64,000 bases of DNA from Frigoribacterium sp. PhB160. Lineage in GTDB: Bacteria > Actinomycetota > Actinomycetes > Actinomycetales > Microbacteriaceae. Position 1 is the stretch's first letter, and each line of letters opens with the position of its first letter. This document shows positions 1-64,000 of this stretch, piece after piece. The stretch covers positions 372,001 to 436,000 of the forward strand of contig NZ_RKIE01000001.1 of NCBI RefSeq assembly GCF_003751785.1, read 5' to 3'. The notes under the pieces were generated by a model. It searched no databases. It was not told where the DNA came from and saw only the letters and a program-made list of their open reading frames with translations. A program made the position numbers and the translations under genes.

Positions 1-1
1 G

Positions 2-361
2 ACGACCGACGCCGTCTTCGAGAGCGGCGTCGCGTCGATCGGGCGCGAGACCGGGCCCCTGCTGACGACCGCGGGCCGCACGGGCCAGCCCGTCCCGCCC
101 AGCTTCAAGGAGCGCTTCGCCGCCGCCTACGACACCCAGGTGCAGCGGTGGGTCGACGCCGCACGCCGCGGCACGATCGACGGACCGAGCGCCTGGGACG
201 GCTACCTCGCGAGCGTCGTCGCGACCGCCGGGGTCGAGGCGCAGGCGTCGGGGCGTCGGGTAGAGGTCGAGTACGCGATGGCCAAGCCGGCCTTCTACGA
301 GCTGGGGGCGGGCGCCTCGGCGGGCCGCGCCTCCTCGTCGCCCTCCGTGGTGGGGGCCTGA
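2..361 (+). CDS. Gfo/Idh/MocA oxidoreductase, probable inositol 2-dehydrogenase (C-terminal fragment)
   Basis: Only the last 119 residues are in the window; the frame is open from base 2 to the TGA at 359. SFKERFAAAYDTQVQRWV followed by GPSAWDGYLASV resembles the end of the substrate-binding domain of NAD-dependent myo-inositol 2-dehydrogenases (IolG), which oxidise inositol to scyllo-inosose in the cytoplasm. The nucleotide-binding half lies upstream, outside the window. The next gene, a sugar-phosphate-isomerase-type TIM barrel, starts 2 bp after this stop, so the two are surely co-transcribed. The extreme C terminus (Ala/Ser-rich, ASAGRASSSPSV) carries one copy of the recurrent decamer CCGCGCCTCC. 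Another sugar dehydrogenase of the same superfamily is possible. Confidence 0.6.
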   Translation, partial: TTDAVFESGVASIGRETGPLLTTAGRTGQPVPPSFKERFAAAYDTQVQRWVDAARRGTIDGPSAWDGYLASVVATAGVEAQASGRRVEVEYAMAKPAFYELGAGASAGRASSSPSVVGA

Positions 362-363
362 CG

Positions 364-1245
364 ATGGTGAAGATCGCCCTCGACCCGACGCCGCTGCACC
401 ACAGCCACTCGCTGCTCGAGCTGCCCGCGGCCGTGCACGCGCTCGGCTACGACCACCTGCAGCTGACCCCGCACCGCGACATGATCCCGTTCTTCCGGCA
501 CCCGAAGGCGGACGACGACCTCGTCGACGCCTTCGCTGCCGCGTGCCGCGACGCCGGGGTGCAGATCGCGTCGGTGCTGCCGGTGCTGCGCTGGTCGGGC
601 CCCGACGAGGAGGCGCGGCGTGCGGCGGTCAAGCACTGGAAGCGCGTCATCGAGATCACCCTGCGTCTCGGCGTGGGCGTGATCAACACCGAGTTCAGCG
701 GCCGGCCGGAGCTCCAGGAGGAGTCGGAGCGGCAGTTCTACTGGTCGATGGAGGAACTGCTGCCGATCATCGAGCGCGAGGGGCTGCAGGTGCTGATCGA
801 CCCGCACCCCGACGACTTCGTCGAGGACGGGCTCGAGGCGCTCCGGGTGATCCGCGGCCTCAACTCGCCGAACGTCGGGCTGGCGTACGTGGCCTGCCAC
901 ACGTTCCACTACGGCGGGAACACGGCCGAGATCATGGCCGCCGCGGGCCACCGGCTCGGGCTCGTCCACGTCGCCGACACCTTCGACCACCGCCGCTCGC
1001 ACGGGCTGCGCTACATCACGAACCCGCCCGGCAGCGCCGCGCGCGTGCACCAGCACCTCAAGATCGGCGACGGGGACGTCGACTGGGACGCCTTCTTCGG
1101 CGGGCTGGGTCGGCTGGGCTTCCTCGACCGCGACGACGCCGTGGTCGTGTCGAGCGTCTTCGCCGAGGACGAGGCGGTCGACGAGGTCAGCCGGTACCAG
1201 CTCGAGCAGATCCGGGCGCGCATCGCCGCCGCGCCCCGCGACTGA
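364..1245 (+). CDS. Sugar phosphate isomerase/epimerase family protein (TIM barrel)
   Basis: A 293-residue protein of the xylose-isomerase-like TIM-barrel superfamily (IolE/IolI type), which binds divalent metal and interconverts keto-sugars or inososes. It starts MVKIALDPTPLHHS. Expected metal ligands are visible: Glu in GVINTEFSG, Asp-His in VLIDPHPDDF, His in VACHTFHY and Asp/His in HVADTFDHRR, then the late HLKIGDGDVDWDAFF segment common to this family. The ATG at 364 follows the upstream stop by 2 bp. The upstream IolG-like gene and downstream tautomerase suggest a catabolic operon for inositol or a related polyol. The exact substrate cannot be read from the sequence. Confidence 0.8.
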   Translation: MVKIALDPTPLHHSHSLLELPAAVHALGYDHLQLTPHRDMIPFFRHPKADDDLVDAFAAACRDAGVQIASVLPVLRWSGPDEEARRAAVKHWKRVIEITLRLGVGVINTEFSGRPELQEESERQFYWSMEELLPIIEREGLQVLIDPHPDDFVEDGLEALRVIRGLNSPNVGLAYVACHTFHYGGNTAEIMAAAGHRLGLVHVADTFDHRRSHGLRYITNPPGSAARVHQHLKIGDGDVDWDAFFGGLGRLGFLDRDDAVVVSSVFAEDEAVDEVSRYQLEQIRARIAAAPRD

Positions 1246-1310
1246 GCCTCCCGCCACACCCGACCTCCCGCCACGCCCGACCTCCCGCCACGCCCGACCT
1301 CCCGCACAGC
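1246..1310. repeat. 17-bp tandem repeat after isomerase gene
   Basis: Almost four copies of a 17-bp unit, CGACCTCCCGCCACGCC, follow the isomerase stop codon directly and fill half of the gap to the tautomerase gene. The first copy is partial and slightly diverged; the last decays after CCTCCCGCAC. No hairpin or ORF explains it. It looks like slippage-prone intergenic DNA. Confidence 0.7.
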
Positions 1311-1379
1311 ACCCGCACGTACCGTGACCCGGCGCGGGCTCGACCTCGCCCGCCGCCCCACCTGGAAGGACCCACCACC

Positions 1380-1796
1380 ATGCCCCTCGTCCGCATCGAC
1401 CTCCTGCCCGGCCGCACGCCGGAGCAGGTCACCGCGATCGCCGACGCGATCCACGAGGCGATCGTCGACTCGTACGGCATCCCGCCGCGCGACCGCTTCC
1501 AGGTGGTCAGCGAGCTGCCCGCCGGCCGGATCATCGCCCAGGACGCCGGGCTCGGCTTCGAGCGCAGCGACGGCGTCGTGATGATCCAGGTCTTCACGCA
1601 GCGCGGGCGCACCGACGAGGCCAAGCAGGCGCTCTACGCCCGCATCGCCTCCGGTCTCGCCGAGGTCGGCGTCGCCGGGGAGGACGTCTTCATCGGGTAC
1701 GTCGAGAACGGCCCGCAGGACTGGTCGTTCGGCTTCGGCGCGGCCCAGTACGTGACGGGCGAGCTGTCGGTGCCCGGGGCGTCGTCGGGCGACTGA
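1380..1796 (+). CDS. Tautomerase family protein
   Basis: A 138-residue protein of the tautomerase (4-oxalocrotonate tautomerase/MIF) superfamily, tautomerase_2 type. It starts MPLVRIDLLPGRTPEQV; Pro2 would be the catalytic N-terminal proline once Met is removed, and the family signature continues with a helix rich in Ala/Ile and DRFQVVSEL. Such enzymes catalyse keto-enol tautomerisation of small catabolites. The GGAAGGA ribosome site lies 10 bases before the ATG, which fixes the start. It is the last gene of the plus-strand operon; a GntR regulator converges from downstream. The low-complexity C terminus (PGASSGD) is dispensable-looking. Confidence 0.8.
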   Translation: MPLVRIDLLPGRTPEQVTAIADAIHEAIVDSYGIPPRDRFQVVSELPAGRIIAQDAGLGFERSDGVVMIQVFTQRGRTDEAKQALYARIASGLAEVGVAGEDVFIGYVENGPQDWSFGFGAAQYVTGELSVPGASSGD

Positions 1797-1817
1797 CCCG
1801 GTCGGGGCGGCGGAGGC

Positions 1818-1867
1818 CCGGCGACCGCCGCCCGGCGACCGCCGCCCGGCGACCGCCGCCCGGCGGC
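1818..1867. repeat. 14-bp tandem repeat between convergent genes
   Basis: Three and a half copies of the 14-bp unit CCGGCGACCGCCGC fill the gap between the convergent tautomerase and GntR stop codons. Each unit holds small inverted GGCG/CGCC pairs, so the array could fold and act as a crude bidirectional terminator; there is no T-rich tract. Confidence 0.6.
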
Positions 1868-2623
1868 CTACTTGTCGACGAGCGTGATCGAGAACGAGTA
1901 GAGGTCGGGTCGATAGCAGTGCGTCCCGACCTCGACGGCGCGGCCGGAGGCGTCGTACGCGGTGCGCGTCATGGTCAGCAGCGGGCCGCCCGCCTCGATC
2001 TCGAGCAGGTCGGCCTCGTCGTCGTGGGCCGCCCGGGCCCCGATCCGCTGCTTCGCCACCCGCATCGTGACCCCCTGGCCGCGCAGCAGCTGGTAGAGGC
2101 CCGAGGCCGCGAGGTCGTCGGTCGCGAACTGCGCCAGGTCGACCGGCAGGTAGTTCTCGAGCACCGCCACCGGCACGTCGTCGGCGAGGCGCAGCCGCCG
2201 GATGTGGTCGACGGGCGAGCCCGGCTCGATGCCGAGGGCCTCGGCCGTCTTCTCGTCGGCGTCCACGACCTCCCGCAGGAGGAGGCGCGTGGTCGGCGCC
2301 TGCCCGCTCTCCGCGAGGTCCTCGAACAGGCTGGTCAGCTCGACGTTGCGGGTCACGGGACCGTGGACGACCTGCGTGCCGATGCCGCGCCTCCGGACCA
2401 CGAGGCCCTTGTCGACGAGCTCCTGGATGGCGCGGCGGATGGTCGGCCGCGAGAGGCCGAGGCGCTCGCCGAGGCCGATCTCGTTCTCGAGGCGGGAGCC
2501 GGCCGGCAGCCGACCGCTCGTGATCTCGTTCTCGAGCCGGCTCGAGACCTGGTACCAGAGGGGCACGGGGCCGGTGCGGTCGAGGTCGGCGAAGAGATCG
2601 GCGGGGAGCGCGCTGACGGTCAT
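1868..2623 (-). CDS. GntR family transcriptional regulator (UTRA effector domain)
   Basis: A 251-residue HutC/GntR-type regulator. Residues about 18-85 form the winged helix-turn-helix: PVPLWYQVSSRLENEI, SGRLPAGSRL, ERLGLSRPTIRRAIQEL and GLVVRRRGIGTQV are all diagnostic. Residues about 105-245 match the UTRA ligand-binding domain (VPVAVLENYLP; RIGARAAHDDEADLL; PLLTMTRTAYDASGRAVE; CYRPDLYSF). The start ATG has GAAGG seven bases upstream. It lies 101 bp downstream of, and collinear with, the acyl-CoA ligase, and converges on the inositol-type operon, so it could regulate either. A TGTCG-N8-CGACA inverted repeat just upstream may be its own operator. Confidence 0.9.
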   Translation of the reverse strand: MTVSALPADLFADLDRTGPVPLWYQVSSRLENEITSGRLPAGSRLENEIGLGERLGLSRPTIRRAIQELVDKGLVVRRRGIGTQVVHGPVTRNVELTSLFEDLAESGQAPTTRLLLREVVDADEKTAEALGIEPGSPVDHIRRLRLADDVPVAVLENYLPVDLAQFATDDLAASGLYQLLRGQGVTMRVAKQRIGARAAHDDEADLLEIEAGGPLLTMTRTAYDASGRAVEVGTHCYRPDLYSFSITLVDK

Positions 2624-2644
2624 GGTGCCCTTCGATCGCTCGGC

Positions 2645-2662
2645 TGTCGTGATGTCCCGACA
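2645..2662. promoter_or_regulatory. Possible GntR operator (TGTCG-N8-CGACA)
   Basis: A perfect 5-bp inverted repeat with an 8-base spacer, 22 bp upstream of the GntR start codon. Position and symmetry fit autoregulation by a dimeric GntR protein. The arms are short, so chance is a real alternative. Confidence 0.3.
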
Positions 2663-2724
2663 AGGATACGAGATGCCAGCGCCGAGCGGGCGGCGGGCGA
2701 CCGACTCGGCCGGCGCTCCCCGCG

Positions 2725-4185
2725 TCAGGGCGCGGGGAGGCGCGCCGCGCGCGCCGCCCAGGCGCGCCGGCTCGTCTTGCCCGCGTCGTCCCGCACGGGC
2801 TCGTGCACGAGGCGCACGGCCGCCGGTCGGCGGGCGGGGTCGAGCCGGGCCCGGGCCCAGGCGAGCACCTCCGCCGCGGTCACCACGGCCCCCGCGACGT
2901 CGACCACGGCCTCGATCCGCTGGCCCAGGTCGTCGTCGGCGACGCCGAACGCGACGGCTCCCCGGACGGCGGGGTGCGCCTCCAGCACGCGCTCGACCTC
3001 GGCCGGGTGCACGTTGACGCCTCCGCGCAGCACCACGTCGTCGGCGCGGTCGACGAGGTGCAGCCAGCCGTCGGCGTCGAGCCGCCCGAGGTCGCCGAGG
3101 GTGTCCCAGCCGTCGTCGGTCCGGGCCGACCGGCCGCCGAGGTAGCGGTAGGTCGGACCGCCCTCGCGTCGCAGCCAGACGTGGCCGACCTCGCCCGGGG
3201 GCAGGTCGACGCCGTCGGCCGAGCGCACCGCGACGGTCGTGCCGCGGGTCGCCCGCCCGACGCTGCCGGGGTGCTCGAGCCACTCGTCGCCGCGGATCGT
3301 CAGCACGCCGTTCGACTCCGTGCCCGCGTAGGCCTCGACCACGCGGTGCGCGCCGACCCACTCGAGGAAGCGGCGCTTGACCTCGGGCGCGCACGGTGCC
3401 CCGAGGTGCAGCACGGTCTCGAGCGACGACAGGTCGGCGGCGGCCCGGTCGGCCTCGGGCAGCCGCAGCAGGCGGTGCATCATCGTCGGCACGAGGAGGG
3501 CCCAGGTCACCCGGTGCTCGGCGATCGCCCGCAGCACCCGGCGCTCGTCGAACCGGGGCAGCAGCACCAGCTCGTGCCCCGTCAGCAGGCCGCGGAACGC
3601 ATAGGTGAAGGTCGCCGAGTGCGTCAGCGGCCCCGCGACGAGCTGCACCTGGCCGCGCGGCAGGAACGACGTGACCGCCACCGTCGGGTCGATGAGCGCG
3701 GGGGCGGCCGCCAGCACGACCTTCGGGCGGCCGGTCGACCCCGACGACGTGGGAGCCTTCCAGCTCGCGGCCCACGCGTCAGGCATCGGCGGGGCGTCGG
3801 GCGCGGCGGGGCCGGGCGCCCAGCCGGCCGGCACCCACGGCACCGAGGCGGAGGCCGACGGCGCCCCGACCACGAGCGCCGGCCGCGCCAGCGCCTCGAC
3901 CTCGGCCCGCTCGTCGGAGTCGAGCCCGGGCGAGACCGGCTGCGGCGTCGCCCCGCACCGCCAGATCGCCACGCAGGCGACGATCGTCTCGACCGTGTTC
4001 GGCAGGGTCACCGTCACCAGCGAGTCCTGCCCGACGCCGAGGTCGCGGTAGCCCCGCGCCAGGGCCCAGGAGGCGCGGTCCAGCTCCGAGGCCGTCAGCG
4101 TCCCGGCGTCGTCGCGCGCGACCACGCGGCCCGGGTCGGCCTCAGCGAGACCCGTGACGACTCGGGAGAAGGACTGCCTCGCCAT
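2725..4185 (-). CDS. Acyl-CoA synthetase / AMP-dependent ligase (ANL superfamily)
   Basis: A 486-residue ANL-family enzyme, expected to adenylate a carboxylic acid with ATP and transfer it to CoA or another thiol. Visible core motifs: the P-loop TSSGSTGRPKVV, the A5 motif YAGTES, the A7 motif DTLGDLGRLDADGW, the hinge VDRADDVVLRGGVNVHPAEVE and the C-terminal catalytic lysine region DAGKTSRRAW. The first 160 residues are shorter than in typical 500-550-residue members. The ATG at 4185 lies inside the end of the glycosyltransferase gene (44-bp overlap), so it is the last gene of the minus-strand arm of the nitrilase cluster and is translationally coupled. Its acid substrate is unknown. Confidence 0.85.
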   Translation of the reverse strand: MARQSFSRVVTGLAEADPGRVVARDDAGTLTASELDRASWALARGYRDLGVGQDSLVTVTLPNTVETIVACVAIWRCGATPQPVSPGLDSDERAEVEALARPALVVGAPSASASVPWVPAGWAPGPAAPDAPPMPDAWAASWKAPTSSGSTGRPKVVLAAAPALIDPTVAVTSFLPRGQVQLVAGPLTHSATFTYAFRGLLTGHELVLLPRFDERRVLRAIAEHRVTWALLVPTMMHRLLRLPEADRAAADLSSLETVLHLGAPCAPEVKRRFLEWVGAHRVVEAYAGTESNGVLTIRGDEWLEHPGSVGRATRGTTVAVRSADGVDLPPGEVGHVWLRREGGPTYRYLGGRSARTDDGWDTLGDLGRLDADGWLHLVDRADDVVLRGGVNVHPAEVERVLEAHPAVRGAVAFGVADDDLGQRIEAVVDVAGAVVTAAEVLAWARARLDPARRPAAVRLVHEPVRDDAGKTSRRAWAARAARLPAP

Positions 4186-5290
4186 GGTCGCCCACCTCCC
4201 CGACGGCCGCGTAGAACTCCTCGTGGAGGAGCGCCACGTCGTCCCACGAGTGCGACGCCGCGAGGGCGCGCCCGGCACCGGCGGCCGGGCCGTCGCCGTC
4301 GAGGGCCGCGAGCAGCGCCTCCGCGACGGTCGGCGGGTCGGAGGCGTAGGCGACGGTCGCGCCGAGCACCTCCCGCAGCACGGGCAGGTCGCGGGCCACC
4401 ACGGGCACGCCCGCGGCGAGGGCCTCCATGGCGGCGAGCCCGAAGCCCTCCTTGGTCGAGACGAACGCCAGGGCTCCCGCGGCGGCCACCAGCGCGGGCA
4501 GCTCGTCGTCGTCGACCACGCCGAGCACGACCGGGTCGAGCCCGAGCTCGGCGACGCGGGCGTCGACCTCGGCCCGGTAGGCGCGGTAGTCGAAGAGTGT
4601 CTCGCCGCCGCCGAAGACGAGGCGCACGTCGGGCCGCCGACGCCGCAGCAGGGCGAACGCCTCGACCAGGTCGAGGCTGCCCTTGCGCGGCTCGATGCCG
4701 CCGAGGGCGAGCACGTAGGGGCCGAGCCGGTCGTGCCACCGGGCGCGCGCGGCGTCGCCCGCGGGCCCGGCCGCCGCGGCGAAGCGGGCGGCGTCGACCC
4801 CGTTCGGCACGACCGTCGGGGTGAGGCCCCAGCCGCTCTCGACCTCGGCGGCGACCGCGGCCGAGACGCAGAGGCGCGCGATCGGTCGGCGGACCGCCTC
4901 GTCGTGGCAGCGCACGAGCTCGGGCGTCGTGAACTCGTCGAGGTGGTGGACGGTCCGGAGGCACGGCCCGACCGCGTTCGCGGAGATGCAGTCCTGGGCG
5001 TGGACGACGTCGTACGCCTCGACGTCGCGCGCCGCCGCGAAGGCCTCGCCCATCGTCTCGATCGACCGGCGGATCCGGTCGCCGACCGACTCGTCGTCGC
5101 GCGCCTCGAACGGCACCACGCGGATCGACACGGCCGGGTCGACGCGGCGGAAGAAGGCCTGGTCGCCGCCCCGGCCGAGGGTCCAGACCGTGACGTCGTG
5201 ACCGCGCCGGGCCAGTGCCTCGGAGAGCGCCAGCGTGTGCACGACGCCGCCGCGGGGCTTCGTCGAGTAGGTGACCTGGGCGACGCGCAT
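4142..5290 (-). CDS. GT4 glycosyltransferase, MSMEG_0565 family
   Basis: A 382-residue GT-B glycosyltransferase. It opens MRVAQVTYSTKPRGGVVHTL, the typical N-terminal Rossmann start with a GG acceptor loop; the nucleotide-sugar half carries VVPNGVDAARF, LALGGIEPRKG and STKEGFGLAAMEALAAGVPVV, the E-x7-E donor-binding signature of family GT4. From context it belongs to the MSMEG_0565 family found in nitrogen-starvation nitrilase clusters. Its start overlaps the stop of the upstream nitrilase-like gene (TGATG). It implies that the product of this pathway, or a carrier, is glycosylated; donor and acceptor are unknown. Confidence 0.85.
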   Translation of the reverse strand: MRVAQVTYSTKPRGGVVHTLALSEALARRGHDVTVWTLGRGGDQAFFRRVDPAVSIRVVPFEARDDESVGDRIRRSIETMGEAFAAARDVEAYDVVHAQDCISANAVGPCLRTVHHLDEFTTPELVRCHDEAVRRPIARLCVSAAVAAEVESGWGLTPTVVPNGVDAARFAAAAGPAGDAARARWHDRLGPYVLALGGIEPRKGSLDLVEAFALLRRRRPDVRLVFGGGETLFDYRAYRAEVDARVAELGLDPVVLGVVDDDELPALVAAAGALAFVSTKEGFGLAAMEALAAGVPVVARDLPVLREVLGATVAYASDPPTVAEALLAALDGDGPAAGAGRALAASHSWDDVALLHEEFYAAVGEVGDHGEAVLLPSRHGSR

Positions 5291-6153
5291 CAGCGGCCGC
5301 CGTCCGCGTAGGCGGCGGGCACCCGCTGCCGCAGGTGGTCGAGCGTGCGGCGGGCCCGCGCGACGTCGGCCGTGACGTCGGCGGTCGCCACGGCGAGTCC
5401 GCCCTTCGCCCAGGTCTTCGCGACGATCTCGCCCGCCGGGTCGACGACCTTCGCCTGCCCGAGGAACCGCAGCCCGCCCAGCACGCCGGTCTGGTTCGAC
5501 GAGACGAGCCAGAGCTGGTTCTCGGCGGCCCGGGCGCAGTCGTAGAGGTCGAACAGGTGGGCCTGCCGGTCGGTGCGCAGCCGGTCGGAGCGGTCGGTCA
5601 CGCTGGCCGGCCACGCGCTCAGGCAGACGAGCAGCTCGGCGCCGTCGAGCGCCAGGGTGCGCGACGACTCGGGGAACGTCTTGTCGAAGTCGATCATCAG
5701 GCCGAGGCGGCCGACCGGGCTGTCGACCGGGGCGAACGTCGTGCCGGCGCGGTACGCCTCCGACTCGCCGAGGGGCAGGTGCACCTTGCGGTGCGACCCG
5801 AGCACGCGACCGCCCTGCACGCAGACGGCACTGTTGTACCGCACCTCCTCGCCGCCGTCGAGGGCGCGCTCGGTGACGCCGAAGCAGATCGTCATGTCGC
5901 CGGCGAGGTCGGCGACGGCCTGCACCTCGGGGCCGTCGATCTCGACGGCGGGCGGGAGGCCCTCGGCGCCGGCCGCCAGGGACCCCGGGTGGACCAGGTC
6001 GAGCAGGTAGCCGCCCACGGTGGCGTCGGGCAGCACGAGCAGGTCGACCCCGCGGGCGCGGGCCTGCTCGACCATGCCCGGCAGCTTCGCGAGCGTGCGG
6101 GCGACGTCGCGGCCGAAGTGGGCGGCGACGGCCCCCATCGTGATCTCGGCCAT
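5290..6153 (-). CDS. Nitrilase-superfamily paralogue with altered catalytic triad
   Basis: A 287-residue carbon-nitrogen hydrolase fold, clearly related to the nitrilase encoded 1.7 kb upstream (shared GGYL, PPAVxxDGPE, RKVHxPLGE, PVGRxGL, LALDGAE). The catalytic residues differ: the triad Glu is Asp43 (LPDATVGGYL), Lys123 is kept (HRKVHLPLGE), and the nucleophilic Cys is replaced by Asp155 (GLMIDFDKTFPE). Without the thiol it cannot form the thioimidate/thioester intermediate, so I infer a non-hydrolytic role such as regulatory subunit, binding protein or heteromer partner of the active nitrilase. The frame is intact and well coded, so it is not a decaying gene. A -10 box TAGCCT six bases before ATG suggests a separate leaderless transcript. 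Confidence 0.85.
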   Translation of the reverse strand: MAEITMGAVAAHFGRDVARTLAKLPGMVEQARARGVDLLVLPDATVGGYLLDLVHPGSLAAGAEGLPPAVEIDGPEVQAVADLAGDMTICFGVTERALDGGEEVRYNSAVCVQGGRVLGSHRKVHLPLGESEAYRAGTTFAPVDSPVGRLGLMIDFDKTFPESSRTLALDGAELLVCLSAWPASVTDRSDRLRTDRQAHLFDLYDCARAAENQLWLVSSNQTGVLGGLRFLGQAKVVDPAGEIVAKTWAKGGLAVATADVTADVARARRTLDHLRQRVPAAYADGGR

Positions 6154-6159
6154 GGCGTC

Positions 6160-6165
6160 AGGCTA
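6160..6165 (-). promoter_or_regulatory. Leaderless -10 box TAGCCT
   Basis: On the minus strand TAGCCT is followed by exactly six bases and the ATG of the nitrilase paralogue, the geometry of a leaderless start. The box overlaps the stop codon of the upstream flavoprotein gene. It would let the paralogue, glycosyltransferase and ligase be expressed apart from the rest of the arm. Confidence 0.5.
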
Positions 6166-7452
6166 GCCCGCGGCCACGGGCTCCTCCGCGAGCGGGGACC
6201 GGCCCGCCCGTGCCGCGATGCCGTCGGCGAGGTGCGCGGCGTCGCGCGCGATCGCCTCGAACCGCCCCGAGCCCCAGGTGTGCAGCCACGGCAGCCCGAG
6301 GAAGTGCAGCCCGGGCGTCGTCGTCGAGCCGCGCTGGTGGGTGGGGTGCCCGGCGCCGTCGAAGACGCCGACCTGCACCCACGAGTAGTCGGAGCGGAAC
6401 CCGGCCGACCAGACGACGCTCGTGATGCCCGCCTCGCGGAGGTCGAGGCTCGTCGTCTCGGTCTCCGGCCGCCAGACCGGGACGTAGGGCGGCTCGACGG
6501 GCGCGTCGACGCCCGTGCGCTCGATGTGGCGGTCGATGTCGGCCTTGATCGACTCCATCACCGAGTCGGCGTGGTCCAGCGAGGCCTCGGCGGTGGGGCT
6601 GAAGGTCAGGGCCGTGCCCTCGGCGCCGGTGAGGCGGCCGAGGAGCTGCATGCCCTCCAGGGCGAACGTCCGCAGGTCGATGTCGCGTCCGCCGTCGCGT
6701 CCGGTCATGTAGTGGTTCGTCGACTCGCGCTTGGTCAGGCCGCCGACCTGGGCCTGGACGGGGATGTCGTAGACGCCCATGTCGCTCAGCCAGGCGATGC
6801 AGTCGCGGCCGCGGTACCGACGCGCGCAGCGCGGGGCCGACCCGAGCGCGAGGTGCACGCGGCGGCCGGCGAGGTGGAGGTCCTCGGCGATCTGCGCGCC
6901 CGACTGGCCCGAGCCGACGACGAGCACGCCGCCCTCGGGCAGGGCTCGTGGCGACCGGTAGTCGGCCGAGTGCACCTGCACGACGTCGTCCGAGACCCGG
7001 GCGGCGACGGCCGGCAGCACGGGCCGATGGTAGCCGCCGGTGGCGACGACGACCTGGTCGGCGACGACCGTGCCCTGGTCGGTCACGACCTCGAAGCCGC
7101 CCCCGGCCCCCTCGCGGAGGCGCGTGACGAGCACGCCCTCGACGACCGGGGCGTCGAACGACGCGGCGTAGCGGCCGATCCACGCGTGCACCTCGTCGCG
7201 GCGCATGAAGCCGTCGGGGTCGTCGCCGTCGTAGGCGAAGCCGGGCAGCACGCACTGCCAGTTCGGGGTGACGAGCGTGAACGCGTCCCACCGCCGGTCG
7301 AGCCAGTCGTGGCCGATCGTGTCGCGCTCGAGCACGACGTGGTCGACGCCCTGCCGCGTCAGGTGCCAGCTGATCGAGAGACCGGCCTGCCCGGCGCCGA
7401 CGACCGCGACCTCCACGTGCGTGCCGTCGACCACGCGGCGCGGGGCGGTCAC
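6163..7452 (-). CDS. Flavin-dependent oxidoreductase, MSMEG_0569 family
   Basis: A 429-residue FAD/NADPH monooxygenase-like protein. The FAD-binding motif is VAVVGAGQAGLSISWHL near residues 13-29; a second dinucleotide site GVLVVGSGQSGAQIAEDL lies near 170-188; ATGGYHRP is the conserved segment before it. The C-terminal half has SVVWSAGFRSDYSWVQ and GLHFLGLPWLHTWGSGRF. Family assignment to MSMEG_0569 rests on these plus gene order; this flavoprotein is a constant member (NitH-like) of Nit1C clusters. The GTG start overlaps the stop of the MSMEG_0570 gene (GTGA), so the two are translationally coupled. It probably oxygenates or oxidises a cluster intermediate. Confidence 0.85.
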   Translation of the reverse strand: MTAPRRVVDGTHVEVAVVGAGQAGLSISWHLTRQGVDHVVLERDTIGHDWLDRRWDAFTLVTPNWQCVLPGFAYDGDDPDGFMRRDEVHAWIGRYAASFDAPVVEGVLVTRLREGAGGGFEVVTDQGTVVADQVVVATGGYHRPVLPAVAARVSDDVVQVHSADYRSPRALPEGGVLVVGSGQSGAQIAEDLHLAGRRVHLALGSAPRCARRYRGRDCIAWLSDMGVYDIPVQAQVGGLTKRESTNHYMTGRDGGRDIDLRTFALEGMQLLGRLTGAEGTALTFSPTAEASLDHADSVMESIKADIDRHIERTGVDAPVEPPYVPVWRPETETTSLDLREAGITSVVWSAGFRSDYSWVQVGVFDGAGHPTHQRGSTTTPGLHFLGLPWLHTWGSGRFEAIARDAAHLADGIAARAGRSPLAEEPVAAG

Positions 7453-7838
7453 GAGGCCGCCCCCGGTCCCGACGCAGCCGACACCGACGCAGCCGGCACC
7501 ACGGAGGCCTGCACCGACGAGGACGCCGGAGGCGCGGCCGCGGTCGCGGGGACCGGCAGCGGCGGGTGCATCTCGACGACGCGGACCGCGCCTCCGGCGT
7601 GCCTCGCGGCCGCGGCGACGATGTCGGCCTCCTGCTGCAGCGCCGAGGTGCAGGCGAAGCCGTAGGCGGCGGCGACGCGCTCGCCGGCGAGGCGCAGGGC
7701 GGTCGTCGAGCGCTCGACGAACTCGGCGAGCGGGTACTCGGCGCCCGTGACGAGGTGGTCGTGCACCACGAGGCTGGGCGAGTAGCAGCTCGTCTCGGTG
7801 CCGTCGGGCCAGCGCACCCGGAAGGTCATCTCAGGCAC
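7449..7838 (-). CDS. MSMEG_0570 family nitrogen starvation response protein
   Basis: A 129-residue protein. The first 95 residues, MPEMTFRVRWPDGTETSCYS then HLVTGAEYPLAEFVERSTTAL and ERVAAAYGFACTSALQQ, match the small MSMEG_0570 family of unknown function, a fixed member of nitrilase clusters (NitG-like). The last 35 residues are an Ala/Pro/Ser-rich tail that looks like an extension. GTG is taken as start because AGAGGAG lies 8-10 bases before it; it overlaps the nitrilase stop by 8 bp. A downstream ATG (residue 4) is an alternative. Conserved cysteines (CYS and FACTS) might bind metal or a cofactor, but this is inference. Confidence 0.8.
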   Translation of the reverse strand: MPEMTFRVRWPDGTETSCYSPSLVVHDHLVTGAEYPLAEFVERSTTALRLAGERVAAAYGFACTSALQQEADIVAAAARHAGGAVRVVEMHPPLPVPATAAAPPASSSVQASVVPAASVSAASGPGAAS

Positions 7839-8721
7839 GGGCGAGGCTCCTCTCGGACGCGGCCTCGGCCTCGCCGGTGCGGTAGACGTCGGGCCGACGG
7901 TCGCGCAGGTGGAACATGCCGCCGCGCATCGCCCGGAAGGTGCCCTCGACGTCGATCTCGGCGATGGCGAGGCCCGCCTCGAGCAGCGTGGTGGCGAGCA
8001 CGACCCCGCCCGGGTCGACGACCTTGGCGTTGCCGACGTACCGCAGCGAGCCGAAGGAGCCCGCCTGGTTCGAGGCGATCCAGAACACCTGGTTGTCGAG
8101 GGCGCGGGCCATGTCGAGCAGGTTGAAGCGGTAGGTCCAGCGGTCGTCCTGCAGGTCGTCGGCGGTGGCCGTCCGGGCGACGGGCCAGGCCGACATGCTG
8201 ACGATGATCTCGGCGCCGTCCATCGCGAGCGACCGGGCCGCCTCGGGGAAGGCCTTGTCGTAGCAGATCTGCAGCCCGACGCGGCCGACGGGGGTGTCGA
8301 ACGCCTCGTAGACGTCGCCCGCCGAGTACGACATCGCCTCGCCGAGCGGCTGGTGCACCTTGCGGTACGAGCCGTAGACCCGCGAGCCGTCGAGGCAGAC
8401 CGCGGCGTTGTACCGGGTCTCGCCGTCGTCGGCGAGCTCGCAGAACCCGATGCAGACGACCATGTCGCCCACGATCTGCTGCACCCGGCGGATCTCGGGA
8501 CCGTCGAGGGAGACGGCCGGGGGCAGCGAGCGGGTCGTCGTGCGGAGGGTGTCGCCGTGGTTGCCGAGCGACGAGAGGTAGCCGCCGATGGCGGCCTCGG
8601 GGAAGGCGAGCAGCTGCACGCCCGCGGCCCTCGCCTCGCCGACCAGGGTCTCGATGAGCTCGTAGTTCTGGTCGAGGTCTCGGGTGAAGTTCGCCGAGAC
8701 GGCGGCGACGGTCGTCGACAT
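7831..8721 (-). CDS. Nitrilase, carbon-nitrogen hydrolase (sll0784/NitC-like)
   Basis: A 296-residue nitrilase with complete catalytic triad: Glu42 in FPEAAIGGYLS, Lys121 in YRKVHQPLGE and Cys153 in GLQICYDKAFPEAAR. The enzyme should hydrolyse a nitrile to acid plus ammonia (or amide); the Synechocystis homologue is a characterised nitrilase, and Nit1C nitrilases have been linked to cyanide assimilation in Pseudomonas (recalled knowledge). The start ATG follows GAGGAG with ideal spacing. It is the first gene of the minus-strand arm, divergent from the sll0783-like gene; a GlnR-type box lies 70 bp upstream. It is the likely ammonia-releasing step of the pathway. Confidence 0.92.
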   Translation of the reverse strand: MSTTVAAVSANFTRDLDQNYELIETLVGEARAAGVQLLAFPEAAIGGYLSSLGNHGDTLRTTTRSLPPAVSLDGPEIRRVQQIVGDMVVCIGFCELADDGETRYNAAVCLDGSRVYGSYRKVHQPLGEAMSYSAGDVYEAFDTPVGRVGLQICYDKAFPEAARSLAMDGAEIIVSMSAWPVARTATADDLQDDRWTYRFNLLDMARALDNQVFWIASNQAGSFGSLRYVGNAKVVDPGGVVLATTLLEAGLAIAEIDVEGTFRAMRGGMFHLRDRRPDVYRTGEAEAASERSLARA

Positions 8722-8790
8722 CGTGTCTCCTCGTGGTCGGTGGGGGCGGGGCGCAGGGACCTGCGGTGCGTCCATCAGACGACAGGAGGT

Positions 8791-8806
8791 GTTTCCGATT
8801 GGTTAC
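8791..8806 (-). promoter_or_regulatory. GlnR-type box GTAAC-N6-GAAAC
   Basis: Read on the minus strand the sequence is GTAAC-CAATCG-GAAAC, an exact fit to the actinobacterial GlnR consensus gTnAC-N6-GaAAC (OmpR-type nitrogen regulator). It lies 70 bp upstream of the nitrilase start inside an unusually AT-rich 270-bp divergent promoter region. This supports control by nitrogen supply. Confidence 0.6.
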
Positions 8807-8890
8807 AGCCGGAATAAGAACTCGCGTCGGCGGTCGGGGGCGCAGTAGAGAGGCACGATCCGCGGCGCCGAAACAAAACGGCGAATCCTC

Positions 8891-8906
8891 GTAATCCGCC
8901 TGCAAC
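8891..8906 (+). promoter_or_regulatory. Second, degenerate GlnR-like box GTAAT-N6-GCAAC
   Basis: GTAAT-CCGCCT-GCAAC matches gTnAC-N6-GaAAC with one mismatch per half site, oriented toward the sll0783-like gene and 87 bp before its ATG. An isolated GAAAC half site sits 17 bp upstream. One box for each divergent arm would make a symmetrical nitrogen switch, but this copy alone is weak. Confidence 0.35.
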
Positions 8907-8992
8907 ACGGCGGTCGAAGACTCGTGCCAGATCGACCGGCAGCGCAGCCCGGCCGCATGCGCATCGTCCCGACCCCGCAAGGAGCCCGCACC

Positions 8993-9529
8993 ATGAGCGA
9001 CAACGACATCGACTTCGACCAGCAGGTCCTCGACAACATCGAGATCTCCCGCGCCGAGATCCCGCACCCCTCGCTGCCGAAGGGGAGCGACATCTACGGC
9101 TCGACGAAGATCTTCCCCGACTACACCGCCACGAAGGAGGAGCACTACTTCCAGCTCGTGCACGGCATCGCGCACGAGTCGTCGGTGAGCTTCGTCGCCG
9201 TGCTGCAGGCCACGCGGGCACTCCGCAAGGGCTTCACGAGCGTGCTCTACTTCTACGGCCCCGGCTCGATGAACTGCATCGCCAACCGCGGCTTCCCGAC
9301 CACCGGCGCCGACGGCTTCCCGGGCGAGAACAACATCAACAACGCCCTCGAGACGTTCATCGCCGAGGGCGGGACGGTGTTCTGCTGCCGCTTCGGCCTG
9401 GCCCTGCACGGCAACCGCGAGGAGGACCTCATCGCGGGGGTCATCCCCTGCCACCCGCTCGACGTGCAGGACGCCGTGATCCACTACGCCCGCAAGGGCG
9501 CCATCATCAACAGCACCTACATGGTCTGA
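8993..9529 (+). CDS. MSMEG_0572/sll0783 family nitrogen starvation response protein
   Basis: A 178-residue protein of the family that defines these clusters (NitB-like); the biochemical function is not known to me. Recognisable segments are EIPHPSLPKGSDIYGSTKIF, LVHGIAHESSVSFVAVLQAT, LYFYGPGSMNCIANRGFPTTG, NNALETFIAEGGTVFCCRFG and the end GAIINSTYMV. The sll0783 gene is named for strong induction on nitrogen starvation in Synechocystis. The ATG has AAGGAG eight bases upstream; an earlier in-frame ATG lacks a ribosome site. First gene of the plus-strand arm, 13 bp before the radical SAM gene. Codon use is like its neighbours. Confidence 0.9.
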   Translation: MSDNDIDFDQQVLDNIEISRAEIPHPSLPKGSDIYGSTKIFPDYTATKEEHYFQLVHGIAHESSVSFVAVLQATRALRKGFTSVLYFYGPGSMNCIANRGFPTTGADGFPGENNINNALETFIAEGGTVFCCRFGLALHGNREEDLIAGVIPCHPLDVQDAVIHYARKGAIINSTYMV

Positions 9530-9541
9530 GCCGGTGAGCGC

Positions 9542-10687
9542 GTGACGATCACGAACGAGCCGCAGGCGCCCGCGCGCGGCCTCGCCGGCATCTCGAACGG
9601 GGGCGCGGCCCCGTCCGCGCGGACGCCCGCCGACCTGCTGTCGACCCGCGTCGACGTCGCCATCCGCGGCATCCGCGTCGCCGCGCCGGTCCACCGAGAA
9701 GGAGGCGCGGGGCCGAGCGACGACGGACACGTCCTGTTCCAGGGACTCCAGACCGCGGTCCCGCAGAGCCAGGACAGCCCGTACCTCGTCGACGACGGCA
9801 GGCTGCTGCTCGACGGCGAGGACACCGGCATCGAGGTCTCGGCCGTCGACCGGCCGCGCTTCTACGACCTGGCGACGGCCGACGGCGTGCCCTACGAGCA
9901 GATCGCGCGCCTCCACGGGGCGAAGGTGCTGGCGACGACCGTCGTCCAGACCTGCGTCCGGTACGACGTCGCCGAGCGCTGCCGCTTCTGCTCGATCGAG
10001 GAGTCGCTCAACGCCGGCGCGACCGTCGCCGTCAAGACGCCGTCGATGATCGCCGAGGTGGCCGAGGCCGCCTGGCGCCTGGACGGCGTCGAGCAGATGG
10101 TGATGACGACCGGCACGTCGAACGGCCGCGACCGCGGCGCCACCCACCTGGCGCGCTGCGTCCGGGCGATCAAGGCGGTCGTGCCCGGGCTCGAGATCCA
10201 GGTGCAGTGCGAGCCGCCGGGCGACCTCGCGACGATCACCGACCTGTACGAGGCGGGGGCGCGCTCGATCGGCATCCACGTCGAGTCCACGGACGACGAC
10301 GTGCGGCGCCGCTGGATGCCGGGCAAGTCGCGCGTGTCGATGGACGAGTACCGGGCCGCGTGGCGCGAGGCCGTCCGCGTCTTCGGCCGCAACCAGGTGT
10401 CGACGTACCTGCTCGTCGGCCTCGGCGAGGACCCGGACGAGATGGTCGCCGGCGCCCAGGAGCTCATCGACATGGGCGTCTACCCGTTCATCGTGCCGTT
10501 CCGCCCGCTGCGGGGCACGCTGGCGACCGACGTCGACCACGTGCCTGCGCCGCACGGCTCGGTGCTGCACGACATCACGGCCCGCGTCTCGGAGGCCCTC
10601 GTCGCCGCCGGCATGAAGGGGACCGACCAGAAGGCAGGATGCGCGGCGTGCGGCGCCTGCTCCGCGCTGCAGACGGCGGGGGGCTGA
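9542..10687 (+). CDS. Radical SAM protein, MSMEG_0568 family
   Basis: A 381-residue radical SAM enzyme of the Nit1C cluster (NitD-like). The [4Fe-4S] cysteines appear to be C138, C147 and C150 in TCVRYDVAERCRFCS, a C-x8-C-x2-C spacing rather than the usual C-x3-C-x2-C. Downstream barrel motifs include MVMTTGTSNGRDRG, LEIQVQCEPPGD, SIGIHVESTDD and TYLLVGLGEDPDEM. The C terminus has C367-x2-C370-x2-C373, possibly ligating a second cluster. It should generate a 5'-deoxyadenosyl radical to build or modify the nitrile precursor or its scaffold; substrate unknown. The GTG start has little ribosome-binding sequence, consistent with coupling to the preceding gene. Confidence 0.88.
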   Translation: MTITNEPQAPARGLAGISNGGAAPSARTPADLLSTRVDVAIRGIRVAAPVHREGGAGPSDDGHVLFQGLQTAVPQSQDSPYLVDDGRLLLDGEDTGIEVSAVDRPRFYDLATADGVPYEQIARLHGAKVLATTVVQTCVRYDVAERCRFCSIEESLNAGATVAVKTPSMIAEVAEAAWRLDGVEQMVMTTGTSNGRDRGATHLARCVRAIKAVVPGLEIQVQCEPPGDLATITDLYEAGARSIGIHVESTDDDVRRRWMPGKSRVSMDEYRAAWREAVRVFGRNQVSTYLLVGLGEDPDEMVAGAQELIDMGVYPFIVPFRPLRGTLATDVDHVPAPHGSVLHDITARVSEALVAAGMKGTDQKAGCAACGACSALQTAGG

Positions 10688-10688
10688 G

Positions 10689-12218
10689 GTGGCGCTGCTC
10701 GACGTGCCGGCGCTGATGGGCCCCCGGGTGGTCGCGGGGGCGCCCGGCGGCCTCGTCGTCGCGGTGCCCTCGGGTGCGGTGCCCGCGGGTGCGCCGCCCG
10801 CCGGCGCGGTGCTCGTCGGCGTGGCCGAGGGAGCTGAGATCGACGCCTACCGACGGCTGCGGCAGGCCGCCTTCGTCGACGAGCAGGGCCTGTTCGCCCG
10901 CACCGACCGCGACGACCTCGACGACGACCCGCGCACGGTCGTCCTCGTCGCCCGGGTCGGCACCGCGGTCGTCGGAGGGGTGCGGCTCGCGCCCGTGGGC
11001 GAGCGCGACATCGGCTGGTGGACGGGGTCGCGGCTGGTCGTCGCCCCCGCGGCGCGGACGGCGGGCGGTGCCGGTGGCGCTGCCGGGGCCGACGCGGCCG
11101 TCGGCGTCGGGACGGCCCTCGTGCGGGCCGCCGCGGCGCTCGCCGAGCAGCTCGGGGTGATCCGGTTCGACGCGACCGTGCAGGCGCGGTCGGCGGTGCT
11201 CTTCCGGCGGCTCGGGTGGCAGCAGACCGGCACCGCGGTCGTCGGCGGGGTCGACCACGTGCGCATGCGCTGGCCGGTCGACCGGTACCAGCGACTCGTC
11301 GACGCGACGAAGGCCGTGCTCGAGGCCGTCCTCGAGCCGCACACCGCCTGGGCCGACTCGCCCGCGGGCTCGCTCGGCGGGCCCGGCTGGGTCGGCGACG
11401 ACGGGGCGCCGGTGCCCGGCACCGACCTGGTCGCGGCGTGCGACGCCATCCTGCCGTCGATGGTCGAGCGCGACCCGGAGTGGGCCGGCTGGTGCGGCGT
11501 GCTCGTCAACGTCAACGACCTCAGCGCGATGGGCGCGACCCCGGTCGGCCTGCTCGACGCGGTCGCCGGTCGCGACGCCGCCTCGGTGCGCCGCGTGCTC
11601 TCGGGGGTGAGGCGGGGAGCCGAGGCGTGGGGCGTGCCCCTGCTCGGCGGCCACACGCAGGTCGGCGTGCCGGCGGCGCTCAGCGTCACGGCGCTCGGCC
11701 GCACGAGCAGCCCGGTGCCGGGCGGCGGCGGTCGGTACGGCGACGCGCTCAGCCTCACGGTCGACGTGAGCGGCTCGTGGCGCGAGGGCCACCACGGCAC
11801 GCAGTGGAACTCGACGGAGGGGCGCCGCTCGGACGAGCTCCGCGACCTCGCGGGCACGGTCGCCCGCGCGCGGCCGGCCGCCGCGAAGGACGTCAGCATG
11901 GCCGGCGTCGTCGGCACGGTGGGCATGCTCGCCGAGGCGAGCGGCTACGGCGCCGTCGTCGACGTCGCCTCGGTGCCCCGGCCCGGAGGCGCGGGGCGAG
12001 CCGGCGCGGACGTCACGACGGGCGACTGGCTGGGCTGCTTCCCGGGGTTCGGCATGGTCACGGCCGACCGGCCGGGCGACTCGCGCATGCACTCCCCGTA
12101 CGCCGTGACGGCCGAGGTCGGTGGGCTCACCCTCGAGCGCGGCGTGCTGCTGCGCTGGCCGGACGGGGCGACGACGCGGGCCGTCGGCGGCGGCGTGACG
12201 GGGCTCGGGCCGGCGTGA
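10689..12218 (+). CDS. Fused GNAT N-acetyltransferase / AIR synthase-like protein (sll0786 + sll0787)
   Basis: A 509-residue two-domain protein. Residues about 1-195 are a GNAT acetyltransferase of the MSMEG_0567/sll0786 family (YRRLRQAAFVDEQGLF; GTALVRAAAALAEQLG; RLGWQQTG). Residues about 205-509 are an AIR-synthase/PurM-like domain of the sll0787 family (GDDGAPVPGTDLVAACDAIL; VNVNDLSAMGATPVGLLDAV; AKDVSMAGVVGTVGMLAEA; WLGCFPGFGMV), with the metal/ATP-binding Asp-rich and glycine loops. The two are separate genes in Synechocystis. GTG starts one base after the radical SAM stop. It would activate an amide or formamidine oxygen with ATP and acylate an amine; the product is not known. Confidence 0.87.
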   Translation: MALLDVPALMGPRVVAGAPGGLVVAVPSGAVPAGAPPAGAVLVGVAEGAEIDAYRRLRQAAFVDEQGLFARTDRDDLDDDPRTVVLVARVGTAVVGGVRLAPVGERDIGWWTGSRLVVAPAARTAGGAGGAAGADAAVGVGTALVRAAAALAEQLGVIRFDATVQARSAVLFRRLGWQQTGTAVVGGVDHVRMRWPVDRYQRLVDATKAVLEAVLEPHTAWADSPAGSLGGPGWVGDDGAPVPGTDLVAACDAILPSMVERDPEWAGWCGVLVNVNDLSAMGATPVGLLDAVAGRDAASVRRVLSGVRRGAEAWGVPLLGGHTQVGVPAALSVTALGRTSSPVPGGGGRYGDALSLTVDVSGSWREGHHGTQWNSTEGRRSDELRDLAGTVARARPAAAKDVSMAGVVGTVGMLAEASGYGAVVDVASVPRPGGAGRAGADVTTGDWLGCFPGFGMVTADRPGDSRMHSPYAVTAEVGGLTLERGVLLRWPDGATTRAVGGGVTGLGPA

Positions 12219-12245
12219 CCGAGCGCGGTCGGGCAGGATCGGGGG

Positions 12246-13211
12246 ATGACCACCGAGACCGCCGATCCGACGACAGCCGTCGTCCACGTTCTGCATGACA
12301 ACGAGGAGTGGCTGCCGCCGCTGCTCGCCGCCCTCGACGCCGCCGGGGTGCCGCACGCCGAGCACCTGCTGGACGGGAGCTCCTTCGACCTGGCGGCCGC
12401 GCCTCCGGCCGGGGTGTTCTGGTCGCGCCTCAGCGCGTCGGCGGCGACGCGTGGCCGGGCCACGGCGAAGGAGGTCGCGCGCGCGACCCTCCGCTGGGCC
12501 GAGCGGCACGGTCGCCGCGTCGTCAACGGCAGCGCCGTCGTCGAGCTCGAGGTCAGCAAGGTCGCGCAGTACCTCGCCCTCGCGGCCCACGGGTTCGACG
12601 TGCCGCGCACGGTCGCCGTCTTCGGCACGGCCGACCTCAAGGAGCGGGCGCGCGAGCTGCCGACGCCGTTCATCACGAAGCACGACCAGGGCGGCAAGGG
12701 CATCGGCGTGCGGCTGTTCGACGACCACGAATCGTTCGACGCCTACGTCGACGGACCCGACTTCGAGCCGCCCGCGAACGGCACGACGCTGCTGCAGGAG
12801 CACCTGCAGGCCACCGAGCCCTTCGTCACCCGGGCCGAGTTCGTCGGCGGCCGATTCGTCTACGCCGTGCGGGTCGACACCTCGGCCGGCAGCTTCGAGC
12901 TGTGCCCCGCCGACGCGTGCGTCGTGCCCGCCGGCGCCGACCCGGCCTCGTGGGCGCCGTTCGCGGTCCGCGGGTCGGTGACGGCGGAGCACCCGCTCGT
13001 GCAGCGGCTCGAGGCGTTCCTCGCGGCCGAGGGCATCGAGGTCGCGGGCGTCGAGTTCATCGAGACGGCCGACGGCCGGACCGTGCCGTACGACGTCAAC
13101 ACGAACTCGAACTACAACCCCGACGTCGAGCGCGAGTCGGCGGTGTCGGCCGCTGCCGTGCTCGCCGCGTGGCTCGGCGGCGAGCTCGCGGCGGAGCGCG
13201 CCCGCGCCTGA
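12246..13211 (+). CDS. ATP-grasp (RimK-like) ligase
   Basis: A 321-residue ATP-grasp enzyme. ATP-binding features: VVNGSAVVELEVSKVAQYLAL, the lysine in TPFITKHDQGGKGIGVRLF (glycine-rich loop), the acidic LLQEHLQATEPFVTRAEFVG strand and the metal site VEFIETADG...YDVNTNSNYN near residues 268-288. RimK-like members join an amine to an acyl phosphate. It starts 27 bp after the GNAT-AIRS gene, following a CAGGAT-N6-ATG arrangement that could be a weak leaderless promoter. It is the last gene of the plus-strand arm and not one of the core Nit1C genes I know, so it may add an amino acid to the cluster product. Confidence 0.85.
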   Translation: MTTETADPTTAVVHVLHDNEEWLPPLLAALDAAGVPHAEHLLDGSSFDLAAAPPAGVFWSRLSASAATRGRATAKEVARATLRWAERHGRRVVNGSAVVELEVSKVAQYLALAAHGFDVPRTVAVFGTADLKERARELPTPFITKHDQGGKGIGVRLFDDHESFDAYVDGPDFEPPANGTTLLQEHLQATEPFVTRAEFVGGRFVYAVRVDTSAGSFELCPADACVVPAGADPASWAPFAVRGSVTAEHPLVQRLEAFLAAEGIEVAGVEFIETADGRTVPYDVNTNSNYNPDVERESAVSAAAVLAAWLGGELAAERARA

Positions 13212-13246
13212 CCCGCGGGTCGCGCCGCGTGCGGCGCCGCGTGCGC

Positions 13247-13300
13247 GTGAGTGCGTGCGTGCGGAGCCGCGTGCGTGTGCGTGCGTGTGCGTGCGCGTGC
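13247..13300. repeat. Alternating purine-pyrimidine GTGCG tract
   Basis: About 54 bp of nearly strict alternation of purines and pyrimidines (GTGCGTGCG, GTGCGTGTGCGTGCG and so on), 35 bp after the ATP-grasp stop. Such tracts favour left-handed Z-DNA under negative supercoiling. It runs straight into the 86-bp dispersed repeat. Confidence 0.55.
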
Positions 13301-13386
13301 GCGTCGCGTCGCGTTTCGCGCGTGGCGTCGCGGCAGAACGCGACGCGGTGCGCAGAACGTGACGCCGTGCGGCGGACGGCCAGGGC
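13301..13386. repeat. 86-bp dispersed intergenic repeat, copy A
   Basis: Same length and roughly 85-90% identical to 23802-23887. Both copies begin GCGTCGCGTCGCGTT and end CGGCGGACGGCCAGGGC. Inside, GCGTCGCG/CGCGACGC inverted repeats allow a hairpin. This copy lies between convergent genes (ATP-grasp and AraC). No ORF is supported within it. Confidence 0.75.
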
Positions 13387-13418
13387 TGCACCGGGCCGCT
13401 GCCCGGCCGGCGCCGCCG

Positions 13419-14285
13419 TCAGCCCTTGCGCTGCGCCCGGTACGCGCTCGGCGCCACCCCGTGCACGGCGCGGAACTGCCGTGCGAAGTAGAAGGGGTCG
13501 CCGTAGCCGACCCGCTCGGCGACGAGCCCGATCGGCAGGTCGGTCGTGTCGAGCAGCTCGCGGGCTCGCGCCATGCGCAGCTGCGTCTGGTACCGCAGCG
13601 GCGTCACCCCGGTCTCGCGCCGGAACCGCGTCGCGAAGTGCGACGGGCTGAGCCGGGCCATCGCGGCGAGCTCGTCGACCGACACGCGCTCCGTGACGTG
13701 CTGCCGCAGGTACTCCTGGGCCTGCCCGACGAGCGAGACGCGGGGGGCGCCCGCGGTGCGCTCGGACGAGAGCAGCGCCATGAGGTGCCAGGCGGCGCCG
13801 GAGGCGGCGAGCGCGCTGGCGAACGTCTGGTCGCGTTCCATGGCCTGGACGACCTCCTCGACGAGCGCGACCACCCGGTAGACGTCCGACAGCTGTCGCA
13901 CGGGGGCCGACGCCGTGACCCCCGCCACCCGGAGGAACTCGCCGAGGTCGCGCCCCGCCACGTGCAGCCACCAGAGCGTCCAGGGCGTGCCGTCGTCGGC
14001 GCCGTAGGCGTGCGGCACCCCGGGCGGCACGACGACGACCTGGCCGGCGCGCACGGGGTGCCGCACGCCCGCGACCTCGCACCAGCCGGAGCCCCGCGTG
14101 CAGACGAGCACGACGCACTGGTCGACCCCGTCGGGCCTCGTCATGCCGTGCGCCCGGGCCTCGGGGAAGTAGCCGGCGTCGGTCACGACGAGATGCGAGG
14201 TGCCGGGCCTCGCGAGGGCTGCCCGCACGCGCGGGCGGGGCATCACGAGCAGTCGTTGGCCGGGGAAGCCGTCCTCGAGGAGCAT
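13419..14285 (-). CDS. AraC family transcriptional regulator
   Basis: A 288-residue AraC/XylS regulator. Residues about 30-160 form the cupin-type ligand domain (GTSHLVVTDAGYFPEARAHG; QCVVLVCTRGSGWCEVAG; VVVVPPGVPHAYGADDG; WWLHVAG). Residues about 185-285 hold two helix-turn-helix motifs: VSVDELAAMARLSPSHFATRF and LPIGLVAERVGYGDPFYFARQF, ending GVAPSAYRAQRKG. The chosen ATG (MLLEDGFPGQRL) is preceded by CAGACT and six bases, a leaderless-type start. It is transcribed divergently from the sugar operon beginning at 14377 and is its probable sugar-responsive regulator. Confidence 0.9.
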   Translation of the reverse strand: MLLEDGFPGQRLLVMPRPRVRAALARPGTSHLVVTDAGYFPEARAHGMTRPDGVDQCVVLVCTRGSGWCEVAGVRHPVRAGQVVVVPPGVPHAYGADDGTPWTLWWLHVAGRDLGEFLRVAGVTASAPVRQLSDVYRVVALVEEVVQAMERDQTFASALAASGAAWHLMALLSSERTAGAPRVSLVGQAQEYLRQHVTERVSVDELAAMARLSPSHFATRFRRETGVTPLRYQTQLRMARARELLDTTDLPIGLVAERVGYGDPFYFARQFRAVHGVAPSAYRAQRKG

Positions 14286-14364
14286 CCCGCCAGTCTGGCC
14301 GTCGACCGGGGTTTCGTCCAGGCACGCGGCAGGATCGGTCGTTCCGCCCCGACCGCGGGCTTCG

Positions 14365-14370
14365 TAGGGT
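14365..14370 (+). promoter_or_regulatory. Leaderless -10 box TAGGGT
   Basis: TAGGGT is followed by six bases and the ATG of the DUF5107-TPR gene, so transcription would begin at the start codon. On the opposite strand CAGACT (14292-14297) stands in the same relation to the AraC gene, giving back-to-back promoters in a 91-bp gap. Confidence 0.5.
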
Positions 14371-14376
14371 CGATGC

Positions 14377-17300
14377 ATGCTCACCGTCGAGTCGACACTG
14401 ACTCTCCCCTCCGTGCCCGCTGACCAGGCCGCCGCCGGCGTCGCCGCCTGGTCGGAGCCGATCACCGTCGACACGTACCTGCCGGGCGAGCCCGACCGCT
14501 ATCCGGCCTTCCTCGACGCCCGCGTGTACCAAGGATCGTCCGGCCGCGTCTTCCCGCTCCCGTTCCACGAGCGCATCTCCGCCGAGAAGCGGCCGCACCG
14601 CTGGGAGGCGGTGCACCTCGAGAACCGCTGGCTGCGCCTCGTCGTGCTGCCCCAGCTCGGCGGCCGCCTGCACGTCGCCTACGACAAGACGGCCGACTAC
14701 GACGTCTTCTACCGCAACAACGTCGTCAAGCCCGCCCTCGTCGGCCTCGCCGGTCCGTGGATATCCGGCGGCGTCGAGTTCAACTGGCCGCAGCACCACC
14801 GCCCCGCGACCTTCCTGCCGACCGACGTGTCGATCGAGCGCGAGGCCGACGGCGCCGTCACCGTCTGGTGCTCCGACCACGACCCGTTCGCCCGCATGAA
14901 GGGCATGCACGGCATCCGCCTCCGCCCCGACTCGTCGCTCATCGAGGCGCGCGTGCGCTTGTTCAACCGCAGCGACGAGACGCAGACCTTCCTCTGGTGG
15001 GCCAACGTCGCCGCGGCCGTGGGCGACGACTACCAGTCGTTCTTCCCCACCGACGTCCGCCACGTGGCCGACCACGCCAAGCGCGCGGTCGTCGACTTCC
15101 CGCGGGTGGACGGCGACTACTACGGCGTCGACTACCCCGCGCGCGTCGACGCCGGCCACCCCGACGCCGACCGCCTCGACTGGTACCGCAACATCCCCGT
15201 GCCGACGTCGTACATGGTCACGGCGACCGCCGACGACTTCTTCGGCGGGTACGACCACGGCAGGCAGGCGGGCTTCGTGCACTGGGCCGACCGCGCGATC
15301 TCGCCCGGCAAGAAGCAGTGGACCTGGGGCGACGCGCCCTTCGGCCACGCCTGGGACGCCAACCTCACCGACGGCGACGGCCCGTACGTCGAACTGATGG
15401 CGGGCGTCTACACCGACAACCAGCCCGACTTCTCGTTCCTCGCCCCCGGCGAGACGAAGTCGTTCAGCCAGTACTGGTACCCGATCACGGAGATCGGCCC
15501 CGCCCACCAGGCGACCCGCGACGCGGCGATGCGCCTCGACCTCGACGACGCCGTCCTCCGCGTCGGCCTCGCGGTCACCGCAGTGCGGTCGGGCGTCGAG
15601 CTCGTCGTCCGGGCCCTCGACGGGACCGTGCTCGACACGGTCGCCGTCGACGTCGAGCCCGGCGTGCCCGCGGTCGTCGACCGTCTGCTGCCGGCCGGCA
15701 CGCGCCTCCCCGACGTCGTCGTCGAGGCCCGTCACGACGGTCGCCTCCTCGTGGCCGTCGACGGGCGCGCCGTGCAGGGCCAGCTCGACGCGACCCGCGC
15801 CCCGCACCGCGGCGAGGGCAGCAGCACCGGGACGAGCGACGGCGCCGGGACGAGCGACAGCACCGCGTCGATCGAGAGCGCCCCCGCCGCCGCCGTGGCC
15901 CCGCCCGCCCCCGCCGACGTCGCCACGGTCGAGGAGCTCTTCCTCGTCGGCCAGTACCTCCGCCAGTACCGCCACGCGACGCGCTCGCCCGAGCCGTACT
16001 GGCGCGAGGCCCTCCGCCGTGATCCCGGCGACGTCCGCACGAACGTCGCGCTGGCCGCCCTGCTCCACGGCGCCGCCCGCTACGACGAGGCCCACGCCCT
16101 CCTCCGCACGGCCGTCGCCCGGCAGCTGACCTGGGCGCCGAACCCCGCCGACGGCGAGGCCCTCTACCGCCTGGGCCTCGTGCTGACGCGCCTCGGCCGG
16201 GTCGACGAGGCGAAGGAGGCGCTGGCCAAGTCGGCCTGGAACGCCGCCTGGGTGGCCCCCGCCTCGCTCGCCCTGGCCCGGCTCGCCGGCCCCGACGACG
16301 CCGAAGCCGCCGAGGCGCTGCTGCGCACCGCCCTGACGCACGGCAGCGACAACCTCCAGGTGCGCGACCTGCTGACGCTCGTGCTGCGCCGTCTCGACCG
16401 CCCCGCCGAGGCCGACCGGCTGCTCGCCGAGACGCTCGAGCTCGACCCGCTCGACCAGTGGGCCCGGCACCTCGCCGGCCAGCGGCTCACCGACGACGCC
16501 CCGACGCTGCTCGACGTGGCGCTCGAGTACGCGTCGTCGGGCTACGCCGACGAGGCGGCCGGCGTGCTCGACATCGCGCAGGGCGCGGTCGGCGCGACCG
16601 CGCTCGGCCAGGTCGCCGTCGGCCCGCTTCTGGCCTACCACCGCGCGTCGCTGCTGCTGCGGGCGGGCCGGGTCGACGAGGCCCGCCGCGCGCTCGCGAC
16701 GGTGCACGCCCTCGACGCGACCAACTGCCTGCCCTCGCGCCTCGACGACGTCGCCGCGCTGCTCGACGCGGTGGCGCTCGACCCCGGCGACGGCCTCGCC
16801 TGGTCGCTGCTCGGCAGCTGGTGGTACGACCGGGGCCGGGGACGCGACGCGGTCGAGGCCTGGCGCCGCGCCTCCTCGTGCGGTCTCGACGACGCGCAGG
16901 CGGCGGTCGTCGAGCGCAACCTCGGTGTCGCGTCGTACAACGTCCTGCACGAGCCCGCGACGGCCGCCCGGCACTACGACGAGGCGCTCCGACGACGCCC
17001 CGACGACGCCCGCCTCGTCTTCGAGCGCGACCAGCTCGCCGGCCGGCTCGGCGCCCCCGCCGCCGAGCGGCTGGCCGTGCTCGACGCCCGCCTCGACCTC
17101 GTCGCCGAGCGCGACGACCTCTGCGTCGTGCGGGCGGGCCTGCTCACGCGGGTCGGTCGGCACGCCGAGGCGCTCGCCGCCCTGTCGTCGCGAGCCTTCC
17201 AGCCCTGGGAGGGCGGTGAGGGCCAGGTGCTCGGCGCCTGGGACGACGCGTCGCTCGCCGCCGCCCGGCAGGCGCTCGCCGACGGCGACCCGGCGGCCGC

Positions 17301-17856
17301 CCGCCGTGCCGTCGAGGGCGCGCTGACGCCCCCCGCGAGCCTCGGCGAGGCACGTCACCCGCTGGCCACGACCGCCGAGCTGCACCTCGCGCTCGGCGAC
17401 GCCCTCGCCGCGGCGGGCGACGACGACGGCGCCCGCACGGCGTGGGCCGAGGCGTCGCGCGCCACCGGCGACTTCGCCGGCATGGCGACCCAGGCGTTCA
17501 CCGAGCGGAGCGGCGCGGTCGTGACCGCCCTCGTGCGGCTCGGTGACGCCGAGGGCGCTCGTGCCCTGCTCGACGAGTTCGACGCGTACGTGGACGAGCT
17601 GGGCCGGACGCCCGGCGAGGTCGACTACTTCGCGACGTCCCTGCCGTCGCTGCTGCTCTTCCACGACGACCCGCAGGACGTCCGCGACGCCGAGGTCGCG
17701 GTGCTCCGTCGCACCGTGTCCGGCCTCCGCGCCGACCTCGACGGCGAGCCCGCCCCCACCGACCGGGCCACCCCCGCCGACCCCACCGACCCGACCGGCC
17801 CCACCGACCCGACCGCCCCCGCGGTCACGCCCGGCGACGACGCCGTGCGCCCCTAG
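14377..17856 (+). CDS. DUF5107 domain and tetratricopeptide-repeat protein
   Basis: A 1159-residue cytoplasmic protein without signal peptide. Residues about 40-370 match DUF5107, a galactose-mutarotase-like beta-sandwich found with sugar-utilisation genes (LENRWLRLVVLPQLGGRL; FYRNNVVKPALVGLAGPWIS; GGVEFNWPQHHRPATFLPT; FLWWANVAAAV; GKKQWTWGDAPFGHAWDANL). From about residue 510 on come TPR-like helical pairs (VATVEELFLVGQYLRQYRHA; AALLHGAARYDEAHALLRTA; YRLGLVLTRLGRVDEAKEAL; LLLRAGRVDEARRALATV). The last 40 residues are a Pro/Thr/Asp-rich tail. First gene of the sugar operon; 15 bp before the binding protein. Probably recognises or remodels an oligosaccharide; exact activity unknown. Confidence 0.85.
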   Translation: MLTVESTLTLPSVPADQAAAGVAAWSEPITVDTYLPGEPDRYPAFLDARVYQGSSGRVFPLPFHERISAEKRPHRWEAVHLENRWLRLVVLPQLGGRLHVAYDKTADYDVFYRNNVVKPALVGLAGPWISGGVEFNWPQHHRPATFLPTDVSIEREADGAVTVWCSDHDPFARMKGMHGIRLRPDSSLIEARVRLFNRSDETQTFLWWANVAAAVGDDYQSFFPTDVRHVADHAKRAVVDFPRVDGDYYGVDYPARVDAGHPDADRLDWYRNIPVPTSYMVTATADDFFGGYDHGRQAGFVHWADRAISPGKKQWTWGDAPFGHAWDANLTDGDGPYVELMAGVYTDNQPDFSFLAPGETKSFSQYWYPITEIGPAHQATRDAAMRLDLDDAVLRVGLAVTAVRSGVELVVRALDGTVLDTVAVDVEPGVPAVVDRLLPAGTRLPDVVVEARHDGRLLVAVDGRAVQGQLDATRAPHRGEGSSTGTSDGAGTSDSTASIESAPAAAVAPPAPADVATVEELFLVGQYLRQYRHATRSPEPYWREALRRDPGDVRTNVALAALLHGAARYDEAHALLRTAVARQLTWAPNPADGEALYRLGLVLTRLGRVDEAKEALAKSAWNAAWVAPASLALARLAGPDDAEAAEALLRTALTHGSDNLQVRDLLTLVLRRLDRPAEADRLLAETLELDPLDQWARHLAGQRLTDDAPTLLDVALEYASSGYADEAAGVLDIAQGAVGATALGQVAVGPLLAYHRASLLLRAGRVDEARRALATVHALDATNCLPSRLDDVAALLDAVALDPGDGLAWSLLGSWWYDRGRGRDAVEAWRRASSCGLDDAQAAVVERNLGVASYNVLHEPATAARHYDEALRRRPDDARLVFERDQLAGRLGAPAAERLAVLDARLDLVAERDDLCVVRAGLLTRVGRHAEALAALSSRAFQPWEGGEGQVLGAWDDASLAAARQALADGDPAAARRAVEGALTPPASLGEARHPLATTAELHLALGDALAAAGDDDGARTAWAEASRATGDFAGMATQAFTERSGAVVTALVRLGDAEGARALLDEFDAYVDELGRTPGEVDYFATSLPSLLLFHDDPQDVRDAEVAVLRRTVSGLRADLDGEPAPTDRATPADPTDPTGPTDPTAPAVTPGDDAVRP

Positions 17857-17871
17857 AAAGGAACCCGCACC

Positions 17872-18879
17872 ATGACGACACCGACCAGGACGCGACGACG
17901 CGCCCTCGCCGCCGCCGCGCTGTTCGTCGCGACGGCCGCCCTCGCGGGCTGCTCCATCCCGAACGCCGGGGGAGGGGACGGCGGCACCGAGCGCATCGGC
18001 GCCCTCTACCTCGACTCGCAGGGCTTCTACGGCGGCGTGAAGAAGGGCGTGCAGGACGCCGCCGACGCCGACTCGAAGAAGGTCGACTTCATCGAGTCGA
18101 CCTCCGCGGGCGACGTCTCGAAGGAGAGCTCGTTCATGAACACGCTCACCTCGTCGGGCGTCAGCGCGATCATCATGTCGGCGGTCTCGACCGACGGCAG
18201 CGTGCCGGCCGTCCGCCAGGCCAGCGAGGCCGGCATCCCGGTGATCTGCTACAACACCTGCGTCAGCGACGACGCCGTCGACCAGTACGTGACGGCGTGG
18301 GTGCTGGGCGACCCGCTGAAGTTCGGCGGCGACCTGGGGAAGCAGGCCGCGGAGTACTTCACCGAGGCCGGCGTCACCGACCCGCAGATGGGCGTGATCA
18401 ACTGCGAGCAGTACGAGGTGTGCCAGCAGCGCTTCAAGGGCTTCTCGGAGGCGCTCACCGCCGCCCTGCCCGGCACGACCTTCGTCGCCAACCAGGAGGG
18501 CGCCGAGGTCGACACCGCGGTCTCGACCGCCGAGCAGATGCTCAGCGCCCACCCCGACCTCGACGGCATCTACGGCGAGGCCGGCGGCGCCACGGTCGGC
18601 GCGTACAAGGCCGTGCACACCCGCGGGCTCGTGGGCCAGGTCGCCGTCTTCGGCTCCGACATGACCAGCGACATCGCGGCCGAGCTGGCCGACGGCTCGG
18701 TGCTCAAGGCCGTCGTCGACATCAGCGGCATCGAGGCGGGCAAGCTCGCCTTCGCCGCCGCGCAGGACGCCATCGACGGCACCGAGCCCGACGAGAAGGT
18801 CGTCGCCGCCCCGATCGACCTGTACCTCACCGCGGACGCGGCGGGCTGGTCCGAGACGCACCCCGACGGCCTGCCGTGA
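17872..18879 (+). CDS. Sugar ABC transporter substrate-binding lipoprotein
   Basis: A 335-residue periplasmic-binding-protein type 1 (RbsB-like). The lipoprotein signal is clear: RTRRRALAAAAL, hydrophobic core and lipobox LAGC with Cys near residue 26, so it is anchored outside the membrane. Mature motifs: IGALYLDSQGFYGGVKKG, SGVSAIIMSAVSTDGSVP, EAGIPVICYNTC, GVINCEQYEVCQQRFKG, TAEQMLSAHPDLDGIYGEAG and VAVFGSDMTSDIAAELADG. The ribosome site AAAGGA precedes the ATG. It feeds the ATPase and permease encoded next. The paired Cys residues in CYNTCVSDD may form a disulfide. Ligand not predictable. Confidence 0.9.
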   Translation: MTTPTRTRRRALAAAALFVATAALAGCSIPNAGGGDGGTERIGALYLDSQGFYGGVKKGVQDAADADSKKVDFIESTSAGDVSKESSFMNTLTSSGVSAIIMSAVSTDGSVPAVRQASEAGIPVICYNTCVSDDAVDQYVTAWVLGDPLKFGGDLGKQAAEYFTEAGVTDPQMGVINCEQYEVCQQRFKGFSEALTAALPGTTFVANQEGAEVDTAVSTAEQMLSAHPDLDGIYGEAGGATVGAYKAVHTRGLVGQVAVFGSDMTSDIAAELADGSVLKAVVDISGIEAGKLAFAAAQDAIDGTEPDEKVVAAPIDLYLTADAAGWSETHPDGLP

Positions 18880-18885
18880 TCGGCA

Positions 18886-18915
18886 GGGGGAGCCCGGCCC
18901 GCGCCGGGCTCCCCC
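18886..18915 (+). terminator. Intercistronic hairpin between binding-protein and ATPase genes
   Basis: Perfect 12-bp stem (GGGGGAGCCCGG pairing with CCGGGCTCCCCC) with a six-base loop, seven bases after the binding-protein stop. Such hairpins behind binding-protein genes commonly stabilise the upstream mRNA or partly terminate, giving more binding protein than ATPase. There is no T tract. Confidence 0.65.
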
Positions 18916-18958
18916 TCGCCCGCTCCCCGCTCCACCACCCGATCCACGGAGGACCCCC

Positions 18959-20521
18959 TTGTCAGAGTCGACAGCCGGCACCCCGGCCCCGCCGCTCGAT
19001 CCCGCCCGCGACCGCGGCGCCCCGATCGCCGAGGCCCGCGGCGTCAGCCAGGTCTACCCCGGCGTCACCGCGCTCGACGGCGTCGACTTCGCCGTGCACG
19101 CCGGAGAGGTCCGTGCCCTGCTCGGCCAGAACGGCGCCGGCAAGTCGACGCTGATCCGCCTGCTCAGCGGCGTCGAGACCCCCTCGGCCGGCGAGGTGCT
19201 GCTCGGCGGCCGACCGCTCGGCGACGGCGGCGTGACGGCGGCCTCGGCCGCCGGCGTGGCCACCTGCTACCAGGAGCTCAGCCTCGTCCCCGGCGTCACC
19301 GTCGCCGAGAACCTCGCGATGGGCCGCTGGCCCCGCGGCCGGTTCGGCATCGACACGCGCGCCATGGTCGAGCGGGCCCGGGCGACGTTCGAGCGCCTCG
19401 GCGCCGACATCGACGTGCTCGCCGAGGTGGCCGGGCTGACGCTGGCGCAGCAGCAGATCGTCGAGATCGGGCGGGCCCTGCAGGACGACCCGCGCCTCCT
19501 CATCCTCGACGAGCCGACGAGCGCGCTCGCGGCCGCCGAGGTCGACCTCGTGCTCGACACCGTGAAGCGGCTCGCCGCCCAGGGGGTCGCGGTGCTCTAC
19601 GTCAGCCACCGCATGGACGAGATCCGCCAGATCGCCGACACGGCGACCGTCATGCGCAACGGGAAGGTCGTCGAGACGGTCTCGATCGCGGGCAGCGACA
19701 CCGCCCACATCATCGAGCTGATGATCGGCGCCGACCCCGAGGAGCGCGCCGTCGCCACCCGACCGGCGACCTCCGGCGAGGTGCTGCTCAGCGTCGCCGA
19801 CCTCGACGTCGCGCCGAAGCTGCGCGGCGTCAGCTTCGAGGGCCGTGCGGGCGAGGTGCTCGGCATCGCCGGGCTGCTCGGCTCGGGCCGCACCGAGCTG
19901 TTGCAGGCGATCGCCGGGTTCCGCCCTGCGTCGGGCGGCACGATCGCGATCGCCGGTTCCGTCGTCGACCGGCCCACCGCCTCCCGCATGCTGTCGCTCG
20001 GCGTCGGCATGACGCCGGAGGACCGCAAGGGCCGCGGCGTCGTGCCCGGCCTCGGCATCGACGAGAACATCGTCATGAGCGACTTCGGCGCGGTGAGCCG
20101 GGGAGGCGCGTTGTCGGCCGGCGCGATCGCCACCGCCACGCGGGCCCTCGCCGAGAAGCTGAACATCAAGGCGCACGACCTGTCGCGTCCCATCAGCACC
20201 CTGAGCGGCGGCAACCAGCAGAAGGCGGTCATCGCCCGCTGGCTGCACGCCGACAGCCGCGTGCTGCTGCTCGACGAGCCCACCCGGGGCGTCGACGTCG
20301 AGGCGAAGGCGCAGATCTACGAGATCATGCGCGCCGTCGCCGACACCGGCAAGCTCGTCGTCTTCGTCTCGAGCGAGGTCGAGGAGCTGCCGCTCGCCTG
20401 CGACCGCGTGCTCGTCCTCCGCGACGGCGGGCTCCGCGAGGAGTTCCGCGCCCCCGACATCTCCCTGCCCGTGCTGCTCGAGGCCTCCATGGCCTCGGGC
20501 GAGAGAAGGACGACCCGATGA
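18959..20521 (+). CDS. Sugar ABC transporter ATP-binding protein (two ATPase domains)
   Basis: A 520-residue RbsA/MglA-type ATPase. Domain 1: Walker A LLGQNGAGKSTLI near residue 57, signature LTLAQQQIVEIGRAL, Walker B LLILDEPTSALAAAEV. Domain 2 (from about 270): degenerate Walker A IAGLLGSGRTELLQ, signature STLSGGNQQKAVIARWL, Walker B VLLLDEPTRGVDVEAK. The degenerate second site is normal for this family. TTG is the start because GGAGG lies seven bases before it and no in-frame ATG or GTG serves. It overlaps the permease by four bases (ATGA). It energises uptake with the adjacent binding protein and permease. Confidence 0.93.
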   Translation: MSESTAGTPAPPLDPARDRGAPIAEARGVSQVYPGVTALDGVDFAVHAGEVRALLGQNGAGKSTLIRLLSGVETPSAGEVLLGGRPLGDGGVTAASAAGVATCYQELSLVPGVTVAENLAMGRWPRGRFGIDTRAMVERARATFERLGADIDVLAEVAGLTLAQQQIVEIGRALQDDPRLLILDEPTSALAAAEVDLVLDTVKRLAAQGVAVLYVSHRMDEIRQIADTATVMRNGKVVETVSIAGSDTAHIIELMIGADPEERAVATRPATSGEVLLSVADLDVAPKLRGVSFEGRAGEVLGIAGLLGSGRTELLQAIAGFRPASGGTIAIAGSVVDRPTASRMLSLGVGMTPEDRKGRGVVPGLGIDENIVMSDFGAVSRGGALSAGAIATATRALAEKLNIKAHDLSRPISTLSGGNQQKAVIARWLHADSRVLLLDEPTRGVDVEAKAQIYEIMRAVADTGKLVVFVSSEVEELPLACDRVLVLRDGGLREEFRAPDISLPVLLEASMASGERRTTR

Positions 20522-21564
20522 CCACCACGCTCGACCCCACGACCGCCCCGACCCGACCCGGAGGCGCGCCCCGCGACGGCGCCGTCGGTCGCGTCCGCGA
20601 CACCTTCCGCCGCAACACCACGCTCGTCAACATCGTCGGCCTGCTCGTCGCGATCGTGCTGCTCTACCTGTACCTCATGTTCAACGCGGTGGGCTTCTTC
20701 ACCGTCGCGAACCAGAGCGGCCTGCTCCGCGACGCCGCGCTGATCGGCATCGCCGCGACCGGCATGACCCTCGTCATCATCGCCGGCGAGATCGACGTGA
20801 GCACCGGCCCCGCCGTCGCGCTCTCGTCGGTCATCGTCGCCGTCGCCATGACGCAGTGGGGGCTGCCGGCGCTGCTCGCGATCCTCCTCACCCTCGTCGT
20901 CGGCGCCGGGTGGGGCGCCCTCGCGGGCGTCCTCCGCGCTCGCTTCCTCGTGCCGTCGTTCATCGCGACGCTCGGGCTGTGGAGCGTGCTGCGCGGCCTC
21001 GGCCAGTTCGGCACCGACGCGCTGCCCGTGCCGCTGCCGATCGACGAGCCGGTCATGCCGTTCCTCACCGGGACGATCGTCGGCGTCCCCACGCCCGCGG
21101 TCGTCATGATCGTCGCCTTCCTGGTGTTCGCGTTCGTCGCCCGCAAGACGGCCTTCGGCCGCTCGGTCTTCGCCATCGGCGGCAACGCGGCCGCCGCCCG
21201 CCTCGCCGGCATCAAGGTCGCCCGGGTGCGGATCGTCCTGTTCGCGATCATGGGCATGCTCGGCGCCCTCAGCGGCGTGCTGCTCGCCGCCCGCCTCGGC
21301 TCGGGCAACGCCGGCGCCGCCAACGGGCTCGAGTTCGACGTCATCGCGGCGGTCGTCATCGGCGGCACGGCGATGTCGGGCGGACGCGGCAGCCTCGTCG
21401 GCACGTTCCTCGGCGTCATCTTCATCACCCTCATCGGCAACGGGCTCGTGCTGCTCGGCGTCGACTCGTTCCTGCAGAGCGTCGTGCGAGGCGTGATCAT
21501 CGTGCTCGCCGTGCTGCTCAACGTCACCCTGTCGCGCAAGCGCGGATCCCTCGAGGAGAACTGA
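20518..21564 (+). CDS. Sugar ABC transporter permease (RbsC-like)
   Basis: A 348-residue integral membrane protein of the BPD_transp_2 class with about eight to ten transmembrane segments after a short charged N terminus. Typical family stretches are GIAATGMTLVIIAGEIDVST, RFLVPSFIATLGLWSVLRG, FAIGGNAAAARLAGIKV and the ATPase-coupling/late segment FDVIAAVVIGGTAMSGGRGS. The ATG overlaps the ATPase stop (ATGA), and the ribosome site GAGAGAAGGA lies inside the ATPase gene. Only one permease gene is present, so it acts as a homodimer, as in other ribose-type importers. Confidence 0.92.
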   Translation: MTTTLDPTTAPTRPGGAPRDGAVGRVRDTFRRNTTLVNIVGLLVAIVLLYLYLMFNAVGFFTVANQSGLLRDAALIGIAATGMTLVIIAGEIDVSTGPAVALSSVIVAVAMTQWGLPALLAILLTLVVGAGWGALAGVLRARFLVPSFIATLGLWSVLRGLGQFGTDALPVPLPIDEPVMPFLTGTIVGVPTPAVVMIVAFLVFAFVARKTAFGRSVFAIGGNAAAARLAGIKVARVRIVLFAIMGMLGALSGVLLAARLGSGNAGAANGLEFDVIAAVVIGGTAMSGGRGSLVGTFLGVIFITLIGNGLVLLGVDSFLQSVVRGVIIVLAVLLNVTLSRKRGSLEEN

Positions 21565-21566
21565 CC

Positions 21567-22757
21567 ATGACCACGACCGCACCCTCCCCGGCCGACGCGA
21601 CCCGCGCCTCCTCGTCGCCCTCGGGCACCATGCAGGGCGTCTTCCTGCCCGGCGACCGCACGGCGGTGCTGCGCACCCACGACATCCCGACGCCCGGCCC
21701 CGGCCAGGTGCTCGTGCAGGTCGGCGCGAGCGGCATCTGCGGCAGCGACATCGGCTTCATCTACGGCGGCTACAAGACGCACAAGGGGCTCGACGGCGCC
21801 CCCGCGTACCAGGGCGTCGTGGCGGGCCACGAGCCCTGCGGACGCATCGTCTCGTCGGGCCCCGGCGTCACCCGCTTCGGCGTCGGCGACGACGTCATCG
21901 TGTACCACATCCAGGGCTGCGGCCGGTGCCGCAACTGCCGGGCGGGCTACTTCATCAGCTGCACCGACCAGCCCCACAAGGCGTCGTACGGCTGGCAGCG
22001 CGACGGCGGCCACGCCGAGTACGTGCTCGTCGACGAGTCGACCTGCGTCCCCCTGCCGGACGGGCTGTCGTACGTCGACGGCGCTCTGATCGCGTGCGGC
22101 TTCGGCACGGCGTACGAGGGCCTGCGGCGCACGGGCGTGCACGGCGGCGAGGACCTCCTCGTCGTCGGGCTCGGGCCCGTCGGCCTCGCCGCCGCGATGC
22201 TCGGGCGCCTGCTCGGGGCCCGTCGCGTGATCGGCGTCGAGCGCTCGCCCGAGCGCATCGAGTTCGTGCGGGCCACGGGCCTCGTCGACGACGTCGTGCT
22301 CGCCGACGCCGACGCGGTGCAGAACGTCCTCGCCCTGACCGACGGCGTCGGCTGCCAGGTCGCCGTCGACTGCTCCGGCAGCATGCCGGGCCGGTCGACC
22401 GCGGTCGAGGCGGCGGCCGAGTGGGGCCGCGTCGGACTGCTCGGCGAGGGCGGACGGCTCGAGACCGAGGTCTCGGACACCCTCCTGCACAAGCAGCTCA
22501 CGCTGACGGCTTCGTGGGTGACGTCGCTGCAGGGCATGGAGGACGTCGCGCGCATGATCGCCGAGGGCGGCCTCAGCCCCGAGATCGTCGTCTCGCACCG
22601 CCTGCCCCTCACCGACGCCGACGAGGCGTACCGGATCGCGGCCGCCGGGGCCACGGGCAAGGTCGTCCTGGTCCCCGCGGGCGCTCCCGTGCGCGAGGAG
22701 CCGGTCGGGCGCGAGCCGGCCGGGCGCGAGCCGGTCGTCACCTCGGCCGACGCGTGA
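21567..22757 (+). CDS. Zinc-dependent medium-chain alcohol/polyol dehydrogenase
   Basis: A 396-residue MDR dehydrogenase. Catalytic zinc ligands lie in GASGICGSDIGF and GHEPCGR; the structural zinc lobe is GCGRCRNCRAGYFISC (four Cys, C-x2-C-x2-C-x7-C); the NAD(P) site is LVVGLGPVGLAAAMLGRL near residue 195. The first 20 residues are a Ser/Thr/Ala-rich leader and the last 20 contain the repeat REPVGREPAGREPV, both outside the usual fold. Start ATG is two bases after the permease stop, with GAGGAG upstream. It probably oxidises the imported sugar or polyol at a secondary hydroxyl. Confidence 0.88.
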   Translation: MTTTAPSPADATRASSSPSGTMQGVFLPGDRTAVLRTHDIPTPGPGQVLVQVGASGICGSDIGFIYGGYKTHKGLDGAPAYQGVVAGHEPCGRIVSSGPGVTRFGVGDDVIVYHIQGCGRCRNCRAGYFISCTDQPHKASYGWQRDGGHAEYVLVDESTCVPLPDGLSYVDGALIACGFGTAYEGLRRTGVHGGEDLLVVGLGPVGLAAAMLGRLLGARRVIGVERSPERIEFVRATGLVDDVVLADADAVQNVLALTDGVGCQVAVDCSGSMPGRSTAVEAAAEWGRVGLLGEGGRLETEVSDTLLHKQLTLTASWVTSLQGMEDVARMIAEGGLSPEIVVSHRLPLTDADEAYRIAAAGATGKVVLVPAGAPVREEPVGREPAGREPVVTSADA

Positions 22758-23785
22758 CCGCGGGCCCGGCCGAGCCGCTCGACGCCACGGGTGGGGCCGG
22801 GCCGCTCCCGGCGCCGGTGGTGGCCCCCGCCGGGACGCCCGAGCTGCCCCTGCTGCGGGTCGCCACGGCCGACCTCGTGCTGACGTTCGCCCCGACGCGC
22901 GGGGGTCGCCTGCTCTCGCTCGTCGCCGGTGGCCGCGAGCTGCTCTGGCACGACCCGCTCCTGCTCGACTCCGACCTGGCGCCCGTGCGGCCGGTCGCGA
23001 GCTGGCCGGCGAGCGACGGCGACATGTCGACCTGGGCCAACGTCGGCGGCTCGAAGACCTGGCCGGCCCCGCAGGGCTGGTCGGGCCCCGAGGAGTGGGC
23101 CGGCCCGCCCGACCCCGTGCTCGACTCGGGAGCGTGGACGGCCGCCTGGACCACGACCCCGGGCCTCGCGACCGTCACCCTGACGAGCGCCGACGACCCG
23201 CGCTCGGGCCTCCGCGTCGAGCGCCGCTTCACGGTCCCCTCGAGCGGCACCGCGTTCACGCAGACGGCCACCTTCACCAACGTCTCGGCCGTCCCGCGCA
23301 CCTGGTCGATCTGGGAGGTCTGCCAGGTCGACACCGCCGGAGGCGCGGGTCGGCCCGTCGAGGAGGCCGCCGTCGTCGTCGCCCACGCCGAGCGCCCCGT
23401 GGAGCTCGACCTGGGCAGCTGGGAGGGCCGAGTCGCCTCGACCCGGCACGGCGACGACGTGCTGCTGCCGGTCGGGTCGGGCGTGGCCAAGCGCGGGTAC
23501 CCGGAGGCGTCGGGCTCGGTCGCGTACCGCGCCGACGGCCTCGCGCTCGAGCTCGCGACCGTGCCCGTGCCCGGGCCCGGGGGGACGTGGCCCGACGGCG
23601 GATCCAAGGTCGAGGTGTGGCTGCAACGGCCGACGGCCGAGCCGATCACGTCCCTCGGCGACCTGCACCCCGCGGCGCACCTCGTCGAGCTCGAGGTGCT
23701 CGGGCCGCTGACGACGCTCGCGCCGGGCGGGTCGACGAGCCTCGACGTGTCGTGGAGCGTGTCGGTCGCCGACCGGAGCCGCTAG
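22754..23785 (+). CDS. DUF4380-like, aldose-epimerase-fold protein
   Basis: A 343-residue protein resembling the DUF4380/galactose-mutarotase beta-sandwich superfamily: LVLTFAPTRGGRLLSLVAGG, ELLWHDPLLL, DGDMSTWANVGGSKTWPAPQ and GGSKVEVWLQRPT; the GGSKTWPAPQGW stretch is especially characteristic. Neither a signal peptide nor a membrane segment is seen. The GTG overlaps the dehydrogenase stop (GTGA), so it is translationally coupled and the last gene of the sugar operon. It may epimerise or bind the anomeric form of the sugar. Catalytic residues cannot be assigned with confidence. The gene contains an in-frame GGAGGCGCGG decamer using the uncommon codon GGA. Confidence 0.72.
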   Translation: MTAGPAEPLDATGGAGPLPAPVVAPAGTPELPLLRVATADLVLTFAPTRGGRLLSLVAGGRELLWHDPLLLDSDLAPVRPVASWPASDGDMSTWANVGGSKTWPAPQGWSGPEEWAGPPDPVLDSGAWTAAWTTTPGLATVTLTSADDPRSGLRVERRFTVPSSGTAFTQTATFTNVSAVPRTWSIWEVCQVDTAGGAGRPVEEAAVVVAHAERPVELDLGSWEGRVASTRHGDDVLLPVGSGVAKRGYPEASGSVAYRADGLALELATVPVPGPGGTWPDGGSKVEVWLQRPTAEPITSLGDLHPAAHLVELEVLGPLTTLAPGGSTSLDVSWSVSVADRSR

Positions 23786-23801
23786 CCGGCGCCCGGGCGT
23801 C

Positions 23802-23887
23802 GCGTCGCGTCGCGTTCTGTGGGTCGCGTCGCGGCGGAACGCGACGCGGCGCGCGGAACGTGACGCCGTGCGGCGGACGGCCAGGGC
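23802..23887. repeat. 86-bp dispersed intergenic repeat, copy B
   Basis: Second copy of the element at 13301-13386, in the same orientation. Differences cluster in the loop (about bases 15-25 of the element) plus a few A/G and T/C transitions; the 3' third is identical. It contains GCGTCGCGTT and AACGCGACGC as inverted arms. It lies between the DUF4380 gene and the TauE gene and may terminate the sugar operon. Confidence 0.75.
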
Positions 23888-23911
23888 CGAGGCCCGCGGC
23901 CTGCGCACCGC

Positions 23912-23917
23912 TAGGGT
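23912..23917 (+). promoter_or_regulatory. Leaderless -10 box TAGGGT
   Basis: TAGGGT plus six bases before the GTG start of the TauE/SafE gene, the same geometry as at 14365. It supports GTG 23924 over the next in-frame GTG six bases later. Confidence 0.45.
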
Positions 23918-23923
23918 GACGCG

Positions 23924-24724
23924 GTGGGCGTGGAGCAGCTGACGGTCGGGGTGGTCGCCCTCCTGCTCGTCGCGGCGCTCGCGGCGGGCTGGATCGACGC
24001 CGTCGTCGGCGGCGGCGGGCTGCTCCAGCTGCCGGCCCTGCTCCTCGTGCCGGGGATGAGCCCCGTGCAGGCGCTCGCCACGAACAAGCTCGCCGGCGTC
24101 TTCGGCACGACGACGAGCTCGATCACCTACTACCGGCGGGTGCGGCCCGACCTCCGCACGGCCCTGCCCACCGCGGCCGTCGCGCTCGTCGGCAGCTACG
24201 CGGGGGCGAGCCTCGCGGGGTCGCTGCCGGCCAGCGTCTTCAAGCCCGTCATCATCGTCGCGCTCGTCGTCGTGGCGGTGGTGACGATCGCCCGCCCGAG
24301 CCTCGGCGCCGTGACGGCCCTCCGGCACACGGGCCGCACGCACCAACTCGTCGCGGCGGGCATCGGCCTCGGGGTCGGCTTCTACGACGGGCTGATCGGC
24401 CCCGGCACGGGCACGTTCCTGCTGATGGGGCTCATCGCGGCGCTCGGCTACGACTTCCTCACCTCGAGCGCCACGGCGAAGATCGTCAACGTCGCGACGA
24501 ACCTCGGCGCGCTGCTCTACTTCGCCCCGCACGGCCACGTGCTCTGGGCGCTCGGCCTCGGCATGGGCGTGGCCAACGCCGTCGGCGGCTACGTCGGCTC
24601 GCGCATGGCGACGGCCCGGGGCAGCCGCTTCGTGCGGGTCGCCTTCATCGTCGTGGTCGGCGCGCTGATCGTGAAGCTCGGGTGGGACGTGGTGCAGGAG
24701 AACCTGCGGCCGCTCTGGAGCTGA
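23924..24724 (+). CDS. TauE/SafE family anion exporter
   Basis: A 266-residue membrane protein with about eight hydrophobic segments, of the TauE/SafE (sulfite/sulfoacetate exporter) family. Signature halves are AGWIDAVVGGGGLLQLPALL with LATNKLAGVFGTTTSS near the N terminus, and FYDGLIGPGTGTFLLMGLIA with SATAKIVNVATNLGALLYF in the second repeat. It presumably exports a small organic or sulfur anion across the cytoplasmic membrane; substrate unknown. It is probably monocistronic, expressed from its own leaderless promoter after the 86-bp repeat, and converges with the AraC gene. Confidence 0.88.
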   Translation: MGVEQLTVGVVALLLVAALAAGWIDAVVGGGGLLQLPALLLVPGMSPVQALATNKLAGVFGTTTSSITYYRRVRPDLRTALPTAAVALVGSYAGASLAGSLPASVFKPVIIVALVVVAVVTIARPSLGAVTALRHTGRTHQLVAAGIGLGVGFYDGLIGPGTGTFLLMGLIAALGYDFLTSSATAKIVNVATNLGALLYFAPHGHVLWALGLGMGVANAVGGYVGSRMATARGSRFVRVAFIVVVGALIVKLGWDVVQENLRPLWS

Positions 24725-24761
24725 GCCGCCTCCTGACCGATCCGGGCGGCGCGGCCGGGCC

Positions 24762-25814
24762 TCAGCGGCCGAGCGTCTCGCTCGGGTACTCGCCGAAGCG
24801 CTTCGCGTAGACCGCCGAGAAGCGGCCGAGGTTGCCGAAGCCCCACCGGCGCGCGACCTCCGACACGAGGGCGTCGCCGGGCCCGGCCTCGACGAGCTCC
24901 TCGTGGACGCGCTCGAGCCGCACCTGCCGCAGGTACGCGGTCGGCGACATGCCGAAGTGCTCGTTCATCGCGAGCTGCAGCGTGCGCGTGTGGACCCCGA
25001 CCGCGTCGGCCATGTCGGTCGGGGTGATGGCCTCGTCGGCGTGCGCGTGGATGTACTCGGCGGCCTGGCGCACCCGTGCCCCGCGCTCGGTGCGGAGGCT
25101 CCGCGGCACGTCGACGGCCCGCCACGGGAAGAGGTCGAGCATGCCCCGCACGAAGGTGAGCTGCGACTCGAGGCGGAGCAGCGGCTCGGCGGCCCCGTCG
25201 ACGATCGCGCGGGTGGCGTCGGCGGTCCGGGTGCGCCACCGGGCGACGTCCGCCGCCGACGGCACGACCGTGTGGTCGAACGCGATGCGCTGCGGCGGGC
25301 CGCCGTGCCGCTCGGTCGCCGTCTGCTCGAGGAACTCGACGCCCGCCCGCACGAGGTGGCTGTGCCGCGGGGTGAACTCGAACGAGATCGCGTCCTCGGC
25401 CGGCACGAGGAAGGGGTCGGCGCCGACGCTCGAGAAGGTGTGCCCCTTCGTCGTCACCCGGGCCGACCCGCGGCGGAACCACATGACGATGTACTGCCGC
25501 GGGAACGGGATCTCGCCCTGCATGAAGGCGGTGAAGAGCGACGACTGCAGCACGAGCCGCTCGTCGCCCGCGTAGAGGTACCGGTAGCGGAACGGCTCGT
25601 CGGCCAGCTGCGCGCGGAAGTCGCGGCCCCGGTAGTGCGCCGTGCGGCTGCGGAGGGCCTCGGCGAGGTCGTCGCCCGCGTTTTCCTCGCGGAAGTAGCC
25701 GGGGGTCGAGGGACCGCCGGAGGCGCTGGTCGCCCCCGTCGTCGCCGTCGAGGCGCGCTCGTCCCGCGACGTGCCGGGGTCGTCGGGCTGGTGGGTCACC
25801 TCGGTGCTCGTCAT
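24762..25814 (-). CDS. AraC family transcriptional regulator
   Basis: A 350-residue AraC-type regulator. The first 40 residues are a disordered Thr/Ser/Asp tail. A sensor domain of the AraC_binding_2 kind follows (YRYLYAGDERLVLQSSLFTA; YIVMWFRRGSARVTTKGHTF; DPFLVPAEDAISFEFTPRH). The C-terminal 100 residues hold the double HTH (TPTDMADAVGVHTRTLQLAM; DALVSEVARRWGFGNLGRFS) and end AKRFGEYPSETLGR. GAGGAGAGG precedes the ATG. It is divergent from the sarcosine-oxidase-like gene and probably controls it. Architecture and C terminus resemble the regulator at 35187, so the two are paralogues. Confidence 0.9.
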   Translation of the reverse strand: MTSTEVTHQPDDPGTSRDERASTATTGATSASGGPSTPGYFREENAGDDLAEALRSRTAHYRGRDFRAQLADEPFRYRYLYAGDERLVLQSSLFTAFMQGEIPFPRQYIVMWFRRGSARVTTKGHTFSSVGADPFLVPAEDAISFEFTPRHSHLVRAGVEFLEQTATERHGGPPQRIAFDHTVVPSAADVARWRTRTADATRAIVDGAAEPLLRLESQLTFVRGMLDLFPWRAVDVPRSLRTERGARVRQAAEYIHAHADEAITPTDMADAVGVHTRTLQLAMNEHFGMSPTAYLRQVRLERVHEELVEAGPGDALVSEVARRWGFGNLGRFSAVYAKRFGEYPSETLGR

Positions 25815-25968
25815 GACGTGCCTCTCCTCGGCGGGCCGTCGTCGGGTCTCGGGCGGGGACTGGGCGGGTCGCCCGACGTGCGGTGCCGTGGCTCCATACT
25901 GGCCGACGGACGTCCCCGCCGGGCGGCGACCGCAGGGCCGCACCGGCCCGCCCGACCCGAGGAGGACC

Positions 25969-27123
25969 GTGACCACGCACCACGACCAGGACCACGTCGT
26001 GGTCGGCGCCGGCGTCGTCGGGGCCGCCACCGCCCGGGCGCTCGCCCGGGGAGGCGCCCGCGTGCTGCTCGTCGAGCGCGGGGCTCGCGGCCACGACCGG
26101 GGCTCGTCGCACGGGGCGTCCCGCATCGTCCGCCGCGGCTACGTCGCGGACGACTGGGTCGCGCTGACCGGTCGGGCCCTCGACGACTGGCGCGCGCTCG
26201 AGGCGGAGACCGGTCGAGTCCTGCTCGACCTCACGGGCGCCGTCGACCACGGCGACCCCGTCGTCGTCGACGGCATCGCGGCCGCCTTCGAGCGCGCCGG
26301 CGTCGAGCACGAGCGCCTGACGCCCGACGAGGCGTCGGCCCGGTGGCCCGGCCTGCGGTTCGACACGAGCGTGCTGTTCCACGCGCAGGCCGGTCGCGTG
26401 CGCTCGGCCGACGCGATCGAGGCGATGCTCGACTCCGCGGTCGCCGCGGGCGCCGAGCTCCGCTTCGAGACCCGCGTCACGAGCGTGGAGGCCGCGGGGG
26501 ACGACGTGGTGCTGCGTCTCGAGGACGCGGGAGGCGCCTCCTCGTCGGTCGTGTCGGCCAGCGTCGTCCTCGCGGTCGGCTCGTGGGCCCACGACCTGGT
26601 CGGCGACCTCGCCGCGGCGGCCGGCACGCCGCTGCCGCCCGTGCGCGTCACGCAGGAGGAGCCCGCGCACTTCGCCACCGACCTGCCCGACGACGCGTGG
26701 CCGAGCTTCGTGCACTACCCGAGCGACCCCGCGCTCGCGAGCCGGGTGAGCTCGGTCTACGGCCTGCTGACGCCCGGCGAGGGCGTCAAGGTCGGCACGC
26801 ACGGCACGGGTCGCGAGGTGCATCCCGACGCCCGGCTCGAGCCGAGCGAGGAGGGCCGCGCCGTGCTGCGGGAGTACGTGGCCGAGTGGGTGCCGGGCGT
26901 CGACGTCGATTCGCTCGACCCGATCAGCTGCCTCTACGACACCACCCCGACCGAGGACCCCGTGCTCGACCGCGTCGGGGCCGTCACCGTGGCGACCGGG
27001 TTCTCGGGTCACGGCTTCAAGTTCGGGCCGACGCTCGGTGCACTGCTGGCCGGGGTGGCGACGGGCACGCCGGCGCCGGAGCGGTTCCGGCTGCACGGGG
27101 CCGGCGGCGGGGACGTGCGGTGA
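25969..27123 (+). CDS. FAD-dependent oxidase, monomeric sarcosine oxidase / SolA type
   Basis: A 384-residue flavoprotein amine oxidase. HVVVGAGVVGAATARALARG is the FAD motif; HDRGSSHGASRIVRRGY is the loop typical of monomeric sarcosine oxidase and N-methyltryptophan oxidase; Cys321 in SCLYDTTPTEDPVLD aligns with the cysteine that covalently binds FAD; TGFSGHGFKFGPTLG closes the site. Expected reaction: oxidative demethylation of an N-methyl amino acid, giving formaldehyde and hydrogen peroxide. The GTG start follows GAGGAGGA. A 36-codon membrane-peptide gene overlaps its stop. A ribulose monophosphate pathway at 46-47 kb could handle formaldehyde, but a link is only inference. Confidence 0.88.
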   Translation: MTTHHDQDHVVVGAGVVGAATARALARGGARVLLVERGARGHDRGSSHGASRIVRRGYVADDWVALTGRALDDWRALEAETGRVLLDLTGAVDHGDPVVVDGIAAAFERAGVEHERLTPDEASARWPGLRFDTSVLFHAQAGRVRSADAIEAMLDSAVAAGAELRFETRVTSVEAAGDDVVLRLEDAGGASSSVVSASVVLAVGSWAHDLVGDLAAAAGTPLPPVRVTQEEPAHFATDLPDDAWPSFVHYPSDPALASRVSSVYGLLTPGEGVKVGTHGTGREVHPDARLEPSEEGRAVLREYVAEWVPGVDVDSLDPISCLYDTTPTEDPVLDRVGAVTVATGFSGHGFKFGPTLGALLAGVATGTPAPERFRLHGAGGGDVR

Positions 27124-27230
27124 TCAGCGACGTCCTGATCGGCCTCGGCGACCTCGTCCCCGTGCTCTTCTGGGTCGGGGTGGCGCTCTGCGGCGTGCTC
27201 GCGCTCCGCAAGCGCCCCGCCCGCCCCTGA
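27120..27230 (+). CDS. Small single-span membrane protein
   Basis: A 36-residue predicted membrane peptide: VISDVLIGLGDLVPVLFWVG starts it, one hydrophobic helix of about 22 residues follows and the end is basic (LRKRPARP), giving N-out/C-in topology by the positive-inside rule. The GTG overlaps the oxidase stop as GTGA, the same coupling seen for bona fide genes here. I do not recognise a family. Possibly a membrane anchor or accessory for the oxidase. Confidence 0.5.
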   Translation: MISDVLIGLGDLVPVLFWVGVALCGVLALRKRPARP

Positions 27231-27247
27231 CGACGGCAGGGCCACGG

Positions 27248-27298
27248 GTGTCCACGACCGGTCGGGCCCGCACGCGCGAGGCGACGGTCCGTGGACGC
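27248..27298. repeat. Inverted repeat with GTGTCCACG/CGTGGAC arms
   Basis: GTCCACG-ACCG pairs with CGGT-CCGTGGAC around a GC-rich loop, 18 bp after the small membrane gene. The same outer arms recur in the hairpin at 31190-31240. Likely a terminator of the oxidase operon. Confidence 0.5.
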
Positions 27299-27417
27299 TC
27301 GCCGTGCTCGCGCGCGCCCGGGCGCGGGTCCGCCCAGAGCGGAACGGGGTGCGGGGCTGCGGGCCCGCCCGTACGGTCGGGGCAGGGCGCGCCGACGCGC
27401 CCGGGGACGAGGGACCC

Positions 27418-28176
27418 ATGACCGACGTGATCTTCGTGCACGGCGCCCTGGTGCGCGACGGCGCCTGGTGGTGGCGACCCACCGCCGACCTGCTGGAGGC
27501 GCGCGCCGGCCTCCGCAGCCGCGCCCTGGCCCTGCCCTCGTGCGGCGAGACCGCCGACCCGGGCAGGGCCTCCGACCCGGCGTCCCCGCGTTCCGCTCCC
27601 GCCGCCGACGCCCCGCCCGCGCCGGGCCTCGTCGAGGACGCCGCCGCGCTCCGCCGGCTGCTCGACGACGTCGAGGACGACGTCGTCGTCGTCGCGCACT
27701 CGTACGGCGGCACGGTCGTGGCGGAGGCCGGTCGGCACCCGGCCGTGGCGCGCCTCCTGCTGGTGTCGTCGTACCTGCCCGACGTCGGAGCGACCCAGGC
27801 GTCGCTGCTCGCCGACGAGCCCGACCCCGTCGCGATCGGCGACGCGGGCGGCGGGCTGCTCGCCCTCGAGGGCCACGACGCCGGGTCGTTCGGGGCGAGG
27901 TTCCTGCAGGACGCCGACCCCGTCGTGCAGCGCGAGGCTTGGTCGCGCGTGACCGGCCAGTCGGCGGGCGCGTTCGTCACGCCGACGACGGCCGCGGGCT
28001 GGCAGGGCGTCGACTCGACCTACCTCGTCTGCGCCGACGACCGCAGCACGACGCCCGAGCTCCAGCGCCGGCACGCCGCCCGTGCCACCCGCTCGGTCGA
28101 GCTGCCGACCGGCCACCACCCGTTCGTCACGCGCCCCGACCTCGTCGCCGAGCAGGTGCTCGCCCGCCGATCATGA
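27418..28176 (+). CDS. Alpha/beta hydrolase
   Basis: A 252-residue alpha/beta-hydrolase. It opens MTDVIFVHGALVRDGAWWW (oxyanion-hole HG motif); the nucleophile elbow is VVAHSYGGTVV (Ser near residue 98); the acid is probably Asp in YLVCADDRSTTP and the catalytic His is in TGHHPFVTRPD. Esterase or lactonase activity is likely, substrate unknown; similar proteins are small HbpD/MhpC-like or haloperoxidase-like esterases. The ATG follows GAGGG and was preferred over upstream in-frame starts that extend into low-complexity sequence. Stands alone between the inverted repeat and the PNPOx gene. Confidence 0.85.
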   Translation: MTDVIFVHGALVRDGAWWWRPTADLLEARAGLRSRALALPSCGETADPGRASDPASPRSAPAADAPPAPGLVEDAAALRRLLDDVEDDVVVVAHSYGGTVVAEAGRHPAVARLLLVSSYLPDVGATQASLLADEPDPVAIGDAGGGLLALEGHDAGSFGARFLQDADPVVQREAWSRVTGQSAGAFVTPTTAAGWQGVDSTYLVCADDRSTTPELQRRHAARATRSVELPTGHHPFVTRPDLVAEQVLARRS

Positions 28177-28320
28177 GACACGCCCGGCGGCCGTCGTGCC
28201 CGTGAGCCAGCCGTGCATCCCCGCGACGTGAGCCGTGCATCGGACGCCGCCGGGGGAGCAGGGTGGGCGCATCCGCCTCACCGGCCCGGCCTCGCCCGGG
28301 CACCACGACAGGAGCAGACC

Positions 28321-28815
28321 ATGACCGACGACACGACCACCCACGACGACGACGTCCAGACCCTCGCGAAGCTGCTGAAGGACTTCGACTTCGCGATGCT
28401 CACCACCATCGACGAGAAGGGCAAGCTCGTCGGCCACCCGATGACCGTGCAGGAGGCCGAGTTCGACGGCGACCTCTGGTTCATCGTCGGCAACGACTCC
28501 ACCGCCGTCGCCCACATCGGCCGCGACGACACCGTCGGCGTCACCCTCAGCTCGAACGACTCGTGGGTCTCGCTCGCGGGCTCGGCCGTCGTCGTCGACG
28601 ACCACGCCAAGCTCGAGTCGCTCTGGAACAGCCGGGTCGAGGCCTGGTTCCCCGACGGCCCGTCCGACCCGTCGGTCGGCCTCGTCAAGTTCTCGGCCGA
28701 CAGCGCCGAGTACTGGGACACCCCCGGCGGCAAGGTCGCTTCGGCCCTGTCGTTCGTCAAGTCGAAGGTCACCGGCGACGCCCTCGACGCCCCGAACGCC
28801 AAGATCGAGCTCTAG
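28321..28815 (+). CDS. Pyridoxamine 5'-phosphate oxidase family protein (general stress protein 26-like)
   Basis: A 164-residue split-barrel flavin-binding protein. FDFAMLTTIDEKGKLVGHPM, EFDGDLWFIVGNDSTAVAH, DDTVGVTLSSNDSWVSLAG and WNSRVEAWFPDGPSDPSVGL match the general-stress-protein-26/PNPOx-like family that binds FMN, FAD or F420. It probably has a role in redox or stress response rather than pyridoxal synthesis. CAGGAGCAG precedes the ATG, which excludes the longer upstream reading. It is followed after 83 bp by the PRISE-type reductase gene. Confidence 0.9.
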   Translation: MTDDTTTHDDDVQTLAKLLKDFDFAMLTTIDEKGKLVGHPMTVQEAEFDGDLWFIVGNDSTAVAHIGRDDTVGVTLSSNDSWVSLAGSAVVVDDHAKLESLWNSRVEAWFPDGPSDPSVGLVKFSADSAEYWDTPGGKVASALSFVKSKVTGDALDAPNAKIEL

Positions 28816-28898
28816 CGAGCGACCGCTCGCCGTCGTCTCGGGCGACAGATGTCGTCCGGGGCGGGAACACCGGGGCGGCCCGACGACTTGGGCCCTGC

Positions 28899-30014
28899 AT
28901 GAGCATCATCGACACGACCGACCTCGACGCCCGAGACCGCACCGCCCCGGCCCGCACCGCCCTCGTCGTCGGGGCCTCCGGCATCACGGGCTCCGCGCTG
29001 GTGGCCCGGCTGGTCTCGGAGGGGTGGGCGGTCGTCGCCCTCTCGCGCCGCGCCTCCTCGTCGGAGGGGGTGCGCGGCGTCGCCGCCGACCTGCGCGACG
29101 CCGACAGCCTCGCGGCCGCCCTCGCCGACGAGCACCCGACGCACGTCTTCTTCACGGCGTGGCAGCGCCAGGCGACCGAGGCCGAGAACATCGCCGTCAA
29201 CGGCGGCATGGTGCGCGACCTGCTCGCGGCGCTCGCGCACGCGCCGCTCGAGCACGTCGCGCTCGTCACCGGCCTCAAGCACTACCTCGGCCCGTTCGAG
29301 GCCTACGCCGCGGGGGAGATGCCCGACACCCCGTTCCACGAGGAGGAGCCGCGCCTCGACACCCCGAACTTCTACTACGCGCAGGAGGACGAGCTCTTCG
29401 CCGCCGCCGAGCGCCAGGGCTTCACCTGGTCGGTGCACCGCTCGCACACCGTCATCGGCCACGCGGTCGGCAACGCCATGAACATGGGCCTGACCCTCGC
29501 GGTGCAGGCCGCACTCGTGAAGGAGCTCGACCTCGACTTCGTCTTCCCCGGCAGCGAGGCGCAGTGGAACGGCCTCACCGACATGACCGACTCGGGCGTG
29601 CTGGCGGAGCAGATGATCTGGGCGTCGACCGACCCGGCGGGCGCCGACGAGGCGTTCAACATCGTCAACGGCGACGTCTTCCGCTGGCGCTGGATGTGGC
29701 CGCGCCTCGCCGCCCACCTCGGCGTCGACCCGGCCCGCGTCGTGGGGTTCCGGCAGGAGGCGCGCCCCCTCGAGGTGCAGATGGCGCCCCACGAGGCGGC
29801 TTGGCCCCGCATCGCGGAGGCGCACGGCCTCGTCGAGCCCGACATCACCCGGCTCGCGTCGTGGTGGCACACGGACGCCGACCTCGGCCGCGAGATGGAG
29901 GTCGTCACCGACATGGGCAAGAGCCGCGACGCCGGGTTCCTCGCCTACCGCCGCACCGAGCAGGCGTTCGCCGACCTGTTCGCGCGGTACCGGGCGGAGC
30001 GGCTCGTCCCGTAG
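28899..30014 (+). CDS. SDR family NAD(P)-dependent reductase, PRISE type
   Basis: A 371-residue short-chain dehydrogenase of the progesterone-5beta-reductase/iridoid-synthase-like (PRISE) group. Cofactor motif VVGASGITGSALVARL; the atypical catalytic pair appears as Lys in TGLKHYLGPFE and Tyr in NFYYAQEDEL, both diagnostic of PRISE enzymes, which reduce activated enones. Later motifs: WSVHRSHTVIGHAVGNAMN and FNIVNGDVFRWRWMWPRLA. It probably reduces small conjugated carbonyls. No strong ribosome site precedes the ATG at 28899. It carries one CCGCGCCTCC decamer (29048) in the RRASSS codons. Confidence 0.9.
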   Translation: MSIIDTTDLDARDRTAPARTALVVGASGITGSALVARLVSEGWAVVALSRRASSSEGVRGVAADLRDADSLAAALADEHPTHVFFTAWQRQATEAENIAVNGGMVRDLLAALAHAPLEHVALVTGLKHYLGPFEAYAAGEMPDTPFHEEEPRLDTPNFYYAQEDELFAAAERQGFTWSVHRSHTVIGHAVGNAMNMGLTLAVQAALVKELDLDFVFPGSEAQWNGLTDMTDSGVLAEQMIWASTDPAGADEAFNIVNGDVFRWRWMWPRLAAHLGVDPARVVGFRQEARPLEVQMAPHEAAWPRIAEAHGLVEPDITRLASWWHTDADLGREMEVVTDMGKSRDAGFLAYRRTEQAFADLFARYRAERLVP

Positions 30015-30093
30015 GGGAGCAGACTGGGGGCAACAGCCGACACCCGTCGTCGAACGGCTCGTCGGCGTCCGCCACGAGACGAGGAGAGACGCC

Positions 30094-31140
30094 ATGAAGG
30101 CGCTGCGCTACACCACCATCGGACAGGCCCCTGAGGTCGTCGAGATCGACAAGCCCGTCCCCGGCCCGGGCGAGGTGCTGCTCAAGGTCACCGCCGCCGG
30201 CGTCTGCCACTCGGACGACTACGTCATGAGCCTGCCCGAGCAGGACTACCTCGACCAGCACTACCCGCTGCCGCTCACGCTCGGGCACGAGGGCGCCGGC
30301 GTCATCGAGGAGTTCGGCCCCGGCGTCGAGACCGGCCTGCAGGTCGGCGAGGCCGTGGCCGTCTACGGCCCGTGGGGCTGCGGCCACTGCCTCAACTGCT
30401 CGAAGGGCTGGGAGAACTACTGCACCAACGCCGCGGCCGAGGGCATCCGCCCGCCCGGGCTCGGCGCCCAGGGCTCCATGGCCGAGTACATGATCGTCGA
30501 CGACGTGCGCCACCTCGTGCCGATCGGCGACCTCGACCCGGTCGAGAACGTGTCGCTGACCGACGCGGGGCTGACGCCGTACCACGCGATCAAGCGCAGC
30601 CTGCCGAAGCTCGGCGCGGGCACGTTCGCCGTCGTCATCGGCTCGGGCGGCCTCGGGCACGTCGGCATCCAGATGCTCAAGGCGCTCTCGGGCACGACGG
30701 TGATCGTGCTCGACGTCAGCGACGAGAAGCTCGAGCTCGCGACGCACGTCGGCGCCGACCACACGCTGATCAGCGACGAGTCGGCGGCCGACGCGATCCG
30801 CGAGATCACGGGCGGGCTCGGCGCCGACGCCGTCTTCGACTTCGTCGGGGCGGCCCCGACCATCGCGATCGCGACGTCGGTCGCGGCGATCGACTCCGAC
30901 GTGACGATCGTCGGCATCGGCGGCGGGACGGCCGAGGTCGGCTTCGGCTCGATCGCCTACGACGCCGCGGTCCGCGTGCCGTACTGGGGCTCGCGCAGCG
31001 AGCTGATCGAGGTCTTCGCGCTCGCCGCCGCGGGCAAGATCGACGTCGCCGTGCAGCGCTACTCGCTCGACGACGCACCCTCGGCGTACCGCGACCTGCA
31101 CGCCGGGACGGTCCGCGGGCGCGCGGTCATCGTCCCGTAG
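30094..31140 (+). CDS. NAD(P)-dependent zinc alcohol dehydrogenase
   Basis: A 348-residue MDR alcohol dehydrogenase. Catalytic zinc: Cys in GVCHSDDYV, His-Glu in GHEGAGVIEE; structural zinc: GCGHCLNCSKGWENYC; cofactor loop VVIGSGGLGHVGIQML near residue 175. The overall pattern (LTDAGLTPYHAIKRSLPKL; VDVAVQRYSLDDAPSAYRDL) is close to AdhP-like or arylalcohol dehydrogenases. GAGGAGAGA precedes the ATG. It is probably monocistronic, followed by two hairpins. It may work with the PRISE reductase upstream on aldehydes, although nothing in the sequence proves it. Confidence 0.92.
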   Translation: MKALRYTTIGQAPEVVEIDKPVPGPGEVLLKVTAAGVCHSDDYVMSLPEQDYLDQHYPLPLTLGHEGAGVIEEFGPGVETGLQVGEAVAVYGPWGCGHCLNCSKGWENYCTNAAAEGIRPPGLGAQGSMAEYMIVDDVRHLVPIGDLDPVENVSLTDAGLTPYHAIKRSLPKLGAGTFAVVIGSGGLGHVGIQMLKALSGTTVIVLDVSDEKLELATHVGADHTLISDESAADAIREITGGLGADAVFDFVGAAPTIAIATSVAAIDSDVTIVGIGGGTAEVGFGSIAYDAAVRVPYWGSRSELIEVFALAAAGKIDVAVQRYSLDDAPSAYRDLHAGTVRGRAVIVP

Positions 31141-31161
31141 GGCTCGCTCGCTCGTGCGCTA

Positions 31162-31184
31162 GCGCGCGCGCTCGCGCGCGCGCC
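31162..31184. terminator. GC-only hairpin after alcohol dehydrogenase
   Basis: GCGCGCGCG-CTC-GCGCGCGCGC gives a nine- to ten-base-pair stem 22 bases after the stop. Together with the GTGTCCACG hairpin just downstream it separates the convergent adh and small membrane-protein genes. The alternating GC stretch could also adopt Z-DNA. Confidence 0.5.
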
Positions 31185-31189
31185 GGCGG

Positions 31190-31240
31190 GTGTCCACGTT
31201 CTGTCGCTTCAGCCCCGCGCTGGCGACGAGTCGTGGACAC
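31190..31240. repeat. Inverted repeat with GTGTCCACG/CGTGGACAC arms
   Basis: Outer 9-bp arms GTGTCCACG and CGTGGACAC are perfect; inner GTCGC/GCGAC also pair. Outer arms are shared with 27248-27298. It lies 20 bp after the end of the 35-codon membrane gene on the minus strand and is a likely bidirectional terminator or dispersed palindrome. Confidence 0.55.
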
Positions 31241-31259
31241 TCGTGGGGCGGCGGGCGCG

Positions 31260-31367
31260 TCAGCGCTTGCGGCCGAGGTAGAGCACGAGGGCGGCGACGG
31301 CTCCGGCGACGATCACGACGATCGACGCGATGATGAGCAGGTGGGCGGCAGAGACGTTCTCGAGCAT
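31260..31367 (-). CDS. Small membrane protein (35 residues)
   Basis: A 35-codon gene: MLENVSAAHLL, then a continuous hydrophobic helix (IIASIVVIVAGAVAALVLYL) and a basic end GRKR. Evidence that it is real: a TAGCCT -10 box lies exactly six bases before its ATG, as for many larger genes in this window, and hairpins follow its stop. Predicted single-pass with C terminus in the cytoplasm. No family recognised; similar size and basic tail to the 36-residue protein at 27120. Confidence 0.6.
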   Translation of the reverse strand: MLENVSAAHLLIIASIVVIVAGAVAALVLYLGRKR

Positions 31368-31373
31368 CCGTCG

Positions 31374-31379
31374 AGGCTA
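31374..31379 (-). promoter_or_regulatory. Leaderless -10 box TAGCCT
   Basis: TAGCCT followed by CGACGG and the ATG of the 35-residue membrane protein. It is identical in hexamer and spacing to the box before the nitrilase paralogue at 6160. Confidence 0.5.
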
Positions 31380-31422
31380 GCGGCCCCGATGCGCGGGCGG
31401 CTCCGTCGCGTGGGCGGCCCCC

Positions 31423-31890
31423 TCAGGGCGCGAGCACACGGTCGACGACGCTGCCGTCGTCGAAGGCGAGCCGCACGGCGACCTCGTCCGCGGGCGCGGT
31501 GCTCTCGGGCAGGTCGAGCGACCACGACGTCGGCCCGTAGTCGGCCGTGCAGACCTCGCCTCCGATCTGCTGCATCTCGACCACCACGACGTCGTCGTCG
31601 ACGCCGACGGCCGTCGGTGCCGACGGGCAGCTCGACGAGCCGTAGGTGGTGACGAAGAAGCTCCGGCCGGTCTCGACCCAGCCGACGGCCGGGGTCGTGT
31701 CGCCGGGTCCGTCGAGGGACAGCGCGTCCGGCACGGCACCGTCGTAGCGGTCGCCGACGACGGTGGGCCCGCTCGTGCAGCCGGTGATGAGGGCGACGGC
31801 GCCCAGACCGGTGACGACCCCTGCGACGACGCGCCCGACGCGACGCCCGGGCGCGGGCCCGCGCCGACGGCGGGGTGCCGGCCCGGTCAC
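31423..31890 (-). CDS. Hypothetical lipoprotein
   Basis: A 155-residue exported lipoprotein. The N terminus is strongly basic (RRRRGPAPGRRVGR), then a hydrophobic stretch VVAGVVTGLGAVALITGC with lipobox LITGC near residue 35. The mature part has two further cysteines (SSSCPSAP and GEVCTADYG) that could pair, and short beta-strand-like segments (FFVTTYGSS; WSLDLPES; VRLAFDDGSVVDRVLAP). No family recognised. The GTG overlaps the stop of the upstream membrane protein (GTGA), so they form a two-gene operon. Confidence 0.75.
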   Translation of the reverse strand: MTGPAPRRRRGPAPGRRVGRVVAGVVTGLGAVALITGCTSGPTVVGDRYDGAVPDALSLDGPGDTTPAVGWVETGRSFFVTTYGSSSCPSAPTAVGVDDDVVVVEMQQIGGEVCTADYGPTSWSLDLPESTAPADEVAVRLAFDDGSVVDRVLAP

Positions 31891-32207
31891 GCCGCGGGCG
31901 GAGTCGGGGGCACGGGCGGCCCCGCCGGGCCGGAGGGCGCGGGAGGCGCGGTCGGCCCGCCCGTTCCGTGGCTCGGAGCGGGCCCCTCGGGGCCGCGCGG
32001 GTCGGCCGGCCCCGACCCGTCGGGGTCGTCGCCGGCGAGCAGCAGGTCGAGGCGCAGCTCGCGCTCGCGGACGTAGACCGTCAGGGCGCGGATGACCCAG
32101 AGCAGGGTCCTGACCAGCAGCACGCCGAGCACGATCGCGAAGCCGATGAGCACGACGTAGACCATGAGGCCGAGCACGCCGGCGAGTCCGATGCCTGAGG
32201 AGTACAT
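31887..32207 (-). CDS. Hypothetical membrane protein with proline-rich tail
   Basis: A 106-residue protein: a hydrophobic helix of about 30 residues (GLAGVLGLMVYVVLIGFAIV onward), a basic amphipathic part (RALTVYVRERELRLDLLL), and a 50-residue Pro/Gly-rich tail. The tail is presumably cytoplasmic and disordered. TACGGT lies six bases before ATG, a leaderless-type promoter. It is coupled to the downstream lipoprotein gene by GTGA overlap. No family recognised. Confidence 0.7.
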   Translation of the reverse strand: MYSSGIGLAGVLGLMVYVVLIGFAIVLGVLLVRTLLWVIRALTVYVRERELRLDLLLAGDDPDGSGPADPRGPEGPAPSHGTGGPTAPPAPSGPAGPPVPPTPPAA

Positions 32208-32213
32208 CCCGAC

Positions 32214-32219
32214 ACCGTA
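32214..32219 (-). promoter_or_regulatory. Leaderless -10 box TACGGT
   Basis: TACGGT-GTCGGG-ATG on the minus strand, before the membrane-protein/lipoprotein pair. The photolyase promoter TAGGTT (32317-32322) points the other way 100 bp off. Confidence 0.45.
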
Positions 32220-32316
32220 GCCAGGGGTGCCCCGCCGCGGCCATCCCCCACGCGACGGGCGTCGCCCCCGGGTACAGCCGACGGCGTCCCCCAGCGTCGC
32301 CCGGGCACCCCGCGCG

Positions 32317-32322
32317 TAGGTT
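32317..32322 (+). promoter_or_regulatory. Leaderless -10 box TAGGTT
   Basis: TAGGTT-CGGCCG-ATG precedes the photolyase gene. It fixes the start at 32329 and so includes the repeated N-terminal extension in the protein. Confidence 0.45.
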
Positions 32323-32328
32323 CGGCCG

Positions 32329-33945
32329 ATGGACGCCGACCCGACCGCCGCCGCCGCCCCCGGCCCCGACCCCCGCAACGACGCCGACGCCGGCCCCGAC
32401 CCCCGCGACGACGCCGAGGCCGGCCCGCGACGCGTGCGCCTGGTGCTGCCGGGGCAGTGGGGCCCGCTCTTCGACACCGACCCGGGCGCCGCGACCGATG
32501 CCGAGGGCGATGCGGGCGCCGACGCCGTGCCTCCCCGCGTCCTGGTCGTCGAGGCGACCGAGACGTTCTCGGCGCGCCCGATGCACCGGGCGAAGGCCCA
32601 CCTCTGGCTCTCGGCGCTGCGGCACCGCGTCGCCGAGCTCGGCGACCGGGCCGAGCACGTCCGCACGACGACCGTCGCCGAGGCGCTCGCCGGTCGCGAC
32701 GACCTCGAGGTCGTCGACCCGCCGACGCGCACCCTCCGGGAGCTCGTGCGGTCGGCCTCGCCGGCGGTGCGCATCCTGCCCAGCCGCGGGTTCGTCACCG
32801 ACGAGGCCGACTTCGCCGCCTGGGTCGCCGGTCGGGAGGGCCGCCTGCTCATGGAGGACTTCTACGAGGGCGTCCGGAGGCGCGAGGACTGGCTCATGGA
32901 CGGCCCCGGCCCCGCGGGCGGTCGCTTCAGCCTCGACGACGAGAACCGCAACCCTCCGCCGAAGGGCGCCACGACCCTGGGCCTGCCCGACCCGGTCTGG
33001 CCCGACGAGGACGAGATCGACGACGAGGTGCGCCGCCAGCTCGACGCGTGGGAGGCCGACGGCACCGTGCGCTTCGTCGGCGAGGACGACCGGCGGCGCT
33101 TCGCCGTGACCGCCGCCGAGGCCGAGGCCGCCCTCGAGGACTTCGTCGAGACGCGCCTCGGCGACTTCGGCCCGTTCGAGGACGCCATGCTCGCGAACGA
33201 CTGGACCATGGCGCACTCGCTGCTCAGCGTGCCGATGAACCTCGGCGTGCTCGACCCGCGCCACGTGGTCGAGCGCGTGCTGCGTGCCCACGCCGAGGGC
33301 GACGCACCGCTGGCGAGCGTCGAGGGCTTCGTGCGGCAGGTGGCCGGCTGGCGCGACTACGTCTGGCATCTCTACTGGCACCTCGGCCCCGCCTACGTCA
33401 CCGACAACGACGCCCTCGGCGCCCGGGAGGAGCTGCCCGCCTGGTGGACCTCCCTCGACGCGTCGGAGGTCGAGGCGGCCTGCCTGTCGGAGTCGCTGGA
33501 CGCCGTGCGGCGACACGGGTGGACGCACCACATCCAGCGCCTGATGGTGCTGGGCAACTGGTCGCTCCAGCGCGGCTACCGGCCCGACCAGCTGACCGAG
33601 TGGTTCACCGACGTCTTCGTCGACGGCACCGACTGGGTCATGCCCGCGAACATCGTCGGCATGTCGCAGCACGCCGACGGCGGCGTCGTCGCCACGAAGC
33701 CCTACGCCTCGGGCGGCCGGTACATCGACAAGATGAGCGACCACTGCGGCTCGTGCCGCTACTCGCCGACCGTGCGCGTCGGCGAGGACGCGTGCCCGTT
33801 CACCGCGGGGTACTGGGCCCTCCTCGCCCGGGCCGAGCCGGCGCTGCGCGACAACGGGCGGATGCGCTGGCCGCTGCGGCAGATGCGCGACCTCGCCGAC
33901 CTCGACGAGGTCGTGGCGCAGGAGGCGGCGCGGCGGATGCCCTGA
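32329..33945 (+). CDS. phrB: Cryptochrome/photolyase with FeS cluster, probable (6-4) photolyase
   Basis: A 538-residue member of the bacterial FeS-BCP (PhrB-like) photolyases, which use light, FAD and a lumazine antenna to repair (6-4) photoproducts. The four cluster ligands are present with exactly PhrB-like spacing: C385, C473, C476 and C489 (ACLSESL; DHCGSCRYSP; GEDACPF). Other motifs: HRAKAHLWLSALRHRVAELG, GGRFSLDDENRNPPPKG, HLYWHLGPAY and MPANIVGMSQHADGG. Residues about 10-34 are a duplicated Asp/Pro-rich segment (GPDPRNDADA, GPDPRDDAEA) from a 30-bp tandem DNA repeat, absent from typical members. Single gene. Confidence 0.92.
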   Translation: MDADPTAAAAPGPDPRNDADAGPDPRDDAEAGPRRVRLVLPGQWGPLFDTDPGAATDAEGDAGADAVPPRVLVVEATETFSARPMHRAKAHLWLSALRHRVAELGDRAEHVRTTTVAEALAGRDDLEVVDPPTRTLRELVRSASPAVRILPSRGFVTDEADFAAWVAGREGRLLMEDFYEGVRRREDWLMDGPGPAGGRFSLDDENRNPPPKGATTLGLPDPVWPDEDEIDDEVRRQLDAWEADGTVRFVGEDDRRRFAVTAAEAEAALEDFVETRLGDFGPFEDAMLANDWTMAHSLLSVPMNLGVLDPRHVVERVLRAHAEGDAPLASVEGFVRQVAGWRDYVWHLYWHLGPAYVTDNDALGAREELPAWWTSLDASEVEAACLSESLDAVRRHGWTHHIQRLMVLGNWSLQRGYRPDQLTEWFTDVFVDGTDWVMPANIVGMSQHADGGVVATKPYASGGRYIDKMSDHCGSCRYSPTVRVGEDACPFTAGYWALLARAEPALRDNGRMRWPLRQMRDLADLDEVVAQEAARRMP

Positions 33946-33952
33946 GCCGTGC

Positions 33953-33976
33953 GCCGGCCGGCCTCGGTCGGCCGGC
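33953..33976. terminator. Bidirectional hairpin between photolyase and ornithine cyclodeaminase genes
   Basis: GCCGGCCG and CGGCCGGC form an 8-bp stem around an eight-base loop in the 40-bp gap between convergent stop codons. A CCGCGCCTCC decamer abuts it at 33977. Confidence 0.6.
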
Positions 33977-33985
33977 CCGCGCCTC

Positions 33986-35017
33986 CTACGCGTCGACCGG
34001 GCGGCGGGCCGCGACGAGGCCGAACAGGTCCTTCGGGTCGTCGGGCTGGGCGACGAGGTCGAGCGTCGTGGCGTAGTCGGTGCCGGCCACGTCGTCGCGC
34101 AGGTACTTGAGGGCCGTGACGTCCTCGATCGCGAAGCCGACCGAGTCGAAGAGCGTGACCTGGTCGTCGCTCGTGCGGCCGGGCAGCTCGCCGGCGACCA
34201 CCCGCCAGAGCTCGGTCACGGGCGAGTCGGGCGGCTGGTTCTGGATCTCGCCCTCGACCCGCGTCTGCTCGGGGAACTCGACGAAGACGTCCGCCCGCGC
34301 CACCGTCGCCGGGTCGAGTTCGGTCTTGCCGGGGCAGTCGCCGCCGATCGCGTTGAGGTGCACCCCCGGTCGCACGGCCTCGTCGGGCAGCACCACGGCG
34401 TTCTGCTTGTCGGCGGTGCAGGTCGTGACCACGTCGGCCCCGCGGGCGGCCTCGGCGGCGCTGTCGCAGACCGTCACGTCGAAGCCGAGGGGCGCGAGGT
34501 TGCGCACGAGCTTCGCGGTCGCCCGCGGGTCGACGTCGAAGACCCGCAGGGTCTCGATGCCGAGGGAGGCGCGCATCGCCAGCGACTGGAACTCCGCCTG
34601 CGATCCCGCCCCGATCAGCGCCATCACGTGCGAGTCGGCGCGCGCGAGCCGCTTGGCCGCCATCGCGCTCGTCGCGGCGGTGCGGAGCGCGGTGAGCAGC
34701 GTCATCTCGGCCAGGAAGGTCGGGTAGCCGTTGTGCACGTCGGCCAGCACGCCGAACGCCGTCACGGTCTGGAAGCCGCGCGCCGGGTTCGACGGGTGGC
34801 CGTTGACGTACTTGAAGCCGTACGTCTCGCTGTCGCTCGTCGGCATCAGCTCGATCACGCCGAGAGGCGAGTGCGACGCGACGCGGGCGCTCTTGTCGAA
34901 CGACCGCCAGCGGGCGAAGTCGCGCTCGAGGGCCGTCACCATGCCGGCGGTGATCGGGCCCACCCCGCGGTCGGTGACCCAGCGGATCATGTTCTGCACG
35001 TCGACGAACTGCACCAT
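33986..35017 (-). CDS. Ornithine cyclodeaminase family protein
   Basis: A 343-residue protein of the ornithine cyclodeaminase/mu-crystallin family, long form. Conserved parts: SETYGFKYVNGHPSNP (substrate Lys), LTALRTAATSAMAAKRLAR, the Rossmann motif ALIGAGSQAEFQSLA, VFDVDPRATAKLV, ADVVTTCTADK, and GVHLNAIGGDCPGKTELDP with the catalytic Asp. The classical enzyme turns ornithine into proline plus ammonia using NAD; relatives reduce imines. A TAGAGT box six bases before ATG indicates a leaderless transcript. Neighbour of an AraC-type regulator in the same direction; convergent with the photolyase gene. Confidence 0.88.
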   Translation of the reverse strand: MVQFVDVQNMIRWVTDRGVGPITAGMVTALERDFARWRSFDKSARVASHSPLGVIELMPTSDSETYGFKYVNGHPSNPARGFQTVTAFGVLADVHNGYPTFLAEMTLLTALRTAATSAMAAKRLARADSHVMALIGAGSQAEFQSLAMRASLGIETLRVFDVDPRATAKLVRNLAPLGFDVTVCDSAAEAARGADVVTTCTADKQNAVVLPDEAVRPGVHLNAIGGDCPGKTELDPATVARADVFVEFPEQTRVEGEIQNQPPDSPVTELWRVVAGELPGRTSDDQVTLFDSVGFAIEDVTALKYLRDDVAGTDYATTLDLVAQPDDPKDLFGLVAARRPVDA

Positions 35018-35023
35018 GCGACG

Positions 35024-35029
35024 ACTCTA
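35024..35029 (-). promoter_or_regulatory. Leaderless -10 box TAGAGT
   Basis: TAGAGT-CGTCGC-ATG on the minus strand before the ornithine cyclodeaminase-like gene; same spacing as the other leaderless starts in the window. Confidence 0.45.
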
Positions 35030-35131
35030 GGAACCGGCGGAGCGCATCGGCAAGGGCGAGAACGCCTGACTTCTGCGCGGTGGGCGAGCAGTGTGTGCAC
35101 GGCAGGTGCGCACTTCGCGTGTGGTGCGCCT

Positions 35132-35155
35132 CGGGAGGCCACGTCGCGCCTCCCG
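35132..35155 (-). terminator. Hairpin after AraC gene
   Basis: CGGGAGGC pairs with GCCTCCCG over an eight-base loop, 31 bases beyond the AraC stop. The right arm contains CGCGCCTCC, a near copy of the decamer that builds other terminators here. Confidence 0.55.
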
Positions 35156-35186
35156 CACGCTCCTGGGCCGCGGTGTGCCGGCGGCC

Positions 35187-36200
35187 TCAGCGTCCCCGGT
35201 GCGTGCCGCGACGGAGCGTGTCGCGCGGGTACTCGCCGAACTCGGCGGCGTACGACGCCGAGAAGCGCCCGGCGTGGCCGAAGCCCCAGGTCAGCGCCAC
35301 GTCGGCGACCGAGGTCGTGCTCGGCTCGGAGTTCAGCAGCTCGTCGCGGATGCGCGCGAGGCGCACCTGGCGGATGTAGCCGTGCGGCGTCACGTCGAAC
35401 AGCCGCTGGAACGCCTGCTGCAGCCCCCGAGCGCTGAGCCCGGCGGCCTCGGCCACGTCGACCGGCGTGAGCGGCAGGTGCGCGTTCTCGTGGATGTGCT
35501 CGACCGCGGCCCGGAGGCGCGCGTTCTTCGGCAGCAGCAGCTCGGGCGGCAGGGGCGTCTCGTCCTGCGGGTAGAGCTCGAGCAGCGACAGCCCGGCGAG
35601 GCGGCCCATCTCGGCCTGCAGCAGCGGGCTCGCGTTCTGGTCGAGGACGCTGCGCGAGATGAGGCTGATGCTGTTGCGCCAGACCTGCATGGCCTTCGGG
35701 TCGGGGTCGGTGCGGTGGTCGAGCGTGAGGCTGTGCGGGGCGACGCCGCGCTCCTCCGCGAGCTTCTCGACGAAGCGCCGGTTCATCTGCACCAGGCGCT
35801 GGTCGTAGTCGCGGAAGGCGAAGCGGAACGAGCCCTGCGGCCACATCCGCGCATGGCCGGTCTTCAGCTCGATCTCCGTGTCGCCGACGTCGAGCGTGCC
35901 CCTGCCCCGCGTGAGCCACTGGACGACGATGTCGTCGCCGGCCACCATCTCGCCGCTGAGGCTGCCCTCGAACTGCACGTGGCGGAGGGTCATGGCGTCG
36001 TCGCCGGCGGCCGCGTAGTGGAACGAGAAGTCGTTGTCGCCGAGGTCGGCCTGCCATTCGACGCCCGCGTAGGCAGCGGCGAGCACCGCGCGGGCGGCCT
36101 CGAGGTCGGTGCCTCGTTCGTCCACGCGGATGCGTTGCGGTCTGCCCTCATCCACTGGCGCCAACTCTGGCACGGCGACGGGGCCGGGACCGCCGATCAT
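35187..36200 (-). CDS. AraC family transcriptional regulator
   Basis: A 337-residue AraC-type protein. Sensor half: FSFHYAAAGDDAMTLRHVQF, IVVQWLTRGRGTLDVGDTEI, GHARMWPQGSFRFAFRDYDQ. DNA-binding half (about 235-335): LPLTPVDVAEAAGLSARGLQ, RLFDVTPHGYIRQVRLARIR and TSVADVALTWGFGHAGRFSA, ending AEFGEYPRDTLRRGTHRGR. Sequence pattern and ending resemble the AraC protein at 24762, so it is a paralogue of the same subfamily. The first 25 residues are weakly conserved and a downstream GTG start is possible. Probably regulates the adjacent ornithine cyclodeaminase-like gene or itself. Confidence 0.85.
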   Translation of the reverse strand: MIGGPGPVAVPELAPVDEGRPQRIRVDERGTDLEAARAVLAAAYAGVEWQADLGDNDFSFHYAAAGDDAMTLRHVQFEGSLSGEMVAGDDIVVQWLTRGRGTLDVGDTEIELKTGHARMWPQGSFRFAFRDYDQRLVQMNRRFVEKLAEERGVAPHSLTLDHRTDPDPKAMQVWRNSISLISRSVLDQNASPLLQAEMGRLAGLSLLELYPQDETPLPPELLLPKNARLRAAVEHIHENAHLPLTPVDVAEAAGLSARGLQQAFQRLFDVTPHGYIRQVRLARIRDELLNSEPSTTSVADVALTWGFGHAGRFSASYAAEFGEYPRDTLRRGTHRGR

Positions 36201-36244
36201 CCGATTTGCGCAGCAGATCCGACCGGGGGGCGCGGGGCGGCCGC

Positions 36245-36805
36245 CTAGGACGCGACGGTCGGCTCGTACACCGCGATGAGCATCGCCGCGGCGGTGCGGG
36301 CGGCCCGCACCGGGTGCGGACGGTCGCGCACCTTGGAGGTCATGGCGGCGCCCTCGACGAGCAGCACGACGGTGTCGCCGACGACGCGGGGCAGGCCCGC
36401 CTCCTCGCAGAGCTCGGCGATGAACTGCTCGACCTCGACGAGGTGGCCGACGGCGAGGGCCTCGACGACGTGCTGGCCCGTGCCGACGGTGTCGGCGCAG
36501 GGGCAGCAGCCCGTCTCGTCCGACTCGAGGTAGGTGAACACCTCGAGCACGCGGTCGCGCGGCTCGTCGACGGCGCGGACCGCGGCGCGGAGGTCGGCGA
36601 ACCAGCGGTGGTGCCGCTCGACGCAGATCGCCTCGACGAGGTCTCGGCGGGCGGGGAAGGCCTCGCGCACCTCGTCGACGGTGACCCCCGCGGCCTTCGC
36701 GACCGTCGCGTGCGAGAGCTTCGCGAAGGTGCCCGACCCGACGGCGGCGTCGGCGGCGGCGAGGAGGGCCGCGCGGTCGGGGACCACGGGGGAGGGAAGG
36801 GGCAC
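36245..36805 (-). CDS. TetR family transcriptional regulator
   Basis: A 186-residue TetR-like repressor. The N-terminal HTH is recognisable as LSHATVAKAAGVTVDEVREA followed by FPARRDLVEAICVERHHRWF, instead of the usual T-x-I-A start. The ligand domain contains SDETGCCPCADTVGTGQH, with three close cysteines (C-C-x-C) that might sense metal or redox state, and VGDTVVLLVEGAAMTSKV. The start is a GTG without a clear ribosome site. It lies head-to-tail downstream of nothing obvious on its strand; the AraC gene follows after 44 bp. Target unknown. Confidence 0.82.
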   Translation of the reverse strand: MPLPSPVVPDRAALLAAADAAVGSGTFAKLSHATVAKAAGVTVDEVREAFPARRDLVEAICVERHHRWFADLRAAVRAVDEPRDRVLEVFTYLESDETGCCPCADTVGTGQHVVEALAVGHLVEVEQFIAELCEEAGLPRVVGDTVVLLVEGAAMTSKVRDRPHPVRAARTAAAMLIAVYEPTVAS

Positions 36806-37107
36806 AGGAGCTCAGATCGTCAGGACCACGCAGGAGGTGGTGGCCTCACTGTATGCGCAGCCCGCACCGAGTCGACCACACCTGTCCCCGATCCGTGGAA
36901 GCCGGTCCGCGCTGTCCCCGATGCGCTGCGCCGGCCCGGGCGCCGATGCGCCGAGGCGCGTCTTCTGGCCACTTGTCGCGGGACCGCGCGCATTGTGTCT
37001 GCCCGGATTGCCCGCCCCCGCCGGGGCTGCCATGGTCAGGATCGCGGGCGGACAGCCCCTGAACACGAGCCGCCGGGGCCACCCGGTCGGCGGAGACACG
37101 AGTCACC
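36806..37107. other. 302-bp spacer upstream of two tiny genes
   Basis: Between the TetR start and the 30-codon gene. It is less GC-rich than its surroundings near 36830-36900. No ORF with convincing coding character, no clear inverted repeat and no good -10/-35 pair was found. It should hold the promoter of the two small genes and of the TetR gene. Confidence 0.4.
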
Positions 37108-37200
37108 ATGAACACCCTCCCCACGACTACCGGCGCCTACGACCTCGCGCCGACGGAACCGATCGACATCGCCGCACTCCTGAAGGAGATGACGTCTTGA
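37108..37200 (+). CDS. Putative 30-residue peptide
   Basis: A 30-codon ORF beginning MNTLPTTTGAYDLAPTEP and ending IAALLKEMTS. It is Thr/Pro-rich with a hydrophobic, helix-prone end. Support: its stop overlaps the TTG start of the next gene (TTGA), a coupling common in this window, and its GC3 is high. A weak GGAG lies about 15 bases upstream. Not recognised. It could be a leader peptide translated to open the next gene's start or a signalling peptide. Confidence 0.45.
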   Translation: MNTLPTTTGAYDLAPTEPIDIAALLKEMTS

Positions 37201-37532
37201 CCATCGAGAACCTCAGCCGCCTGCCCCACGAGCAGCTCGTGACCCACGTCCAGGGCCGGGTCACCGGCCGTCCTGCACCCCGGATCGCCCACGAGTCCCG
37301 CCTCGACGCCGACGCGGAGGACGGGTCACGCGACAGCAGCTACGTCCGCCTGACGAGCGTGCCCCAGGCCCGCATCGAGACCTACCCCCGCCGCCGCACA
37401 CTCCGGGGCGCGGCCGTCGCCCGCCTCGCGGCCTGGCCCGTCGACGGCTCGACCCTCGTGCGGCCCGTGGCCGGCGAGGTGCGGTACGCCGACTTCTTCC
37501 GCCTCGACGAGCGCGAGCACGTCGTCGCCTGA
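37197..37532 (+). CDS. Hypothetical protein, 111 residues
   Basis: Starts TTG in TTGA overlap with the 30-codon ORF and reads LTIENLSRLPHEQLVTHVQG. Arg/Ala-rich, no signal peptide or membrane helix; predicted soluble, with segments SSYVRLTSVPQARIETYPRR and LVRPVAGEVRYADFFRLDER. GAAGGAGATG nine bases upstream of TTG is a strong ribosome site and decides the start. Terminator follows 17 bases after the stop. I do not recognise a family. Confidence 0.6.
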   Translation: MTIENLSRLPHEQLVTHVQGRVTGRPAPRIAHESRLDADAEDGSRDSSYVRLTSVPQARIETYPRRRTLRGAAVARLAAWPVDGSTLVRPVAGEVRYADFFRLDEREHVVA

Positions 37533-37548
37533 CGACCCCGCACCACCG

Positions 37549-37602
37549 ACAGCGCCCCGCGGCGTCGTCCCGGCCTCGGCCGGGGGACGCGCGGGGCGCT
37601 GT
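37549..37602. terminator. Strong bidirectional hairpin
   Basis: A long two-part stem: ACAGCGCCCCGCG pairs with CGCGGGGCGCTGT, and CCCGGCC with GGCCGGG inside. It fills the gap between convergent genes (111-residue protein and DUF4232 lipoprotein). Confidence 0.75.
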
Positions 37603-37624
37603 CGTCGTCAGGGCGTCGTGCCGG

Positions 37625-38308
37625 TCAGAACGTCTGCAGGGCGCCGACCGAGAGCTGCGAGGCAGAGGTGCTGCTGCACGCGTCGACGAGCGAGCCGCCG
37701 GCCGCCACGAAGATCGACTCGACCGACCCGGGCGGGTAGATGCGGAACCCGTCGGCCGTGACCGGCCGGCAGTCGGCGTCGTCGTAGTTCGCGGCCTGGG
37801 CGATGGTGAGGATCGCCTGCACCTCGTCCTGCGGGGCGAGCGTGAGCGCGGGGTGTGCGGACGAGCGGTCGAGGGTCGCCGAGGCGCCGATCTGCGTGCC
37901 GTCGCCGTCGCCGACGAACGAGACGCCGGGCCAGCCCTGCAGCGTGCAGCTGCGGCTGCCCGTGTTCGTGAAGATGAAGGCGATGCCGACGCTGCCGGCC
38001 GCGCCGCCCCCGCCGTCCGCGATCTCGGCGCTCAGCTCGCTCACGGTGCAGCGGTCGGACGCCGTGCCCGTGTTGCCCTCGCCGAGGTCGCCGCCGCCGC
38101 CCGAGGCGCCGTCGGGGCCGGGCGTGGCCGTGGGGGCGGTCGAGGGGCTCGCGCTCGTGCCCGTCCCCGTGCTGGGCGAGGCGGTCACGGTCTGCGTCGC
38201 GGTCACCGTCGGGTCCGGGGCGGGCCCTCCCGAGCTGCAGGCCGCGAGCACCGCGACGAGAGGGAGGGCGAGCAGGGCGGACGTGAGTTTCCGGTTCGAG
38301 ATGGACAC
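37625..38308 (-). CDS. DUF4232-type lipoprotein
   Basis: A 227-residue exported lipoprotein. Signal: SNRKLTSALLALPLVAVLAA with lipobox LAAC. Residues about 30-80 are a low-complexity Thr/Ser/Pro/Gly linker. The C-terminal domain fits DUF4232: CTVSELSAEIADGGGGAAGS, GIAFIFTNTGSRSCTLQGWP, LTLAPQDEVQAILTI, ADCRPVTADGFRIYPPG and a last Cys in SLVDACSS. Four cysteines probably pair in two disulfides, typical of this extracellular actinobacterial domain. GTG 38308 is used; TTG 38320, four codons earlier, is an alternative. Confidence 0.82.
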   Translation of the reverse strand: MSISNRKLTSALLALPLVAVLAACSSGGPAPDPTVTATQTVTASPSTGTGTSASPSTAPTATPGPDGASGGGGDLGEGNTGTASDRCTVSELSAEIADGGGGAAGSVGIAFIFTNTGSRSCTLQGWPGVSFVGDGDGTQIGASATLDRSSAHPALTLAPQDEVQAILTIAQAANYDDADCRPVTADGFRIYPPGSVESIFVAAGGSLVDACSSTSASQLSVGALQTF

Positions 38309-38368
38309 GCCCCGAGCCAAGCACCGGCGCGACGACCCGGGCCCCGCGGTGTGCGCCCCGGGGACAGC

Positions 38369-38406
38369 AGGAGGCGCGGGGTGCGTGACCGCACACCGCG
38401 CCTCCT
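38369..38406 (-). terminator. Decamer-pair hairpin after TerC gene
   Basis: Two inverted GGAGGCGCGG decamers (38370 and 38396) form a 16-bp stem with one mismatch and a short loop, 11 bases after the TerC stop codon. One of four such hairpins in the window. Confidence 0.7.
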
Positions 38407-38416
38407 CGTGGGTCGC

Positions 38417-39460
38417 CTAGTGCCCGCGGGGCTCGTGGTCGTCGGACGTGGCGTGCGTCACGGGCTCGCCCTCGACGCGGTCGCGACGGTTCTTCTCGGC
38501 GTCGCCGCGGGTCTTCGCGAGGCTCGCGACCGTCGCGACGGCGATCGTCGCGCCGATGAAGGTGAGCGAGAACCAGATCGGGATCTCGGGCACCCAGAGC
38601 AGGGGCTCGCCGCCGTTGATGAAGGGCACCTCGTTGACGTGCAGGGCGTGGAAGACGAGCTTCACGCCGATGAAGGCGAGGATCACCGCGAGGCCCTGCG
38701 ACAGGTACACGAGGCGCTCGAGCAGGCCGCCGATGAGGAAGTAGAGCTGGCGGAGGCCCATCAGCGCGAAGGCGTTCGCGGTGAAGACGATGTACGCCTC
38801 GTTCGTCAGGCCGTAGATCGCGGGGATCGAGTCGAGCGCGAAGACGAGGTCGACGAAGCCGATGGCGATGACGCAGAGCAGCAGGGGCGTGACGAAGCGC
38901 TTGCCGCTGATCTCGACCGTGAACTTGTCGTCGTGGAACTCGTCGTGCACCGGGAGGATGCGTCGCGCGATCTTGACGAAGGCGTTGTCGGCGGCGTTCC
39001 CGCCGTGGCTGCCCTTGATCTGCTGATACGCCAGCACGAAGAGCAGCGCGCCGAAGAGGTAGAAGACCCAGGAGAAGTTCTCGATGAGGGCCGCGCCGGC
39101 GGCGATGAAGCCTCCGCGCATGATCAGGGCGATGACGATGCCGATCATCAGCACCTTCTGCTGGTAGGCCCGCGGGACGGCGAAGCCCGACATGATCAGC
39201 AGGAAGACGAAGAGGTTGTCGATCGACAGGGCCTTCTCGGTCAGGTACCCGGCGAAGTACTCGCCGCCGTAGCCCCAGCCGTTCGTGACGCCGATGCCGA
39301 CGCCGAAGAGCAGCGCGAGGCCGATGTAGAACGCCGACCAGCGAGCGGACTCGCCGATGGTGGGCTCGTGCGGCTTCCGCACGTGCGTGAAGAACTCGTA
39401 GACGAAGAAGGCGATGGTGACGCCGATCGTGATGAGCCAGGTGGTGGTCGTGACGTTCAC
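38417..39460 (-). CDS. TerC family integral membrane protein
   Basis: A 347-residue membrane protein with about nine hydrophobic segments, of the TerC family (metal-ion, especially manganese, export/homeostasis; named for tellurium resistance). Family features: FFVYEFFTHVRKPHEPTIGE, YLTEKALSIDNLFVFLLIM, LMIGIVIALIMRGGFIAAG, VDLVFALDSIPAIYGLTNE and FALMGLRQLYFLIGGLLERL; the acidic residues in EKALSIDN and DSIPA are the presumed ion-binding pair. The GTG has GGAG six bases upstream. The C terminus is charged and cytoplasmic. Monocistronic, ended by a decamer hairpin. Confidence 0.93.
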   Translation of the reverse strand: MNVTTTTWLITIGVTIAFFVYEFFTHVRKPHEPTIGESARWSAFYIGLALLFGVGIGVTNGWGYGGEYFAGYLTEKALSIDNLFVFLLIMSGFAVPRAYQQKVLMIGIVIALIMRGGFIAAGAALIENFSWVFYLFGALLFVLAYQQIKGSHGGNAADNAFVKIARRILPVHDEFHDDKFTVEISGKRFVTPLLLCVIAIGFVDLVFALDSIPAIYGLTNEAYIVFTANAFALMGLRQLYFLIGGLLERLVYLSQGLAVILAFIGVKLVFHALHVNEVPFINGGEPLLWVPEIPIWFSLTFIGATIAVATVASLAKTRGDAEKNRRDRVEGEPVTHATSDDHEPRGH

Positions 39461-39549
39461 GGTGCTCCGCGGGGTGGGTCGGGGTTCGGGTGGGGGGCGG
39501 CGAGGCGGGGCCTGCGTCGTCGTGCCCGCGACCGCCTCAGGAGGAAGTG

Positions 39550-39579
39550 AATACAGGGACGCCGCTCACTGGCTGTGAA
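39550..39579 (-). promoter_or_regulatory. Putative TerC promoter
   Basis: On the minus strand TTCACA and TGTATT are separated by 18 bases, about 90 bases before the TerC start. The leader is too short and lacks the paired elements I would need to call a yybP-ykoY manganese riboswitch. Confidence 0.35.
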
Positions 39580-39722
39580 GCTGCAGTGCCTGCACGGACC
39601 GGACGCGCTCCGCCCGCGACGCCGGACGTGCGACACCCCCGACCCGGCGACGCACCGTCAGTTCTGAGGGTGTTTCGCCGGATCGGGGGTGCGGGGTGCG
39701 TGTGCGTGCGCCGTGGGGCGCG

Positions 39723-40754
39723 CTAGGCGTCGCCGCGGACGGCGGCTCGCGCCTCGTCGATGACCTGCATCACGCCGACGACGTCGTCGTGGGTGTGGAC
39801 GGGCGACTCGACCCGGCCCTCGGCCACGTACGACGCGAAGGCCGTCGCCTGGTCGCTCAGGCCTTCGTGCAGCGACGCGAAGCGGTCGTCGGTCCAGGTC
39901 GCCGATCGCTCGTCGTCCCCGCCGCCGAGCGTGAGCGTGAGGCTCGACGGGCCGAAGAACGGGCTGCCGACGTCGACGCGCCCCTCCGACCCGACGACCG
40001 AGGCACGCACCGGCAGGTGCGACGACAACGAGGTCGAGAGCAGGGCCCGCGCGCCCGACCCGTACGAGAGCATCAGGTCGGCGCGCACGTCGACGCCGCC
40101 GGGACCCGACTCGCCCTCGGCCACCACGCGGTCGGGAGCCCCGAGCACCGAGGCCGCGAACGAGATCGGGTAGACGCCGGCGTCGAGCAGGGCACCGCCG
40201 CCGAGGGTCGGGTCCCACAGGCGGTGCGACGGGTCGTACGGCAGGGCGAAGCCGAAGTCGGCGGTGACGAGGTGGACGTCGCCGATCGTCCCCGCGGCGA
40301 GCACCTGGCGCAGCACGTCGGACTGCGGCAGGTACCTCGTCCACATCGCCTCCATGACGAGGACGCCGGCGGCGCGGCCCGCGGCGGTGACCTCCCGCGC
40401 CTCGTCGGCCGACATCGCGATCGGCTTCTCGACGAGGACGTGCTTGCCCGCCGCGATCGCGGCGAGGGCCTGCTCGCGGTGGAGAGTGTGCGGGGTCGAC
40501 ACGTAGACGACGTCGACCTCGGGGTCGGAGACGAGGGCCGCGACGCTCGGCAGCACGCGGTCGACCCCGTGCCGGGCCGCGAAGGCGGCGGTCTTCTCCG
40601 GGTCGCGCGCCGTCACGGCGACGGCACGCTGCGTGGTGTGGGCGTGCAGGGCGGCCACGAAGCGGTCGGCGATGCTCGTGCCGACGACGCCCCACCGCAG
40701 GGCCGGCACCGAGCCCGCGTCGACGACGCGCGGGGCGGGCAGCTCGAGCGTCAT
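39723..40754 (-). CDS. Gfo/Idh/MocA family oxidoreductase
   Basis: A 343-residue NAD(P)-dependent sugar oxidoreductase. Rossmann start [60 protein letters not shown] (the EKP lysine is catalytic) and [14 protein letters not shown] follow; the C-terminal domain holds [20 protein letters not shown]. Close in pattern to trans-1,2-dihydrobenzenediol/glucose-fructose oxidoreductase relatives. The ATG overlaps the ThuA stop (ATGA). Last gene of a three-gene sugar operon with ThuA and another Gfo/Idh protein. Confidence 0.9.
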
Positions 40755-41521
40755 CGGGCGTCCCCCTCGAACCAGCCGAGCGGGTGGAGGTCGGCGGTCA
40801 GCTCGCGGCGGGGCTGCGTCGGGCGGGCCCAGCGGACGCCGTTCGCGAGCACCCGCCGGATCTCGGCCTGGTGGTACACGGGGTACTCCTGGTCGCCGGG
40901 CGAGAAGTAGAAGAGCTTGCCGAGGCCGCGGCGCCAGGTCGCGCCCGAGCGGAACACCTCCCCGCCGGTGAAGGTCGACAGGAAGATCAGCTCGTCGGGC
41001 GTCGGGACGTCGAAATACTCGCCGTAGGTCTCCTGCTCGGGGATGACCAGCGGGTCGGGCACGCCCTCGGCGATGGGGTGCGTCGGTGCGACGGTCCAGA
41101 CGAGCTCGCGCTCGGCGGCGTTCCGCCACCGCAGCGAGCAGGTGGTGCCGAGGAGGCGCGTGAACGGCTTCGAGTAGTGGCCCGAGTGCAGCACGATGAT
41201 GCCCATGCCCGACTGCACGTGCCGGACCACGCGCTCGACGACCTCGTCGCTCACCTGGTCGTGCGCGATGTGCCCCCACCAGAGCAGCACGTCGGTCTCG
41301 GCGAGGCGCTCCTCGGTGAGGCCGTGCTCGGGCTCGGCGAGCGTCGCCGTCGACACGTCGACCTCGTCGCCGAGGAGCTCGCGGAGCCCGGCGGCGACCA
41401 CCTCGTGGATGCCGTCGGGGTAGTGGGCCAGCACGGTCTCGTCGCGGCGGGTCTCGTGCACGAACTCGTTCCAGACGACGACCCGCGTCGGGCGGGTCGG
41501 CTGCTGCGGGGCGTCGGTCAT
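40751..41521 (-). CDS. ThuA domain protein
   Basis: A 256-residue class-I glutamine-amidotransferase-like protein of the ThuA (trehalose utilisation) family. [61 protein letters not shown] and [19 protein letters not shown] are typical. In Rhizobium ThuA works with a Gfo/Idh dehydrogenase in trehalose/disaccharide conversion to 3-keto sugars; here it is sandwiched between two such dehydrogenase genes with ATGA-type overlaps on both sides, so a 3-keto-sugar pathway is likely. Confidence 0.9.
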
Positions 41522-42789
41522 CGGGTGGTCTCCTCGGTGCGGCCGGCGGCGCCGGTCGGGGGCGTGACGGTGGTGGTGGGCGTGGTGCCGCGGTCGGCGC
41601 TCGCAGGGTCGTCCTGGGGCACCTCGATCTCGCGGCCCTGCTCCGCCGAGGCGTAGATCGCGTCGACGACCCGGCTGCGGTGGAGCGCGTACTCGCCGTA
41701 CCGGCCCGGGTAGCGGGGGGTCGCGTCGGGGGAGGCCGCGCCTCCGGGGGCCTGGCCTGCCTGGACCGAGGCGATGAACCCCTCGATGACGGTGCGGTGG
41801 TGGCCCGAGGGCACGTGCACGACGGGGCGCGTCACGGCGGGCTGCCCGAGCACGTCGGAGTAGAGCGTCAGGGTGCCGTCGGTCGCGTAGTCGTCGACGT
41901 GCAGGCGCGCGCCGCCGGTGGCGCCGAGCAGCTCGACCTCGATGTCTTCGTGCACCTTCGAGTACGAGGCCCAGGAGGCCTGCAGCTGAAGGCTGCCGCC
42001 GTCGTCGAAGCGGAGCAGGGCGCTCGAGAAGTCCTCGACGTCGAAGGCCGCCCCGGTGGGGCTCGACGAGACGCCGTAGACGCGGCCGCCGCGGCCGGCC
42101 GCGCCGAGCACGCCGTACGCGACGGCCGAGACGCTCGTGACGCGGGGCTCGCCGAGCAGGTGCAGGGCGATGTCGAGCACGTGGGAGCCGAGGTCGATCA
42201 TCGGGCCGCCGCCGGAGGCCGACTTGTTCGTGAACCACGAGCCCATGCCGGGCACGCCGGCCCGCCGCATCCAGCTCGCGCGCGCGTGGTAGACGTCGCC
42301 GATCGGGTCGTCGGCGAGCCAGTCGGCGAGGAACGCGACGTCGGCCCGGCGACGGTGGTTGTACGCCACCTCGAGCACGCGGTCGGCGTCGCGCGCGGCC
42401 GCGACCATCTCGGCGGCGAGGTCGCCCGTCGTGGCGAGGGGCTTCTCGCAGAACACGTGCTTGCCGCTTCGCAGGGCGGCCATGGCGATGGGATGGTGCA
42501 GCGCGTTCGGGACGCCGATCGAGATGACGTCGAGGTCGTCCATGGCGACGACGTCCTGCCAGTCGGCGACGAGGCGCTCGACCCCGTAGGCCGAGCCGAG
42601 CTCGTGCAGGCGGGCCTCCTCCTGCCCGGCCAGGGCGACGACCGTGGCGCCGGGCAGCGACGAGAACGCCTCGAGGTGGGTCGACCCGGCGAAGCCGAGG
42701 CCGATCACGCCGACGCGGAGGTCGCGGGGAGTCGTGCTGGTGCTCACGTCGGCGTCGCCGGCGGTCGCGGGGTCGTGATCGAACGTCAT
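41518..42789 (-). CDS. Gfo/Idh/MocA family oxidoreductase
   Basis: A 423-residue dehydrogenase, longer than its downstream paralogue. After a 25-residue polar leader comes [19 protein letters not shown]; then [40 protein letters not shown] (EKP), and [20 protein letters not shown] in the substrate domain. The C-terminal 50 residues are Thr/Gly-rich and look disordered. GAGAGGAAACG precedes the ATG. First gene of the Gfo/Idh-ThuA-Gfo/Idh operon; such pairs oxidise and isomerise sugars via keto intermediates. Confidence 0.9.
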
Positions 42790-42880
42790 CGTTTCCTCTC
42801 GAGGGGGGCCGTCGGGGTCGCCGACGCAGTCCGTCGAGCGTATCGACGGGGGAGGGGGGGCTGTCGAGCCCGGGCGGGCG

Positions 42881-43432
42881 TCAGTGCGCCCCGGGGCCCG
42901 ACGACGGGGCTGGGGAGGGATCACCGGCGGGGCCGGCTGCGGCTGCTGTGCGGCGAGACCGCGAGACCGAGACGCCGGCGGCGGCGATCGCGACGACGAC
43001 CGCGGCGGAGCTCGTCCAGTAGAGGGGCACCGCTCCCGGAGCGTGGTCGCCGCCGGTCGTCAGGAACCCGTCGGCGAGCTGCATCCCGGGGGTGAACGAC
43101 ACGAGCGCGAGAGCCGGGGCCCCGGCGGCCAGGACGAGCGAGAACTCGATGACGACGTGCAGCGGCGACAGGTCGCGCGAGCGCAGGGCGGTGACGAGCA
43201 GCCAGCCGGCGATCGCGACGCCCGCCACGCCGAAGAGCAGCGGCGGCACCGGCGAGAACGACTGCCCGACCCGGTCGAGCTCGGCGTGGATCTCGGCGAG
43301 CGAGCGGCCGGGCACCGTCGCGAGCGGGTTCCAGACCAGCACCTGCAGCACCCCGACGACCGCGTAGGCCGTGACGAGCAGGGCGCCGACGACCGCGACG
43401 AGACGGCCGGAGGCGCGGTGTCGGCGAGGCAT
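42881..43432 (-). CDS. Hypothetical membrane protein
   Basis: A 183-residue protein with four predicted helices (LVAVVGALLVTAYAVVGVLQ; PPLLFGVAGVAIAGWLLVTA; VIEFSLVLAAGAPALALVSF; WTSSAAVVVAIAAAGVSV) and a Pro/Ser-rich C-terminal tail. No recognised family. TACGGT-GGCGGG-ATG marks a leaderless start. Divergent from the DUF2071 gene. Its tail and the 43409 decamer near the N terminus are the only unusual features. Confidence 0.72.
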   Translation of the reverse strand: MPRRHRASGRLVAVVGALLVTAYAVVGVLQVLVWNPLATVPGRSLAEIHAELDRVGQSFSPVPPLLFGVAGVAIAGWLLVTALRSRDLSPLHVVIEFSLVLAAGAPALALVSFTPGMQLADGFLTTGGDHAPGAVPLYWTSSAAVVVAIAAAGVSVSRSRRTAAAAGPAGDPSPAPSSGPGAH

Positions 43433-43438
43433 CCCGCC

Positions 43439-43444
43439 ACCGTA
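43439..43444 (-). promoter_or_regulatory. Leaderless -10 box TACGGT
   Basis: TACGGT plus six bases before the ATG of the four-helix membrane protein; the same hexamer and spacing occur at 32214 and 48720. Confidence 0.45.
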
Positions 43445-43660
43445 CCGGGGCCGGTCCCGCCGCCCCTGCCGGGACCGTCCGGGTGCTGCGTCCCCGACCC
43501 GCGCCTCCCCGGCTCTCAGCTCTCGGAACGGGATTCACCCGGCTCGAGCCCGAGCTCGGGTGCGGGGGTGCGGCGCTCGGGCTCGGGTTCACCGGTGTCG
43601 CGGGCGCGCGGCGTGGGGGCGCGACGGCCCGGGCAGGCGGGCTCGGTGTAGGCCGGACGG

Positions 43661-44374
43661 GTGTCCGCCGTCGCCCCGCCCCTGCCGCGCCGCCCCGTGA
43701 CCCAGCACGACTGGCGCGAGGTCGTCGGGCTGCACTGGCGCGTCGAGCCCGACCGCGTCCGCTCGCTCGTCCCGCCCGGCACCCGTCCCGACGAGCACGC
43801 CGGAGCCGCCTGGGCCTCCCTCGTCGCCTACCGCTTCGTCGACAGCACCGTGCCCCCGCTGCCCCGGCTCGGGCGGATCGGCACGATGACCGAGATCGTC
43901 GTCCAGGTCGCGACGGTCGACGGCCTCGGCAGGCAGGGCGTCGCCTACCGCTCGATCGACACGCAGCACCTCCCCGCCGTCGCGGCCGCCCGGCTCATCG
44001 GCCTGCCCTACGTCTGGGCACGGGCGGGCTCGCGGGTCCGCCCCGACGACGTGGCGCACCGCACCGAGCGTCGCCGGCGCGGCAGCACCGCGGGAGGCGC
44101 GGGCTGCCTCGTCCGCGTGACCCCCGGCACCGAGGAGGTCGTCCCCGACGCCGCGACCCGCTTCGTGTCCGACCGCTGGGGCGTGCACGCCCCGTCGTGG
44201 GGAGCGACCCGGTGGTGGCGCCGCGAGCACGAGCCCTGGACGTTCCGCTCCGTGACCGTCGACCGGCTCGACGACACGCTCCTCGCGGCGGCCGGCCTGC
44301 CGGGCCTCGCCGACCGTGAGCCCGACCTCACGACGTGGTCGCCGGGCGTCGTCGTCCGCTACTCGCGGGGCTGA
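43661..44374 (+). CDS. DUF2071 (YqjF-like) protein
   Basis: A 237-residue soluble protein of the YqjF/DUF2071 family, function unknown (acetoacetate-decarboxylase-like fold). Typical segments: DWREVVGLHWRVEPDRVRSL, GAAWASLVAYRFVDSTVPPL, IGTMTEIVVQVATVDGLGRQ, GVAYRSIDTQHLPAVAAARL, GLPYVWARAG and SDRWGVHAPSWGATRWW. The GTG start is preceded by TAGGCC plus six bases, a weaker version of the leaderless pattern. Monocistronic; followed by the 60-nt palindrome. Confidence 0.85.
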   Translation: MSAVAPPLPRRPVTQHDWREVVGLHWRVEPDRVRSLVPPGTRPDEHAGAAWASLVAYRFVDSTVPPLPRLGRIGTMTEIVVQVATVDGLGRQGVAYRSIDTQHLPAVAAARLIGLPYVWARAGSRVRPDDVAHRTERRRRGSTAGGAGCLVRVTPGTEEVVPDAATRFVSDRWGVHAPSWGATRWWRREHEPWTFRSVTVDRLDDTLLAAAGLPGLADREPDLTTWSPGVVVRYSRG

Positions 44375-44402
44375 CGCCCTGTCGTGCTGCCCCCGACCCG
44401 GC

Positions 44403-44462
44403 GAACCGCGTTCCGAGCGATGAACCGCGAAGCTTCACGGTTCATCGCTCGGAACGCGGTTC
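44403..44462. repeat. 60-nt palindrome, copy 1
   Basis: Arms of 25 nt (44403-44427 and 44438-44462) are perfect complements; the ten-base centre CGAAGCTTCA is itself nearly palindromic. Homologous to the 60-nt palindrome at 45948-46007. It lies between the convergent DUF2071 and SDR genes, beside a decamer hairpin. Confidence 0.85.
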
Positions 44463-44494
44463 ATGGGCGAGTGGCGAGTGGCGAGTGGCGAGCG

Positions 44495-44535
44495 GGGGAG
44501 GCGCGGGGTGCGCGGGAGCCGCACCGCGCCTCCCC
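44495..44535 (-). terminator. Decamer-pair hairpin after SDR gene
   Basis: Inverted GGAGGCGCGG copies at 44497 and 44524 extend to GGGGAGGCGCGG/CCGCGCCTCCCC arms, 12 bases beyond the SDR stop. Confidence 0.7.
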
Positions 44536-44546
44536 GGCGGCTCGGG

Positions 44547-45284
44547 TCAGACGCGGGCGGGGAGCATGCCGGCGTAGCGGTCGGTCGGGTCGAGGGCGAG
44601 GCTCGCCTTGACCTGGCGGGCCGGCTCGTCGGCGAGCACCTCGAGATCGCCGCGCTCGAGTCCGTCGAGCGCCGCCGTGACCACGTCGGCCACGGTGATC
44701 TTCTCGCCGTCGAACCCGGCGGTCATGTCGGTGTCGACGAGTCCCATGTGGAGGCCCGTGACCTGGGTCCCCTGCGCGCCGAGCTCGAGGCGGAGGCCGT
44801 CGGTGAGGCCCCAGGCCGCGGCCTTCGTGGCTCCGTAGGTGGTGGCGCCCGGGAACGACGACCACGACGACGCCGACAGCACGTTCAGCACGGCGCCGCC
44901 GCCGTTGCGGGCGAGCGTGTCGGCGAAGGCCCGGGTGACGGCCAGCGGGCCGAAGACGTTGGTCTCGAACTCGCGGCGGATCGCGGCGAGGTCGCCCGTG
45001 ACGAGCGGGATGGCCGACGAGATGCCGGCGTTGTTGACGACGATCGTGACGTCGCCGGCCGCGTCGGCGACGCGCTGCACGGCCTCGTGGTCGGTCACGT
45101 CGAGGGAGACGGCCTCGACGACGGTGCCGGTGACGGGATCGGTGCCGACGCCGGCGACGGTCGAGGCGTCGCGCGCCCCGGCGACGACTCGGGCGGCCCC
45201 GCGCTCGCGCAGCTGGCGGACGAACTCGGCCCCGATGCCTCGGCTGGCTCCGGTGACGACGACGACGGACTCTCGGATCTGCAT
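44547..45284 (-). CDS. SDR family oxidoreductase
   Basis: A 245-residue classical short-chain dehydrogenase. Cofactor motif VVVTGASRGIGAEFVRQL, structural VVNNAGIS, catalytic Ser in LNVLSASSWSSFPG and the Tyr-x3-Lys motif YGATKAA. HMGLVDTDMTAGFDG is the usual substrate-loop entry. NADP(H)-dependent ketone/alcohol oxidoreduction is expected; substrate unknown. AGAAAGGG ribosome site precedes the ATG. Divergent from the TetR gene and probably its target, since inverted repeats occupy the shared promoter region. Confidence 0.92.
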   Translation of the reverse strand: MQIRESVVVVTGASRGIGAEFVRQLRERGAARVVAGARDASTVAGVGTDPVTGTVVEAVSLDVTDHEAVQRVADAAGDVTIVVNNAGISSAIPLVTGDLAAIRREFETNVFGPLAVTRAFADTLARNGGGAVLNVLSASSWSSFPGATTYGATKAAAWGLTDGLRLELGAQGTQVTGLHMGLVDTDMTAGFDGEKITVADVVTAALDGLERGDLEVLADEPARQVKASLALDPTDRYAGMLPARV

Positions 45285-45297
45285 GGCTGACCCTTTC

Positions 45298-45313
45298 TGT
45301 AGTGGTTGTTACA
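45298..45313. promoter_or_regulatory. Inverted repeat TGTA-N8-TACA
   Basis: A short palindrome 14 bp upstream of the SDR start in the 85-bp SDR/TetR divergent region. It could be a TetR-family operator half of a pair with 45345-45356. Confidence 0.35.
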
Positions 45314-45344
45314 CATCTGACGAGGCCGACCGTAGCACATTGCG

Positions 45345-45362
45345 TAGCGAGCGCTATAGAAT
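45345..45362 (+). promoter_or_regulatory. TetR promoter with overlapping operator
   Basis: TAGCG-AG-CGCTA (45345-45356) abuts the -10 box TAGAAT (45357-45362), which stands seven bases before ATG 45370. The arrangement suggests leaderless autoregulation and decides the start in favour of 45370 rather than 45361. Confidence 0.45.
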
Positions 45363-45369
45363 GATCGAC

Positions 45370-45933
45370 ATGGCTGGCAGACCGAGGGGATTCGACCGCG
45401 ACGAGGCGCTCTCCGTCGCGATGCAGCAGTTCTGGACGGACGGCTACGACGAGACGACGGTCGCGACCCTGACCCGCGAGATGGGCATCTCGGCCCCGAG
45501 CCTCTACGCCGCCTTCGGCGACAAGGACGCCCTCTTCGACGCCGCCGCCACCTGCTACGCGGACGGGGCGACGGCGACGCTCGAGCAGTTCCTCGCCTTG
45601 CCGACCGTGGGGGAGGCGCTCAGTCGCGTCGTGCGCGGCAGCGCGGCCGGGTACTCGGACGCGTCGACGCCCTCCGGGTGCTTCGTGCTCAGCGAGCCCA
45701 AGCTCGCCGCCCGCCGACGCGACATGGCGGAGCGCATCGCCCGCCGCCTCGACCAGGCCGTCACGGAGGGCGAGCTGCCCGCCGAGACCGACGCGCGGGC
45801 GCTCGCCGAGTTCGTCGTCGCCGTGCTCGGCGGCATGTCGACCCGGGCCCGTGACGGCGGATCGGCGGCCGAGGTGGCGGCGATCGGCGAGCTCGCCCTC
45901 GCCGGGCTGCCGGGCGTGCCGCCCGCGCGCTGA
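45370..45933 (+). CDS. TetR family transcriptional regulator
   Basis: A 187-residue TetR repressor. N-terminal HTH: AGRPRGFDRDEALSVAMQQF, DETTVATLTREMGISAPSLY, AAFGDKDALFDAAATCY. The C-terminal domain has SDASTPSGCFVLSEPKLAAR and EFVVAVLGGMSTRARDGG, matching the TetR_C group common in regulators of adjacent SDR or quinone reductase genes. An upstream ATG three codons earlier exists, but promoter geometry favours MAGRPRGF. Likely represses the divergent SDR gene and itself. Confidence 0.9.
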   Translation: MAGRPRGFDRDEALSVAMQQFWTDGYDETTVATLTREMGISAPSLYAAFGDKDALFDAAATCYADGATATLEQFLALPTVGEALSRVVRGSAAGYSDASTPSGCFVLSEPKLAARRRDMAERIARRLDQAVTEGELPAETDARALAEFVVAVLGGMSTRARDGGSAAEVAAIGELALAGLPGVPPAR

Positions 45934-45947
45934 GCCCGGAGCGCGAA

Positions 45948-46007
45948 GAACCGCGTACCGAACCATGAACCGCGGAGCTTCGCGGTTCATGGTTCGGTAC
46001 GCGGTTC
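45948..46007. repeat. 60-nt palindrome, copy 2
   Basis: Arms of 27 nt (45948-45974 and 45981-46007) are perfect complements around GAGCTT. Compared with copy 1 it has three changes in one arm, each compensated in the other, so base pairing is preserved. It lies between the convergent TetR and hxlA genes. Confidence 0.85.
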
Positions 46008-46067
46008 ATGGTGCGGTGCGAGTGCCGGGCAGGCCGGGCCGCGGGCCGCAGGGCGCGACCGCATGCG

Positions 46068-46104
46068 GGAGGCGCGGTGCCGGCCTGGCCGACACCGCGC
46101 CTCC
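46068..46104 (-). terminator. Decamer-pair hairpin after hxlA
   Basis: Inverted GGAGGCGCGG copies at 46068 and 46095 extend through GTGCCGGCC to an 18-bp stem with one mismatch, ending 12 bases from the hxlA stop. Confidence 0.72.
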
Positions 46105-46115
46105 TGAGGGAACGA

Positions 46116-46739
46116 CTACTTGATCGCGGCGCGGATCTCCGCGGCGGCGGCGGCCACGTCGTCAGCACCGTAGATCGCGGCACCGGCGACGGCGACCTGC
46201 GCGCCGGCCTCCTGCACCGAGCCGACGGTCGCGGCCTTGACGCCGCCGGCGACCGAGAACGGGACGCCCGAGTCACGGCCGGCCTCGAGCAGCTTCTCGA
46301 ACGTGAAGCCCTCCTCGGCCTGCTCGTCGAGTCCGGCGTGCATCTCGACGAACTCGGCGCCGAGGGCGACGACCTCCTTGGCGCGGGCGGCCTTGTCGGA
46401 GACGCCGATCAGGTCGACGACGATGCCCTTGCCGTGCTCCTTCGCGGCCTTGACCGCACCGGCGATGGTGCTGTCGCCCGCGACGCCGAGGACGGTGACG
46501 AGGTCGGCACCGGCCTTGAAGGCCTCGCCCGCCTCGAGCTCGCCGGCGTCCATCGTCTTGAGGTCGGCGAAGACGGTCTTGTCGGGGTGCGCCTCCTTGA
46601 TCGCCGTGATGGCGCGGAAGCCCTCGGCCTTGATCAGGGGCGTGCCCAGCTCGATGATGTCGACGCTCGGCGCCGCGGCGGCGGCGAGCTCGAGGGCGGC
46701 CTCGGTGGTCAGGGTGTCCATGGCGAACTGCAGCTTCAT
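46116..46739 (-). CDS. hxlA: 3-hexulose-6-phosphate synthase
   Basis: A 207-residue orotidine-decarboxylase-superfamily barrel. MKLQFAMDTLTTEAALEL, VDIIELGTPLIKAEGF, the catalytic D-x-K-x-x-D motif in VFADLKTMDAGE, LVTVLGVAGDSTI, EFVEMHAGLDEQAE and PFSVAGGVKAATVGSV are full-length matches to HPS. It condenses ribulose 5-phosphate with formaldehyde to hexulose 6-phosphate (ribulose monophosphate pathway), fixing or detoxifying formaldehyde. It follows hxlB after 48 bp with AAGGAGCACC as ribosome site. Ended by a decamer hairpin. Confidence 0.95.
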   Translation of the reverse strand: MKLQFAMDTLTTEAALELAAAAAPSVDIIELGTPLIKAEGFRAITAIKEAHPDKTVFADLKTMDAGELEAGEAFKAGADLVTVLGVAGDSTIAGAVKAAKEHGKGIVVDLIGVSDKAARAKEVVALGAEFVEMHAGLDEQAEEGFTFEKLLEAGRDSGVPFSVAGGVKAATVGSVQEAGAQVAVAGAAIYGADDVAAAAAEIRAAIK

Positions 46740-46787
46740 GTGGTGCTCCTTCGTGGGGTGGGATGGGTGGTCGAGTCGCCGGGTCGG

Positions 46788-47411
46788 CTACTCGAGGTTG
46801 GCGTGGCGGGGCCACATGTCGTCGGCGCTCTGGCCGGAGCGCTTCCACAGCGCGTGGAAGACGGCGTCGCCGACAAGCAGCACCGCCTGCTCGAACAGGC
46901 CTCCGGCGTACTGGGCCGAGGCGGTGCCCGAGCGGTCCTCCTTGCCGGCCGCGGGCACGACGACCGTGACGGTCGCGAGGTCGGCGAGGGGCGACGACGA
47001 GGCGGCGGTCACGGCGAGCACGCGAGCCCCCGCCGAGGAGGCCGACTCGGCCGCGCTCACGACGCCGCTCGTCGTCCCGGAGCCGCTGGCCGTCAGGAGC
47101 ACGTCGCCCGGGGTGATCGCCGGCGACGTCGCCTCGCCCACGACGTGGACGGTCAGCCCGAGGTGCATCAGCCGCATGGCCGTCGCCTGCAGGGCGATGC
47201 CCGAGCGGCCGAGGCCGTGGACGAACACGCGATCGGCCGACGACAGCGCGTCGGCGAGGCGCTCGAGGTGGTCGGGAGCGGCGACCAGGTGGTCGACGAG
47301 GTCGCCGAGCTCGTCGCGGACGAGCCGCAGCGAGTCGGCCACGGACGGGCCGGAGGCGCGGGTCGGGTCGCCGGCGGAGGCGTCGGTACGGGGATCGGTC
47401 ACGTCGCTCAT
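46788..47411 (-). CDS. hxlB: 6-phospho-3-hexuloisomerase
   Basis: A 207-residue SIS-domain isomerase that converts hexulose 6-phosphate to fructose 6-phosphate, the second RuMP step. The SIS core is visible: FVHGLGRSGIALQATAMRL, DVLLTASGSGTTSGVVSAAE, RVLAVTAASSSPLADLATV and the end GTASAQYAGGLFEQAVLLVG. The first 25 residues are a polar leader. First gene of the hxlBA operon, divergent from the ATPase-LuxR regulator, which is therefore the obvious candidate controller. The order isomerase-synthase is the reverse of that in many bacteria. Confidence 0.93.
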   Translation of the reverse strand: MSDVTDPRTDASAGDPTRASGPSVADSLRLVRDELGDLVDHLVAAPDHLERLADALSSADRVFVHGLGRSGIALQATAMRLMHLGLTVHVVGEATSPAITPGDVLLTASGSGTTSGVVSAAESASSAGARVLAVTAASSSPLADLATVTVVVPAAGKEDRSGTASAQYAGGLFEQAVLLVGDAVFHALWKRSGQSADDMWPRHANLE

Positions 47412-47515
47412 GAGTTCCAGCTTTCTCTCGCTCGCCCCGCGACGTCACCGTCCGTCCGGGCCGTTCGACTGCCCGTTCGGGTAGTCCGGCGCGGGTGGGC
47501 GGGTAGGTGCGTGGG

Positions 47516-47521
47516 TAGGGT
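47516..47521 (+). promoter_or_regulatory. Leaderless -10 box TAGGGT
   Basis: TAGGGT followed by seven bases and the ATG of the ATPase-LuxR regulator. A near-repeat GGGTAGG-TGC-GTGGGTAGGG lies across it and could be a direct-repeat operator. Confidence 0.45.
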
Positions 47522-47528
47522 GACCGGC

Positions 47529-48416
47529 ATGACCGAGCCGAGCCGCGCCTCCTCGCCCGCCCTCGACCACCGGGCGGAGCCGGGCGGTCTGCCGCACGAC
47601 GCCGCCGCGCGCGCCCTCGCCTCCGAGCACACCCGCGCCCTCGCCGCGCTCGTCGACCGCCAGGCCGTGACGCTCGAGTCGCTGCTCGCGGTGCTGCGCT
47701 CGGATCGCCTCGACGACCGCGCGGCGCGCGTCGAGGCGATCGACGTGGCGGCGGGGGCCATCGTCGAGCTGCGGACCGGCACCGACCGGCGACGCGACGG
47801 CCAGCTCGAGCCGGTGGTCGGCGCGTTCGCGCGGCTGCGCAACGACCTGCGGCCGCTCGTGCGGTTCGGCGACCTCGACGTGCAGTTCGTCGAGCCGCCC
47901 GCGACCGGTCGGGCGCTGCCCGGCGACGTCGCGCACGCGGCCCGGGCGGTCGTGCGGAACGCGGTGCTGACGCTGGTCGACCGGGGCTCGGCCCGCCGGG
48001 TGCGGATCCAGTGGGACTGCGACGGGCTGAACCTGCTCATCGGGATCCGCGACGACGGCGACGGCGGCCTGAGCGCCCGTGACGACGCCCTGCGGCCGAT
48101 CGCGGAGCAGGTGACGGCCGTGGCCGGCGAGCTGACCGTGTCGTCGACGTCGGGCTGGGGCTCGGAACTCGCGGTGCGGATGCCGCTCGACCCGCCCCCG
48201 GCGCCCGAGTCGTGGCAGGGAGGCACGACTCTGAGCGAGCGGGAGCGGGAGGTGCTGCGGCTGGTGGTCGGCGGGTCGCGGAACCGCGACATCGCCGGCG
48301 AGCTGGGCATCAGCGAGAACACGGTGAAGTTCCATGTCTCTCGACTGCTGCGCAAGCTCGGCGCCCGGAGTCGCACCGAGCTGGCAGGGCTCGCGGGCGC
48401 CGTCGGCGGGGCGTAG
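47529..48416 (+). CDS. LuxR-type regulator with histidine-kinase-like ATPase domain
   Basis: A 295-residue protein. The C-terminal 65 residues are a clear LuxR/GerE HTH (TLSEREREVLRLVVGGSRN; RDIAGELGISENTVKFHVSR; LLRKLGARSRTEL). Residues about 20-210 are not a receiver: they resemble a dimerisation helix plus GHKL-type ATPase (HAARAVVRNAVLTLVDRG like an N box; LLIGIRDDGDGGLS like a G1 box; GWGSELAVRMPL like a G2 end). So it looks like a kinase ATPase module fused to a DNA-binding domain. It is divergent from hxlBA and probably regulates formaldehyde assimilation. No signal-input domain is visible. Confidence 0.78.
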   Translation: MTEPSRASSPALDHRAEPGGLPHDAAARALASEHTRALAALVDRQAVTLESLLAVLRSDRLDDRAARVEAIDVAAGAIVELRTGTDRRRDGQLEPVVGAFARLRNDLRPLVRFGDLDVQFVEPPATGRALPGDVAHAARAVVRNAVLTLVDRGSARRVRIQWDCDGLNLLIGIRDDGDGGLSARDDALRPIAEQVTAVAGELTVSSTSGWGSELAVRMPLDPPPAPESWQGGTTLSEREREVLRLVVGGSRNRDIAGELGISENTVKFHVSRLLRKLGARSRTELAGLAGAVGGA

Positions 48417-48449
48417 CGCCCGACCGGGTCAGGGCCCGTGAGGGCCTGT

Positions 48450-48713
48450 TCAGGGCTTGTTCAACCCGGCGTGGCCGGTCATGTCGATCTCGTCAGGATC
48501 GACCTCGACGGTGCCCTCGTCGTCGGGCCCGCCGGTGCCCGGCAGGGTCGTGACGGCGTCCTCGTCGATGTCGTCGTCGACGGCGGGGCTGTCGCTCACG
48601 GGCGACGACTGCATCTCGTCGATGGTGCCCTCGCTGCGGGGGCTGTCGACCGTGGGGTCGTCGGTGTTCGAGGTGGCGTCGGTCAGGTCGGTGGAGTGCT
48701 CGTCTTCGCGCAT
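48450..48713 (-). CDS. Acidic hypothetical protein
   Basis: An 87-residue, strongly acidic, Ser/Thr/Asp-rich protein without hydrophobic stretches (for example VDDDIDEDAVTTLPGTGGPD and TVEVDPDEIDMTGHAGLNKP), predicted disordered. Leaderless box TACGGT lies six bases before ATG. Similar short acidic proteins are common in Microbacteriaceae as far as I recall; no function known. It converges with the LuxR gene (33-bp gap). Confidence 0.7.
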   Translation of the reverse strand: MREDEHSTDLTDATSNTDDPTVDSPRSEGTIDEMQSSPVSDSPAVDDDIDEDAVTTLPGTGGPDDEGTVEVDPDEIDMTGHAGLNKP

Positions 48714-48719
48714 GCCGCG

Positions 48720-48725
48720 ACCGTA
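48720..48725 (-). promoter_or_regulatory. Leaderless -10 box TACGGT
   Basis: TACGGT-CGCGGC-ATG on the minus strand for the acidic 87-residue protein; same hexamer as at 32214 and 43439. Confidence 0.45.
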
Positions 48726-48819
48726 CGCCGCACCCCCGACAGCGGCCCGGGGGCCGGCTCGACGTCGAGCGATCCTCGCCGCGGGGCCGCTCGGCGCCCG
48801 GCAGCGCCCGAGGCCGGCG

Positions 48820-49890
48820 TCAGCGCGCGAGGAAGGTCGCGTCGTGCTGACCTGCCGCGCCGACGACCGTGACCGCCCAGCCGCGCTCGTCGCCGGTCCC
48901 CGCGCTCGTCAGGCGGGCCGTGAACGACTCGCCCGTCTCGGCGGCGAGGAGGGGGGCGACCCAGGCGGCCACCTCGTCGCCGACGGCCTCCGGCACCTCG
49001 GTGGAGGAGTCGTCGAGCAGCAGCACGCTCACGCCGCGGAGGCGGGCGGCCCGCGCCTCCTCGGCGACGGGTCCGACCGCGAACGAGCGGGCCCGGAGCG
49101 CGTCGCGGAGCTCGGCCTCGACGGCCTCGTACTCCCGTCGCTGCCGGGGGTCGGTGGGGCTCGCCGTCGTGATGCGCTCGAGGGCGGGCCGGGCGACGCG
49201 CACGAGGCGGTCGGCCTCGCGCCGTCGTTCGTCCGCGCGCGCCGACTCGGCCTCGACCTCGGCCCAGCGGGTGCGCTCGGAGGCGTGCAGGCGGTCGAGG
49301 CGGGCGCCGAGCCGGGCGATTCCGACGGCGAAGGCGGTGCCGATCGCGAGGGTGCCGACGTGTCGCACGACGAGTCCGGCCCCCGCCGCCGCGCCCGGCC
49401 CGGCGAGCTCGGCCCAGCCGACGACGATCGCGACGACCACGAGCATGCCGACCCAGGCGAGGCGGCTGCGGCCCCGGACCGCGACCCCGGTGAGCGAGAA
49501 GGTGACGGCGCCGAGCGCCCAGGCGGAGTACCCCGCGGGCTCGCCCGTCGTGGGGATGCTGTCGAGCGTCGAGAGCACCACCGCCGCGGAGGCGCCCACC
49601 ACGACCCACGCACCCGCCCGCGTCAGGCGCCGGTCGCCTCGCCGCACGCAGACGACGGCGCTGAGGGCGACGAGCACGAGCGCCAGCCACTGCACCGGGC
49701 TGCGCGCCGCCCCGGCCGACATCACGGCGAGCACGACCTGCGTCAGGACGACGACGGCGGCCACGAGGGCGGCGGCGGGCATCGGCAGGGTGAGCGGACC
49801 GGGCGCCGTCGAGCCCCCGCGCGGCCGAGCCCCCTCGACGACCGCGGTGCCCTCGGCGGCCGCGCCGCCGGCCCGCTGTTCGCCGCTCAC
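48820..49890 (-). CDS. Membrane protein, degenerate histidine-kinase-like
   Basis: A 356-residue protein. About six helices (residues 35-185, for example MPAAALVAAVVVLTQVVLAV and VGMLVVVAIVVGWAEL) are followed by a charged coiled segment (ERTRWAEVEAESARADERRR) and a 110-residue domain ending DERGWAVTVVGAAGQHDATF. The layout copies the adjacent sensor kinase, but I see no phospho-acceptor His motif, N box or glycine boxes, so it should not phosphorylate. GTG overlaps the kinase stop (GTGA). It may act as accessory or decoy partner of the kinase. Confidence 0.7.
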   Translation of the reverse strand: MSGEQRAGGAAAEGTAVVEGARPRGGSTAPGPLTLPMPAAALVAAVVVLTQVVLAVMSAGAARSPVQWLALVLVALSAVVCVRRGDRRLTRAGAWVVVGASAAVVLSTLDSIPTTGEPAGYSAWALGAVTFSLTGVAVRGRSRLAWVGMLVVVAIVVGWAELAGPGAAAGAGLVVRHVGTLAIGTAFAVGIARLGARLDRLHASERTRWAEVEAESARADERRREADRLVRVARPALERITTASPTDPRQRREYEAVEAELRDALRARSFAVGPVAEEARAARLRGVSVLLLDDSSTEVPEAVGDEVAAWVAPLLAAETGESFTARLTSAGTGDERGWAVTVVGAAGQHDATFLAR

Positions 49891-51149
49891 GGCGCCCGCC
49901 AGTCGATCTGCACGCGCGTGCCGACGTCGGGTCGCGAGACGACGACCACGCGGGCCCCGGGCTGCGCCGAGACCGTCTCTCGGATGCCCTGCGAGAGGCC
50001 GAGCCGGTCGCTCCGGGTGCCGCCCACGACGAAGCCGCGGCCGTCGTCGAGCACGGTGACGGCCCCGCTGCCGTCGGCCCGCACCTCGACGTGGAGGGCT
50101 CGCCCGACCGACCGGTCCGGGACGTCGGCGTGCTTCTGGGAGTTGCGCAGCGCCTCCCTCGTGGCCTCGCGGACGGCGGTCGCGAGCCGGGCCGGCAGGT
50201 CGGGCGCCGCGACGACGTCGTGCGAGAACTCCGCCGTGGGGGCGAGCTCGGTGAGGTCGGCCTGCAGGGTCCAGGCGAGGTCGCGGCCCGAGACCGGTCG
50301 CGAGGGGGCGTCGGCGGTGACGAGCTCGTCGATGTCGCGGATCGCGCGGCGGGCGTCGGCGGCCGCGACGTGGGCGAGCCCCTCGGGCGCCTGCGCGGCG
50401 ACGAGCAGGGTGCCGAGCACGCGGTCGTGCACGAGGGCGGAGACCCGCACGCGCTCGGCCCGGCGCGCGTCGGCGGAGGCGGCGGCCGCGGCGGCGACCA
50501 GCTCGTCGGCGGCCGCGGCGTCGACCTGGGCGGCCGAGCGGCGGGCCAGCAGCACGAACGAGGCGAAGAGGAGGTCGAACGCCACGGCGTAGACGCCGTC
50601 CTGCACGGCCGTCGGCAGCGCCTCGGCCGCGGAGGGGTGGACGAGCACACCGCCGACCGTGACCCCGACGCTGACGCCGGCCACGACGACGAGCACCCAC
50701 GGCCAGCGCATGACGAGGGCGGCGGCGGTCGTGCCGACGGCGGTGAGGCCGAAGACCCACGGTCCCGCCGGGCCGGCGGGCAGGCCCGCGCCGACCACCG
50801 CGACGGGCACGGTCGCGACGACGAGGAGGTAGCCGATCGCGACCAGGCGCGCGAGGACGGCCGCGGCACGCAGGCGCCCGAGCAGCGAGAGCACCCCGAG
50901 CGCCGCGGGGAGGAGCGTGACGACGGCCACGGCGGCGACGGACCACGCCGGGTGGAAGACGCCCTGCTGGTCGAGCGCGGAGGGGGCCGCGAGGGCGGTG
51001 AAGACGACGGCCCCGGCGCCGAACGCCGTGCCGACGACGCGGTCGGCGCCGTCCCGGGCGGAACGGGGCTCCCGGGCGGGGTGCGTCTCGCGCGCGGGCC
51101 GAGGCGCGCGCGCGGGGCGGGGCTCGCGGGCGGGTGCGGCCTCGCTCAC
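49887..51149 (-). CDS. Sensor histidine kinase (NarL/DesK class)
   Basis: A 420-residue membrane kinase. Residues 5-33 are a repeated basic Ala-Arg-Glu-Pro segment (AREPRPAR, ARETHPAR, AREPRSAR); then about eight helices to residue 225; the dimerisation motif is RVSALVHDRVLGTLLVAAQ with His as phospho-acceptor; the ATPase has N box REATREALRNSQKHA, G1 VTVLDDGRGFVVGG and G2 RLGLSQGIRETV. It should autophosphorylate in response to an envelope or membrane signal and feed the adjacent LuxR response regulator. Start and stop both overlap neighbours by four bases. Confidence 0.88.
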   Translation of the reverse strand: MSEAAPAREPRPARAPRPARETHPAREPRSARDGADRVVGTAFGAGAVVFTALAAPSALDQQGVFHPAWSVAAVAVVTLLPAALGVLSLLGRLRAAAVLARLVAIGYLLVVATVPVAVVGAGLPAGPAGPWVFGLTAVGTTAAALVMRWPWVLVVVAGVSVGVTVGGVLVHPSAAEALPTAVQDGVYAVAFDLLFASFVLLARRSAAQVDAAAADELVAAAAAASADARRAERVRVSALVHDRVLGTLLVAAQAPEGLAHVAAADARRAIRDIDELVTADAPSRPVSGRDLAWTLQADLTELAPTAEFSHDVVAAPDLPARLATAVREATREALRNSQKHADVPDRSVGRALHVEVRADGSGAVTVLDDGRGFVVGGTRSDRLGLSQGIRETVSAQPGARVVVVSRPDVGTRVQIDWRAP

Positions 51150-51862
51150 GCGCCGTCGCCCGGCAGGGGCAGGAACCCGTCCTCGACGGCCCGTTTGTAG
51201 AGGTCGACCTTGGTCGGCGCGGGGCGTCCGGCGCGGGCGTACTTGTCGCGGATGCGCCGCACGTAGTCGTCGACCGTCGCGACCGAGATGCCCGTCGTCG
51301 TCGCGACCACCTGCGCCTTGTTGCCCGCGGCGAAGAGGGCGAGCACGTCCGACTCGCGCGGGCTGAGCGCGGCGTCGGGCAGGGCGGGGTCGGAGGCGAG
51401 GGCGGCGGCCCACTCGGTCGACACGACGGGGGCGCCCGAGGCCGCCCGACGCAGCAGCTCGAGCAGCTGGGGGCCGCTCGTCGACTTCGAGATGACGCCG
51501 AGGGCGTCGGTCGTCGCCGCCAGCCGGACGAGGTAGGGGCTCTCGCCCGACGTGAACGCGACGACGCGGGCGCCGGTCGCGGTGAGTCGCCGGACGTTGC
51601 CGACCGGGGACGAGCCGTCGCCGAGGCGCAGGTCGAGCAGCACGAGGTCGTCGTCGCCGAGGCCGGGCCGCGCGGCGAGCAGCTCGTCGACCGTCGAGGC
51701 GCTCGAGCCGTAGGCGAGGTCGTCGGCCGAGTCGACGAGGCGCTCGACGGCGACCGAGATGATCTCGTGGTCGTCGACGGAGCTCACCGTGGTGCTCGGC
51801 CGCGGGGTCGGTGCGTCGTCCCGAGCGTGCGCGTCGTCGCCTGCGTGCGTGTCGTCGTCCAT
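51146..51862 (-). CDS. LuxR family response regulator
   Basis: A 238-residue response regulator. After a 25-residue Asp/His/Ala-rich leader (MDDDTHAGDDAHARDDAPTP) comes the receiver: SSVDDHEIISVAVERLV, phospho-acceptor Asp in LVLLDLRLGDGSSP, Thr/Ser in VVAFTSGESPY, Lys in GVISKSTSG. The C-terminal GerE HTH is LSPRESDVLALFAAGNKAQV, GISVATVDDYVRRIRDKYA. First gene of the three-gene unit regulator-kinase-degenerate kinase, all overlapped by four bases. GGGGGGCAC precedes ATG. Confidence 0.9.
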   Translation of the reverse strand: MDDDTHAGDDAHARDDAPTPRPSTTVSSVDDHEIISVAVERLVDSADDLAYGSSASTVDELLAARPGLGDDDLVLLDLRLGDGSSPVGNVRRLTATGARVVAFTSGESPYLVRLAATTDALGVISKSTSGPQLLELLRRAASGAPVVSTEWAAALASDPALPDAALSPRESDVLALFAAGNKAQVVATTTGISVATVDDYVRRIRDKYARAGRPAPTKVDLYKRAVEDGFLPLPGDGA

Positions 51863-52382
51863 GTGCCCCCCGGCGTCCGTCGGACCCGACGTCGCGTCGG
51901 TCAGGGGAGGGGGAGCCGGACGCTGTCCGGCGACCGCGTCTCGCGGTGGCGATCCGACGTTCGGGCGACGTCCAGGCTATCGGCCGCCTGCGCGTGTGAC
52001 GTCGGACGACCGGGCGGAGGAGGGGGTGAACCTGCCGGGCTCCGGGTGGGTGGTTCGCCGGGGCGCGGCCGCCCGGTTCGGGTCGCGTTCGGCCACGCCC
52101 CGACAGCCGGTGACGGAGGGGCGCCGCTGCTCCTCGTCCGCGCCGCGCGCGTCGGGCACCGCGTCGTCGGCTCGTCGTCGGGTCGACGGCGCTGACGACG
52201 AGGGGCTGCCACGGGCGGCACGACATCGGGTGACCCCAGGCTGACACATGCTCACGAATGGATCTGCCCCGGGATTCGGGGGCTTGCCCCGGGTGTCGGC
52301 CAGCCGGCGGGCGCGGCTCGCCGGGGCCTGCGGGGCCCGCCGGCGGGCGGGGCCCGCGCCGCCCGCCGGCGCGCGTGCACCC

Positions 52383-52528
52383 GCACGCACCCTCGAGACT
52401 CGCACGCACCCTCGAGACTCGCACGCACCCTCCAGACCCGCGCGCACCCCCCAGACCCGCGCGCAGCCTCCAGACCCGCGGCACCCTCGAGACCCGCGCG
52501 CACCCTCGAGACCCGCACGCACCCTCGG
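52383..52528. repeat. 19-bp tandem array (about eight copies)
   Basis: Unit GCACGCACCCTCGAGACTC and variants (GCGCGCACCCCCCAGACCC and so on) repeated head to tail about 7.7 times; one copy is a few bases short. Copies at both ends keep CTCGAG (a palindromic hexamer); central copies have CTCCAG or CCCCAG. Not spaced like CRISPR repeats and without spacers. Confidence 0.8.
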
Positions 52529-52709
52529 GCGCGCCGTGGGGTGCGTGCGGGTTCGCGGGGTGCGGGCGGAGCGGGGCGCGCAGCGCGGCTCGGGCGGCGC
52601 GGGCCGAACGCGGGCCGTCCGGGTGCGGGCCGGCCGTGCGCGGCGGGGCTCGCCGGGGCCTGAGGGGGCCGCGCGGGTGCGGGTCGGGCGCCGCGGTGCG
52701 GGACGACGG

Positions 52710-52752
52710 GGAGGCGCGGGCGGGCTCCTCGGGGGAGCCGGCCCGCGCCTCC
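52710..52752 (-). terminator. Decamer-pair hairpin after siderophore-binding-protein gene
   Basis: GGAGGCGCGG at 52710 pairs with its inverse at 52743; inner GGCTCC/GGAGCC arms extend the stem to nearly 19 bp around a four-base loop. It ends 21 bases past the stop codon. Confidence 0.75.
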
Positions 52753-52772
52753 GGCGCTGGTGGGTCTGCGGC

Positions 52773-53789
52773 CTACAGGGCCGTCGAGGAGCGGAGGATC
52801 TCGGCGAGCTCCGTCATGTGGGCGGCCTGCGAGCGGTAGTCGAGGGCGCCGCCGGACCAGCCGTCGTGCGACTGGCCGGCGACGAGGGCGGGGTGCGAGG
52901 CGAAGGTCGGCTGCTTCTCGAGGTCGGCGTTCTGGTAGCCCTCGTTGTTGACCAGCAGCACGTCGCCGGTCATCATCTGGGACGCGTTCTCCCAGCTGAA
53001 GATGTCCCAGTAGTAGTAGCCGTCGGGGTGCAGGTTCGTGTATTTCACCCCGAGGCTCGAGTAGAGCTCGGTCTCGGGCTCGTCCATCGGCTTGGTGACG
53101 TAGACGCCGTCGGCGTCGGCGTACATCGCCGTGACCTCGAGGTCGCTCTCGGCCGCCGCGGCGCTGAGGTCGGCGGCGGCCGCGTCGAACTCCGTCTCGG
53201 CCTCGGCGATGGTGTCGTCGCTCACGCCGAGGGCCTCGGCGAGCCTGTTGAGGCTGTCGATGACGTCCATGCCCGCGCCCCCGACCTCGATGGCGACGAT
53301 CGGGGCGATCTTCTCGAGCTGCGCCTGCTGCTCGGCGTCGGCCAGGCCGTAGAGCGGCCCCTCGAGGTCGAGGGTGCCCTCGCGGTCGGCCGGGTAGATG
53401 CCCGCGACGATGAGGTCGGGAGCCGACTCGGCCAGGGCCTCGAGGTCGACCTCGCCGTACGAGTTGCCGACGATCGCCGTGTCGGAGATGTCGTAGTCAG
53501 CCAGGCGTTCGTCGCTCGCGACGTCGTAGCGGCCGAACAGGGCGACGGGCTCGACGCCGTAGCTCATGAGGCCGATCGCGTAGTCGGTGTAGCTCGCGAT
53601 GCGCTCGGGACGTCCGTCGAGGGTGACCGTCGTGCCGGTGTCGTCGGTGAAGCTCCACTCGGAGTCGGACGACCCGCCCTCGGCGGGCCCGGCCTGCGTG
53701 GCGCAGCCGGCGGTGCCGAGCACCAGGGCTGCGGCGACGAGGGGGACGAGGAGGCGGAGGGGGCGGCGTGCTGCCGTCGAGATGTTCAC
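52773..53789 (-). CDS. Siderophore ABC transporter substrate-binding lipoprotein
   Basis: A 338-residue class-III binding protein (FhuD/FepB-like). Signal: RRPLRLLVPLVAAALVLGTA with lipobox GTAGC. Mature motifs: WSFTDDTGTTVTLDGRPERI, ESAPDLIVAGIYPADREGTL, IAPIVAIEVGGAGMDVIDSL, DGVYVTKPM and MTGDVLLVNNEG. It should bind a ferric siderophore outside the membrane and deliver it to the two FecCD permeases encoded upstream. GTG start is seven bases from a TAACCT box embedded in an iron box, so it is transcribed separately from the permease genes and iron-repressed. Confidence 0.9.
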   Translation of the reverse strand: MNISTAARRPLRLLVPLVAAALVLGTAGCATQAGPAEGGSSDSEWSFTDDTGTTVTLDGRPERIASYTDYAIGLMSYGVEPVALFGRYDVASDERLADYDISDTAIVGNSYGEVDLEALAESAPDLIVAGIYPADREGTLDLEGPLYGLADAEQQAQLEKIAPIVAIEVGGAGMDVIDSLNRLAEALGVSDDTIAEAETEFDAAAADLSAAAAESDLEVTAMYADADGVYVTKPMDEPETELYSSLGVKYTNLHPDGYYYWDIFSWENASQMMTGDVLLVNNEGYQNADLEKQPTFASHPALVAGQSHDGWSGGALDYRSQAAHMTELAEILRSSTAL

Positions 53790-53794
53790 GTGAG

Positions 53795-53813
53795 CAAGGT
53801 TAGCCTAACCTAA
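53795..53813 (-). promoter_or_regulatory. Iron box (DtxR/DmdR operator)
   Basis: On the minus strand TTAGGTTAGGCTAACCTTG, 17 of 19 matches to the actinobacterial iron-box palindrome TTAGGTTAGGCTAACCTAA. The probable -10 TAACCT lies within it, so an iron-loaded repressor would block polymerase directly. Confidence 0.85.
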
Positions 53814-53907
53814 CTTGCCAGGGCGAGACGGGTGACGGGGTCGTGATGAATCCGTGATGCGGGGTGCGCCCCGGCCCGCCCCGCCCCGCGCGACCCGGCC
53901 CGCCCGG

Positions 53908-54792
53908 CTACGCGTCCCGCGGCACGACCAGCGGCGCTCCGCTCGTCGGGTCGGGGATGACGAGCGCGTCGAGGTCGAACGCGTCGCGGAGCACCTCGGG
54001 CGTGAGCACGTCCCACGGCGCACCGTCGCCGAGCACGCGGCCGCGTCCGATCACGACGAGCCGGTCGGAGTAGCGCGCCGCCAGGGTCAGGTCGTGCAGC
54101 ACCATGACGACCGTCGCGCCGCGCGAGCGGTTGATCGACCGCACGAGCCGCAGGATGTCGAGCTGGTGGCTGAGGTCGAGGAACGTCGTCGGCTCGTCGA
54201 GCAGGATCGTCTCCGCCTGCTGGGCCAGCACGAGCGCCAGCCAGGCCCGTTGCAGCTGACCGCCCGACAACGTCCCGACGTCCCGCGCCGCGAGCTCGGC
54301 CAGGCCGGTGGCCGCGAGGGCATCGTCGACGGCGGAGGCGTCGGCCGCGGTCCAGGGCGTGAGGAGGCTCTGGTGCGGGTGCCGCCCCCGCGACACGAGG
54401 TCGCGCACGGTCGTCGCCGACGGGGTCAGCGGCTTCTGCGGCAGGATCGCCAGCCGTCGCGCGACCGCCTTGCCCGAGAGCGACCGCACCGGCGCGCCGT
54501 CGATCTCCACGTGTCCGGCGGTCGGTGCGAGCAGTCGCCCGAACGCCTTGAGGATCGTCGACTTCCCGCTCCCGTTCGCCCCGATCAAGGTCGTCACCGT
54601 CCCGCTCGCCACCTCGAGGTCGAGCCCCTCGAGGACCACGGCGCGCTCGTACGACAGGGTGACGCCCCGGGCTGCGAGCGCCGGAGGCGCGGCGCCGACG
54701 AGCGGGTCGCCGGCGGTCTCGGGGGCGGGGCCCGCGCCTCCCGGGCTCGGGGCGGTCGCGGTGCGGGTGGTCTCGTCGGTCGTGCCGGTCAT
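53908..54792 (-). CDS. Siderophore ABC transporter ATP-binding protein
   Basis: A 294-residue FecE/FepC-type ATPase. After a 35-residue polar leader: Walker A LIGANGSGKSTILKAFG, RRLAILPQKPLTPSATTVRD, signature VGTLSGGQLQRAWLALVLAQ, Walker B TILLDEPTTFLDLSHQLDIL and switch His in MVLHDLTLAARYSD. It powers import of ferric siderophore through the two upstream-encoded permeases. The ATG overlaps the permease stop by four bases. Two inverted decamers (54683 and 54732) lie within its leader codons. Last gene of the permease-permease-ATPase operon. Confidence 0.93.
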   Translation of the reverse strand: MTGTTDETTRTATAPSPGGAGPAPETAGDPLVGAAPPALAARGVTLSYERAVVLEGLDLEVASGTVTTLIGANGSGKSTILKAFGRLLAPTAGHVEIDGAPVRSLSGKAVARRLAILPQKPLTPSATTVRDLVSRGRHPHQSLLTPWTAADASAVDDALAATGLAELAARDVGTLSGGQLQRAWLALVLAQQAETILLDEPTTFLDLSHQLDILRLVRSINRSRGATVVMVLHDLTLAARYSDRLVVIGRGRVLGDGAPWDVLTPEVLRDAFDLDALVIPDPTSGAPLVVPRDA

Positions 54793-55925
54793 GCCGATCG
54801 ATCCTCTCGTCGGCCGCGGATCAGCAGCCAGATCAGGTAGGGCGCGCCGATGATCGCCGTGAGGATGCCGACCGGCACCTCGCTCGGCAGCACCGCCCGG
54901 GTCACGAGGTCGGCCGCGACGACGATGAAGGCGCCCGTCACGGCCGAGGCGAGCAGGGGCGGGCGCCCGGTGCCGGTGAGGCGCCGGGCGAGCTGGGGGG
55001 CGACGAACGCGACGAACTCGAGGGGCCCGCTGGCCGACACCGCGGCCGCGGTCAGCAGCACCGCGCAGGCGAGCACGACGATGCGGTGGCGCTGCACCGC
55101 GACGCCGAGCCCCGTCGACAGGTCGTCGCCGAGCTGGCTCACCTCGAGCGCGGACGACTGGGTGGCCGCGAGCGGTCCGATCACGGCGAGCACGACCAGC
55201 GCCGGCCAGACGCTCGCCCACGAGATGCCCGACAGGCTGCCCACGAGCCACTGCGTCGCGGCGGCCGCCTCGGTGATCTGCGCGCGGGCGATCATGTAGG
55301 TCGTGAGGCCGGTCAGGGTCGCGGTCGCCCCGATGCCGACGAGGATCAGCCGGTAGCTGTCGACCCCGCCGCGCCAGGAGAGCCCGTAGACGACGACCGA
55401 GGTGACGAGGGCGCCGACGACGGCCGCGACGGGCACGCCGACGCTCAGCAGGCCGCCCGTCACGGCGTAGCTGCCGCCCGCGAGCACGATCGCCGAGACG
55501 GCGCCGAGGCCCGCGCCCGACGTGACGCCGAGGATGTCGGGGGTCGCCAGCGGGTTCCGCGCGAAGGTCTGGGTGAGCGCGCCGGCGAGGCCGAGGCATG
55601 CCCCGACCACGAGGGCGCCGGCCACGCGGGGCAGGCGCAGGTCGACGACGATCAGCTCCTGCGCGGGGGTGCCGAGCCCGACGAGCGTCCGCACGACGTC
55701 GCCGAGGCCGAGCGACGACGAGCCGGCGGCGACGCCGACGAGCGACACCAGCACGACGACCACGACGGAGGCGCCGGTCGCCACGACGAGACGGGTGCGG
55801 CGGGTGCGTCCCGGCCCCCGTCGGTCGGCGGGCGGGGTCGGGGCGGCGACCCGCGCCTCCTTCTGTCGTGGCGTCGGCGTCGGCGGCGTCTGCTGCGGCT
55901 GCGGCTGGGTGGTCGAGGCGCTCAC
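54789..55925 (-). CDS. FecCD-family siderophore ABC permease
   Basis: A 378-residue iron-siderophore permease (FecCD/BtuC family) with about ten helices after a 50-residue Pro/Gln/Arg-rich cytoplasmic leader (QPQPQQTPPTPTPRQKEARV). Family motifs: LRLPRVAGALVVGACLGLAG, QTFARNPLATPDILGVTSGA, GPLEFVAFVAPQLARRLTG and the end LTAIIGAPYLIWLLIRGRR. GTG overlaps the other permease's stop (GTGA). Forms the channel with the paralogous permease at 55922. Confidence 0.92.
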   Translation of the reverse strand: MSASTTQPQPQQTPPTPTPRQKEARVAAPTPPADRRGPGRTRRTRLVVATGASVVVVVLVSLVGVAAGSSSLGLGDVVRTLVGLGTPAQELIVVDLRLPRVAGALVVGACLGLAGALTQTFARNPLATPDILGVTSGAGLGAVSAIVLAGGSYAVTGGLLSVGVPVAAVVGALVTSVVVYGLSWRGGVDSYRLILVGIGATATLTGLTTYMIARAQITEAAAATQWLVGSLSGISWASVWPALVVLAVIGPLAATQSSALEVSQLGDDLSTGLGVAVQRHRIVVLACAVLLTAAAVSASGPLEFVAFVAPQLARRLTGTGRPPLLASAVTGAFIVVAADLVTRAVLPSEVPVGILTAIIGAPYLIWLLIRGRREDRSA

Positions 55926-57037
55926 AGGGCGGCCGTCTTCCCGCGGCGGACGATCAGGATGAACACGACGCCGCCGACGACGGTGAGGACGACGCCGACC
56001 GAGACCTCGGCGGTGCCGCCGACGAGGCGGCCGACCACGTCGCAGGCGAGCAGCACGACGGCCCCGACGAGGGCCGAGGCGGGCAGCAGGCGACGGTGGT
56101 CGCCGCCGACGAGGGCGCGCGCGAGGTGCGGGGCGGTCAGGCCGACGAAGCCGATCGGTCCGCTGAGGGCGACGGCGCTCGCCGTCAGCAGCGTGATGGC
56201 GCCGAGTCCGATCAGCCGGGTGCGGAGCAGGTGCTCGCCGAGGCCGCGGGCGAGCTCGGCGCCGAGGGCGAGCGTGTCGAGCGAGCGGGCGTTGAGCGCC
56301 GCGAGCACCACCCCGAGCAGCGCGGGCACGAACGCGGCCCCGAAGCCGTCGAGGGTGCGGCCGGACAGCGAGCCGACCACCCAGATGCGGTAGGCGGCGA
56401 GGGTCGTCTCGTCGGAGAGGACGAGGTACGAGGTGATCGCGACGAGGAAGGCCGAGACCGCGGAGCCCGCGATCGCGAGGGGGACGGGGCTGGCGAGGCC
56501 GCGGCCGAGGGCGGCGACGGTGAAGACGAGGACGCTGGCGACGAGCGCGCCGACGAGGGCGAGCCAGAGCGTCGTCAGCACGGAGCTGGTGCCGAGCACG
56601 TAGACCCCGACGACGACGGCGAGGCTCGCCCCGGCGGAGACCCCGAACAGGCCCGGGTCGGCGAGCGGGTTGCGGGTCTGGCCCTGCATCACGGCGCCCG
56701 CGAGGCCGAGGCAGGCCCCGACGAACAGGCCGAGCACGGTGCGCGGCACGCGCGAGCCCCAGACGACCGAGCCGACGTCGCGGGCCGGGTCGAGCAGCGC
56801 CGCGGCGACGGTCTGCGGGGGGAGGAGGTTGCTGCCGAGGACGAGGCTCGCCGCGGCGACCGCGAGCGCGAGGGCGAGGAGGACCGCCAGGGCCGCGGGG
56901 GCCGGGGAGCGGAGGGCGCGGGGGCCGCGGCCGCCCCCGGCCGTGCGGGGGACGCGGACGGTGCGGGGAGAGCGGGCAGAGCGGGTGCGGGGGTGGTCGC
57001 CGCGGGACGTCGGTGGGGCGGGGTCCTGGGTGAGCAC
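55922..57037 (-). CDS. FecCD-family siderophore ABC permease
   Basis: A 371-residue paralogous permease, first gene of the iron operon. Core motifs: SRVPRTVLGLFVGACLGLAG, MQGQTRNPLADPGLFGVSAG, ALSGPIGFVGLTAPHLARAL and EVSVGVVLTVVGGVVFILIV. The N-terminal 45 residues are basic and cytoplasmic. GTG 57037 is six bases after TACGCT, inside a degenerate iron box, so the operon should be leaderless and iron-repressed. Heterodimerises with the permease at 54789. Confidence 0.92.
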   Translation of the reverse strand: MLTQDPAPPTSRGDHPRTRSARSPRTVRVPRTAGGGRGPRALRSPAPAALAVLLALALAVAAASLVLGSNLLPPQTVAAALLDPARDVGSVVWGSRVPRTVLGLFVGACLGLAGAVMQGQTRNPLADPGLFGVSAGASLAVVVGVYVLGTSSVLTTLWLALVGALVASVLVFTVAALGRGLASPVPLAIAGSAVSAFLVAITSYLVLSDETTLAAYRIWVVGSLSGRTLDGFGAAFVPALLGVVLAALNARSLDTLALGAELARGLGEHLLRTRLIGLGAITLLTASAVALSGPIGFVGLTAPHLARALVGGDHRRLLPASALVGAVVLLACDVVGRLVGGTAEVSVGVVLTVVGGVVFILIVRRGKTAAL

Positions 57038-57041
57038 CGGG

Positions 57042-57060
57042 TAAGCGTAGCCTCACCTAA
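57042..57060 (-). promoter_or_regulatory. Degenerate iron box
   Basis: Minus strand TTAGGTGAGGCTACGCTTA: 15 of 19 matches to the iron-box consensus, immediately before the permease GTG and overlapping its -10 (TACGCT). Together with the stronger box at 53795 it makes a consistent DtxR-type regulon. Confidence 0.65.
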
Positions 57061-57140
57061 CCTCTTGGTGCGAGACCGGTCCGCCGCCGGTCGGGCGGTC
57101 GGGGCTCCGCACCGCCCCGTTCGGGGGGCGATGACACCTC

Positions 57141-57169
57141 TTGTCGAGCGGATGAGGATGACTTATCTT
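57141..57169 (+). promoter_or_regulatory. Promoter TTGTCG-N17-TATCTT
   Basis: A conventional -35/-10 pair with 17-base spacing in an AT-richer stretch, about 130 bases before the SipW-type protein gene. Confidence 0.4.
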
Positions 57170-57303
57170 GATTGTCGAACCACCACCGCACGCCGAGACC
57201 TCACCACTCTCGGGCGACGTGGCCCCACGGCGACCTCACCAGTCGCGAGGCTGCTCGTGACCCCGCCGTCGGTGTCGCCGCGTTCCAGGATCAGGACCTC
57301 GCC

Positions 57304-57903
57304 ATGCCCATCGCCACGCCCCGCGCTGCCCGCCTCGCCGCCTTCATCGGCGTCCCCGTCGCCCTCGTCGTCTCCGGGGTGCTCGTCTCCTCGGCGTCGT
57401 ACTCGGCCTTCTCGGCGACGACCCAGAACCCCACGAGCAACTGGACGGCCGGCTCGGTCGTCCTCGCCGACGACGACTCGAACGCCGCGCTGTTCACCGT
57501 CACGAACATCAAGCCCGGCGCGTCCGGCTCGAACTGCATCAAGGTCACCTCGACCGGCTCACTGCCGTCGAACGTGGTCCTCTACGGCACGGGCGGCACG
57601 CCCGCGACCCCGCTCGGCTCCGCCCTGACCCTCTCCGTCGACCAGGGCACCGGAGGCGGCTTCGGCTCGTGCACCGGCTTCGCGGCCGACGCGACGGGCG
57701 GCTCGGTCTACTCGGGCACGGTCGCCGGCTTCGCCGCGGCCCGCACGAACTTCGCCACGGGAGCCGTGCCGTGGACCACGACCGGCGCCGCCAGCGAGTC
57801 GAAGGTCTACCGCTTCACCTGGTCGCTGCCCGCCGGTGCCGCCAACTCGCTGCAGAGCGCGACCACCTCGCTCGGCTTCACCTGGGAGGCCCAGAACAAC
57901 TAG
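57304..57903 (+). CDS. SipW-dependent-type secreted protein (camelysin/TasA-like)
   Basis: A 199-residue exported protein. Its signal peptide, RLAAFIGVPVALVVSGVLVS then SASYSAFSATTQNPTSNWTA, has the SxSxSAFSAxT pattern of substrates processed by SipW-type signal peptidases. The mature beta-rich domain has two Cys (GSNCIKVTS; FGSCTGF) and ends LQSATTSLGFTWEAQNN. The ATG is supported by AGGA nine bases before it. The adjacent downstream gene encodes the SipW-like peptidase, so they form a secretion pair, perhaps for fibre or surface-layer material. Confidence 0.82.
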   Translation: MPIATPRAARLAAFIGVPVALVVSGVLVSSASYSAFSATTQNPTSNWTAGSVVLADDDSNAALFTVTNIKPGASGSNCIKVTSTGSLPSNVVLYGTGGTPATPLGSALTLSVDQGTGGGFGSCTGFAADATGGSVYSGTVAGFAAARTNFATGAVPWTTTGAASESKVYRFTWSLPAGAANSLQSATTSLGFTWEAQNN

Positions 57904-58076
57904 GCCCCGCCCGGGCCCGCTCCGGCTCGGGCCCCGGTCGGTCGGCCGGGTCCTCATCGCCGAGTCCCTTCGCCGAGGGCGGGCACGAAGACCCGCCCTC
58001 GGCCGGAGGGGGAGCAGGCCCGCACCGCCCCCGCCCCGCACCGCCCACCGCACCCGCCCCCGGACGAGAGGCCGTC

Positions 58077-59318
58077 GTGAGCTCGCACCCCGCACACGCC
58101 CTGCCCGGGCGACGCGCGGCCGCGGGCACGGCGGCCGCCGGCGCGGCAGCAGGTGCCGCGGCCGTCGTCACGAGCCCCGACGCCGCCGACTGGGCCCGCA
58201 TCGGCGTCGCGACCGTCGCCCGCGGGCTCGTCGCCGTGCTGCTCGGCCTCGCGTTCTGGGCTGTCGCCCCGCTCGTGCTGGGCTGGCAGCCCACGACGGT
58301 GATGACCGGCTCGATGGAACCGCGCATCCAGGTCGGCGACGTCGTCGTGGCCCGCCCCGTCGCCGAGACGTCGCTCCAGCCCGGCCAGGTGCTGCTCTTC
58401 GACGACCCCGACCAGGCCGGTCACCTGCGCCTGCACCGCTTCGCCGAGCCGGGCGTCGACGGCCTCGTCGTCACCAAGGGCGACGCCAACCCCGAGCTCG
58501 ACTCGACGCCGGTGGAGCGCAGCGCGGTGCACGGCGTGGCGATGGTCCGGGTGCCGGCCGTCGGCCTCCCCGTCGTCTGGGCCCGCGAGGGCCAATGGTC
58601 TCGCCTGGCGCTCGTCGTCGCGGCGTTCGCCGTGGTGCTCGCCCTGACCACCCTCGACGGCCCCCTCCGCCGCGGCCCGGTCGCCCCCGGTGCCGACGGC
58701 GGCGACGACGCCGGCCCGCGCGTCCCCCCGCTCGACGGCCACGAGGAGGCGCGCCCCACCCACCCGTCGCCCGTCGCCTCCGCGACCCCCTCCGACCCGG
58801 TCCCGGCGCACGCCAGCGGCACGAGGCGGGAGCTCCGCCGCCTCGAGCGCCGCCGACGCCGCCTGCGCGCCGCCGCCGCGGGGACCGCCGTGGTCGTCGG
58901 GGCCGCCGGCATCGGCTTCCTGCTGCCCGCGGAGGCGCTCGCAGCCCCCTTCGGCGCGAGGACGACCTCGCCGACGAGCACCATGACGGCGTACACGGTG
59001 CCGGCCGCGACAGCGGTGACGTGCGTGAACTCGACGTCCAACAGCGGCGTCGTCATCTCGTGGAGCTACCCGACGAGCGTGCCCGCGAGCGACCCTGCGT
59101 CCTTCACCGTGACGATCGGCTCCGCCACGCAGGACTTCCCCGGAGCGACCCGGGCGATCTCGTACAACAACGTCGGGCTGCTCGACCTCGGCACGGTGTA
59201 CCCGGTCACCCTCCGCACGAACGACGGGTCGGGCTGGACCAAGCCGGGATCCAACACCACGGGCATACGGATCGTCTCGGTGCTCGGTCTCGGTGCCACG
59301 GTGCGCTGCGCCAACTGA
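58077..59318 (+). CDS. Signal peptidase I, ER/SipW type, with C-terminal exported domain
   Basis: A 413-residue membrane protein. Peptidase domain residues 40-200: helix VARGLVAVLLGLAFWAVAPL, catalytic Ser79 in TVMTGSMEPRIQVGDVV, His120 in HLRLHRFAE (replacing the usual Lys, as in ER-type enzymes), and VTKGDANPELD. A second helix (LALVVAAFAVVLALTTL) and a 75-residue charged, Pro-rich linker follow. Then a third helix/signal-like segment (AAGTAVVVGAAGIGFLLPAE) and a 130-residue beta-type domain starting AAPFGARTTSPTST, like a SipW substrate. GTG start, 173 bp after the substrate gene. Confidence 0.82.
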   Translation: MSSHPAHALPGRRAAAGTAAAGAAAGAAAVVTSPDAADWARIGVATVARGLVAVLLGLAFWAVAPLVLGWQPTTVMTGSMEPRIQVGDVVVARPVAETSLQPGQVLLFDDPDQAGHLRLHRFAEPGVDGLVVTKGDANPELDSTPVERSAVHGVAMVRVPAVGLPVVWAREGQWSRLALVVAAFAVVLALTTLDGPLRRGPVAPGADGGDDAGPRVPPLDGHEEARPTHPSPVASATPSDPVPAHASGTRRELRRLERRRRRLRAAAAGTAVVVGAAGIGFLLPAEALAAPFGARTTSPTSTMTAYTVPAATAVTCVNSTSNSGVVISWSYPTSVPASDPASFTVTIGSATQDFPGATRAISYNNVGLLDLGTVYPVTLRTNDGSGWTKPGSNTTGIRIVSVLGLGATVRCAN

Positions 59319-59395
59319 CCTGGCGCCGCCCTCTCGGAGAGAACTCGCCGTTCTCGGTGCCGGCCGCGTCGCCGCGCGCGTCAGGCCAGCCGTCG

Positions 59396-59411
59396 TTGCT
59401 CACATGAGCAA
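59396..59411. promoter_or_regulatory. Palindromic operator TTGCTCACATGAGCAA
   Basis: Seven-base arms TTGCTCA/TGAGCAA around CA, 15 bp upstream of the -35 box of the sugar operon. The SorC/DeoR-type regulator at the operon's end is the natural candidate to bind it. Confidence 0.55.
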
Positions 59412-59426
59412 ACTCCTGCGCGGATG

Positions 59427-59456
59427 TTGACCCGTCCTCGAGACGCGACCTACCTT
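59427..59456 (+). promoter_or_regulatory. Promoter TTGACC-N18-TACCTT
   Basis: Good -35 TTGACC and -10 TACCTT with 18-base spacer, about 40 bases before the binding-protein ATG; the leader contains a small AGGCCC/GGGCCT hairpin and the ribosome site CAGGAGGAA. Confidence 0.6.
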
Positions 59457-59495
59457 GTGGCAGGCCCAACGAGGGGCCTCTCTCCAGGAGGAACG

Positions 59496-60485
59496 ATGAA
59501 GTTCTCACGCACGATCCCCGTGGCCGCCGTCGTGGCCGCCACGACGCTGGCGCTCGCCGGCTGCTCCGTCCCCGGCGAGGCCGGCACCGCGGTCAAGACG
59601 GTCGCCGCCGACGACGCGCTCACCATCGGCTTCAGCCAGGCGACCCAGCAGAGCCCCTTCTACGTGTCGCTCAGCGACGCGGCGTCGGCCCGCGCCGAGG
59701 AGAACGGCGACGAGCTGCTCATGGTCGACGCGAACGGCGACGTCACGAAGCAGAACAACGACGTGCAGGACCTCATCACCCGCGGCGTCGACGTGCTGAT
59801 CATCAACCCGGTCGACCCCAAGGGCATCGCACCGGCGCTGGCGGCGGCGGAGGCGGCCGGCATCCAGGTCGTCACGGTCGACCGCCCCGTCGAGAGCGGC
59901 GCGGTGTCGTTCGTCGGCCGTGACAACGAGGCGATGGGCAAGCTCGTCGGCGACCAGCTCGTGGCGACGCTGGGCGACGCCGGCGGCACGGTCGTCGAGA
60001 TCCAGGGCGACGCCGGAGGCGCGGTGGCGGCGGCGAGGAGCGCCGGCTTCCACGACGCGGTCGACGCCGTCCCGAGCATCGAGGTCGTCGAGGGCCCCTA
60101 CGCGAACTACGTGCGCAGCGAGGCCGTCACGGCCATGCAGGACCTGCTGCAGGCGAACCCCGACGTGAAGGCGGTCTACGCCCACAACGACGACATGGCC
60201 CTCGGGGCGATGCAGGTGCTCGGCGAGAACGGCCGCAGCGACGTGAAGGTGTTCGGCGTCGACGGCCTCATGGAGGCGGTCGAGGCGATCGCCGACGGCG
60301 ACCAGTACGTGGCGACCGCCGTCAACGACCCCGGGTCGGAGGGGGCGTCCGCCGTGGACACCGCCAGCTCGGTGGCCCGCGGGGAGGCGGTCGACGAGTT
60401 CGTCGACGCCGGCACCGGACTCATCAGCAAGGACAACGCGTCGACCCTGGTCGGCACCACCACGTTCGCGGAGGCGACCAAGTGA
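59496..60485 (+). CDS. Sugar ABC transporter substrate-binding lipoprotein (RbsB-like)
   Basis: A 329-residue periplasmic-binding protein. Signal MKFSRTIPVAAVVAATTLAL with lipobox LAGC. Core: LTIGFSQATQQSPFYVSLSD, ITRGVDVLIINPVDPKGIAP, AAGIQVVTVDRPVESGAVSF, VGRDNEAMGKLVGDQLV, KAVYAHNDDMALGAMQVLGE and VFGVDGLMEAVEAIADG are typical of ribose-type binding proteins. No ATPase or permease gene follows: instead a dehydrogenase, kinase and regulator. It may share a transporter encoded elsewhere. Strong ribosome site CAGGAGGAA. Regulated by the palindrome upstream, I infer. Confidence 0.9.
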   Translation: MKFSRTIPVAAVVAATTLALAGCSVPGEAGTAVKTVAADDALTIGFSQATQQSPFYVSLSDAASARAEENGDELLMVDANGDVTKQNNDVQDLITRGVDVLIINPVDPKGIAPALAAAEAAGIQVVTVDRPVESGAVSFVGRDNEAMGKLVGDQLVATLGDAGGTVVEIQGDAGGAVAAARSAGFHDAVDAVPSIEVVEGPYANYVRSEAVTAMQDLLQANPDVKAVYAHNDDMALGAMQVLGENGRSDVKVFGVDGLMEAVEAIADGDQYVATAVNDPGSEGASAVDTASSVARGEAVDEFVDAGTGLISKDNASTLVGTTTFAEATK

Positions 60486-61594
60486 CCATCGACACCACGA
60501 CCACCGACAGCACCGAGGCCGGACCGCGGCCTGCCGCGGCAGGGCACGAGATCCCCGAGACCATGACGGCGGCGGTCATGTACGCGCCGGGCGACATCCG
60601 CGTCGAGGACGCCCCCGTCGAGCGTCCCGGCCCCGGCCAGGTGCTGCTCGAGGTGGCGGCCTGCGGCGTCTGCGGGTCGGACATCCCGCGGATGCTCCGC
60701 AACGGCGGCTACGTGATGCCCATCATCTGCGGCCACGAGTTCAGCGGCCACGTCGCCGAGCTCGGCGAGGGCGTCACCGGCTTCGAGCTCGGCGACCTGG
60801 TCTCGGTGCCTCCCCTCATCCCGTGCCGACACTGCGACTTCTGCGTCCGGGGCGACTTCGGCCTCTGCGTGGACTACGACTACTTCGGCAGCCGCAGCAA
60901 CGGCGCCTACGCGCAGTACGTCGTGTCGCCCGTCGGCAACCTGCTCAAGATGCCGGCCGGCATCGACCCCCGCGCCGCGGCCATGCTCGACCCCGCCGCC
61001 ATCGCGCTCCACGCGCTCTGGAAGACCGGCCTCCGCACGGGCCAACGCGTGCTGGTCGTCGGCGCCGGGCCCATCGGCCTGTTCGGGGTGCAGTGGGCGA
61101 AGCTCGCCGGCGCGGGCGAGATCGTGACGATCGACCTCAGCGCCGAGAAGTCGGCGATGGCGATCGAGGCCGGTGCCACGCACGCGGTGAAGACCCACGA
61201 CGAGGCGAAGGCCCTGGCGGGCCGCGGTTTCGACGTGGTGCTCGAGTCGGCCGGCGTGCCGGTGACGGTCGACATGGCCGCCGGCCTCGTCGGCCCGAAG
61301 GGCCACGCCGTCTTCATCGGCATCCCGCACGCCGAGGTCACCCTGTCGAAGGAGACCTTCAACACCTTCCTGCGCCAGGAGGTGACGCTCCACGGGTCGT
61401 GGAACAGCTTCTCGGCCCCGTTCCCCGGCGACGAGTGGCGCACGGCCGCCGAGAAGCTCGCGAGCGGCGAGCTCAAGTGGGAGTTCATGATCACCCACCA
61501 GCTGCCGCTGTCGGCGCTGCCCGACATGATGCAGGTGCTCGGCGCCCGGTCGGAGCACAGCTCCAAGGTGATCTTCATGCCGAACGGGGACTGA
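60482..61594 (+). CDS. Zinc-dependent sugar/polyol dehydrogenase
   Basis: A 370-residue MDR enzyme of the sorbitol/galactitol-phosphate dehydrogenase type. Catalytic zinc: AACGVCGSDIPRM and GHEFSGHVAE; structural zinc lobe PCRHCDFCVRGDFGLC; NAD site VLVVGAGPIGLFGVQWAKL near residue 195; LSKETFNTFLRQEVTLHGSW is shared with galactitol-1-phosphate dehydrogenases. The first 25 residues are a Thr/Ala-rich leader. GTG overlaps the binding-protein stop (GTGA). It should oxidise the imported polyol to a ketose that the downstream kinase phosphorylates. Confidence 0.9.
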   Translation: MTIDTTTTDSTEAGPRPAAAGHEIPETMTAAVMYAPGDIRVEDAPVERPGPGQVLLEVAACGVCGSDIPRMLRNGGYVMPIICGHEFSGHVAELGEGVTGFELGDLVSVPPLIPCRHCDFCVRGDFGLCVDYDYFGSRSNGAYAQYVVSPVGNLLKMPAGIDPRAAAMLDPAAIALHALWKTGLRTGQRVLVVGAGPIGLFGVQWAKLAGAGEIVTIDLSAEKSAMAIEAGATHAVKTHDEAKALAGRGFDVVLESAGVPVTVDMAAGLVGPKGHAVFIGIPHAEVTLSKETFNTFLRQEVTLHGSWNSFSAPFPGDEWRTAAEKLASGELKWEFMITHQLPLSALPDMMQVLGARSEHSSKVIFMPNGD

Positions 61595-61595
61595 C

Positions 61596-63197
61596 GTGGG
61601 CGTCCTCCTCAGCATCGACCTCGGCACCGAGGGCGCACGGGTCGGCGCCTTCACCGACGACGGGACGTCGCTCGGCTCGGTCCACCGTCCGTACCGGACC
61701 TCCTTCCCCCGACCCGGGTGGGCCGAGCAGGACCCGGAGGAGTGGTGGTCGGCGTTCGTCGACGCCGCCCGCACCCTGCTGTCGACCGACGCGTGCCGTA
61801 CCGCCGGGCCCGTGGTCGCCCTCGCCTCCGCGACGACGGCCTCCACGGTGGCCGTCGTCGACGAGGCCGGCACGCCGCTCCGTCCGGCGATCCTCTGGAT
61901 GGACTCCCGCGCCTCCGCGCAGTCCCGCCGCACCGCCGACCTCGCGGCGGAGCACCCGGTGCTCGCCTGGTCCGGCGGCTCGGACGCCGCCGAGTGGCTC
62001 GTGCCCAAGGCGATGTGGCTGCGCGAGAACGAGCCCGAGACGTACGAGCGCGCCGCGCGCGTCGTCGAGGCGATCGACTACCTCACCTTCCGGCTCACTG
62101 GTCGCTGGGTGGGGTCGCAGATGAACGCGGTCTGCAAGTACAACTACGACCCGATCGCCCGACGCTTCCCCGTCGAGCTCTACGCCGCCCTCGGCGTCGA
62201 GGGCCTCGCCGACAAGCTGCCGGACGCGGTCGTGCCCGTGGGCTCGGTCGCGGGCGAGCTGACGCGTGGGGCGGCCCACGAGCTCGGGCTGGAGCCCGGC
62301 GCTCCGGTCGCCGTGGGAGGGATCGACGCGCACGTGTCGCTGCTCGCCTGCGGCGGCGAGTGCGAGGGTCTCGTCTCGCTCGTCTCGGGCACGTCGTCGG
62401 CGATCGTCGCCGAGGTCGACGCCCCCGTCGCCACGACCGAGGTGTGGGGGCCGTACCCGCAGGCCCTCCGCACCTCGAAGTGGCTCGTCGAGGGCGGCCA
62501 GGTGACGAGCGGCTCCGTCCTGAAATGGGTCGGCGAGGGCATCATGGGCGTCGCCCGCGACGACCTGCCGGGCCTCATCCAGGGCGCCTCGGCCGTCGAC
62601 CCCGAGGTGCACGGCCTCCGCGCCCTCGACTTCTTCATGGGCAACCGGACGCCCTACCGCGACGCACGCCTCCGCGGCGCCGTCGTCGGGCTGACCCTGG
62701 GCACGACCCGGGAAGAGCTCTACCGGGCGGCCGTCGAGGCCGTCGCCTGCGGCACGCGCGGCGTCGTCGACTCCTTCGAACGCGCCGGGGTCTCGTGCGA
62801 CCGGCTCGTCTTCTCGGGCGGCATCGAGAAGAACGCGCTGTGGCAGCAGGTCACGGTCGACGTGCTGGGCCGGGAGGCCGAGATCGTCGACGGCGACAAC
62901 CTCACCCTCCGCGCCTGCGCCGTCATCGGCGCGGTCGGCGCCGGCCTGGTCGGCAGCCTCGACGAGGGCGCGACCCTCTTCGCTCCGCGCACCCGGGTGC
63001 TCACGCCGGACTCGGCGCGGCACGAGGTCTACCGCGAGACGTACGACGACTACGTGGAGCTCGTCGGCGCGCTCACCCCCGTCATGCACGCGACGGCGGC
63101 CCGCCAGGAGGCGCGTCGCACCGCCGCGGCGTCGCTGCCGTCCGACGCCCGCTCGCTCCTCGTCCCCGGGGTCCGGGGCAGCGCGGCGCTCCGATGA
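61596..63197 (+). CDS. FGGY-family carbohydrate kinase
   Basis: A 533-residue sugar kinase. N-terminal ATP/sugar motifs LLSIDLGTEGARVGAFTDDG, VVALASATTASTVAVVD, RPAILWMDSRASAQSRRTAD and GGIDAHVSLLACGGECEG (catalytic Asp); C-terminal FSGGIEKNALWQQVTVDVLG and CAVIGAVGAGLVGSL. FGGY_N and FGGY_C halves are full length. It would phosphorylate a ketose or ketopentose from the dehydrogenase. GTG is two bases after the dehydrogenase stop. The N-terminal GTEGAR replaces the common GTxSxR. Confidence 0.9.
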   Translation: MGVLLSIDLGTEGARVGAFTDDGTSLGSVHRPYRTSFPRPGWAEQDPEEWWSAFVDAARTLLSTDACRTAGPVVALASATTASTVAVVDEAGTPLRPAILWMDSRASAQSRRTADLAAEHPVLAWSGGSDAAEWLVPKAMWLRENEPETYERAARVVEAIDYLTFRLTGRWVGSQMNAVCKYNYDPIARRFPVELYAALGVEGLADKLPDAVVPVGSVAGELTRGAAHELGLEPGAPVAVGGIDAHVSLLACGGECEGLVSLVSGTSSAIVAEVDAPVATTEVWGPYPQALRTSKWLVEGGQVTSGSVLKWVGEGIMGVARDDLPGLIQGASAVDPEVHGLRALDFFMGNRTPYRDARLRGAVVGLTLGTTREELYRAAVEAVACGTRGVVDSFERAGVSCDRLVFSGGIEKNALWQQVTVDVLGREAEIVDGDNLTLRACAVIGAVGAGLVGSLDEGATLFAPRTRVLTPDSARHEVYRETYDDYVELVGALTPVMHATAARQEARRTAAASLPSDARSLLVPGVRGSAALR

Positions 63198-64000
63198 GCG
63201 CCCTGGGCGTCGGGAGCGAGCCCGACCGGTCGGAGCTGCTGCTCTCGGTGGCGCAGTCGTACTACGAGCGCGGCCGCACGCAGGAGGAGATCGGGCGAGA
63301 CCTGCACCTCACGCGCTGGAAGGTGGGGCGCCTCCTGGAGGAGGCCCGCACGGAGGGGATCGTCCAGATCCGCGTCGTGCACCCCCAGGCTCGGAAGAGC
63401 GACCTCGAGCAGGAGCTCCGCACGAGGTTCGGGCTCGGCGCCTGCGTCGTGGTGCCGACGCCGGACGACGACGAGCAGGGCCACGCCCACGTCGCGCTCG
63501 CCGCCGCGGGGTGGCTGCGGTCGCACGGCGACCGGCTCCGCACCCTCGGCGTCTCGTGGGGCAACACCATGGAGGGCGTCGCGGCCGTCCTGCCGCAGGG
63601 GTGGACGCACGGCATCGAGGTCATCCAGGTCAACGGCGGGATCAGCCGCTCGGTCCGCCCGACGACGGCCGCGAACGTCGCGCTGAGCATCGCCCACAGC
63701 GGCGACGGTCGTGCGACCCTGCTGCCCGTGCCGGCCATCGTCGAGCACGTCGGCACGCGGGAGGCCCTCTACGGCGAGAACTTCGTCGTCGAGGTGCTCG
63801 AGAGCGCCCGCGCCGCCGATGCCCTCCTGTTCTCGCTCGGGGCCCTCGGCCCGCGCAGCGTGCTCGTGCAGAGCGGCGCCGTGGGCGCCGACGAGCTGCT
63901 GAGGCTGCGCGGCGCCGGCGCCGTCGGGGACGTCCTCGGGCACTACGTGACGACGGACGGCGGCATCGCCGACGACGACGTCGAGAGCCGCACCGTCGGG
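63194..64000 (+). CDS. Sugar-binding transcriptional regulator, SorC/DeoR type (3' end outside window)
   Basis: The first 269 residues are present; the frame runs off the window. N-terminal HTH: LLSVAQSYYERGRTQEEIGR and DLHLTRWKVGRLLEEARTEG; the sugar-binding domain follows (VVHPQARKSDLEQELRTRFG; LGVSWGNTMEGVAAVLPQ; IEVIQVNGGISRSVRP; LLFSLGALGPRSVL), characteristic of SorC-family regulators that sense phosphosugars. ATG overlaps the kinase stop (ATGA), so it is the last visible gene of the operon and likely autoregulates through TTGCTCACATGAGCAA at 59396. Confidence 0.9.
   Translation, partial: MSALGVGSEPDRSELLLSVAQSYYERGRTQEEIGRDLHLTRWKVGRLLEEARTEGIVQIRVVHPQARKSDLEQELRTRFGLGACVVVPTPDDDEQGHAHVALAAAGWLRSHGDRLRTLGVSWGNTMEGVAAVLPQGWTHGIEVIQVNGGISRSVRPTTAANVALSIAHSGDGRATLLPVPAIVEHVGTREALYGENFVVEVLESARAADALLFSLGALGPRSVLVQSGAVGADELLRLRGAGAVGDVLGHYVTTDGGIADDDVESRTVG

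Follow-up and report, generated by a model that had tools for sequence, protein, structure and literature searches.

A genome-wide iterated decamer of Frigoribacterium and related words in the Microbacteriaceae

Copies of the decamer in the window

The window, which is the whole 64-kb stretch of DNA analyzed here, contained 36 exact copies of the decamer GGAGGCGCGG, 16 of them on the plus and 20 on the minus strand (Table 1). Dinucleotide shuffles led to an expectation of 2.47 copies with a shuffle maximum of 6. Under an order-4 Markov model 1.9 copies were expected, and no other 10-mer of the window was as strongly over-represented as GGAGGCGCGG. The original prediction had counted at least 35 copies. 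All 35 positions were real and one further copy had been overlooked (19490, minus strand). The over-representation itself is therefore confirmed.

Genes were predicted by a simple script based on a codon model, not by an established caller. According to these calls, 12 copies were intergenic. The sense copies within genes were distributed over frame 0 (8), frame 2 (2) and frame 1 (1), the antisense copies over frame 2 (8), frame 1 (4) and frame 0 (1). The reading GGA-GGC-GCG, initially proposed as the one frame in which the word recurs within genes, was found at the five sites named for it, but it is not the sole frame, since the window copies use six. Near copies with two alternative endings were present as described (9 ending in GC and 6 in GT). 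Four genes were followed by stable hairpins, each formed by an inverted pair of the motif. Scanning 18 kb of the window revealed no intrinsic terminators with T runs, and an Rfam search of the window gave no match.

Table 1. Exact copies of the decamer in the window and hairpins formed by inverted pairs of it
Feature	Position	Strand	Context
Motif copy	325..334	-	antisense frame 2, gene 2-361 (+)
Motif copy	609..618	+	sense frame 2, gene 364-1245 (+)
Motif copy	2385..2394	-	sense frame 1, gene 1868-2623 (-)
Motif copy	4069..4078	+	intergenic (simple caller)
Motif copy	7528..7537	+	antisense frame 1, gene 7449-7829 (-)
Motif copy	7586..7595	-	sense frame 0, gene 7449-7829 (-)
Motif copy	9701..9710	+	sense frame 0 (GGA GGC GCG)
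Motif copy	11985..11994	+	sense frame 0
Motif copy	12397..12406	-	antisense frame 1
Motif copy	16866..16875	-	antisense frame 2
Motif copy	19490..19499	-	antisense frame 0; overlooked originally
Motif copy	21602..21611	-	antisense frame 2
Motif copy	23339..23348	+	sense frame 0
Motif copy	29048..29057	-	antisense frame 2
Motif copy	31942..31951	+	antisense frame 1
Motif copy	33977..33986	-	stop end of gene 33986-35017 (-), 1-base overlap
Inverted pair, hairpin	38370..38405		11 bases past end of terC (38417-39460, -; TerC by Pfam); -35.2 kcal/mol, z -5.9
Motif copy	41736..41745	-	sense frame 0
Motif copy	43409..43418	+	antisense frame 2
Motif copy	43499..43508	-	intergenic
Motif copy	44093..44102	+	sense frame 0
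Inverted pair, hairpin	44497..44533		13 bases past end of gene 44547-45284 (-); -34.8 kcal/mol, z -4.3
Inverted pair, hairpin	46068..46104		11 bases past end of gene 46116-46739 (-); -39.0 kcal/mol, z -6.8
Motif copy	47352..47361	+	antisense frame 2
Motif copy	47543..47552	-	antisense frame 2
Motif copy	49051..49060	-	sense frame 2
Inverted pair, hairpin	52710..52752		20 bases past end of gene 52773-53789 (-); -43.1 kcal/mol, z -5.2
Motif copy	54683..54692	+	antisense frame 1
Motif copy	54732..54741	-	sense frame 0
Motif copy	55851..55860	-	intergenic
Motif copy	60015..60024	+	sense frame 0
Motif copy	61907..61916	-	antisense frame 2

Abundance, conservation and placement in Frigoribacterium

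In Frigoribacterium, GGAGGCGCGG is iterated throughout the genome. In total, 1,378 copies were counted genome-wide compared with 148 of the reversed word, and the motif is thus not confined to the window. Each of the 16 Frigoribacterium genomes sampled carried between 842 and 1,725 copies on near-equal strands. Only 8 of 199 family genomes had more than 100 copies and a count no less than twofold that of the control; all 4 genomes drawn from the genus were among them.

Codon usage, the other refuting condition named originally, did not explain the excess. Within coding regions of a 484 kb sample 156 copies were found, where synonymous re-sampling led to an expectation of 14.6 (10.7x). The enrichment was seen in all six frames, including those that need CCT or GGA codons. 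The same null gave 0.4-1.8x for GGAGGCGCGG in loci of Clavibacter, Rathayibacter and Arthrobacter. A codon or composition artefact was rejected on the basis of shuffles, the order-4 Markov model and codon-aware re-sampling. As a side observation, the codon null is imperfect, with unrelated words such as CGAGCAGCAC also reaching approximately 5x.

A possible skew around origin and terminus, raised originally, was analyzed by strand and local GC-skew counts. The genome-wide copies had no strand polarity (674 vs 704), and 113 vs 108 copies were found on locally G-rich and C-rich strands, respectively. No replication polarity was seen, and a replication-polar signal was rejected on the basis of these counts. 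The spacing of the word was random and not more even than chance.

In genome G206 (320 kb) single mismatches within letters 1-8 of the decamer yielded 0-4 copies each compared with 98 copies of the full 11-mer. The word was less sharp in the named Frigoribacterium loci, where some single mismatches were themselves 5-8x enriched. The flanks of the Frigoribacterium copies contained little information beyond an A that precedes the word in some species and weak preferences on its other side, and a longer mobile repeat was rejected on this ground. Between genus members 59-77% of the aligned sites were retained vs 14-50% for other 9/10-GC 10-mers, as determined in four identity bands from 80% upwards with genome pairs that are not independent. 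At 76-80% identity the word was retained at 0 of 8 aligned sites, and the single testable site of the window (33977) was not retained in two relatives.

The density of the word was 3.5 copies per 10 kb in coding and 15.3 in noncoding or partly noncoding sequence. In the sample of the source genome (G000), 156 of 221 copies were located within genes, where they used either strand and every frame. This genome contained 13 facing pairs at distances of 10-45 bp with approximately 2.1 expected. The named Frigoribacterium loci had more pairs than expected in every orientation and not just the facing one. With respect to reading frames, 200 copies were antisense and 136 sense (p 0.0006). A bias towards gene ends was found for the antisense copies only and depends on script-called gene starts. 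Furthermore, 3' flanks contained 123 copies and 5' flanks 60, with flank lengths not normalised; the pool used for the orientation and flank counts contains homologous loci.

Five plus-strand gaps in G000, spanning 118 kb, contained 5 minus-strand copies vs 24.9 expected. The first 100 plus-strand copies were interrupted by five gaps larger than 20 kb, and these were taken as islands, so only the minus-strand count is independent of the selection. Some of their genes were labeled EPS-like, prophage-like or integrase-like as read from protein beginnings, and one protein had phage tape-measure matches.

Related words and competence genes in the Microbacteriaceae

GGATGC-type words were at least 3x more frequent than the reversed word in 147 of 199 Microbacteriaceae genomes, compared with 6 of 111 genomes outside the family. 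Frigoribacterium was without this enrichment, and other GGA-containing words were enriched in some genera of the family. GCAGGATSC-type words were found in the genera g5 and g47, and the word of Clavibacter, CGGATCCG, is a palindrome. This palindromic form would suit a reading similar to cyanobacterial HIP1 better. The GGATGC ratio was below 2 in 25 of the 199 genomes. Among the low-ratio genera, g1, g5, g47 and g51 were searched for another word; no word was found in g51. As judged from the sequences, GGAGGCGCGG is best explained as one dialect of a putative family-wide system, in which the words share GGA and the GGATGC type would be the commonest form. That no such motif had been described in Microbacteriaceae is consistent with the literature searched; the related words throughout the family had, however, been overlooked.

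The dialect calls for the genomes with G numbers were based on unrelated stretches of 40-120 kb per genome (320 kb in G206), a codon-aware null and whole-genome counts. For G145, G163, G047 and G121 a pooled codon table was used instead of a per-genome one. The figures for Clavibacter, Microbacterium, Cryobacterium, Pseudoclavibacter, Rathayibacter, Leucobacter and Arthrobacter were obtained from homologous terC loci, and since these are mutually homologous, conserved gene words contaminate their over-representation counts. GGATGC had a modest codon-aware coding excess of 1.4-3.3x in eight sampled genera, which were chosen by a minor-pilin match; the 199-genome count is free of that choice. 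Across the 199 genomes SGGATGCSS had a forward share of 0.4998. The GGATGC genera had an orientation bias (531 vs 404) with no terminus bias and no clear enrichment of facing pairs. In genus g32 the word lies within a palindrome of approximately 48 bases, here treated as a hairpin form. Sampled hits in this genus were noncoding or partly so in 17 of 22 cases in G105 and 10 of 15 in G031, but only 1 of 5 in G163.

In phage Min1 of Microbacterium GGATGCCG was not in excess (5 vs 4.9), whereas the Microbacterium chromosome loci contained 129 copies vs 25.7. In the Clavibacter phage CMP1 GGATCC was approximately 2x enriched (54 vs 25). For palindromic words such as this one, both strands were counted, in observed and expected numbers alike.

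Of the 199 family genomes, 195 had the gene comEC, which was also present where the search revealed no word, e.g. in g51. In G000 a comEA-like gene adjoins comEC, and a type IV pilus locus was found as well. Judged by these genes (comEC, comEA-like and pilus genes), the competence machinery appears to be present in the source genome. At the cut-off used, a strong PilB match was missing in 98 of 199 family genomes. Eight PilB-negative genomes had a GGATGC ratio above 8, among them the single-contig genomes G017 and G106 as well as some fragmented drafts (G022, G054). This pilus is therefore apparently not required. The median GGATGC ratio was 6.1 with and 4.3 without PilB, in statistics that ignore kinship, and with clear PilB-negative exceptions the presence of a pilus is a weak predictor of the word. 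A large minor pilin of the pilus, matched in 58 of 199 genomes, was rejected as marker gene because it was not tied to the word. Half of the genus genomes (8 of 16) contained the C5 methylase PF00145, G000 not being among them; since it is not conserved in the genus, it was rejected as a partner.

Possible function of the word

Tentatively, we favor the reading of GGAGGCGCGG as an uptake-sequence-like tag of self-DNA. A DNA receptor of the competence machinery, at the surface or in the envelope, would prefer fragments bearing the word, and DNA of close kin would enter cells and recombine at a higher frequency. Over time such a bias would accumulate and maintain the word, mainly where it is cheapest, i.e. 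at gene ends, in intergenic gaps and in terminator hairpins. We infer for this reading that natural transformation occurs, that the word is bound by a receptor and that it is maintained through biased uptake. The retention of the word between genus members, its sharpness in G206, the lack of excess in phage Min1 and the presence of comEC, the comEA-like gene and the pilus locus were counted in favor of it. Counted against it were the random spacing, the modest coding excess of GGATGC, the facing pairs not clearly enriched in the GGATGC genera, the enriched single mismatches in the named loci, the missing retention at 76-80% identity, the minor pilin not tied to the word and comEC in genomes such as those of g51. 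Genera without a type IV pilus that keep the GGATGC word argue against a simple pilus-receptor model. It is possible, though far from assured, that the Gram-positive Microbacteriaceae share a family-wide recognition of self-DNA with genus dialects (mostly of GGATGC type, AGGAGGCGCGG in Frigoribacterium, GCAGGATSC-type in g5 and g47, CGGATCCG in Clavibacter), biasing natural transformation to kin through a receptor that need not be a type IV pilus. If true, genome self-tagging would have arisen outside Neisseria and Haemophilus, in a Gram-positive family with many dialects, and natural transformation would have to be regarded as a force among common bacteria of soils and leaves. The receptor question would be testable by comparing the dialects with fast-evolving envelope proteins.

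The word had been likened both to DNA-uptake sequences and to HIP1. This interpretation is partly supported. The likeness to uptake sequences stands with regard to codon-aware excess, strand balance, hairpins, gene-end bias and a single word for each clade, related ones occurring elsewhere in the family, but HIP1 fits less well. The scarcity in islands may be a further likeness, the two phages giving a divided picture. According to excerpts of PMC3630211, the DUS of Neisseriaceae have approximately 10–12 letters and very many copies inside and between genes, with inverted pairs at terminators. The same excerpts (Frye 2013) describe such pairs for all DUS-dialect genomes, and dialects, one per clade, with a shared core, which is CTG in DUS compared with GGA in Microbacteriaceae. 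In contrast to DUS, the hosts here are Gram-positive, the type IV pilus is apparently not required for the GGATGC form, and facing pairs were clear only in G000 and g32. Furthermore, Neisseriaceae dialects have higher copy numbers, 2,245-5,918 being quoted for several in the excerpted text (PMC3630211).

The USS of Pasteurellaceae, as far as the source extracts describe them, are similar in genome-wide iteration, reading-frame orientation bias and gene-terminus bias (PMC2346458; PMC1626085, PMC12616744). The extracts of PMC2346458 report the orientation bias for all uptake-sequence genomes and the terminus bias for all Pasteurellaceae. The USS differ in the word and the envelope, which is Gram-positive here. 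A statement in an extract of PMC12040237, that uptake is sequence-independent in almost all competent species besides Neisseria and Haemophilus, was counted against an uptake role.

It is somewhat unlikely that the word is kept, as in HIP1, by a factor unrelated to uptake, e.g. a methyltransferase, a DNA-repair pathway or some abundant protein that binds DNA site-specifically, whose recognition drifts between genera. The family-wide occurrence without a clear tie to the type IV pilus and the random spacing agree with such a factor. The Clavibacter word is palindromic like HIP1 and, together with the enrichment of GGATCC in CMP1, suits another mechanism than uptake. However, placement in hairpins and at gene ends is not expected for HIP1. 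In the excerpted description of cyanobacterial HIP1 (PMC4390886) the word is likewise short and highly abundant in many genomes of one group, but it is a palindrome linked to orphan methylases. HIP1 fits less well since GGAGGCGCGG is non-palindromic and no C5 methylase, the one methylase family considered, is conserved in the genus. Should the uptake tag fail, it would still have to be explained, as for HIP1, why a word is iterated throughout a family in forms that are specific to clades.

Chi and KOPS are short, non-palindromic and iterated words as well. A comparable signal for recombination or chromosome maintenance (Chi-like, FtsK-guiding or bound by a nucleoid protein) is improbable, even though copy number and sharpness would be suitable and the words vary between genera. 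FtsK words are strongly polar and Chi usually is, but GGAGGCGCGG had no orientation bias with replication and the forward share of SGGATGCSS was balanced. A nucleoid-protein site would not need polarity.

That the copies are transcription terminator stems sharing their sequence by chance is very improbable: the four window hairpins after gene ends and the mostly extragenic palindromes of g32 (G163 excepted) would agree with it, but the majority of the sampled G000 copies were intragenic and no terminator with a T run was found in the scanned part of the window. An artefact of composition, codon usage or amino-acid usage is hardly conceivable, because the imperfection of the codon null is set against the 10.7x coding excess, the low values under the same null in three other genera and the few family genomes in which the word is abundant.

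Abundance of the decamer in Frigoribacterium

The decamer GGAGGCGCGG was found in 36 exact copies in the window, 16 on the plus and 20 on the minus strand, versus 2.47 in shuffled sequences, and was the most over-represented of all 10-mers there. This is one copy more than the 35 originally counted, a number that was otherwise borne out. The assembly of strain PhB160 (G000; 3,338,185 bases, 4 contigs), in which the window spans positions 372001-436000 of contig C1, contained 674 plus and 704 minus copies, compared to 63 and 85 of the reversed word used as control. The original observation is sound, and the word is not confined to the window but genus-wide: all 16 Frigoribacterium genomes sampled carried 842-1,725 copies with near-equal strands (reversed word 41-148). 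Among 199 sampled Microbacteriaceae genomes, eight exceeded 100 copies and reached no less than double the control count. These were all four drawn from Frigoribacterium (genus g1), all three of genus g32 and one of three of genus g55.

TerC of the window was compared with terC loci of named genera; 11 Frigoribacterium loci showed 89-92% identity, followed by Clavibacter with 86-89%. The density of the decamer was 3.5-14.5 per 10 kb in each of these 11 loci and at most 0.95 per 10 kb in the remaining 69 of 80, among them loci of Clavibacter, Rathayibacter, Cryobacterium and Arthrobacter. The assignment of the genus to Frigoribacterium rests on these matches and densities. One contig bears the title Vibrio cholerae strain 35D but has 70% GC and encodes a TerC that shares 78% identity with the Frigoribacterium query; it is probably a contaminant or mislabelled.

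Codon usage does not account for the excess. Synonymous codons were re-drawn in genes from our own codon-model caller in 484 kb of G000, and 156 coding copies were observed versus 14.6 expected under this null, which is imperfect since unrelated words were also in excess (e.g. CGAGCAGCAC, 62 versus 12.2). The excess persists in a codon-aware comparison of the kind originally proposed. All frames were enriched, most strongly those needing CCT or GGA codons (20 versus 0.1 and 40 versus 1.4, respectively). In the named loci of Clavibacter, Rathayibacter and Arthrobacter the same null gave 3 versus 5.8, 6 versus 3.4 and 1 versus 2.8, respectively.

Form, placement and retention of the decamer

In 320 kb of G206, the genome with the most copies (1,725), a longer form AGGAGGCGCGG occurred 98 times versus 0.8 expected. 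Single mismatches at letters 1-8 of the decamer were found in 0-4 copies each, and the last two letters tolerated more; some core mismatches were 5-8 times enriched in the named loci, which are mutually homologous. The word is variable within the genus, since an A preceded the decamer in 32% of cases in G000 versus 73% in G206. In aligned pairs of genus members with 80-96% identity, which are not independent, the decamer was kept at 59-77% of sites versus 14-50% for other 10-mers with nine G/C; in the 76-80% band of these non-independent pairs it was kept at none of eight sites. The sole testable site of the window was not retained in two relatives.

The density in the G000 sample was 15.3 per 10 kb outside and 3.5 within coding sequence. 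Facing pairs of the 9-letter form 10-45 bp apart numbered 13 in G000 versus about 2.1 expected, with four back-to-back and no tandem pairs. Pairs of every orientation exceeded expectation in the named Frigoribacterium loci. Four pairs of the window are predicted hairpins (-34.8 to -43.1 kcal/mol, z -4.3 to -6.8), located 11-20 bases past gene ends. Genus g32 had palindromes between genes, about 48 bases long, with the decamer in each arm.

In a pool of G000, G206, G035 (a third genome) and the named loci, 200 in-gene copies were antisense and 136 sense. Antisense copies were crowded towards gene ends (69, 40, 26, 20 and 45 by gene quintile) and sense copies were not (21, 37, 28, 24 and 26). 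The 80-base flanks held 123 copies on the 3' versus 60 on the 5' side, unnormalised for length. In the G000 sample the strand of the decamer had no relation to local GC skew, with 113 copies on the G-rich versus 108 on the other strand. The spacing of copies was random.

Five gaps in the series of plus-strand copies, each about 24-29 kb long, were selected, and 118 kb, most of their length, was analysed. Minus-strand copies, which played no part in the choice of gaps, numbered 5 there versus 24.9 expected (P 1.5e-6). Their GC content was mostly lower (0.65-0.71 versus 0.738 in the G000 sample), and they include a gene like those of site-specific integrases as well as stretches resembling an EPS cluster and a prophage. 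The prophage-like stretch is free of the decamer and encodes a tape-measure protein similar to those of Arthrobacter phages.

Coordinates of features (C1, contig of G000; L, fetched loci)
Feature	Location
Five gaps	first 475 kb of C1
Prophage-like stretch	L207 ~8400 to L208 ~1930 (G000:C1:160-174 kb)
Testable decamer site	window 33977
Palindromes of g32, GACGGACTGGAGGCGCGGTGC...GCACCGCGCCTCCAGTCCGTC type	L142-L147, L163-L167
Large pilus minor pilin	L186:6500-7906

Words of other Microbacteriaceae

To find other words, k-mers were scanned in unrelated stretches of further genera and compared with the codon null. CGGATGCG was in excess in genera g58 (94 versus 11-15 in three runs), g29 (56 versus 9.5) and g49 (57 versus 15). 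Different words were found in g37 (CGGATGCCGC, 21 versus 1.7), g48 (GGATGCGG and GGATGCCG), g5 (GCAGGATGCC and GCAGGAGCCG), g47 (GCAGGATC, 29 versus 3.8) and genome G055 (GGTGGAGGCG, 21 versus 2.8); 40 kb of g51 yielded no outstanding word. In terC loci, Microbacterium showed GGATGCCG (119 versus 24), and Clavibacter (L042-L045, L047, L048) the palindrome CGGATCCG with 136 versus 11 copies in coding sequence when both strands are counted. The terC loci of Cryobacterium and Pseudoclavibacter were enriched 2.1 and 2.4 times in GGATGC. This six-letter word reached 1.4-3.3 times in eight sampled genera, 1.05-1.40 times in Frigoribacterium and 1.0 times in Leucobacter and Arthrobacter loci.

Across whole genomes, SGGATGCSS was at least three times as frequent as its reversed form in 147 of the 199 family genomes, with a median of 5.1 and a forward share of 0.4998. 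Outside the family, where 111 genomes of 19 families in the same order were counted, this held for 6 (median 1.75, maximum 3.3). This baseline lies above 1 because codons are not matched in the reversed-word control. Genomes low in SGGATGCSS include Frigoribacterium, g5 and g47, each with its own word, and g51, as well as g45, g15, g17 and small genomes. Unlike in most Microbacteriaceae, SGGATGCSS was depleted in two g51 genomes (G121 and G051) to about 0.5-0.6 of the reversed form. In 20 mutually homologous Arthrobacter terC loci, CGACGGCG occurred 326 times in coding sequence versus 124, perhaps another iterated word, in Micrococcaceae.

The element common to the family words is GGA. Microbacteriaceae words share it much as the eight dialects of the DNA uptake sequence (DUS) of Neisseriaceae share CTG (PMC3630211).

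Possible link to DNA uptake

Of the known kinds of iterated words tested, uptake sequences are the closest match to the placement and the dialect pattern of the word. The link to DNA uptake is an inference. The strongest points against it are the pilus-negative genera retaining GGATGC, the facing pairs, which are not clearly enriched in GGATGC genera, and in Clavibacter the palindrome CGGATCCG together with phage CMP1. In this Clavibacter phage GGATCC occurred 54 times versus 25 (about twofold) and CGGATCCG 8 versus 2.5. Microbacterium phage Min1, the other of two phages examined, had 16 versus 6.6 copies of CGGATCCG and no excess of GGATGCCG (5 versus 4.9), compared to 129 versus 25.7 in Microbacterium loci. 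Being two phages, they decide little.

Among the matches listed, the open literature held no publication on GGAGGCGCGG or on uptake words in Microbacteriaceae; the literature covered includes no bioRxiv preprints and a minority of subscription papers. A word search of a Frigoribacterium genome paper (PMC12823222) found no mention of competence, pili or motifs.

In G000, comEC adjoins a comEA-like gene, named from its position only. A type IV pilus locus comprises pilB, pilT, pilC, a pilin, minor pilins, a prepilin peptidase and pilM-N-O-like genes by our reading of the sequence (T2SSE by Pfam). ComEC was present in 195 and a strong PilB match (E <1e-100) in 101 of the 199 family genomes. The median GGATGC ratio was 6.1 in PilB-positive versus 4.3 in PilB-negative genomes (p 3e-5, a statistic ignoring phylogeny). 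Since eight PilB-negative genomes exceed a ratio of 8, a receptor on this type IV pilus cannot be a general explanation. That role could fall to another pilus or to ComEA; transformation of Micrococcus luteus runs via Flp pili (PMC6370729). The large pilus minor pilin of G000 shared 41-49% identity with that of three other genus members compared to 89% for PilB, and hence evolves fast.
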